Below, in pieces: positions 1 to 64,000 of a stretch of 64,000 nucleotides of DNA. The DNA comes from Liolophura sinensis (Eukaryota; Mollusca; Polyplacophora; Chitonida; Chitonidae). Both the position numbers and the translations under genes were made by a program. Where the stretch lies: NCBI RefSeq assembly GCF_032854445.1, contig NC_088295.1, positions 92,311,805 through 92,375,804 of the forward strand. The letters are read 5' to 3'. The notes beneath the pieces are model-generated. The model searched no databases, was not told where the DNA came from, and saw nothing but the letters and a program-made list of their open reading frames with translations. Numbering within the stretch: position 1 is the stretch's first letter; each line of letters starts with the position of its first letter.

Positions 1-3000
1 TCTGTCCTACCAGCTGAGTTAATATATGTAGTAATTCCCATTCCACCTTCAGAGTCGGCTACGCCACAACAGCCACCATGGGAGCCTTACATCCCTGAAG
101 AACCCAGCCCCATTTTGACAGGCTTCTACACCGACGAGGGCAAATTCTGGCTCTCTATGGTACGACTGAATTCACATGTAGTATAATGTTAGAATTGAGG
201 ACATGGTGTTTGTATTAGCTAAAATAAATAATCTGGTCATGAATGTATATAAATCAAATGTTTCCTACATTTTATGGTCAGGAAACATGAACATTTTCTG
301 TAACAAAACAATTTGTCTTCTTCATGAGTCAGTCATAGACAGTGGTACAGTGAGACAGGTCTATAATGTTTATAGATACAGTACATTTTAAGATGTGTCA
401 TTTAAAATAGCAGACACTTCTCCATCTGTCTTTAGTGGTGTCAGGAACCTAATATCTGACATTAAACACAGCCTGTGTGTGTTACAGGGTGGATTTGATG
501 CTGGTTATCTGTACGAGTGTAAGTTCTTGTCAGAAGAGGAGAAAGCCAGCATGAGAAAAGAGAATATAGACAAGCCCCTGAGGGCAGTGTCTGTCATAGA
601 CTCCAATGATGTTCCTATCACACAGATCAAGTTCAGGTAAATACCACCCATCAGATCCCTTACTAACAACAAAATTTACATTATAACAAACTCTTTGTTT
701 TCTGCCTTGTAAATTGGCAATCATACTGTGGTGTTGACTCTATCTTCTAGTTAGGAGTACAGCCTATTGTTTATGTAAAGCTTAATAATCTGTGTAATTT
801 CAAAAACTAAATGGTTAGTACATGTACATCACAAACCAGTTAAATGTAATGGATGGATACCACATGCCCATTGTCCCAGCACATCCCATCACAGAGAGAA
901 TGAACATTTGTAATCAATGTGTGGGACATCCAGCTGATCTATTAACAATAATGTAATGGATGGATACCAAATGCCCATTGTCCCAGCACATCCCATCACA
1001 GAGAGAATGAACATTTGTAATCAATGTGTGGGACATCCAGCTGATCTATTAACAATAATGTTGGTTAGAATTGGTCAAATGCCTGTCTTGATTGGTGTGT
1101 GGAAAGGTATCTGACAGGTGTGTCTGCCACTGGACACAGCGTAGGCTGAGGTGTGGTGAATTTTTCTCTAATGCTGGGATTCCACTGACGTGTGATTGTA
1201 TTTATCATTACTTGTCTGTTAGTTCTGAAAATGGGAATTACATCAATACCCAGGAGTGTTTCCACGGACTCAGCAGGAGTCTCTAGCATAAAACATGTCC
1301 CATTTTTCACATATCAGAAAAGGATTTAGTACTGGGATGGGTTGACAGATTATTTGAATCACAGTTGTCAACACATGGGCCATGGAAACGCTGTAACAAA
1401 TGCGTGAAGTAATCGCATGAAGTAACACAAACTCTTGTTTGTGGAATCACAGCCAAAAGCAAGATGAATATAACATATGTTGTACTCTTTTCTCTAACAG
1501 TTCTAAGGTGGATCAGGTGCTGATGGGCATGGAGAACGGTGCTGTGCGGATCCAGCAGATGGACCCTGAGTCCCAGGAGAAGGACCTGGGTCTGATGGGG
1601 CCCTACTGGATGCTGACCATCCACGACAACAACTACGGCCACATCACTCGTCTACTGACCAGTCACGATGACACCTACATCCTCACTGTTGGCAGAGATG
1701 GCAACTTCTTTGCCTTCAACATGATGGGACAGGAGGAGATAAAGGAGAGAGTGGCTGAGGCCAAGGCCAGACTTCCATCTGCCAGGGTAAATACCTGCAA
1801 ATACTCAGCTCATTGTGCTGAGAAACCAGTAATTACCATAACCAGGGTTCCTTCTACCAACATGAAAACCTCCACTCTGCTCACTGTACTGAGAAACCAG
1901 TAAATACCATAACCAGGCTCCCTTCTACCAACATGAAAACCTCCACTCTGCTCACTGTACTGAGAAACCAGTAAATACCATAACCAGGCTCCCTTCTACC
2001 AACATGAAAACCTCCACTCTGCTCACTGTACTGAGAAACCAGTAAATACCATAACCAGGCTTCCCTCTGGCAGAGTAAAAACCTCCACTCTGCTCACTGT
2101 ACTGAGAAACCAGTAAATACCATAACCAGGCTCCCTTCTACCAACATGAAAACCTCCACTCTGCTCACTGTACTGAGAAACCAGTAAATACCATAACCAG
2201 GCTTCCCTCTGGCAGAGTAAAAACCTCCACTCTGCTCACTGTACTGAGAAACCAGTAAATACCATAACCAGGCTCCCTTCTACCAACATGAAAACCTCCA
2301 CTCTGCTCACTGTACTGAGAAACCAGTAAATACCATAACCAGGCTTCCCTCTGGCAGAGTAAAAATCTCCAAATACTCTACTCATTGTACTCAGAAACCA
2401 GTAATTACCGTAACCAGACCCCGCTCTGCCATAACCAGATGCCCCACCCCCACCCCCTACCCCCACCTCTGGCAGAGTAAAAACCTCCAAATACTCTACT
2501 CATTGTACTCAGAAACCAGTAATTACCATAACTAACTTCATGGTCTAGGTTCTATTAGCAATTGTAGATCTATTCTTCACATGTCCACTTATATATAATT
2601 ATTACAGCTAAAGATATTGAAACATTTATGTTTTATACACAGTGTATTCCACATGAGTTAGTATACACTGTATAAATAAAGTAACCATTGCACTTTTTGT
2701 TGTCTGACGTTAGGTTTGAAAACTCAGTCCTGTGGCATTGTATTCACTGCACTGACTGGATTTTGTCAAATAACATCAGGGACTCCGTGGCTCAGTTGGT
2801 TAGCGCGCTAGCGCAGTGTAATGACCCAGAAGCCTCTCACCAATGCGGTCGCTGTGAGTTCAAGTCCAGCTCATGCTGGCTTTCTCTCCGGCTGTACGTG
2901 GGAAGGTCTGGCAGAACCTGCAGATGATTGTGGGTTTGCCCTGGGCTCTGCCCGGTTTCCTCCCACCATAATGCTGGCCGCCGTCGCATAAGTGAAATGT

Positions 3001-6000
3001 TCTTGAGTACAGCGTAAAACACCAATGAAATAAATAAATAAATCAAATAACATCATGTGTCATATTGCAGGCTATTGAGGAAGACAAGGTGGTTGATGAT
3101 ATTGATGACCCTAATGCTTACAGGTAATATAATTTTCTATGTGATGGGAAGTGTCTGGCCTTGTGGTTTACAGTGATGGTGTTAAAGTGATGTCACTGGA
3201 ATGTCTGTGTATCATGATGAAGTCTAAAAAAATCAGACAAATTTCAGAAATACAAATTTGTGAAGGTATGTTATGCGACTTTTCTTCGGAAGTTGGCTTT
3301 TGGTGTTTCAAAATGATTAGATGTGAAACTGCCTTTTGGTGAGATGTATTGTGTACAGTGTATTGTAATGTTTAGCTAATTGTGCCGTAAGGTAAATCTC
3401 AATGTTGGTATTCTTTCAGTATTGAAGATGCCAAACAAAAAGCTGAACATGACAAGATGATCCGTCAAGCCGAGGAAAAAAAGAAAGACGTTCGCCGTCA
3501 CATCGCCAAACTACGTCGAGACTTCAAAACTCTGCTGGAGAAGAACAAGACTTTACCTGAACATCTACAGCTCCACAGAGGGGTAGGTAGTGGGGTGAAG
3601 TACCAACACGCAGAGCCTCACTGTAAATTATTCAAAGGAAATGATCTTTCGTACAAGTAGTGTATATTTAGGCTACAACATGCAATACTGCCATTTTGAT
3701 CAGTGAACACCTGCAAACTGGTTCTAAATACTGATTATTACATCTCCATTTTTGTTCATCACCAGGAATTTGAAATGGATCGAGAAATCAAACAGGAGCT
3801 AGAGAAGCAGATTCAAGACAAGATAGAACTGATGAAGAAAGAGATGGCATGGGATTCTGAGAAACACAGACTGGCTCTAGAGAAACTCCAGATGAAGTAC
3901 GATCAGTGACAATCAAAGATTGTTCTTTATTGCTGAAATGCAGGTCATAGTTATAATGTTAATTGGAAGGTCTATTTTCAAAGGAGTTAAAGTTAAAATG
4001 TTACGATGAAATGTAAACTGTTATTCTACTTCACAGGTAACACTTGGAGTGTGTATGCTCCCAAGGCTGTCATGTAGTATATGGTTTTGTTTTAATCAAA
4101 CCTGTGATATTCCTTGTCTGTTTCTGTAGGTTTAAGGAAGTGGTGGAGTGTGAGAGGATTGTGGTGAAATCCTTCAACTCTCCACATGAGGTGGCCACAT
4201 TTAGGACGGCTAAACTCTCGGATGACTTCTATGACATGAAGGCTTTGTTTCAACGCCGGAAAACAATGTTCCTGTCGGGACCCTCCAGAGATACCACCCG
4301 AGAACTACGAACAGGTCAGTGTGCAGGGGCCGTTTAAATTGCCCGTCTTCACCTTCTGTATGATGTTAATACTAAAATTCGGTCTTGTTTAATAATATGA
4401 TGTATTTTTTCAGTCACTGGACTCAAATAATATGTCCATTTTGGGTCACACTGTGTAATTTTTTGATTCTCCAATAACCCTAGCATAATGCAAAATCATA
4501 GACCCTACTACACTGAGAATTTGCCTTGTGAACAAAGTTATATTTGTAGTCTTCAGACGTCAACATGGAAACAACAGTGGAGGTGCTCAGTTTATTCTGG
4601 GTGTATAGTCTGTGCCTTAAGGATCACTGTTGAAGTAACGTATTGTGATTTTGAATCCTTCAGGTCAGACCAAGCAGACAGAGGGTGGACAGGCCGTCTC
4701 TGATGTGCAAGAGAATGCCGACCTCAAAGTGAAAACATCTCTGAAGGGTAGCATGGGAGACCGCATCACTCAGGCCTTACTCAAAGTGGACGAGAAGAAA
4801 CATCAGAGAGCGGTCAGAAAAGCTCAGGTAGGTATTAACACACGCCATGCATAGGCTTCCTGTAAGGTACATATAACATAACAGAACATGTAAGTAACAT
4901 TCCCAATCTACTTCCTATAAGAAAGATATCACCAAACCTATAAGAACATGCAGTGCAAGCATGCATACATATGTAGTCACTATAGTTCATACGTTCAACG
5001 CAGTGTTGCAACATCTTGGTAGAACATGGCCATAGTCTGTACATGTGCACAGTAGCTTGGTTTGCTCACCAGCATGTCATAGTGGGATGAACTAGTGTTC
5101 TGGTGACATCTTCATCTGGCTGCATTTTCTGTATGATGAAGTTTGCTGATGTTTTTGTTCAGTGGGATGAACTGTTGGCCAGCAAACCTGATGATGATTA
5201 TGAAGACCCAGCAGATGTGGCGGCGATTAAGGAGGCCAAGGAAAACATGGGGGACTACAAGCTGAAGACAGCTCCAGACTATGTTGTCCCAGATCACATG
5301 AGGATGAACGTGGAGAAGGCCAGGGGACGACTTCTTGTCATCAAGGATCTCGTATGTTATTCCAAATCATCCAAATTTCCATATTGACAATAATGATAAC
5401 CAGTTGCTACACAAGGGCTGTGATGTTGATAAGTTTACTTTCTTTAAGACTGTTGCTATAATCCCTTGGGTTCAGTGCCTTTGCCTGAAGCATACACTGA
5501 TTGGGTCAGTGTACTGATATTATGCACCACCAAGATCACAAAGCACATGTATTATCAAATCTTCTGTTCTTGCCAACAGATCCACCAGCACAAGTATGAC
5601 TTCAATGCACAGCTGCTGGCCCTCCGGGACAGGAAGATCTCCTTACTGGACGTCCTAAGGGAGTTGGTGAAGGAGCTAAAGGAGGTTCAGGCTGAGCTAG
5701 GGCCCCACAAGCGCCTGCCTCTCCCTCACATACCCGATCTCCACCCAGAGGAGATGCCAGAAAAGTAAGGCACTCAATCACTGTCATTGTCACCAAAATC
5801 TGTATATTGTTTTGTATTCTCACACGGTCAGAAGGGACTTTTTTTTCATTAGAGAAAAACATTTCAGTTATATGAAATCTTGCCTGTTAAGAATTTTGGC
5901 AATCTTTTTTTGTTTTTTTTTTGCTTCAGCATATCAGTGTAGTGTGATCATGCTTATTTACTTCCAGGCAGTTGGAATACACCCGTGAAAGCCTGCTGGA

Positions 6001-9000
6001 ATTCAAGAAAGCACATGAAGCAAAGGAACTGGCTGCTAAGAAAGGCAGTAACACAGGATTTGGGGGATTCGGAGGGGACGGAGAAGCAACTAAGGTGAAG
6101 ATTAATTTATGGTGTGGTTCATCAACCAGTCTTGTGCAATTCTTTGTCATGTGAAACAGCCTTGTGTTAACTGATACATCTGTGTGTTTCAGCCATCCTC
6201 ACCAGCAGGAACTCCAAAACAAGGAACATCACTCAGTAGTCTGACCAAGTCTGACTCGAATGTGATTAGTGAACAGGGCCCACCTACAGTAGCAGATGGA
6301 GAAGAGGAGCTGTCGGACGCTGAGAGGCAAATTAGAGAGGCCAGAGAAATTAGGTTTGTCATGACATCCTCCTCAAGTTTATTGTAGCAGAGAACAGATT
6401 CTGTAGTAACCACACTCACATAGCTTTCCTTTCTCTCCCAAAAGCAGATTCTACCGTTATTTCAGCCATATAGCTTTCCTTTCTCCTCCCACAGCAGAAT
6501 TTGTGGTTACCATGGTCACATGGCTTTCCTTTCTCCTCGAAGAGCATATTCTAGTCATGTAGTTATCTCAGTCACATGTCTACAGACTACAGTATCTGAG
6601 AAATTCTGTAGTATCAAGAGTCATATAATTTTCTCTTCTCCTCCAAGAGCAGATGCTGTAGTTATCTCCGTCACATGACTGTCCTTTCTTCTCAAGATTA
6701 CAGTATCTGAGAAATTCCGTAGTACCACAGTCATATAACTTTCTCTTCCCCCATCTACAGATACTGTAGTTGTCTCAATCACATGACTGTCCCTTCTCCC
6801 CCAGATTAGAGAGGCTAGATTCTGTAGTTAGAACAGGCCTGTTACTTTCTCTTCTGTCTGGGTAACTGTACCAGAGAGACCAGATATCTGCAGTTACAAC
6901 AGTTCTATATGTAACTTTCCCTTCTCCCACAGGAGAGCAATTTGTAGTTAGCTCATGTGAGCCATCTCTCTGCATTCCTCCAGGTTATTGTACCAGAGAG
7001 ACCAGATTGTTCTCAAGATCAAGGAACTGAAGCAACATTTTGATGCTGACCTACGCTTGCTGAGACATGACAAGTTCAACCTGGACATCATCATGAAGAA
7101 TGCTGATCTCAGGTATGACCTGATTTTGTATATACGCACTCACCTGTTAGAAGGCATTGCTCTCCCCTTGATCTTTGAGCCTTCAGCAGGTCTGTCAAAT
7201 AGGCCTGTTGGGAGGCTAATGATGTGCTACACAAAAATGTCCAGATTGCAGTAAACAGCTTACAGGTACTATGGCCAAGGGAAAAAAAAGAGTATGTAGA
7301 TTTAAACTGCAAGAATGAGTTTTACAAGTTAACAGTTTTCTAACTTATTCAGTTTATGAGAAAAAAAAAACAATGTCAAGAAACACAGGGTTTTTAGGGG
7401 ATGATGTCTATTACTATTATGTCTATAACATGATTGGATTGGGTATTCTCTTTTATACCGTAGAATGACGTGTTCTTTATGTTCTGTAAATGTGTGTGCA
7501 CAGATGTATCAGTACCTACATGCCATGCCCTTATGTCCTGTAGACATGTGACGCTGTTTGAAGAGCTGGTTTTGCTGAAGGAGTTTGAGAAGAGTGAGGA
7601 TGTGCTGGCTGCCAAGGTGGAGAGTAAAGAGCAGGAGAAGTTGGAGATGCAGGCCAAGGTTTGTACATGCACCTCCTATAGCACACAATCATTCAGGAGA
7701 GCCACTCACAATGTGACTGGAATGTTGAGAGGAATGATTAGATACACAGTTCCTCTGTGTTAAGAAGAAATTGTGTGATAGTTTACTGTTGATATGCAAG
7801 TGGCTTAGTGTTCACTACTGACACTAGATATAATGTTATAACTCTAACTGGTTCATTTTTCTCACGTGATGGCTACCATTGTTACAGGTTCTGGACTGCC
7901 AAAGCAAATTGGAAAATAAGAAAAAAGACATAGAAAGGCTTCAGGAAAAAGAAAAAGCCTTACACGCAGCGTTTCTTGCTTCTCTTGGAGACAACAACAA
8001 ATTTTCAGATTACCTACAGAAAGTTTTTAAGAAGAAAATCAAACGAGCTAAGAAGAAAACTACAGATGCTGATGGTATGTGATATGTTCTTGTAGAGTAC
8101 ATGTATTACTCTGATAGGTGTGTTCCACTGATTGATTGATTGGTAGGTGTTTAATACCTTACTCAATAATATTTCTCATATACGATGGTTTGTCATGTTT
8201 ATGAGAGGAAACTGGAATGGCCAGAGTAAACCGCTGACCTTTGCCAAGCATGTGACAAACCTCTTGGCGTAAAGCTGCAGCTGAAGCAGTGAGAGCTGAA
8301 TTCAAACACAAGACCTCATAGGTTAAGAGCCCGATAGTGACAGCAAGCCAGCACATTAACGGCTGAGCCAGTGTCTCAATGGCAAACCTTATACAACAGA
8401 TGATCAATATATTGTTTTCTCTGTCATGGGAAAAGAGGTCCCAAGGTGACAGAAGTGTGTTATGATGAAGTGAACAAAAAATATGTAAGTATATATTTTG
8501 GAAAGAATATCATGTTTGATGAAAGTCACATATACATTGTATTGGGCCCACTCTGTAGCATACTTTACCTGTTTTGTTATTGATGTTTAGGCTCTGATGA
8601 GGAGAGCGACGATGAGAGTGATGACGAGTCAGATTGGGATGAATCTGATGAGGAGTCAGAGTCAGAAACGGGGGGTTACGACTTGGATGTGTGTCCTTCA
8701 GGCTGTGACCAGGTGAGAGTTTGAGGTCATTTGGGGGACGTGCTAAATCCTTCAGCTGATTTGACAAGTTGTGCAAGAAAGATATCCAAAAATATTTTAT
8801 ATGATTGCTATATTAATGCTCATATTGGATATATACCAACTAGTATAATCAACTAAATTTTAGTCTTTGAACTCTTTACTTACTTTTTACTACCTGTTTG
8901 ATAGCGCCATGAAAGATAGTGTGTGTTTTTTTTTTGATAGTGTTCTTACATGTACGTCTTTGTTTTACAGGCAATCTATGACAACACCTGTCAGATGCGA

Positions 9001-11680
9001 GAGAAGAAGCTGGACATTGAAGAACTGCTGACAGAGGAGAAAAAAGCCAGTGAAGTGCTGAAAAAAGAGCTGGAAAGTCTCCATAAAAAATCCAAAATAA
9101 TTGACACTGGTTTGCAGGTGGCTGAAAATAACCTGGAGGCCTTTCAGGTAAGATGTGGACTGTAGTGGGAGTTGTTACTGGGGATGAGGGGAGACAGAAA
9201 ACATGTCTCTGCTGACATCTGTTTCCATCTTAGTAAAGCCAACAGTTTGGATGGGGATTGACCATTGCAGGTTTTATTGTAATCTTTCTAAGCATAGAGA
9301 GGAAAGTGATTTTATTTCTCAATCACTGCCTGTCCATTATATGTATGGTGGTGAACTTGACAAGGTGGAGGGGCAGCAGAGCCTTGAAATATGTATAAAA
9401 CACCACAATTCGCTCTTATGACAGATTCGTGTGTAAGCTGATCAGCACATCAGGGCTACAGCAAGCCCCAGTGTTCATGGCACTGGCATTTCCTGTATCT
9501 TTTGTGCCCTGATGTTTGCAGCTGGAGAAGCAACAGAAGATCAACGAGCTGGACGTGGTTGTGACACTAAAGCTTCACCAGATCCAGTATATGGTGAATG
9601 GCGTGCTGCCTCAGGACCTGTGTAACACCCTGGTGTTTGAGTCCTCAGGGGTGTCCAGGCTACAGCAGAGGATCAAGGAGCTCCAGCATGAAAAGTCCAT
9701 GCAGAAAAGACAGATGAAGTGAGTAACTTAGCTACTTGTAAAGCTCGTTTGGTTTTCAGTTCTTTTACAATGGTTCTGAGTATTGCCACCTTTGAGTCCT
9801 CACTGAATATGTCCAAATTCAAGCACATGCCCTCACCAGGCAGTGGTCCTATTCAGCAACAACATCCCCATTCTTGGTTTCTGCCAGTGTTATCCTCACC
9901 AGCAGGGTCTCAACTAGAAGTACAATATATAGCCAAATGGGTATCAATCATTGGCTGTCTTGGACAAGTGTTGTCTCATTCAGTAGCTATAAAGTAAGTG
10001 CTTTGACATGACGTGGGTAGATGTTCTGGCTGTTCCAAGGTTATGTGGACCTTCATAAGTGTATGCTATATCTGAGAAATGAAGGTAACTGAGTGTGAGT
10101 GTTGTCAAAACCGGCATTGTGTGTTGCAGGGAGTCACGCAGGCAGCATGTACAGCTGCTCAAGGACAGAAAGCACATGGAGTCTCGCATTAGGCATATGG
10201 AAGAGGAATGTAACAGCACAATGATGGCCAAATTTGGATGTATAGTGGATTTGGAAAAGTTGGAGACCATTACAGTGAACAGGAACATTGAGGAACTCAA
10301 GGAAAAACTCAGACTGGCAGAAATCACAAACTCAGAAGAAATCTCAGATTGGATTGTAAGTCATAATTAAGGATTTTGTTTTTTGAAAAACACGTCATTG
10401 CTGCATGAGGTTTTATTCACTCTTCCAGATTCCACTTACTACAGGAGGGACCTCAGAGACGGGGGCCTCTAGCCCCTCTACCTAGTTTTAGAGAGCGGCC
10501 ATTTTTGATAGGCAGTCCCCCCAGATCTTTGACTAACCTGATACCTTTCACCCCCCATTTTGGATGTAGTTCTGTTGCTCATATACAACCATGTTTGAGT
10601 TTTTGTGAGATTTCACTGTGGTATGCACTCTAGGAAGTTTCAGTATGCCTAATAACATGAAATAAACAAATAAATAAATAAATTTGGGTTGTAGACTGAA
10701 TGCCATAGTCTTGTGGTATGTCTGACTCTTTGTTGAAAATTTTACAGAATTAGTACAGCATGTACAAGAGTATGGTACTTGTACTGAGTTGTGTACATTG
10801 GGTGGCAATGTTTTGTGTTCACAGGAAAAAATCAGTGCCAAGAAAGAAGAGATTACTGGTCTGATTCGTGAGAATACCCGTAAACTGAACCAGCTGTGTA
10901 TTCTGACAGAGGAGAAGAAGACACTGGAGAACTCTCTGGATGCCAGACAGAAACATGTGGTCAGTTTGTACATTACCAGCTTCACTAAAGCATGTTATCA
11001 GTCAGGTCTAGGCCTTCATCCACATTCCCTCACTTTTTCAGAGCTGTCTCCTACAGAGTTGATAGAAGTCAGGTTACTTATAATTTTCACTTTCCTTTAT
11101 CGTAGGATTTGATATTTAAATCATCCCTTGATTAGTGTAGTGCTGTTTTTATTTTCACCTGTTATCCTGGATGGTTGTCCATAAGAGAAACAATATTGAG
11201 CTGGGCAGAACATATCTAATCTAAAGTGAAATCGTTTTTTTTTTTGTTATCACATTGGGTTTACTAAGGTTAGTTTAATAATAGAAGAGCACGCCTATTG
11301 AGTGTGTAACACAAAGTAAATGTATTAGTAATTGTATTGTTCCTGAACAACAGAAGTAGTGCGATCAAAATGCATTCGCTGCCTTGTCAACATGTAGCTC
11401 GATTCTAAACCACTGTTTCTAACCTGTTGAGCAGTGCTGTCTGGTGTCCCGTTTTCTCATGTTGAATTTAGACCAAGTTTGTTTGCTGGTGTTACAGGGA
11501 GGAGAATATAGCGGAGTGAAGAAGTCAGAGGCTCGTGAGAGACAGAGGTTGATACAACTGGTACAGCTTCAGGCTCAGGAGATCGATGCTCTCAAAGAGG
11601 AGATAACTCTGTTGTCTCGAAAAGGTGGTCACATCTTACCTCCAGCCCAGCCTCCGATGCCCCAGTCAGCCTCCATTTAG
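1..11680 (+). CDS. CFAP44: CFAP44 (WDR52) C-terminal part, 21 coding exons, 5'-partial
   Basis: Cilia- and flagella-associated protein 44. In other species it belongs, with CFAP43, to the tether/tether-head complex that holds inner dynein arm I1/f on axonemal doublets. Exons: 1-159, 488-636, 1501-1786, 3071-3123, 3420-3582, 3766-3896, 4130-4314, 4664-4827, 5163-5351, 5580-5764, 5968-6094, 6193-6353, 6984-7112, 7544-7658, 7888-8074, 8591-8712, 8971-9147, 9522-9718, 10130-10355, 10825-10959, 11498-11680 (TAG). All junctions are GT-AG and stay in phase, giving about 1,140 residues. The first three exons are the last WD40 blades ([38 protein letters not shown]). The remainder is charged coiled coil. 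An acidic Asp/Glu/Ser stretch at 8591-8690 is followed by VCPSGCDQ. The start is outside the window, and exon 1 may begin at 14 after an acceptor-like TACCAG. CFAP43 is the alternative, but segment order favours CFAP44. Confidence 0.9.
844..1059. repeat. Two-copy 107-bp tandem duplication in CFAP44 intron 2
   Basis: The segment starting at 844 is repeated at 951 almost without change (one visible difference, CCACATG against CCAAATG). Both copies lie inside the intron between exons 488-636 and 1501-1786. I see no coding or splice content in the unit, so it looks like a recent simple duplication. Confidence 0.9.
1771..2535 (+). repeat. Donor-side splice-junction minisatellite, about 10 units of about 72 bp (CFAP44 intron 3)
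   Basis: The first unit is the real junction: the last 16 nt of exon 3 (1771-1786) followed by the donor GTAAAT. Later units repeat this with changes (CTTCCCTCTGGCAGAGTAAA against CTTCCATCTGCCAGGGTAAA) and share the rest, including CTGAGAAACCAGTAAATACC. Some units have a diverged exon part (CTTCTACCAACATGAAAACC), so a mixed subfamily structure is visible. A short C-rich interruption lies near 2415-2465. The array occupies the start of the intron immediately after the exon. Confidence 0.88.
2779..3042 (+). mobile_element. Full-length tRNA-derived SINE (family A) with 13-bp target site duplication
   Basis: The head looks like a tRNA: A box in GTGGCTCAGTTGGTTAGCG and B box in GTGAGTTCAAGTCC. 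The body contains CCACCATAATGCTGGCCGCC, and the tail reads GTAAAACACCAATGAAATAA followed by AAAT units. The flanks carry the direct repeat TCAAATAACATCA at 2766-2778 and 3043-3055. The insertion ends only 15 nt before the acceptor CAG of CFAP44 exon 4 (3071), so it lies in the branch-point region of that intron. It is non-autonomous and needs a LINE for mobility. Confidence 0.92.
6354..6983 (+). repeat. Degenerate acceptor-like tandem repeat filling CFAP44 intron 12
   Basis: The intron consists of about ten diverged units of roughly 55-60 bp built around CTTTCCTTTCTCCTCCCACAG followed by CAGATTCTGTAGTTA. The first motif is a good polypyrimidine tract plus acceptor. Copies of both flanking exon ends occur inside: 6805-6819 repeats the end of exon 12 (ATTAGAGAGGC), and 6861-6886 repeats the start of exon 13 (CTGTACCAGAGAGACCAGAT). 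Confidence 0.7.
8128..8393 (-). mobile_element. tRNA-derived SINE (family C), old copy in CFAP44 intron 15
   Basis: On the minus strand a tRNA-like head (TGGCTCAGCCGTTAATGTG, then GTGTTTGAATTC as a B-box candidate) is followed by a body different from family A. It ends in the family-A style tail (seen on the + strand as GATTGATTGGTAGGTGTTTAA). It is degenerate and no target site duplication is clear. The element at 17349-17530 appears to be the same family. Confidence 0.6.
10656..10682. repeat. AAAT-rich SINE tail remnant
   Basis: ATGAAATAAACAAATAAATAAATAAA lies in CFAP44 intron 19 and resembles the end of the SINEs in this window. Too little body is preserved to assign a family. Confidence 0.4.
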
Positions 11681-12016
11681 TTCTTCATCCAAACCCAATA
11701 CTGCATATTTATTTTGATGTAAATAACGAAGTCTTATGACTTTACTTCTGCTGTGATAGGAAGGACAGTCATTGAAAGTTCCCGCTGCTACACAACAACC
11801 TTTGTATGGAAAACAAATGTCAAACAGAGTAGAACCAACCAAAGATTGGCACAGAGTACCTTGTGAGTTTTTACTAAACATCAGCATTGTATGTTTCAAT
11901 AACATACCTGGCTATTTGTGCGTACCAGTCTTCTAGTTTTCTCCATTCCTCTCAAGTTGAAGCTTTACGTAGGTGTGTTTTAAGAAAATTGTGATATGTA
12001 CATGTTATTTACTGGA

Positions 12017-12022
12017 AATAAA
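12017..12022 (+). promoter_or_regulatory. CFAP44: CFAP44 poly(A) signal AATAAA
   Basis: The first good AATAAA after the stop codon, giving a 3' UTR of about 350 nt. The cleavage site would fall near 12035-12045. An RNA 3' end would be needed to confirm it. Confidence 0.55.
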
Positions 12023-12049
12023 TACAACCATTTGTGAGAAAACTGTGTC

Positions 12050-14840
12050 CTTTTTCTTAGGCCTCAGCAGAAGCACTAAAAAGTCAACTTCACTTTCATT
12101 CAACTTAAACCGCTGGATGGTAACAAATTATTGTATGATAAGATTTGTGGATTTTCTTTTTAAAAGAGTACATGTATACCTTAGATATTTAGGTATTACC
12201 ACACAGCTGTTGAATTTTCACACTCTGAATGTAGAGAGTGATTTCACCACTGTGTCTGAAGATATGTTTACAAGTTGGCAGAGTGCTACATGAGAGAGGA
12301 GGTAGACAACTTATGAGATGTCGCTGCTTAAAGTTATCATGAATACACTAAGGTGAAGGCCAATGCCAGGAACAAAGCCTTCTACTGTCCTCTCTTGATC
12401 AACCCTTGTAAGGGCATGATATATATGTAAGGCCTGATTTAGAGCGAGATTTGCAGGTAATCAGAGAGACTCGTGTTCACATGGCAGTCTTGTCATTTTG
12501 AAGAAAATTCACATTGCGAAACAGGAAGATTCTTGATGGTACCCTGACTTCTTTAGATTATATACTTGATGTTTAACCTCAATTTCTGAGCTGAGACCCA
12601 GACATGAAAAAGGCGCGACTCAAGAACTACATGTACAATGTAAAAGTAATAAGATACAAGTAATTGTTCCAGTATTGAATAAATTAGCAACACTCACCTT
12701 ACATTGTACAGAGTTGCAAGTGTCACTGATGCTTGTTTGTGAGTCAGATCATTGGTATCGGTCAGTACAGTCTGCTGTAAATGTTAGGTATCTGAATTGT
12801 CATTTGTTTTTCTTTTCACTGATAAAACTTGTGTTGTCTTACATGGCACCGAGGACAGGAATATTACACTTTGAGTACAAATTTCTAGTCCAATTGGTCA
12901 GACTTGCCCATTTGATGTGGACGTGGATTATTATGCATCTCCATACAATGTTCTAAATATTTTTTACAGAAAATATTGTCACAAAAAATTTAGTCGTTAA
13001 CACTATTTAATTGGTTTTGTGTGCCAACGTTTAGTATTGAATGCTCAAGTTGGCTGCATTCCTGTATAATCCATGTAAACCTAAGCTGGCAGTCATGTCA
13101 AAGCGAGCCATCCGTTCTTATTTTACTTCAAGCTTGCTGTGACATTTAGCAGTGAAATTGTGTAGAAATTTTGGCAGCATGATACCCAGAAGCAACTGCA
13201 CTGAGTGAATGAGTTTCACCAGAGCAAACAGTAGACAGCTGTGTTCCCATCTATGGACTGACTTTAAAAAGAACCAACTTATGGCTTAGTAGTGATTGCA
13301 TAGAGAGGTAACACATTACAACTTGGCTTATTAAGGTGCTAAGGACTACACTGGCTGCCATAGCAGGTGAAAATCTGTTCAGTTCAAATGTTGAATATAA
13401 GTGATGAATAACCTAGCATCTAGCGTTGGTTATTCAAAAGTGTATTAGAAGTTGAACCAGGTTTAAACCTTGATACCAGTCTTTCCATAATATAAAACGA
13501 AAGTTAATACCAGTCTGATCTGCTAATTCCCTTTTGAACAACTGGGCCATCATGTGCATTATTAGTTGTGTTACCATATCTTGTCAATAATTACAGACAC
13601 TTGCGCTCATTGAGACACACAGAAAGTAAACCGGCAGATCAGAGAAGTCTTCCACAAAGCCCTCTCAGCTGGTGCTATCGGCATGCCATTGGAGTATAGG
13701 CCTTTCCTGGCCTTTAAACTCAGCCTTTCCGGACAGCTTATACACGGCAACTCACAATGTCATTTTTGAATGTACACCCTTGTTCAAAAAGTTTAAAAAA
13801 GCCAAAATACAAGAATACTGATATGAGAACATCAACCTTGTGAAAACATCTCTTGCCATTTCCCTACCCAAAACTCTCCTCGTGCCATTTTCTCGGTTGT
13901 GTTCTACAAACTGTGGTATCCAGTATTTAAAGTAGATGGTTGTGTGGCATTTCTTATGGGGAACATTCAATAATAGGCATTATGTCCGCAGGATTGTCTT
14001 GAATCTACCGACCTCGTCTTCCTCCCCATTCGTGTAAGAGACCCATATAAAAATGAAACATGGATGATTGCTGTTTGATCAATGAACTAATAATGCTGCC
14101 TTACATATGTGGATAAAACACCTGTGGCAGTAAAGCGCATGTCACACTTGTAGGCAGACATGCTCATCAAAGAGCCCAGATGTTGATTGTGTCAAATGAA
14201 TGACTTGTAGGCCTACAACAATGTGGGCTGAAATAGTCGGAGGCAGCGTTCCATCTTTCAAAGTACCTGTAATCGTACTGTTTGTTAGGACATTGCCGGT
14301 AGTCTGGTGACATGGCCTCGGTGGTTTTTATTTATTTATTTATTTATTTACTTATTTATTTTTGCATCTTGACATTCGTCGCAACAGAGCTCATCTGTAC
14401 CTATTATAACCATTCAATGGAACAAAAAGAGAACATATGAAAACCTGGCAGTGTGTCTCTTCTCGTCTTGCTAAGCTATTGAGGCTCGCCGAGGTGTGAC
14501 GGAGGCGTGGACAGCTGTCACTGGTCGACTATCGCTAATCCTCTACTCCCCACAGAGAGTTAACTATTTAAGACAACAGCCCTCGCAAGGCATCATGGTA
14601 TACAGTTTAAGAAAATGCGTCCGCAACTTTTAAGAAGGTAGGGTACTTTATTACCAAACCTTCCAGTCCATACACTTAGTGACGGTGGTAAACCATATGA
14701 AGATGCCAGCTTGTGTCAGTTCTCCTTGTTAGTCCCTCCTCACAACAACCTGTGTCATAAGAACTGGGCTAAAAGAAAACCTTTCATACATCACCAATTA
14801 TAATACTACTATATGGGAACAAAGCATACATGAGGACTCA
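12050..14840. other. Intergenic spacer between convergent CFAP44 and ZDHHC23
   Basis: I see no gene, exon pair or structured RNA here. Open frames are short and have no flanking splice signals or recognisable domains. A second AATAAA at about 12678 could be an alternative CFAP44 end. An ATTT microsatellite lies at 14329-14369. Confidence 0.5.
14329..14369. repeat. ATTT microsatellite
   Basis: Tandem ATTT units with one interruption (ACTT). The SINE tails here have the same composition, so it may be a SINE relic in minus orientation, but no body is visible beside it. Confidence 0.75.
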
Positions 14841-14860
14841 GTTCTTAAAAAATATATACA

Positions 14861-14866
14861 TTTATT
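14861..14866 (-). promoter_or_regulatory. ZDHHC23: Candidate ZDHHC23 poly(A) signal
   Basis: AATAAA on the minus strand about 2.2 kb beyond the ZDHHC23 stop codon. It would imply a long 3' UTR from 17044 to about 14840, consistent with the absence of other gene content there. Nearer signals cannot be excluded. Confidence 0.4.
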
Positions 14867-17044
14867 TAGTACACTGTTTTCAATATAGAAATAATGGAAG
14901 GTTGTTTTCTACTTTGTTGCTATTTACAATAGCACTGAAAGTTCCACAAAATGTCCGTAAACAGTGACCAGAGAATGTTCTCAGCAATTGTGATGTAAAT
15001 GTGTGTACATATTGGAAATTAACATAGGTGACCAACTAAAAATAAGTAAACACAGAGGAGAAATCTTATAGCATCAGGCAGATATTTTCAGTCCATGAAT
15101 GTAAACCTATTCATGTATGTGGATCTACATGTATGTAGGTACGTGACAATTAAAAGAAAAAAAAAAAAATTCCAAATTAATTTGACTTAACCTTAAATAT
15201 GAGCAGTTATCAAGCATTAGTAGCCAATATATTTACCTGTTAATTTGACTTGACTTGATAGCTGCTCACCCTGAAGGTCTAATTGAAAGATAATGCTCCT
15301 GCTATGGGTGTCTAGCGGCAGTTTTATAATCAATAAGGTAGGCACGGTTATTATTTCAGCTCCAAGGCACCGCCAGACACCCGTAGCAGCAAACATTATT
15401 TCGATTCTGTAACCGTTTAATGCAGGTAATACATAATTAAATACTAAAAACTCCACTCATGTAATTAAACACTTTCACAGCAATATGAAGTTGTGTTGAA
15501 AGATCCCAGCAAAGTTATTCCAAACAGCGTACAGCCTACAATGTCATACTCCCCAGGCAAAACCACTGCTTCTAGTAAAACAAAAGGGGTACCAGTCACT
15601 GATTTCAGTTTGAACCAGGATCACATTGATGGCAAATGCAAGTGTTGAAAATAATCTGAATTGTTTTGAACGGTGAAACATTCATTCGTAATGGCTTCCT
15701 CGTAATCATCGACAGTGACACATTTCTCACTGTGAAATAAACACTGCTGCCAGGTATTGTTTACTTACTGCAAGTTCATGATCAATCCTTTGGTGACATA
15801 TTTGTCTTCACACAGAAAGAAGTTGCAAGCCCCCCCATATACTGTTTACATGTTTGACCTTTCTGTTACTCCATGACATCATAATAGCTTTGTCGAGGAT
15901 GGAAGTGTAACGAGACCTAGTTCTGTTACACCTGGCATGTGATATCTATCCATTTTTTTTAAACAGGGAAAACAACATCCCATTTTATAACAGACCTGAT
16001 TGCTCTATTTACCTCATTTGTCTAGCATTTAGCACGCATCCTAAAGGGAGTAAACCTTGATCGTCTTCTTTATATGTAATAGAAAACAGATGAGAGTTAC
16101 AGAATAACTAATCCCATCTGGAAGCATAGTCATGCTAGCCAGCCCACAAAAACAAATGACATAGCAGAGCGTCCATCTCAAGTTACAACACGCCCCCAAC
16201 ATCTGCCAGCAGCTGTCCTGAAGAAGCTTTGCTATGATGTTTAGTTGCTGTAGTTGTAATGAGTATGTGCATACTTGTATATACCTTCATGACCCTTGGT
16301 TATTCTTCTTTGCTGGCTCTTAAGAGTCATCAGCATACCTGTTGGCCATATAAAACATGACTGTACTAGAGTCAAGCCTGGAAAGTAAAGCAGTCTACTC
16401 AGCGAATTTATTGTATACTTGAAGGCATTAATATGCAATGGTTTTCTCCTGGTTTTGGTGGAAATTTAGTAGTTTATGGGAAAATATGCATGTGTATCAT
16501 GTCATCCTTCTCGTGTACATGGTATTCTATCCACAGTCTGAATGAACAACCCAAGTTTGAATGCCATGTTTAGAAAGTAAGTAAACAAGCTCTTCTGAAC
16601 ATCAGCGAAAGGTTGACAACATACACCTAAGCCTTGTCCCCTCTCTCCATTACTTAAACAAAGGCAAATTATTACTGGTATTTAATTATTTATTTAAAAA
16701 AAAACACTGCCATCTCATTTGAACGGCACAATATAAACCAAAAACCTATGTAACATGTAGCTGTGGTGCATGTAACGCACTTTCCAAAAAATATCCACAT
16801 CAGCCAACATTCCTCAGTCATTAGGATCTAATTCAAAAACAGATAATTACAAAATCTCTTAAATTATTCTCTGGTTCCAGTGGGATACATCAACAGGCTT
16901 TATAAATTCCTCTTCAAAATATAACACGGTGTTTTGTAGAAGATTAATGTCCAGTATCCCTGTAACACTGAAAAATCATGGTTCTTAAAAATTCACACCA
17001 TCTTTCACATGAAATCATACAACTTTAACATTATGCAAATAGTA

Positions 17045-20000
17045 TTAGAATGGAATCTGAGGTGAAGTACGCCTTGTCTTAAGCCGGATAAACTCGAGCC
17101 AATTCCACAAGCAGCCGCGGTCATGTATATTTCCTCTAGCATAGAGGCCGAGAACTGTCATACCTCTCACAGCGGCCATGTGGAGCTCCTGGGAGGTGAT
17201 GTTCTGGCTTATCAGGAGTAGCTGAAGGAGTAGGGCCACGCACATAATACTGCTGCCCAGAATAGCATAGCAGGCACAGACAAAACATAATGCAGTGCTG
17301 CAAAAGACGACAAACACAACCAACTGTTAGCACACTACACTTAATTTACTTATTTGTTTGATTGGCGTTTTAAAGCTGTTCTGCAGAATGTTTTTCTTAT
17401 ATGTTGGCACTCAGGTTTATAGGCAGGAAATCAGAATGGCCTTTGGCATGTACAAATTTAGCTGACAAACCTCCCTGACCTGAAGAGGCAACTAAACAAT
17501 CAAAGCTGGACTCAAATACACAACCTCATACACTGTAAAAACACCCAAAGACGTTTCTGATGCCAAGAGTGTCAAAATTCCAAGGATTCCTATACTTTCA
17601 CATTACACATATAGTGTCACCTGACAAAAATGTAGTACATGTATGAGGACTGTTATTACAGAAGTCTTAATACTCATATAAATATGAGTTGACATGGTTA
17701 ATATCATTAGAACAGGCATCTTTAATTGGGCTGCGTTGTTTAATACAAGGCAAGTTGAAGGTGTAACTCACGAAAAATCTGCGTAGACATATCGGCAGTC
17801 ATTAGGTAAGAGGAACCAGTCGTAATACATCTCCGGGGTACAGATGGTGGTTAAGGTAAGGTGAGCGCCATAGAAACCAGTGAAGACAAACAGCAGAATG
17901 GCCACTAAAAATGAGCGATGATTGTGAGCCCCAATACAGTTGTCCACCCTGCAAACAGATCACACAGATCAGACAATCATAAAGTCCCAATACAGTTGTC
18001 CACCCTGCAAACAGATCACACAGATCAGACAATCACACAGCCTCAATACAGTTGTCCACCCTGCAAACAGATCACACAGATCAGACAATCACACAGCCAC
18101 AATACAGTTGTCCACCCTGCAAACAGATCACACAGATCAGACAATCACACAGCCCCAGTACAGTTGTCCACCCTGCAAACAGATCACACAGATCAGACAA
18201 TCACACAGCCACAATACAGTTGTCCACCCTGCAAACAGATCACACAGATCAGACAATCACACAGCCCCAATACAGTTGTCCACCCTGCAAACAGATCACA
18301 CAGATCAGACAATCACACAGCCCCAATACAGTTGTCCACCCTGCAAACAGATCACACAGATCAGACAATCACACAGCCACAATACAGTTGTCCATCCTGC
18401 AAACATATCACACAGATCAGACAATCACACAGCCACAATACAGTTGTCCACCCTGCAAACAGATCACACAGATCAGACAACCACACAGCCCCAATACAGT
18501 TGTCCACCCAGCAAACAGATCACACAGATCAGACAATCACACAGCCTCAATACAGTTGTCCACCCAGCAAACAGATCACACAGATCAGACAATCACACAG
18601 CCTCAATACAGTTGTCCACCCAGCAAACAGATCACACAGATCAGACAATCACACAGCCTCAATACAGTTGTCCACCCTGCAAACATATCACACAGATCAG
18701 ACAATCACACAACCCCAACACAGTTGCCCACCCTCCAAACAGATCACACAGATCAGACAATCACACAGTCCCCAACACAGTTGTCCACCCTGCAAACAGA
18801 TCACACAGATCAGACAATCACACAGCCTCAATACAGTTGTCCACCCTGCAAACAGATCACACAGATCAGACAATCACACAGCCCCAATACAGTTGTCCAC
18901 CCTGCAAACAGATCACACAGATCAGACAATCACACAACCCCAATACAGTTGTCCACCCTGCAAACAGATCACACAGATCAGACAATCACACAGTCCCAAT
19001 ACAGTTGTCCACCCTGCAAACAGATCACACAGATCAGACAATCACACAGCCTCAATACAGTTGTCCACCCTGCAAACATATCACACAGATCAGACAATCA
19101 CACAGCCACAATACAGTTGTCCACCCTGCAAACAGATCACACAGATCAGACAATCACACAACCCCAATACAGTTGTCCACCCAGCAAACAGATCACACAG
19201 ATCAGACAATCACACAGCCTCAATACAGTTGTCCACCCTGCAAACAGATCACACAGATCAGACAATCACACAGCCTCAATACAGTTGTCCACCCTGCAAA
19301 CAGATCACACAGATCAGACAATCACACAGCCCCAATACAGTTGTCCACCCTGCAAACAGATCACACAGATCAGACAATCACACAGCCCCAATACAGTTGT
19401 CCACCCTGCAAACAGATCACACAGATCAGACAATCACACATCCCCAATACAGTTGTCCACCCCGCAAACAGATCACACAGATCAGACAATCACACAGCCC
19501 CAATACAGTTGTCCACCCCGCAAACAGATCACACAGATCAGACAATCACACAGCCTCAATACAGTTGTCCACCCAGCAAACAGATCACACAGATCAGACA
19601 ATCACACAGCCCCAATACAGTTGTCCACCCTGCAAACAGATCACACAGATCAGACAATCACACAGTCCCAATACAGTTGTCCACCCTGCAAACAGATCAC
19701 ACAATCACACAGCCCCAATAAAACTGTCCACCCTGCAAACAGATCACACAGATCAGACAATCACACAGCCCCAATACAGTTGTCCACCCTGCAAACAGAT
19801 CACACAGATCAGACAATCACACAACCCCAATACAGTTGTCCACCCAGCAAACAGATCACACAGATCAGACTATCACACAGTCCCAATACAGTTGTCCACC
19901 CTGCAAACAGATCACACAGATCAGACAATCACACAGTCCCAATACAGTTGTCCACCCTGCAAACAGATCACACAGATCAGACAATCACACAGTCCCAATA

Positions 20001-23000
20001 CAGTTGTCCACCCTGCAAACAGATCACACAGATCAAACAATCACACAACCCCAATACAGTTGTCCACCCTGCAAACAGATCACACAGATCAGACAATCAC
20101 ACAGTCCCAATACAGTTGTCCACCCAGCAAACAGATCACACAGATCAGACAATCACACAACCTCAATACAGTTGCCCACCCTCCAAACAGATCACACAGA
20201 TCAGACAATCACACAACCCCAATACAGTTGTCCACCCTGCAAACAGATCACACAGATCAGACAATCACACAGTCCCAATACAGTTGTCCACCCTGCAAAC
20301 AGATCACACAGATCAGACAATCACACAGCCTCAATACAGTTGTCCACCCAGCAAACAGATCACACAGATCAGACAATCACACAACCCCAATACAGTTGTC
20401 CACCCAGCAAACAGATCACACAGATAAGACAATCACACAGCCTCAATACAGTTGTCCACCCTGCAAACAGATCACACAGATCAGACAATCACACAGCCTC
20501 AATACAGTTGTCCACCCTGCAAACATATCACACAGATCAGACAATCACACAACCCCAATACAGTTGTCCACCCTGCAAACAGATCACACAGATCAGACAA
20601 TCACACAGTCCCAATACAGTTGTCCACCCAGCAAACAGATCACACAGATCAGACAATCACACAGCCCCAATACAGTTGTCCACCCTGTAAACATATCACA
20701 CAAATCAGACAATCACACAACCCCAATACAATTGTCCACCCTGCAAACAGATCACACAGATCAGACAATCACACAACCCCAATACAGTTGTCCACCCTGC
20801 AAACAGATCAGACAATCACAGTCCCAATAGAGTTGTCCACCCTGCAAACAGATCACACAGATCAGACAATCACACAACCCCAATACAGTTGTCCACCCTG
20901 CAAACAGATCAGACAATCACAGTCCCAATAGAGTTGTCCACCCTGCAAACAGATCACACAGATCAGACAATCACACAACCCCAATACAGTTGTCCACCCT
21001 GCAAACAGATCACACAGATCAGACAATCACACAACCCCAATACAGTTGTCCACCCTGCAAACAGATCACACAGATCAGACAATCACACAGCCCCAATACA
21101 GTTGTCCACCCAGCAAACAGATCACACAGATCAAACAATCACACAGTCCCAATACAGTTGTCCACCCTGCAAACAGATCACACAGATCAGACAATCACAC
21201 AGTCCCAATACAGTTGTCCACCCTGCAAACAGATCACACAGATCAGACAATCACACAGTCCCAATACAGTTGTCCACCCTGCAAACAGATCACACAGATC
21301 AGACAAACACACAGCCACAATACAGTTGTCCACCCTGTAAACAGATCACACAGATCAGACAATCACACAGTCCCAATAAAGTTGTCCACCCAGCAAACAG
21401 ATCACACAGATCAGACAATCACACAGCCCCAATACAGTTGTCCACCCTGCAAACAGATCACACAAAGTCAAGACTATAATACAAACCCAATACAACTTAC
21501 CATACACAGTGATGGTCTCTATTGAGTATACATGCCTGACACACATGACAATGGCCAGCTCGCGGCGGTTTGACCAGACAACATTTATCACACCAGGTCA
21601 CAAGCTGATTATCTGAAACACAAACAACCATTCTCACAATACAGGTTACCAATCAGACTGCTTTTGTCACACATTTTAATATTACAAAAGCAGCCTTTGT
21701 CATGCTGTATGACTTATTACAAACTAGGGGGCTTCCATAGCCAAGGTCCTTACCCAACAATGCGGTGGTGGTGAGTTCGTCCAAGAGGAAAGGTCTCACT
21801 CCGCCAGATCCCTGGGCTCTGCCTGGTTTCCACCCACCATAATACTAACCACCACTGTATAAGTGAAATATTCTTGAGTCTGGCATAAAACGCCAATCAA
21901 ATAAATAAACGCATCAGTATTACAAGCAGCCTTTGTATTACCTTTGTACCCACACAAACGGCTTTGTCAGAGCATATGACAGTCACACTTTGAGTCACAA
22001 TGTATTAATACAGTCCAGCTCAAGTCCAGCTTATGCTGACATTTTCTCTGACACGATGCGAGAAGGTGTAGCAGCAACTTGCGCATGGTCATGGGTTTCC
22101 CTCAGGCTCTGCCACATTTTTTCCCGACCATAGTACTGGCTGATGTCACATAAGTGAAATATTCTTGAGTACAGTGTAAAACACACATCAAATAAGTAAA
22201 TAAATCAAATAAATAATGCCTAAACAGCCATTATCACACTGTTTTACCACACAGCCAGCCTTTGTAATACCGGCACTAATTTACTGCACACACACTTTGT
22301 CAGAACACTTTACCACACAAACATCCTTTCCCATGTCACATTCTGTCACTTTTGTCACATAACATTACCATTCAGACAAACTTTATCCCAACATATTTGA
22401 TTGCAATGATAATGTAAGCCAATGAGAGTAGGAAATCCTTGAATTATTATAGTTCATATAAATGACACATATATTTACAGCCACCGGCAAATACATATTT
22501 TACCTACCTTTAATTGGTCGCGAGTCCACCCAAGTGACCTTTTGTTCAGGCATACTGGGAGCTGTTTGAGCCTGGTAGTTGGCTTTAAACGATTCCTTGT
22601 CGAAGCCCATGTTTGACAGCAGGAAGTTGCCCAACACATGCTCAGAAATTGTTTTCGAGTAATCATCCTTGGAATCTTTCTGACTGGCTGCATCCTTCTG
22701 ATCCTGACTGGACGACAGGTGTTGATTGGATGGAGTAACTGTGTCGGGCGAGGCTGGTTTAATGATTCCTGGATCTTTTCTCACAAATGTGAGAGCGAAG
22801 AACATGATGCCGATGGACGTAACCAGAAGCATCTGCTCCCACAGAAACACCTCTCGGAAGGACAGAACAAATGCGTGATAAATCAAAATGGTAAAGAGCA
22901 CAGAGGTCATAGCCCAGGCATAGAAAAACTTTGTACGCACTCTGTTGTGTTGAGTTCTCCATGAGCGATAGAAGAGGAACATGAAGATAGGCATGGAAGC

Positions 23001-25257
23001 CAGAACAAAGATTGTCATGTAGAAATTGATGGTGCCAAGACAGAGGCTGATAGGCACTGTCACAATGGGGACAACTACATCAATCTTAACTCTGATGGCG
23101 CCTGATCCACTCAATCCTGGGATGCGACATCTGTCTGCTATTGTCCTCCACATCCTCTCTGATAACTGCTTGGGTATTGGGCGACACGTAATACACCTGC
23201 AACAAGGCTACAAGATAACAGCTGTGGTACTGGGTGATGTGTAATACACAGTCTGTAACAAAACCATAACATAACTGCTGGGCTATTGGGCAACAAGAAA
23301 TACACATGTATCAAGACTATAAGGTAACTGCTGGGGTATTGGGCAACACGAAATACACCTTATAAAGTAACTCCTGGGGTACTGGGCGACACATAATACA
23401 CCTGCAACAAGGCTACAAGATAACAGCTGTGATATTGGGCGATATGTAATGCGCAGTCTGTAACAAGACCATAACGTAACTGCTGGGCTACTGGGCAACA
23501 CGAAATACACCTGTAACGAGACTATAAGACAACTGCTGGGGTATTGGGCGACATGTAATACACCTGCAACAAGGCTACAAGATAACAGCTGTGGTACTAG
23601 GTGATATGTAATGCGCAGTCTGCAACAAGACCATAATATAACTGCTGGGCTATTGTGCGACATGAAATACACCTGTATCAAGACTAAAAGGTAACTGCTG
23701 GGGTATTGGGCAACACGAAATACCCCTGTATCACGACTATATGATAACTGCTGGGCTATTGGGTGACACATAATACACCTGGAACAATGCTACAAGATAA
23801 CAGCTGTGGTATTGGGCGATATGTAATGCGCAGTCTGTAACAAGACCATAACATGACTGCTGGGGTATTGGGCAACACGTAATACACCTGTAACAAGACT
23901 ATAAGATAACTGCTGGGGTATTGGGTGACACGTAATACACCTATAACAAGACTATAAGATAACTGCTGGGGTATTGGGCGACATGTAATACACCTGTAAA
24001 GATACTATAAGATAACTGCTGGGGTACTGGGCGACATGTAATACACCTGTAAAGATACTATAAGATAACTGCTGGGGTAATGGGCGACATGTAATACACC
24101 TGTAAAGATACTATAAGATAACTGCTGGGGTACTGGGCGACATGTAATACACCTGTAACGAGACTATAAGACAACTGCTGGGGTATTGGGCAACATGTAG
24201 TACACCTGTAACAAGACTATAAGATAACTGCTGGGGTATTGGGCGACAAGTAATACACCTGTAAAGATACTATAAGATAACTGCTGGGGTACTGGGCGAC
24301 ATGTAATACACCTGTAAAGATACTATAAGATAACTGCTGGGGTAATGGGCGACAAGTAATACACCTGTAAAGATACTATAAGATAACTGCTGGGGTAATG
24401 GGCGACATGTAATACACCTGTAAAGATACTATAAGATAACTGCTGGGGTACTGGGCGACACCTAATACACCTGTAAAGATACTATAAGATAACTGCTGGG
24501 GTAATGGGCGACATGTAATACACCTGTAAAGATACTATAAGATAACTGCTGGGGTAATGGGCGACACGTAATACACCTGTAAAGATACTATAAGATAACT
24601 GCTGGGGTACTGGGCGACATGTAATACACCTGTAAAGATACTATAAGATAACTGCTGGGGTACTGGGCGACATGTAATACACCTGTAAAGATACTATAAG
24701 ATAACTGCTGGGGTACTGGGCGACACGTAATACACCTGTAAAGATACTATAAGATAACTGCTGGGGGTATTGGGTGACACGCAGTACACTTGGAATAAGA
24801 AACAAGACTACATACATGTAAGATAAGTGTCGAGGTATTAGGCAACACGTACACTTGCGCCAAGACCATTTGGTATACATAGCAACATACAAACTGAACG
24901 AATGTTGAAAATGCCACACAAAGCACATCAATATATACATACATGTATCTGTATTTACTGCAGCATAACCCTGAACTCTTGTATCTGTTCCAAACTTTGG
25001 AGAGACATGTACACATGAGCGATAGGATGAATCTGCTACAGCGTGATGCCTGTCCCAAAATATTTTTGTGGAGCATAGCAAACCTGTTCTTGTCTTTGAT
25101 ATGGTTGACATATTTCACAGCTTCACTTTTCTCACCTGTCAAATGCTTGGTCCAGTGCCTCACAATCACAGAAACATCCTAATATGTGACTTCTTGCTCC
25201 ATCCTCGTTCCTGTATTCACAGCAGCATAAGGATTCTTCCGTGCTGGACTTAGTCAT
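17045..25257 (-). CDS. ZDHHC23: ZDHHC23-type DHHC palmitoyltransferase, 5 coding exons, complete
   Basis: A membrane S-acyltransferase that transfers fatty acyl groups to protein cysteines. Exons (transcript order): 25257-25136, 23196-22508, 21612-21501, 17948-17772, 17297-17045. All are GT-AG and in phase, giving 450 residues (human about 409). The N-terminal Cys motif (SLCCCEY, GCFCDCEALDQAFDR) and CITCRPIPKQLSERM match the ZDHHC23 N-terminus. Hydrophobic segments in exon 2 suggest about four membrane passes, with more after the catalytic domain. The Cys-rich domain is WCDKCCLVKPPRAGHC...DHHCVW (DHHC at residues 303-306), then VDNCIGAHNH encoded by exon 4. Val replaces the usual Pro after DHHC, as in ZDHHC23. 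The Met at 25257 is chosen because an acceptor (TTTTGTGACAG) lies just upstream at 25278, making the upstream Met at 25338 intronic. Introns 1 and 3 consist largely of minisatellites copying the adjacent splice acceptor. Confidence 0.92.
17349..17530 (-). mobile_element. SINE-like element (family C), partial copy in ZDHHC23 intron 4
   Basis: On the + strand it begins with the tail complement TTTGATTGGCGTTTTAAAG. It continues through a body alignable by eye with 8128-8393 (CAGGAAATCAGAATGGCC, AGCTGACAAACCTCCCTG, GCTGGACTCAAATACACAAC). The tRNA-like head is incomplete. Confidence 0.5.
17927..21475 (-). repeat. Acceptor-side splice-junction minisatellite, about 63 copies of 56 bp (ZDHHC23 intron 3)
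   Basis: In gene sense each unit is 22 nt identical to the first 22 nt of exon 4 (17948 down to 17927) plus 34 nt of intron end. The intron part contains CTGAT (branch-point-like), a T-rich stretch and TTTGCAG. The array runs from exon 4 to within about 25 nt of the exon 3 donor at 21500, so it is essentially the whole intron. Units are very similar. Shortened units occur near 19700, 20810 and 20910. About a dozen units read GTTTGCTGGG and two GTTTGCGGGG, losing the AG. On the opposite strand the lack of stop codons creates a spurious 970-codon frame with a 56-residue period. Confidence 0.95.
21726..21910 (+). mobile_element. SINE family A, 5'-truncated, in ZDHHC23 intron 2
   Basis: It has body motifs CAATGCGGTGGTGGTGAGTT, CCTGGGCTCTGCCTGGTTTC, CACCATAATAC and TAAGTGAAATATTCTTGAG, and ends in CATAAAACGCCAATCAAATA. 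It is more diverged than the copy at 2779. The A-box half of the head is missing or unrecognisable. Confidence 0.8.
22016..22216 (+). mobile_element. SINE family A, 5'-truncated, in ZDHHC23 intron 2
   Basis: Begins at the B-box region (CAGCTCAAGTCCAGCTTATG). It continues through GGTTTCCCTCAGGCTCTGCC and TAAGTGAAATATTCTTGAGT to the tail TCAAATAAGTAAATAAATC. It is antisense to the host gene, like the copy at 21726. Confidence 0.8.
23161..24800 (-). repeat. Acceptor-side splice-junction minisatellite, about 31 copies of 53 bp (ZDHHC23 intron 1)
   Basis: In gene sense a unit is 36 nt matching the first 36 nt of exon 2 (23196 down to 23161; the common unit differs at about 3 positions) plus 17 nt ending in TATCTTTACAG. 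Exon-proximal units (23197-23900) are diverged and form a higher-order pattern in which GCGCAGTCTGTAACAAGACC recurs at about 23450, 23612 and 23828. Distal units (23900-24780) are nearly uniform. The copied acceptor is AG followed directly by GTGTAT, so each junction also offers a weak donor-like sequence. Confidence 0.93.
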
Positions 25258-28200
25258 CGGGAATCTATATATAATGCCTGTCACAAAAGATTTCAAGAAA
25301 ATAAAATTTATTAAAACTGACCCAGGGTCAAAGGTCATTGAGAGTACAAGTGGCCTAAATCAATTGGAGCAACGATGTCTGCTGCTAGATTAACATCTAC
25401 AAGCATATTTAAGACAAATGCCAGGCACCATTTATTTTGGTTGTTTTATATTTAAATATGTACATGTACATTGTTTCTAGATGGGTCTTTAATCCATCAG
25501 TCATCTCCATTAGGTGACCGACACTTTATGAAAAAATTTTAAATATAAAAAGGGGGTGACCAAACTAGTTTTTTGTCTGTAAACACAATTGCAAAATGCC
25601 CTTATATGCGAATGACAGGATACAGCAGAAGGATGAACCACGGTATATGACATGAACTTACTGACACTGAACTTTCTACAGCAACATGTGGAATACATCT
25701 TGAACTATGGGCCACCATGCTGTTCAGCAGTCAAATATGCACATATCATTAGTCAATGTAGAGTCTTCACAGGAATGTGCTGAAGTCTTTGGCCCTCAAA
25801 TCCACAAGGCAATCTGATGTTAATCCCTGGTGGTAATTTATGTCATTGTATTTAATCATAGCAGCATTAACTACAATTTGCTGATGGAAATTACCACGTT
25901 ATACATAAATTATCTTAATAGAGTTTGGTTGTTAGAAGATGGTGATAGATATCAGAGACCCATCAAAACTGTTGCACTGGCAACCAGGATGGCTCTTGAG
26001 GATGGGCCTTGGCAGTCATTGTATTGCATTATGTCAAATTCTGACCTGATAAATAACAGGGCATCTATGTTTGCAGGTCACCTTGATGAAGATAGGGATA
26101 CAGCTCTGAACATTCCACAACAGGACTTCTTATAAAATAGATAATCTAAAGTGTCAAGCCCCCACAAGCTGTTACGTATTGGAACTCGCATATATGTATT
26201 GAATGTACATATATTACATACATGAAAAGATAGCTTGAATTCTTGTGAGCTTGAATTCAGTAAATGTTTTGTTGAGCGGTACTGGAGTCACATTTTCCTG
26301 TCACAGCAAAGTTCATCAAGTTGTTGAGCAAAATCAACGATCTGTAAAAATCTCCAGCAGTTCTTCAAACATTTGATGAGGCAAACAAGATATGTAAAAT
26401 CTGTTGGTGCCAGAGAGAGGATATACAATATATACAATATAATCTAAAGATGATCAGAATATTTTCCTTGTAGTTGTCATGTCAGTCACATTTATTCTTT
26501 ACCACTTTTGCCACATACATGTACACAAGTATACACCACAATAATACTCCCTTATAGGTTTACAGGACAATACAGTACGGATGAATCTTTATTTATGATT
26601 TGGAAGCAGCATAATAAAAACAAAGAAGAGTAGGAGTAGTAATAACATAGATTCCTAGTTTCCTAGTTTTCCTTCACGGTCTGCACACCATTTTACCTAT
26701 GGCTGTAATTTTCCAAAATATTCAGATGAGACAGAAGGAATCAAGTGTCATCAGCCTAGAGTGACAACTGATGTAGACTGTCATACTGCCATACCAGTGT
26801 GATTCCTGCCACAATATATAGTGTGATTGCCTTATCAAACTGTCCGCATGTGGTGGATATAAAATGAAGTTGTAGAACAACAACTAGATATATTACTGGA
26901 TTTCCGTACTGGATACTGGTATTAAATATCAGCTAAACATTAACTCTCCACCTTGCCTTCTCCGAACATGTTCCTTCACGCCACAAATGTTGGTCCACCT
27001 GAATGGGCTATTGGTATTAACATGTGATACTTCCAAATTCTTTACTCTTATTTGTTTTTTATTATAATAATGATTATTACTTTTTATGTTGTTTTTTTCT
27101 TACGTGTACAATGATAGCAGCCCCTTATATCCACGGCAATTAAACAATATGAAATACAACGTCCTGAAACAGATCATCCGGAACATGGTCACAGTTCACG
27201 TGATCAAAACATAACTTGTCGATTTCATACTTGTCTAGAGGTCTGTGCTAGAGCCTTGGCACACGCTGTTCGAAGCTTTAGCAGTTTCACTTACCAAATC
27301 ACATTTAGGTTTCATGACACCGTGACTATGCGCAGAAAATTGGCCCAACATTTTATAAATCCGTCATTCCAGTATTGCGAATGTTTACCACTAACGTGCA
27401 TCGGAATCTTCTGAAGAGCTACAATATGGGAGGTAACTCTTGTCCACAAGCAAGTGGACTATTTCTCTAGTAGATTTTTCTGCAAATCCCTCTGGTCTCG
27501 CGAACTATACGCGGTCGGCGACGTTCGCGTGACCGCTTGAACACCTGGTCTGCTCTTTTTAGCCAATGTAGGCCTACATGTAGTTGTAGCAGGAATATTT
27601 AGTTTATCATTTTTTTTTCTTCACATCGTTAGACCATCTAATGAACAACATTATCATATCTCTACTTTTTCAGAAAGCCCGAAAAGAAACGTAATATTTT
27701 CCTTTCAGCGCTACTAATATTTGTCCCCAAAATTAGAAGACATAGGTATCCAGTGTATTTCAACACGATGAATATTTAGCCTCCTAGACCCGGGATGAGC
27801 GGAATTAGACACACTCATAAAGCAGGGTGCCAGAAATTATGGACGCTCTGTCCATACATACTTACAAGAGAATCTTATAGGCTTACTCATTGTTAAGATT
27901 AAGAAACTTAGAGTGAAGGCTCTTAGTGCAGTAAGCCTTGAGAGGCTAGTTTTTGCAGTAATAACCTGTGACGTTGATTGAATTCGTCACATAATGTGCA
28001 GGATTTAAAAATGCTACAAGGCGAGATACATGTATGTACACGCCACGTGCAGAATCCTTCAGTATATTTGCTGTCAATGTAAGCATAATTTAATTACAAT
28101 GTCAAAATTGAAGCGATATCCCACTTATTGTAAAGTCTGCGAGAGAGGGAACCGTTTTGGTCTTTGTACAAAGATAGGTCCACGTATAAGATGTAGGTAA

Positions 28201-28349
28201 CCATGTGAAGAGTCTAGGGATTCCTTTAAACCTAACGAATGTGGATATATATCTTTCACAGCCTTTGCTATATATGGATTATTTAGTGAATGTGAAAGAA
28301 CGAGCCTGTTGAGGATTTTTAAAAAAAATAGCTTCTGAATATAGTCGTA

Positions 28350-28535
28350 TTCAGTCTCCGCCCACCACATCTGTCATGTAGTCTCCGTCCATCATATCTG
28401 TTGTCATGTAGCCTCCACCCGTCACATCTCCCAGTCATGTAGTCTCCGCCCGTCACATTTCCCTTCCTTGTAGTCTCCGTCTCACATATATAGTCTCGTA
28501 TAGTTCCATCCCACATATCTCTCTGTCGTGTACTT
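28350..28535. repeat. Degenerate tandem repeat of about 25-30 bp
   Basis: Five or six imperfect copies of CATGTAGTCTCCGCCCGTCA are visible. The minus-strand open frame through it is a by-product of the repeat. Confidence 0.75.
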
Positions 28536-28540
28536 TCACC

Positions 28541-29056
28541 TGGTCTTACCGAATTTGACACTCCACGGATCGGTATCCCATCCAAGAAATCAGTTAATTG
28601 TTTGTATTGTAGAAAGATTTTATTTGCCGCTTAAACGTTTGTCTACACAAATGTATCTCACACTGGACCACTAGTCAGTCTGGCGGTGTACATGCATATG
28701 CATTGGATACTTGAGCACTGATGATCACGTATAATGATACCGATGATCACGTGAACATGCATATAGACAGGTAAGTTTTACATGGCTATACTATGAGACA
28801 CGCAAGACACTAGACGTGTAATTAGCGACTTAGCTAGAAGACCCTGCGGTTGTCCACACTGCGATTCCGACTCGTTGGTGGAAGCTTTCCTCTGCAACTC
28901 CGCATTACCGGATGATGTGTGAATGCAAGCTGCATTCACCAGTTTTCTGTCTGTCTGTTTGTGTGGATACACCGTAACACAAGTGTGCATAGATGGGAAT
29001 ATGTCTTGTAAGATTTCAGGTAGCTTGGAGACGGCGGGACAGTTGTGGAATGCGTC
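28541..29056. repeat. Dispersed duplication, copy 1
   Basis: Shares several blocks with 29653-30053: the block starting CCTGGTCTTACCGAATTTGA, the block around TCACACTGGACCACTAGTCA, CCGCATTACCGGATGATG, GTCTGTCTGTTTGTGTGGAT and GTGGAATGCGTC. Block order differs between the copies. It may be a non-autonomous element or a rearranged segmental duplication; no termini or coding capacity are recognised. Confidence 0.75.
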
Positions 29057-29179
29057 CTACCTCCCCCCTTGACCCCCCACTCCCGGTCATATCTTGATTA
29101 TTTCATTCATTTAATTCTTATTTAAAGCCATACTCAGGAAGGAAGCACAGTGACCAGCGTGCTCATATTTATGAATATT

Positions 29180-29276
29180 GCCATTCACACACACCGGTCT
29201 GGTGTTAACAGTAATGCAATAAAAGCAATGCAGGGTTACTTTCTGAAGCATAAATTACATCTAAAATCAATATATT
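29180..29276. repeat. 97-bp perfect copy of ATP1A 3' UTR sequence
   Basis: Identical base for base to 32283-32379, which lies about 220 nt beyond the ATP1A stop codon in its 3' UTR. Identity over noncoding sequence implies a recent copy or gene conversion. Confidence 0.9.
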
Positions 29277-29652
29277 GACTGTAAGACCCATAGTGCTCAG
29301 AGTAATTACCGCTCTTTCTGCACTGTACTCAACTCACCTCATGGATTAACTCTGCGGATGAAGTAGTGAAAGTTGGATTTGAACAGCCAGCGTTTTGTAT
29401 ATTTGCCCATGCCATGTAGTGAGGGTCAACTATAGCATACTACTGATGTGGCAGTTGACAACGTGCATATCGGAGTGAACATTTTCGGGTAGACATCGCA
29501 TATATATTAACTGTGCTGTGGACAAGTGATCATTTGCGTGACAATAGAGGTCGCCTTGAGTACCAGGGCATGTCTGTCATACCTAGGTTGACGGGTAATA
29601 TCCTCGTACTACAAACATGCGTCACGTCTGACGGATATACACGCGTCATGCA

Positions 29653-30053
29653 GTCATGTCTTTGGTGGATGTTTTCCTCTGAAATTCCGCATTACCGGAT
29701 GATGTTTGAATGCAAGTTGCATTTAACCAGTCCCCAACTAATTTCACCTGGTCTTACCGAATTTGACACTCCACGGATCGGTATCCCATCCAAGAAATCA
29801 GTTAATTGTTTGTATTTAAGAAGACATTATTTAATGTATTATACAAATGTATCTCACACTGGACCACTAGTCAGTCTAGCGGTGTACATGCATGTGCACT
29901 GGATACTTGAGCACTGATGATCACATATAAAGTCCAAGTGTTCTGTCTGTCTGTTTGTGTGGATACAGCGTAACAACTATGTGTAGACAGGGGTGTTTCC
30001 TGTAAGATTCCACGTAACCCGGAGACCGCGGAACAGGTGTGGAATGCGTCGCA
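29653..30053. repeat. Dispersed duplication, copy 2
   Basis: Partner of 28541-29056. Here the CCGCATTACCGGATGATG block comes before the CCTGGTCTTACCGAATTTGA block, the reverse of copy 1. It ends in an A-run at 30056-30068. Confidence 0.75.
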
Positions 30054-30440
30054 ACCAAAAAAAAAAAATATATGTATTTTTGTCATTTAGCACTGTGACC
30101 CACTTGCATTTTTTCAATATTTAATGTTGAAGACAAGTTAATATTGCTCCTCTCCATATATAAATACATTTCCGTATCTAGGTTTTTTTAAATATTTTTT
30201 TAATATTGCTAAATCAATTATCAGTAATAGTGGTAGTTTTTCACTTACTTTATATCAAATATATGGTAAGTTTCCGATTATATGGCGGAGAGTGAGAAAC
30301 AAAATGGATCCAATCTTTGGTGCAGTGTGATCCCATCCATGTAGGATTCAACGTAAACGCAATTTAAAAATGCTACTCCAGGTTTGTACCGAGGTACTGT
30401 ACCGGAGATTCATTAAATTTATTTCTCGCATTTCACGGTT

Positions 30441-30590
30441 GTTACTGTGGCCAGCATTATGGTGGGAGAAAATCCACAACCATCAGCAGGTTGCTGGAAG
30501 TCCTTCCCACGTATGACCGAAGAGGAAGCCAGCATGTGATGGACTTGATAGGCTCCTGGCTCATTGTGCTGCCCCAGGCCACAGGATTCA
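30441..30590 (-). mobile_element. SINE family A fragment, diverged
   Basis: The + strand shows the reverse complement of the SINE body: GGCCAGCATTATGGTGGGAG, ACCATCAGCAGGTTGCTGG and GAGGAAGCCAGCATG. Head and tail are eroded. It lies just downstream of the ATP1A 3' end. Confidence 0.65.
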
Positions 30591-30941
30591 TGAAGAATCC
30601 AAGGCTGAAGGATGATGTTCAGCAATGAGGAAGTGGATCACTGTTCATAAGACTGGTATTCACGTCAAGATTAAAAACAGGGAGGAGAATATTTTTCCTC
30701 AAAATCAACTGTAATGTCGTCTACTAGCTCATCCTCCAAAGATAAAACTGATTGTTTTAGCTGTTTGGTTCAAGACACTCTGAAAATCCTTATCACTAAA
30801 ATCAGGTGAAAATTCACATCCTCGTGTACAAAGAGCATGGAGGACACAAGTTGCCATGTAAATTACAATCCATTACTGCCGAGCACTGCACTTTACAGAT
30901 CATGCAAGAAAGAACGAAGCCAATGAGGTTTGTTTAAAGAC

Positions 30942-30947
30942 TTTATT
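30942..30947 (-). promoter_or_regulatory. ATP1A: Candidate ATP1A poly(A) signal
   Basis: AATAAA on the minus strand, implying a 3' UTR of about 1.65 kb after the stop at 32598. No coding sequence interrupts the interval. Confidence 0.5.
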
Positions 30948-32282
30948 GGCTAAAGTTCAGTGCATATTTTACTTCATATTGGTTCTTTACCAGTCACATT
31001 AAGACTACTGTGGTTTACTGTGATGGCCGTAAGAGCTTTGTAGGTGGACCCGTGAGAACAGAAAACCAGCTACTAGCTGTGCAGGCATCACAGGCAGCTC
31101 CAGTGGGAGGGGTAGGTCTGGGAGAGAAGCTTCCTACCAAAACAGTGGGGGGAGAAGGCTGTGAGCACACAGGGGGTACACTATCCACCACCCTGCCAGA
31201 CTCATGCAGCTTAATGTGACCTGAAGGACAGAGTATGTTTCTAAATAACATAACAATCTTTAAAAAAAGTATTAAAACTAGATGGAACATTCCTGATTAA
31301 TAAACAATACAAACATCAATTGATGGTGCCGAAGACAGAGCAGTGTTGAAGAAATACACTAATGTATAACAAGCTATGGTCTTACAGCAGGTAACAGGCT
31401 GGTCACTGTGCTTCCTTCTGATTCTTCAAAACATGTTAAAATCTCAAACTAACTTAACTGTAACAGACATAACAGTGTACAGGTACATCCACTGCTGTAC
31501 TTAATACTGGATCAAGATCATGACTTCCTGGTGTTATCTGGAACCGAGCACCCCTGAGCGGCTTGGGAGTGGGGGAAGGGCTACATTGGTGTGCTGAACA
31601 CTCAGCATTAAGGTAGGTAACTGGAATGTACATAACACAGAATTCACAGACACGCACTAGGATATCACACAGCGGCTAGAGCGCACAGGTTAGCTGGATC
31701 TACACAGGTGAAGGCAGGGATACACAGGCCCCGGGCTAATTAAACTGCGTATTGACTGGAGGACTGGTAGACCTGACTGGCCACTATATCCTCTGTACAC
31801 AACTCTAACTAGGGTTACTGATATGCTTCATTCTTGCTCCGTTCTTTAGAATGTACCAATTATACATCTCAAGGCTTGTAAATGCTTAGTTTATGTATAT
31901 ATATATATGACAAACAAATAAGACATCACAACATTCAAAGCCTGCCTCATACAGTGGGCTGTAAAACTTAATGAGATGAGTCTTGAGTACCATTACAGCC
32001 ATCATAAATCAACAGAAATTTCAGTAAAAAATCTTAAAACCATTCAAGACAAAACACACAAAAAATGTAAAAATTGTTTCAGCAATGGTGACATTTGCTT
32101 TGGGTAAAGTGACAACAGTTGTGCTTACACACAAGTAACTATGAATACACCTAATCTAGGGACAGCTATACAAGATTAAGATCCAGGGTATATAGAATTG
32201 ATAAAATTGTAACCTTTTGCTAGAGGCCTAGTAAGGCCAGCTACCAATAGTCTATGAGAACTTCAATAATGCTTGATGAATC

Positions 32283-32379
32283 GCCATTCACACACACCGG
32301 TCTGGTGTTAACAGTAATGCAATAAAAGCAATGCAGGGTTACTTTCTGAAGCATAAATTACATCTAAAATCAATATATT
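32283..32379. repeat. 97-bp segment duplicated at 29180-29276
   Basis: Part of the ATP1A 3' UTR and identical to the segment at 29180. See that entry. Confidence 0.9.
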
Positions 32380-32597
32380 CACATGTATTCTTGATTATTG
32401 TTTTCAATTTCTTCTTGTCTCACTAGAACATTGTCAATCCTATACCAACAACCCAATTCAATGTCTATACAATCTTCACATAACAGGCAACGCCCAGTAA
32501 TAACCATGTAGTGGCCCCCCTAAAAACACTGGGAGCCTCCCAGACACCTGGCAATACAGTGATTATTGAAATACTCCTACTGGCTCTAGGCGTGTCG

Positions 32598-50602
<18,005 letters not shown>

Positions 50603-50728
50603 CTTGACAATGGGCGGTCTCTCCAAGCGAGATGGCGTAACCACGTGATCAATTCAGGTGCCAATCATTTCTTGACGTCAACTGACGTGTGAGGCACATT
50701 TATACCTCATAGGTCGCAATTTGATTGG
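50603..50728 (-). promoter_or_regulatory. ATP1A: ATP1A core promoter
   Basis: Reading towards the gene on the minus strand: a CCAAT box (50728-50724), TATAAA (50704-50699), a perfect CRE palindrome TGACGTCA (50680-50673) and a CACGTG E-box (50647-50642). The start codon sits in CAAGATGGCG, a YY1-like context. The TATA position predicts transcription starting near 50670. The motifs are real; their function is inferred from position. Confidence 0.6.
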
Positions 50729-51900
50729 CTGGAACAAATGCCCTATTCAATTTCTATACCGGCAAAGACCGCATGGCATTTTAGCCGACGAGGCAGATGT
50801 TACTTGGACATGTAGTATACAGTGAATGTAAGGTGCCCTAACCAAATACAGCCGTGCATGGCAGCAGTGGTTGAACTCTGTGAGTTCGAAACTCGAATTC
50901 ACCAAGTGATCCCAATCCCATGCATTAAATGTACAGTTATTAGTGCTCTGTGTAGTTACACTTGCATGCCCATGTTAAATTAGAATGGTATATGTACATT
51001 AGTTATCTCCCCTGATTCGAAAACATATGACACTCGGGTCAACCGCGTTTGAGTAGTGTTTTGTTGAAAGGCCAGGTTGAATTTTGGAAACCATGCAAAA
51101 TACCTCCTAAAGAACAATCTTCTGAGATCATTTACATACACGTGTTCAGATTTCATCATAGCTAGGTGACCCAGGACTTGAGACACAGAGGGAGGTAACT
51201 TTGTATAGTACTTCATGAGTCGAGTAACACCGGAATTTATTTCTTCAGAGGTCAGTTATTCGTTATGAATGAACGGATGGACGATTCGTTTGGAATTAAT
51301 GTTATATAGGCCTATTTTGCAACAAGCTGGTGTTTAGTTCAAACAGTGTTTTCATTATTGTCAAGTAATGTTAATTACATAGCAGATCTTTAAAACCCAT
51401 GAAGTACAGTAAATAAACACTGTTCCCCCAAATGATCATGATCGCTGCACTACGCCCTAGCTATAGCTGTAATCACATCCCAGGTGGGCATTGTAAGGGT
51501 TATGTAAAAGGCAGTTATATCGTTGTCAACGCCTGAATAAATGCCCACTGTTATACTTTGATTTTGGTCAACTGAAATCGCGGCAGAGTTTGGCTAAATT
51601 TCTAATGTAAAACGGCTTAATACCAGTATTGACTAATAAACCACCGTGCCCAGGCCTATATATGCAGCGTCATATGTCCGCTGTATGCTTACATGCTGCA
51701 TAGGCCCCCCTATATAGTACTCCGGCACAGATGTGTAATCAAATTTCACTCAGTTGCTTATAGCAAGAATATTGTATAATGAACGGTGTTCTTTTATGCT
51801 CATTGCGCCCTCGTGTCGAAACGCTGATCCTAGACCTTCGTAAGTGAGATACATGTCTAAGTGAGAGATTCGTAATTTCGTAATACTGTGTTATACACTC

Positions 51901-51903
<3 letters not shown>

Positions 51904-51970
<67 letters not shown>
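51904..51970. repeat. TA dinucleotide microsatellite
   Basis: About 33 TA units followed by CA/TA mixed repeats to about 52000. It lies in the intergenic region between ATP1A and TOMM70. Confidence 0.95.
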
Positions 51971-51977
<7 letters not shown>

Positions 51978-52394
51978 TATACACATATACACACATACAT
52001 ACAAATCCATTCTCTTATTTACCACAAGTGATGAGCTCATTCTCAGTGTTGTATTCTCAATTTTGTATAAAGCAGAATTTACATATATTATATATATTGC
52101 AGGGTGATCCGTCATACACTTTCACGTGGGACTATACTTGAGCGTTTTGAGAAATACTACAAATCATTCAGAAATGTCAGCCTGCTTGTCGTTAAGTTTG
52201 ACATCATCAGGATGACACAATGTACATGACGGATAAAATTCGATTAACTTATCCATGGAATGACCATCCACTGGGCATTTCTTTGCATGCACTGCATTCT
52301 GTCGTTATACGCGGGGTATATATATAATCGCATTTTAACGGGCCTTTGTAAGTTCGTTAGTAAACACGAACACCTCCTCACGAAAAAAGAAAGG

Positions 52395-53037
52395 AATTAT
52401 TAATCCAAGTTCGAATCCAAAACCAGCAATTTTTATGGTTTGCTAAAATTCATAAATCTGAGCAAATCAGAGATGCTAATGAAAGTCAAAAATCGGAATA
52501 CATTACTCTACCCCATCCCAGTGATCTTAAATTTAGACCCATCATATTGCTGGCCCGTGTTCACCAACACAAATATTAAGCCATCTTACTGATATATTAC
52601 TTAAACAATTTCTAGATGACATTAAAATTAGCTTAGGGATGATTTAGATTTCCTGAATCATTTACCTCAGGAAGTAGAGGAAGAGGCTAAAATGGCCACA
52701 TTTGACGTACACAGTCTATGTAGTAGTATTCCACACGACCTAGGACTAGAAGCTATGCAATACTGACTTACTAACTTTTCTAGCTCACTCCACCAACGTT
52801 TTAAAGGTGAATTAATCAATGATAGTATTAAATTTATTTTGAACAATAATTCATTTTGCCTCAACAATGAACACTACATGCAAATTTTAGGTACTACCAT
52901 GGGAACCAAAATGACCCCAGTATACGAAACATTTGTGATGGGGTTTCTTGAAATTAAGTTGTATGAAACTATTTCCTCGAAATACGGAACTGAGTATGGT
53001 AAATGGAATCACTGTATACATACAACAAACATCGCAA
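52395..53037 (+). pseudogene. Dead Penelope-like element reverse transcriptase fragment
   Basis: Broken open frames carry the motif series of Penelope-like reverse transcriptases in order: LWFAKIHK (usually LPKIHK) near 52433, FRPII near 52532, DVHSLCSSIPHDLGLEAMQY near 52706, and GTTMGTKMTPVYETFVMGFLE near 52893. Stops and frame changes interrupt it, and the C-terminal part and any GIY-YIG endonuclease are missing. The right end runs into a SINE tail at 53044. A retroviral or LINE-type enzyme is less likely because of the KIHK and GT-MGTKM signatures. Confidence 0.75.
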
Positions 53038-53043
53038 GATTAT

Positions 53044-53101
53044 ACATAGTGAACATTCTTGAGTACGGCGTAAAACACCATTCAAATAAATAAATAAATA
53101 C
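53044..53101 (+). mobile_element. SINE family A, extreme 5' truncation (tail only)
   Basis: Only the last part is present: ATTCTTGAGTACGGCGTAAA, CACC and TCAAATAAATAAATAAATA. It is inserted directly after the reverse transcriptase remnant. Confidence 0.8.
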
Positions 53102-53827
53102 ACAGTGAACAGGATGGTAATCTGTCACTATGCATGTCTTCATTTCTTTCTTATTTGTCTTTATACCAGTGAGAGTTTTCTGTTCAAAAAATGCGGGTAA
53201 TCTTACACGATGCAGGTAGAATAGATTCTAGAATCTATTCTACCTCCATGCTTACACCCCGAGCCCTTTATATAGTTACTTTAAAAAAAGTCTCGCTGTC
53301 AGGATAATTAATCGGTCTGGATTTTCAAGAAACGACAAGACTTTGTTTTCAAGTCATTGAAAGAAAAATCAACAAATATACTATAATTTGAGTTATTCAG
53401 GAAGAGGGATGGAAACAGAGCGGATGTGCTCAGTAACTGAACAAACCAATGTTTATCTGGAATTCGTACGAAGTAAGCCATGGGATGCGACGTGTTAAAG
53501 CATCTGGAAATAATGTCGCGTCACTCATATACCCTACGCTCACATAAGATCAAAAGGCAAACCAATCAGGATACGAGTGATGCAGAGGTAACTTGCTCCT
53601 AATTGATCAAAACTCATAACAAGGAGGCACTTTCGAATGACTCAGTGTGCGCGATTTCGCTTACTCTGTTGAACTGCGATACCTCGGTTATACATCAAAA
53701 ACAAGAAAGTTATAGGTTTTTTTAAGCTTTATCAGTGTATTTATATGTATTTAGTCTGGAGTAATCTTTTCCTTTTAAACATCCACAAATGTTATAAATT
53801 TACGACAGTATTTAGTACCATACACAA

Positions 53828-53829
<2 letters not shown>

Positions 53830-53907
<78 letters not shown>
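53830..53907. repeat. TA dinucleotide microsatellite
   Basis: About 38 uninterrupted TA units in the intergenic region. Confidence 0.95.
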
Positions 53908-53910
<3 letters not shown>

Positions 53911-54106
53911 CAAATGCATTACATAGACCTCGGATCAAATCCTATAGTTCGGGAGGGGTGTAATGTCTGTTGTTTTCGGAATGATACTTCAGTGGCTGCC
54001 CAGCACTTCGGCGGCATGCATTTGCTCTGCCACAAAAGAGACAGAATATATACAGGCTGCACGCACCTTATCGCCATACATATGACTTCAACCGGCTGTA
54101 CGATTT

Positions 54107-54332
54107 GATTTATTTACTTATTTGATTGGTATTTTATGCCGTACTCAAAAATATTTCCATATACGACGGTGGCCAGCATTATGCCGGGGGAAACCCTCGA
54201 CCATCCGCAGGTTGCTGATAGACCACATACGGCCGGAGAGGAAGCTAGCATGAGCTGGACTTGAACTCCCAGCGACCGCATTGGTGAGAGGCTTCTGGGT
54301 CATTACGCTGCGCCAGCGCGCTAACCAACTGA
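54107..54332 (-). mobile_element. Nearly full-length SINE family A with target site duplication
   Basis: Minus-strand copy from the tail (ATTTATTTACTTATTTGATT on the + strand) to the A box (GCGCTAACCAACTGAG). It is flanked by TGTACGATTTGA on both sides, a clear target duplication. About ten bases of the usual 5' end seen at 2779 are missing. Confidence 0.9.
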
Positions 54333-55059
54333 GTGTACGATTTGAAACCCCAAGCCTACATACATACATTGAAATGTATTACAGAAGAGTTCGGTGAAGA
54401 TAGCGGGCCGCGGAACAATACCGTGCACGCACGAACGGTGACTGTGCTTCTCCCCTCACATATGGCGTATCACAGGGCGCGACCCGCAACACGAGGATCG
54501 TATCAGTAGATTTGCATCGTCCTCATGCAGTGGGGTCGAGTCCCTCGAGGTTCTGGACGAAATGTCCTCGTTGAGTTTCCATACCTAGGAGTTTTAGGGA
54601 CCTTAGCTTTTTTTGGGTCGGATATATATTAGACAGTATGCCTTAGCAAACCCAAACTATATGACGTGCCCGCGAAAAGGACAACAGTATGCAATATTTG
54701 GCTGTTTGCTATCATAATTTTAGTCACTGGCTATCTGAAATACTAGAACTTCGGGGGCCTATAGACTTCGGCCTTACTATATAGTGGTATATCTCACGGG
54801 TCGTGAAGTTTCAATAAATTTAGCTTAAGGGATACATGAAAAGGTTCTATAAAATGGAGAGTATGGTTGTAATTAAGGAAAATGAAGCAAGAGCCAAAAG
54901 ACTAGAATTTGTTTTTGCATTTTTGAGGTATACTTTAGATTTCTTGATAACTTATTTATGCATATTCTATGTCAATGGTCGGAAATATTCGAAAATAACG
55001 TCATCGATGAGCATACTGAGAAAGCGAGCAAAATTCGAGCTCCACCCGCTGTTTTTGCC

Positions 55060-55060
<1 letters not shown>

Positions 55061-55128
<68 letters not shown>
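55061..55128. repeat. Compound TA/TG microsatellite
   Basis: About 11 TA units followed by about 23 TG units, 220 bp upstream of the TOMM70 start codon. Confidence 0.95.
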
Positions 55129-55129
<1 letters not shown>

Positions 55130-55349
55130 GGCCATATCGTATGCCAGTAATTCCGTCGTATAGAATAAAAGCCAATATTTCATGCATATCCATTAAGGTG
55201 TTTATACATTTTGATCACTTATATATCTTTGCATTGGACAAGCAAGTTGCTTGAAACAATACTTAGTGGGCCAACATGTGCGTGCATTTGTGAAACGGTA
55301 ATTAAGGGGAGATAACTTCAGCTCGCTAACTATTTGAGCTCCGAGCACG

Positions 55350-58300
55350 ATGGCCTCGAAACTGAAAACTGCGCTGGAAGGATGGGAGAATTGGCAAATT
55401 GCTGTTGCAGTCGGGGCGCCGATTGCGCTAGGACTAGCTGGTCTCTGGTATTATAAACTGTCAAATTCAAACAAGACAGTCGACAAGTCGAATAAAGCGA
55501 AGGGTGACACGGAACCCGTGTCCCAGAAAACTGACGCCCAGGTATTCATGCTTGCAACAACAACACCTCCATACCTATAAAACGCTACTACCGGTATCTG
55601 GCGGATTGTGAATATGCTAATACTCTGCGTTCGATCCCTTTATTATCGCCATCACAGGGAACAGTTTCTGCCTGTTTCTTGGATAGATCGAATGTGGCAC
55701 TAACTGTAGTACAGTTATACGCTGACACTGACTGATACTTGTCAGTGATATAAGCTGTGTATTTGACATAATTCAACGCATGTGCAAGTCAGTCTGAACA
55801 TGCACTGACAGCTTAGCAAGCCAACAAAACATGCAAGTGTTGACTTCATTGTAAAAACTGCTGTCTTTGTGATAAGTATTCTTGTTTTGAAGGCAGTCAT
55901 GGATTTTTGTGACCTTTGAGACATGTTTCAAATAGTGCGTTTTGGCAGGTTCCCAAAAGTTACACTGTTCATGTACATGTATGTCATATATTTGCATGTT
56001 GGTACACGTAGTGCACAAAATAATCCATTTTAATGTTCACCACAGTATTATTCCACCTCAGAATTAAAATCTAAAGTTTCCAGCATTCAAGCATGTAAAA
56101 TAGTTGAGAAAATACATGCACTGGTTGGTTAATTGTCAGCAGAATGATAAAGTTGATTTTGGGAAAGGCGAGGGTTGACACCTGTTTTCAATAGTTCAGT
56201 GGCTATTTCAGGGTTGCCACAGTCATGAAGCAATCTGAAAAGTCATGGATATATTTCCCAGTCATGGATTGTCATAAAAAAAATCATAAATTTTGAAAAG
56301 TTAAGAGAATGTAATGATTTTTTTTCTTAAATGTAGACAGGTATACTTGTATCAGTATGACATATCATTTGACCACACTTTTCCCCAGTGTTTGCCTACA
56401 CTTGTCCCAGTGTTGTGAAGAAAGTGCCTCACACCTCTTGTTTTTCATATCACATTTTGGTTGAGTTATGGTGTGCAAGTGAGAGACTTGAACAGCTAGT
56501 AGCAAAGACTTTCACGGAAGAAAACAAATTTTTGGGGCATTCAGAGTCTTGTATAACAGACTTAGGAATTTAGAGAAGAGAAAATATATTGTGTGTTAAA
56601 TGCACAATGCACACACAGTCTGTTGGTGGATTAGGTGGCTAAAAGACAAGATGTGGAAACGATAGTCATCTACAGTAAAAATAATTGCACTCTGAAGACA
56701 GGTTTTTCAGATTTGATCAGCTTGCATGAATAAATCATGAATTTGATCTTATTTGATCAGTGGCAACCCTGCTATTTACGTAGAAAGAATCTCAGAGAGA
56801 CAGTAGTTCCAATTGTTCTGTCAGGGCAAAAAACTAGATGATCATGAACACCTGAAACAACAGATACACGCAGTGCTTTGTGAGAGACTCGTAGAATGTG
56901 TACAGCTGTCTATACCTACTGGTGATTAAGAGTGGTGGGTGAAGGAAATATCAGATAATGGTTATGATATCAGATAATGGTTATGATATCAGATTATTGC
57001 TAAAGATATGCAGGAAATTCACAGTTTTATTACAACGATACTATTTCCCTTCCAGCTAAAGTTAGAAAAAGCTCAAGAGGCCAAAGTTAAAGGAAACAAA
57101 TACTTCAAAGGAGGACGATATGACCTTGCCATTGAGTGTTATACAGAGGCTATCAGGATGTGTCCTGACAATCAGGCTTCTGATCTGGCCACCTTTCATC
57201 AAAACAGAGCAGCAGCATGAGCAACTTGTGAGTACCTATAATGGCCATCCGAAGTCATACATGTAATTCATCATAAAAATTATATGTGTACAATATAGGA
57301 AATATTTAGGAACATATTTAGGAGAAGTGCTTTGCTGGCAAAACATTTTTAGCAAACCAACAAAGTGAAACAAAGCACTGTCTGTGTGACTGCAGACCAT
57401 TAGCTTAATTAAAAAATTGCTGGTGGGTATATCATTAAACTATTTCTGGTGTGGGTATCATTAAACTATTTCTGGTATGGGTATCATTAAACTATTTCTG
57501 GTATGGGTATCATTAAACTATTTCTGGTGTGAGTATCATTAAACTATTTCTGGTATGGGTATCATTAAACTATTTCTGGTATGGGTATCATTAAACCATT
57601 TCTGGTGTGAGTATCATTAAACTATTTCTGGTATGGGTATCATTAAACCATTTCTGGTATGGTATCATTAAACTATTTCTGGTATGGGTATCATTAAACC
57701 ATTTCTGGTGTGAGTATCATTAAACTATTTCTGGTATGGGTATCATTAAACTATTCCTGGTGTGGGTATCATTAAACCTATTTCTGGTATGGGTATCATT
57801 AAACCATTTCTGGTGTGAGTATCATTAAACTATTTCTGGTATGGGTATCATTAAACCATTTCTGGTGTGAGTATCATTAAACTATTTCTGGTATGGGTAT
57901 CATTAAACTATTCCTGGTATGGGTATCATTAAACTATTCCTGGTATGGGTATCATTAAACTATTTCTGTTGTGAGTATCATTAAACTATTTCTGGTGTGG
58001 GTATCATTAAACTATTTCTGTTGTGAGTATCATTAAACTATTTCTGGTGTGGGTATCATTAAACTATTTCTGTTGTGAGTATCATTAAACTATTTCTGGT
58101 ATGGGTATCATTAAACTATTCCTGGTGTGGGTATCATTAAACTATTTCTGTTGTGAGTATCATTAAACTATTTCTGGTGTGGGTATCATTAAACTATTTC
58201 TGTTGTGAGTATCATTAAACTATTCCTGGTGTGGGTATCATTAAACTATTTCTGTTGTGAGTATCATTAAACTATTCCTGGTATGGGGTATCATTAACTA

Positions 58301-61300
58301 TTCCTGGTATGGGTATCATTAAACTATTTCTGGTGTAGATATCATTAAACTATTTCTGCTATGGGTATCATTAAACTATTTCTGGTATGGGTATCATTAA
58401 ACCATTTCTGGTGTGAGTATCATTAAACTATTTCTGGTATGGGTATCATTAAACCATTTCTGGTGTGAGTATCATTAAACTATTCCTGGTATGGATATCA
58501 TTAAACCATTTCTGGTGTGAGTATCATTAAACTATTTCTGGTATGGGTATCATTAAACCATTTCTGGTGTGAGTATCATTAAACTATTTCTGGTATGGGT
58601 ATCATTAAACTATTTCTGGTATGGGTATCATTAAACTATTCCTGGTATGGGTATCATTAAACTATTTCTGCTATGGGTATCATTAAACTATTCCTGGTAT
58701 GGGTATCATTAAACCATTTCTGGTGTGAGTATCATTAAACTATTTCTGGTGTGGGTATCATTAAACTGTTCCTGGTGTGGGCGTCATTAAACTATTCCTG
58801 GTGTGGGCGTCATTAAACTATCCCTGGTGTGGGTATCATTAAACTATTCCTGGTGTGGGTATCATTAAAGTGTCTCTGGTGTGAGTATCATTAAACTATC
58901 CCTGGTGTGGGTATCATTAAACTATTCCTGGTGTGGGTATCATAATATTTAAGTTTGGCATGAACAGAAATCAAATAAAGCCCAAAACATTCTCAGGTCA
59001 ATAGCTAAGTACCCTAAATGATCTGAAATTTTGCAAACAATAGTGCATAAGTAGGCATATTAATGTCACAAAATATTATTTTTGGCTCTGAAAGTTACAT
59101 CTTTTCAGTACAATACCATCCCATGTTTCAAGCAAACCTCAAAACATCTTTCAAAAATCAATAGAACTCTCAGAATCAGGAAAAATGGGCAGGTTAGTCA
59201 TGGATGGAATTTAGTGTCATTTAGGGTATCAGCTTTTGAAGGGAATTTCTTTGCTTTTATTCTGTTTGTACTGAACATGTGCTGAAAGGTAGTAAGAAAA
59301 TTTGATTACTAACATATTCAAGCTTGTCTTGTGAGAACAAAAAAGGTATTAATAATGATTTTAGATGTGTTAGCCTTTCAGTGTAGAGTAGTTTATTTGA
59401 GGAAGATTACTAACATGAAGGCAAAGCACAGCATACCTTATATAGTGCAGTATTTCGTTACCATTGGCATTGTATTCCTGTATATTTTTATACAGAAAAA
59501 CAATGAGAAAGTGATTGAAGATTGCAACCGTGCTTTGGAGCTGCATAACAGATATGTAAAGGCCTTTTTTAGACGCGCTAAGGCTTTCGAGCAAACAGGA
59601 CAACTGACAAATTCTCTGGAAGGTAAGCAGAAGGTGTAAGTTCACTCTCAAATAAAATGATGTAGAATTGTATAACATATTGTTATCATGAGTATCCCTA
59701 TACCCACTTGGGGGTTTAATGACACAGGAGCCTCTCACCAATGCGGTCACTGTGAGTTCAAGTCCAGCTCATGCTGGCTTCCTCTCCGGCTATATGTGGG
59801 AAGGTCTTGAAGCAACCTGCAGATGGTCATGGGTTTCCACGGGCTCTACCCAGTTTCCTCTCACCATAATGCTGGTCGCTGTCATATAAGTGAAATATTT
59901 TTGAGTATGGCGTAAAACACCAATCAAATAAATAAATAAAAAAATTTTTTTCTTGGAGTTACAAATGTAAACTGAATTCTTTTCTTCAAATTTGAGATAA
60001 TATGAGGATTTATCTCTGGATGTGAAATACACAAAATGGTCCACTTTCAACCATTATACAACTTTTTCAGTTCAAAATATTTCAAAAAAACAGTGTTGTA
60101 AATATAAACTTATAGTTTATAAATAATACAGGTAAATCATTTAGGGCTAGTTTGTTTTTTTCTTCAAATTTGAGATAATATGAGGATTTATCTCTGGATG
60201 TGAAATACACAAAATGGCCCACTTTCAACCATTATGCAACTTTTTCAGTTCAAAATATTTCAAAAAAACAGTGTTGTAAACTTATAGTTTATAAATAATA
60301 CAGGTAAATCATTTAGGGCTAGTTTGTGAGTTATCACATTGTACATAGGTAAATCATTTAGGGCTAGTTTGTGAGTTATCACATTGTACATAGGTAAATC
60401 ATTTAGGGCTAGTTTGTGAATTATCACATTGTACATAGGTAAATCATTTAGGGCTAGTTTGTGAATTATCACATTGTACATAGGTAAATCGTTTAGGACT
60501 AGTTTGTGAGTTATCACATTGTACATAGGTAAATCATTTAGGGCTAGTTTGTGAGTTATCACATTGTACATAGGTAAATCGTTTAGGACTAGTTTGTTAG
60601 TTATCACATTGTACATAGGTAAATCATTTAGGGCTAGTTTGTTAGTTATCACATTGTACATAGGTAAATCGTTTGGGGCTTGTTTGTGAATTATCACATT
60701 TGTGAAGGTTAAAGAATGTCCACCCAGATCTTGATATTTTAAATAAATACTCTAGTTAGTTGTGTGCTTTGGTGACCCAAAACTATTTAATAAATCTCCA
60801 CAAAGATCTTAGCATCATTCACTTGGTGCAATTTTCAATTAACTGGGGTATGAGTAAAAAAAAAAAAATACTGTGCGAACTGTATGAGTCCATGGTCCTG
60901 TTTATTTTTAGTGAAATTAGTTTGGAGGGGGGCAGAGCATAAATATTTTTTAGGTTCATCGAGGTACAAACGCAAAAAATTGACTTATCAGAAAGAACTT
61001 TATTGCTTAAACACAAAGAAAATTTAATTATTTAAATTTGTAGTCAATGTAAATTTCCACACAATGTATGACAAACAGGAATCATCGTTGATGGAGAAAA
61101 TTGTGCAAGTTTTACATTAAAGTAACAGTGATCCAAAAAAAGAACATATCTGGATATGACCATTCTGGTCCATGGATTATGTATATAGTTTTTGCATTAA
61201 GGCTCAGTTTGTCTATTTCTATGATTTTAATACTGGGGGATTTGTTTATTACAAGGTGGCCTATCAAACGCATCGATAGTAAAATTTAGTGTGTACTATT

Positions 61301-63783
61301 GGTGTGTCTTTAGTATTTTGTTGCATTGTTGTATTTGACAGTTGTAACGGCCTTGTATGGAGGTATTAAAAAATCAGATCAGCATATAGTGTTATAAGTT
61401 TCTCTTTTTGAGATAATTGGGTAAATAGACACATTAACAAAGAAATTGTAATAAGGATATAATCAAATTCTTTATAATCTAATCGTTATCTCAGTCTGAC
61501 CCTGTTTTGTCAAATTATGTTTTCCAGATATAAAATCAGTGTGCAGCACACTTTGTGTCTGGCACTATTGTGAACACTGTGGTTTATGTGAAAAGACTGG
61601 TCACCAGATATGTGTGCTTTTCTTGTCAGATAGAACAGCGGTGTGCGGTCATATGTGTGTTTGTGTTGTCAGATATAACAGCGGTGTGTAGTCATGTGTG
61701 TGTTTTTGTTGTCAGATATAACAGCAGTGTGCAGTCATGTGTGTGTTTTTGTTGTCAAATATAGCAGCAGTGTGCAGTCATGTACATTTTTGTTGTCAGA
61801 TATAACAGCAGTTTGCAGTCATGTACGTTTTTGTTGTCAGATATAACAGCAGTGTGCAGTCGTGTGTTTTTGTTGTCAGATATAACAGCAGTGTGCAGTC
61901 ATGTATGTTTTTGTTGTCAGATATAACAGCAGTGTGCAGTCATGTATGTTTTTGTTGTCAGATATAACAGCAGTGTGCAGTCATGTGTGTGTTTTTGTTG
62001 TCAGATATAACAGCAGTGTGTAGTCATGTACATTTTTGTTGTCAGATATAACAGCAGTTTGCAGTCATGTGCGTTTTTGTTTTCAGATATAACAGCAGTG
62101 TGCAGTCATGTGCGTTTTTGTTGTCAGATATAACAGCAGTGTGCAGTCGTGTGTGTGTTTTTGTTGTCAGATATAACAGCAGTGTGCAGTCATGTGTGTG
62201 TTTTTGTTGTCAAATATCGCAGCAGTGTGCAGTCGTGTGTTTTTGTTGTCAGACATAACAGCAGTGTGCAGTCATATATGTGTTTTTGTTGTCAGATATA
62301 ACAGCAGTGTGCAGTTGTGTGTTTTGTTGTCAGATATAACAGTGGTGTGTAGTCATGTGTGTTTTTGTTGTCAGATATAACAGCAGTGTGCAGTCATGTG
62401 TGTTTTTGTTGTCAGATACAACAGTGGTGTGTAGTCATATGTGTGTTTTTGTTTTCAGATATAACAGCAGTGTGCAGTCGTGTGTTTTTGTTGTCAGATA
62501 TAACAGCGGTGTGTAGTCATGTGTGTTTTTGTTGTTAGATATAACAGCAGTTTGCAGTCATGTGTGTGTTTTGTTGTCAGATATAACAGCGGTGTGTAGT
62601 CATGTGCGTTTTTGTTGTCAGATATAACAGTAGTATGCAGTCATGTGTGTGTTTTTGTTGTCAGATATAACAGCAGTCATGTGCGTTTTTGTTGTCAGAT
62701 ATAACAGCAGTGTGCAGTCATGTATGTTTTTGTTGTCAGATATAACAGCAGTGTGCAGTCATGTATGTTTTTGTTGTCAGATATAACAGCAGTGTGTAGT
62801 CATGTACATTTTTGTTGTCAGATATAACAGCAGTTTGCAGTCATGTGCGTTTTTGTTTTCAGATATAACAGCAGTGTGCAGTCATGTGCGTTTTTGTTGT
62901 CAGATATAACAGCAGTGTGCAGTCATGTGCGTTTGTGTTGTCAGATATAACAGCAGTGTGCAGTCATGTACATTTTTGTTGTCAGATATAACAGCAGTTT
63001 GCAGTCATGTGCGTTTTTGTTTTCAGATATAACAGCAGTGTGCAGTCATGTACATTTTTGTTGTCAGATATAACAGCAGTTTGCAGTCATGTGCATTTTT
63101 GTTGTCAGATATAACAGCAGTGTGCAGTCATGTATGTTTTTGTTGTCAGATATAACAGCAGTGTGCAGTCATGTATGTTTTTGTTGTCAGATATAACAGC
63201 AGTGTGTAGTCATGTACATTTTTGTTGTCAGATATAACAGCAGTTTGCAGTCATGTATGTTTTTGTTGTCAGATATAACAGCAGTCATGTGCGTTTTTGT
63301 TGTCAGATATAACAGCAGTGTGCAGTCATGTATGTTTTTGTTGTCAGATATAACAGCAGTGTGCAGTCATGTATGTTTTTGTTGTCAGATATAACAGCAG
63401 TTTGCAGTCATGTGCATTTTTGTTGTTAGATATAACAGCAGTGTGCAGTCATGTACATTTTTGTTGTCAGATATAACAGCAGTTTGCAGTCATGTGTGTT
63501 TTTGTTTTCAGATATAACAGCAGTGTGCAGTCATGTGCGTTTTTGTTGTCAGATATAACAGCAGTGTGCAGTCGTGTGTTTTTGTTGTCAAATATAGCAG
63601 CAGTGTGCAGTCATGTGTGTTTTTGTTGTCAGATATAACAGCAGTGTGCATTCATGTGTGTTTTTGTTGTCAGATATAACAGCAGTGTGTATTATGGAGA
63701 ACTTTGATAACCAGCAAAGCCTCCTCATGGCAGACAGGGTGCTAAAGGAGTTGGGGAAAACCAAGGCTAGGGAGGCATTCAAG
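55350..63783 (+). CDS. TOMM70: TOMM70 mitochondrial import receptor, exons 1-4, 3'-partial, with apparent frameshift in exon 2
   Basis: Outer-membrane receptor that takes precursor proteins from Hsp70/Hsp90 through TPR repeats and passes them to the TOM channel. Exons: 55350-55541, 57056-57227, 59496-59622, 63674-63783 (donor GTTTGT; the rest lies beyond the window). The N-terminal anchor is WQIAVAVGAPIALGLAGLWY (residues 15-34), followed by a Lys/Ser-rich linker. TPR1 is KGNKYFKGGRYDLAIECYTE, followed by ATFHQNRAAA. TPR2 is IEDCNRALELHNRYVKAFFR, then ITAVCIMENFDNQQSLLMAD, all closely matching animal TOMM70. Exon 2 is 172 nt where a multiple of 3 is required. After GCAGCAGCA a single T precedes GAGCAACTT (Glu-Gln-Leu), so two bases are missing and TGA at 57218 is read. 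This is probably an assembly error, otherwise a null allele. Introns 2 and 3 are filled with minisatellites. Confidence 0.92.
57416..58943 (+). repeat. 26-bp minisatellite, about 58 copies (TOMM70 intron 2)
   Basis: Units of GTATCATTAAACTATTTCTG plus GTATGG, GTGTGG or GTGTGA. The GTGTGAGTATC version contains GTGAGTA, the same heptamer as the exon 2 donor at 57228, but the similarity is short. Occasional indels occur (for example near 57660, 57778 and 58285). Confidence 0.95.
59717..59944 (+). mobile_element. SINE family A, 5'-truncated, TOMM70 intron 3
   Basis: Begins AATGACACAGGAGCCTCTCA (the loop between A and B boxes), then GTGAGTTCAAGTCCAGCTCA (B box), the standard body, and the tail CACCAATCAAATAAATAAAT. 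It is well preserved and so relatively young. Confidence 0.9.
59982..60329. repeat. Two-copy 178-bp tandem duplication
   Basis: The block starting TTCTTCAAATTTGAGATAAT at 59982 repeats at 60160, with a few substitutions and a small deletion. Its end (AGGTAAATCATTTAGGGCTA) is the start of the 45-bp array that follows, so the two repeats share an origin. Confidence 0.9.
60302..60690 (+). repeat. 45-bp minisatellite, 8-9 copies (TOMM70 intron 3)
   Basis: Each unit contains TTGTACATAGGTAAATCATT, in which TAG is directly followed by GTAAAT. The acceptor-like and donor-like dinucleotides are therefore abutted. It has no clear match to a neighbouring exon. Confidence 0.95.
60700..61600. other. Unique part of TOMM70 intron 3
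   Basis: AT-rich sequence with no exon, element or structured RNA that I can recognise. Confidence 0.5.
61608..63690 (+). repeat. Acceptor-side splice-junction minisatellite, about 52 copies of about 40 bp (TOMM70 intron 3)
   Basis: The last unit is the real acceptor and start of exon 4: TTTTTGTTGTCAG followed by ATATAACAGCAGTGTG (63674-63689). Upstream units repeat both parts, then CAGTCATG and a variable GTGTGT stretch, with lengths of roughly 35-43 bp. The exon-derived part would encode the conserved D-I-T-A-V-C of TOMM70, so spurious short open frames through the array contain that peptide. Nearly all copies keep CAG and the T-rich tract. Confidence 0.93.
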
Positions 63784-64000
63784 GTTTGTGGATGGCCAAA
63801 GTGTTTCTGTTCCTTTCTGTGGCATTTTCCTTGAATTGATATTGACAGTGTATATAGCAGTCATTAGTAGAACTTGGTGATAGCATGCTCATCTCTGTCA
63901 TGTTTAAGGCCTATCAAAATGATGTCCTCAAATGTAAATCAATCAACCTTTGGAAAGCAGAATACTTGTTTGATGGAATGTAAATCTTATTGCAATTGGC

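Follow-up and report, generated by a model that had tools for sequence, protein, structure and literature searches.

This locus raises the question of why introns of neighbouring genes carry tandem repeats of their own splice junctions, and whether a process aimed at junctions has to be assumed. In the stretch of Liolophura sinensis DNA that we analysed (64 kb, hereafter the window), direct tandem copies of the intron's own junction occur in five introns of three genes, CFAP44, ZDHHC23 and TOMM70 (Table 1). TRF detected the four large arrays, and sequence reading with copy extraction identified their units as junction copies. Every unit is contiguous genomic DNA across an exon edge and the adjoining intron edge and is thus not mRNA-derived; 16-36 nt of each unit in the large arrays are true exon. 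In all five cases the terminal copy is the true junction, with the array extending into the intron. We then scored the 52 junctions of 26 introns against shuffles (ATP1A contributed four introns only, and the CFAP44 intron 16 donor was off by one). The five repeated junctions scored far above the shuffles (z = 29, 22.6, 20.7, 9.5 and 8.5), followed by the CFAP44 intron 8 acceptor (z = 5.9, a single 13-nt copy); the CFAP44 intron 12 donor reached z = 4.0. Antisense scores did not exceed 18 among the best 16 junctions, as against 40-95 for the five. These results bear out the first-pass annotation, which had described the arrays as sense copies of the adjoining junction that include exon sequence, touch the real junction and differ in unit sequence from intron to intron. 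A masked BLAST of the arrays against the window mostly missed the junction link, because the true junction sits within the TRF array.

Table 1. Genes and junction-repeat arrays in the window. CFAP44 introns are numbered from the in-window exons only.
Feature	Position	Strand	Details
CFAP44 gene	53..8074	+	model with 15 in-window exons; less exactly placed exons follow as far as about 9147
CFAP44 intron 3 array (donor)	1767..2532	+	10 copies, unit 71-75 bp; true donor 1786/1787
CFAP44 intron 12 array (degenerate, acceptor)	6370..7007	+	true acceptor 6983/6984
ZDHHC23 gene	17048..25258	-	five coding exons: 25136-25258, 22508-23196, 21501-21612, 17772-17948, 17048-17297
ZDHHC23 intron 3 array (acceptor)	17927..21494	-	64 copies of a 56-bp unit with 22 exonic nt; true acceptor 17949/17948
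ZDHHC23 intron 1 array (acceptor)	23161..24869	-	32 copies of a 53-bp unit with 36 exonic nt; true acceptor 23197/23196
TOMM70 gene	55341..63783	+	in-window exons 57056-57227, 59496-59622, 63674-63783; a first exon with approximate limits lies near 55341
TOMM70 intron 3 array (acceptor)	61610..63689	+	41-bp unit, 52 copies extracted

The unit of CFAP44 intron 3 consists of the last 20 nt of the exon (1767-1786), the donor and about 50 nt of intron. The 16 nt of exon in the TOMM70 unit correspond to 63674-63689, and an isolated degenerate copy lies at 61515-61546; the TOMM70 query was assembled by hand. Degeneration in ZDHHC23 intron 1 affects the two copies farthest out, which start at 24869 and 24800. 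In CFAP44 intron 12, self-matches separated by gaps start 16 nt inside the intron and reach 24 nt into the next exon; two of them are copies of the acceptor junction (87.5% and 92% identity). The five introns are long (630-4051 bp); the 17 others in the three genes have a median length of 328 bp and reach at most 2268 bp. Large size is also seen in a non-junction array of the window (57408-58943, 59 copies).

The first-pass annotation knew of no named repeat class of this kind. Such a class exists: junction-spanning minisatellites of amphioxus have been named 'mirages', and the available text of two reports (PMC3087553, PMC3902484) places them in Adh3, the globin genes BflGb6 and BflGb9, PGBD5 and TnC (Canestro 2002, PMC117041, as cited in PMC3087553). 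According to these descriptions, mirages share with the chiton arrays a unit that spans the exon-intron boundary, with one copy representing the genuine boundary, and may involve the donor (here CFAP44 intron 3) or the acceptor (here the other four). Instability of copy number, somatic or between alleles, is a further trait given for mirages; the chiton data come from a single assembly sequence. The described hosts are cephalochordates whereas ours is a mollusc, but taxon was not treated as defining because the published description is structural. The chiton arrays also differ in copy number (up to 64, against 3 and 6 units in BflGb6 haplotypes) and in affecting three genes within one 64-kb window, with one intron wholly and one mostly mirage, unlike what is described for amphioxus. 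Literature searches found no mirage in a mollusc. In the available text of two papers on chiton genomes (PMC11068029, PMC12005716) the word 'satellite' is absent, 'tandem' and 'intron' occurring once each in the latter in unrelated contexts, and the accessible parts of PMC4039745, PMC7931591, PMC4732748 and PMC3152781 hold nothing on mollusc mirages. With the present arrays the range of mirages widens from lancelets to a mollusc. Copies are far more numerous here and, as described below, mirages are also present in genes not chosen for them.

Could the copied sites be kept by selection, as splicing enhancers, for alternative splicing or as a recursive-splicing ratchet? AG is retained in 29/32 copies of ZDHHC23 intron 1, 50/64 of ZDHHC23 intron 3 and 49/52 of TOMM70 intron 3, and GT in 5/10 copies of CFAP44 intron 3. 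However, splice dinucleotides were no better conserved than other unit positions; the acceptor A of ZDHHC23 intron 3 was among the worst-kept (78%, against a mean of 98%). Of the intact decoy AG copies, about 125 in all, we examined 121, four from ZDHHC23 intron 1 having been lost in mapping. None of the 121 gave an open frame, a stop preceding the end of the next exon in every case, so decoys are unusable as coding mRNA; reading on beyond the CFAP44 intron 3 donor meets a stop at 114 nt. The ratchet, which the first-pass annotation had also proposed, is unsupported because AG directly before GT occurs only in ZDHHC23 intron 1 and in none of the other three large arrays. Selection on extra sites is therefore very improbable. 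Our modelled 450-aa ZDHHC23 product is identical to the NCBI L. sinensis protein, whose annotation uses the proximal junctions and excludes the repeats; this and the frame-breaking decoys would be compatible with repeats that stay out of mature mRNA, another trait described for mirages. In human segmental-duplication genes tandem repeats likewise cross exon-intron boundaries, but there, as the available part of PMC2812944 reports, they can alter splicing and proteins, whereas the chiton mRNA appears unchanged.

Two introns, ZDHHC23 intron 3 and CFAP44 intron 12, consist almost wholly of junction repeats, and slippage in a pre-existing intron, without loss of the old intron sequence, leaves this composition unexplained, a point against the neutral explanation that we favour below. 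They might have originated when exonic sequence was duplicated in tandem, expansion following. The array equals ZDHHC23 intron 3 (17949-21500) except for 6 nt, self-matches cover 82% of CFAP44 intron 12, and the sequence that flanks the ZDHHC23 array distally can be aligned to the unit as far as the donor (score 85.5, an alignment without control). Birth by duplication should leave the intron start similar to the downstream exon start, and the upstream exon end similar to the intron end; we found no significant similarity of this kind. The comparison of intron start with downstream exon start gave a score of 12 in ZDHHC23 intron 3 and of 9 in CFAP44 intron 12; 4.5% of 552 mismatched pairs reached 12, and TOMM70 intron 3 scored higher (14). 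An origin of these introns by gain is accordingly doubtful. The model of Rogers (1989) and the potato RdRp case (PMC4974935) likewise involve local tandem duplication with splice-site sequence, but there the duplication falls in coding sequence and creates an intron, whereas here an existing junction has been copied into one, with no gain shown.

The first-pass annotation had further argued that random slippage should not choose junctions so often. Under free placement (arrays of at least 8 copies, array end 40 nt outside to 45 nt inside an exon, ATP1A exon limits approximate), 4/6 arrays in the window ended at a junction, against 0.31 expected (P = 1.5e-4). With intron-aware nulls the excess shrank to 5/9 against 2.3-2.9 (P = 0.012-0.038), and both sets of P-values must be read in the light of the window having been chosen on account of these arrays. 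As an independent sample we used kinesin genes of the same genome, picked regardless of repeats (ten 10-kb regions, later 13 further loci, at 11 of which exon limits were bare match limits). Arrays occupied 21.9 of 100 kb (22%) in the ten regions, very unevenly, so that some junction overlaps are to be expected. At a cut-off of 4 copies, 4/26 kinesin arrays overlapped an exon edge, against 1.18 expected (P = 0.027). This roughly 3-fold excess had P = 0.064 in the ten regions alone, 0.07 with a looser array cut-off and 0.115 without one 7-nt case (L048). A version with mixed cut-offs (3.9 copies for the 13 loci, 4 for the ten regions; P = 0.042) was rerun with a single one; the sample holds 28 arrays at 3.9 and 35 at 2.5 copies. 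Four more arrays, three of them in one gene, ended within 60 nt of an exon (1.14 expected, P = 0.022), which gives 8/26 overlapping or near edges against 2.32 (P = 0.001). Arrays in short introns end near exons anyway, however, which the kinesin null ignores, and several near-edge arrays (L044, L038) contain no exon sequence. Junction overlaps above random placement in both window and kinesin sample nevertheless count against our preferred explanation. What survives of the argument is a modest excess: junction targeting is weakly supported, and a junction-associated duplication process (R-loops, fork stalling at exon edges or similar) that favours exon edges seems unlikely, if less so than intron gain.

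Among the 60 exon edges that delimit the 30 best kinesin matches, sequence reading identified at least 3 mirages, edges having been read by eye only where the scan was positive. The L048 acceptor was moved by eye from the automatic 6342 to 6394. The low-scoring L043 donor at 7942 was accepted because the reading frame past the array start resembles KIF3-type kinesins; the L046 acceptor (z = 8.4) was left out of the count. At two scan-positive edges, L044 and L038, the true site lay elsewhere, the arrays ending 27 and 55 nt short of it. Arrays thus mislead site calling, the automatic calls being wrong at L044, L038 and L048. Recurrence at other loci also argues against an assembly artefact, as do differences between units within arrays. 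Long arrays are generally error-prone, and one TOMM70 exon has a 2-nt frame defect, but the scaffold lengths fit the PacBio HiFi/Omni-C assembly described in the available text of PMC11068029, whose reads should exceed arrays of 0.6-3.6 kb. We consider an artefact highly implausible.

The arrays are probably mirage-type intronic minisatellites whose neutral growth is tolerated by splicing, rather than products of a strongly junction-targeting process. A small tandem duplication of genomic DNA (unit 40-75 bp) would first span a splice junction; its later expansion, through slippage, unequal exchange or gene conversion, would be confined to the intron side. Splicing would keep to the outermost, exon-proximal copy, as the NCBI protein agrees for ZDHHC23, leaving the mRNA unchanged, and the arrays would be tolerated for this reason; the protein would be disrupted if an array grew into the exon or a decoy were used. 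The frequency of junction arrays would follow from the great abundance of intronic minisatellites in this genome. No strongly targeting process is required, and a mild exon-edge preference (about 2-4 fold) remains. A bolder reading, to which we give only a small share of belief, is that exon-edge-biased duplication copies junctions into introns throughout chiton genomes, that such repeats take the place of whole introns or even give rise to them (ZDHHC23 intron 3, CFAP44 intron 12), and that the spliceosome routinely picks one site among dozens of near-identical decoys. With their many copies and their occurrence in genes not chosen for them, the chiton mirages can serve as natural experiments: on how introns lengthen and turn over, and on splice-site choice where as many as 64 near-identical decoys compete.

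Two observations concern other features of the window. An antisense open frame in the ZDHHC23 array (19722-20687) was rejected as coding, a protein search having given no matches at E 0.001; long open frames arise in the intron 3 array because the 56-bp unit has no stops. The first-pass annotation had contrasted ATP1A as lacking such arrays; TRF found no large array in this gene, although one of its donors lies within a two-copy duplication of 15 bp (41849-41880).

A genome search located the window at C1:92311805-92375804 of a 609-Mb assembly. We listed its arrays with TRF and derived gene models manually, guided by open frames and GT/AG sites. The CFAP44 model matched solved axonemal CFAP44 chains, the TOMM70 piece matched TOM70, and the ZDHHC23 model was identical to the NCBI protein of the chiton Liolophura sinensis. 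Array copies were pulled out and aligned in gene sense. As the first-pass annotation had claimed, each unit contained the neighbouring true splice site with 16-36 nt of genuine exon sequence. The terminal copy was the true junction itself. We scanned 52 junctions in 26 introns uniformly, comparing 25 exon plus 25 intron nt with the rest of the intron and using 25-60 dinucleotide shuffles each. The junctions of the five such repeats, or mirages (CFAP44 introns 3 and 12, ZDHHC23 introns 1 and 3, TOMM70 intron 3), were strong outliers (z, in descending order, 29, 22.6, 20.7, 9.5 and 8.5); weaker signals came from a 13-nt copy in CFAP44 intron 8 (z 5.9) and from the donor of CFAP44 intron 12 (z 4.0). 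Self-matches covered 82% of CFAP44 intron 12, versus none in 11 of 12 other CFAP44 introns and 23% in intron 2; this test left aside introns 5 and 11, which were too short, and intron 3.

The argument that slippage should not choose junctions so often found weak support: an excess remained, but intron-aware nulls reduced it to P values of 0.012-0.039. Under free placement in the window, 4/6 arrays of at least 8 copies lay at junctions (0.31 expected, P = 1.5e-4), 3/6 when TRF limits had to reach 5-45 nt inside the exon (P = 2e-4), and 5 of all 14 arrays, one being a tiny ATP1A duplication (1.08 expected, P = 0.0026). This null is too easy. With arrays kept inside their own introns, 5/9 were observed, where a block null expected 2.85 (P = 0.038) and a founding-unit null 2.32 (P = 0.012). 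Without two nearly all-array introns, the count was 3/7 against 0.89 (P = 0.039) or 0.68 (P = 0.018). All window P values are subject to the caveat that the window was picked out because of these very arrays. ATP1A, proposed as an array-free contrast, nevertheless has a donor covered by that 15-bp duplication; the window holds five such short duplications outside arrays, so this one is compatible with chance.

Because the window had been singled out and the null was over-easy, we sampled kinesin genes in the same 609-Mb genome, chosen by Pfam match (132 exon matches). In ten 10-kb regions round the ten best-scoring genes, arrays made up 21.9 kb of 100 kb, with single regions ranging widely from 0 to 6.2 kb, and 3/21 arrays of at least 4 copies overlapped an exon edge (0.93 expected, P = 0.064). 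With 13 further loci and a single copy cut-off, the count was 4/26 (1.18 expected, P = 0.027); P was 0.07 if arrays of 2.5 copies were counted and 0.115 without locus L048. Four more arrays, three of them in one gene, ended no more than 60 nt from an exon (1.14 expected, P = 0.022). The four overlaps were checked by eye on the sequence; two other positives of the automatic scan (L044, L038) were wrong on sequence and were discarded. Among the 30 best kinesin exons, mirages occurred at at least 3/60 edges. This genome thus has mirages outside the window too, at a few per cent of sampled junctions. Intronic minisatellites are abundant there in general, and exon edges show a modest excess.

Since the units are continuous genomic DNA, duplication took place in DNA. 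Arrays grew into the intron only, and all 121 examined decoy acceptors (array copies other than the exon-proximal site) would lead to a stop codon upstream of the next exon's end. Selection for extra splice sites had been suggested; splice dinucleotides were conserved no better than the remaining positions, and GT was lost from half of the CFAP44 copies, which argues against it. Intron-only growth, decoys predicted to be unusable and dinucleotides without special conservation together suggest neutral array growth, which would be tolerated because splicing would use the exon-proximal site, presumably through exon definition, an established principle. In ZDHHC23 intron 1, exon-near copies were more divergent than farther ones, the two outermost excepted; no clear similar gradient was found in the other arrays.

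The first-pass annotation knew of no named repeat class of this kind. Amphioxus mirages, as described in PMC3087553 and PMC3902484, have the same structure: they too occur at donors as well as acceptors, have units of similar size and retain splice signals. The copy numbers, the introns that are wholly or mostly mirage and, as far as the literature searched shows, the phylum are new here. PMC3087553 also proposes that mirages may seed new introns. For ZDHHC23 intron 3, a test of this on the sequence of the present genome was negative, and such an origin seems improbable.

Features recorded in the window and at the sampled loci
Feature	Position	Observation
SINE copies	2778-3040; 59720-59945	tRNA-like; presumably a type common in molluscs
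Frame antisense to ZDHHC23	17915-20830	open, 971 aa
Neighbouring frame	19722-20687	322 aa; homologue search found none
ATP1A donor	41849-41880	two-copy duplication over GATAAT/GTAAGTTA
Open frame	52767-53093	presumably like reverse transcriptase of Penelope/DIRS type (impression only)
TOMM70 exon	57056-57227	2 nt missing near its end versus TOM70 homologues
TOMM70 intron 2	57408-58943	26-bp unit, 59 copies, GTGAGT-like words; adjoining donor not among outliers of the 52-junction scan
TOMM70 intron 3	59980-60700	adjoining non-junction arrays, 178 bp x 2 and 45 bp x 9
L039, L040 (20 kb right of window)		13 more tandem arrays (8 and 5), ~2-45 copies, in and beyond TOMM70
Kinesin mirage, L047		acceptor, 23 nt exon
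Kinesin mirage, L048		acceptor, 7 nt exon
Kinesin mirage, L043		donor, 46 nt exon; least certain of the four
Kinesin mirage, L027/L045		donor, 54 nt exon
Kinesin intron, L044	6154-7276 (gene sense, L044 region)	almost wholly two different arrays, stopping about 43 and 50 nt before its exons

The TOMM70 frame defect may be an assembly error, an allele or a pseudogene. The 971-aa antisense frame is open because the 56-bp unit has no stop.
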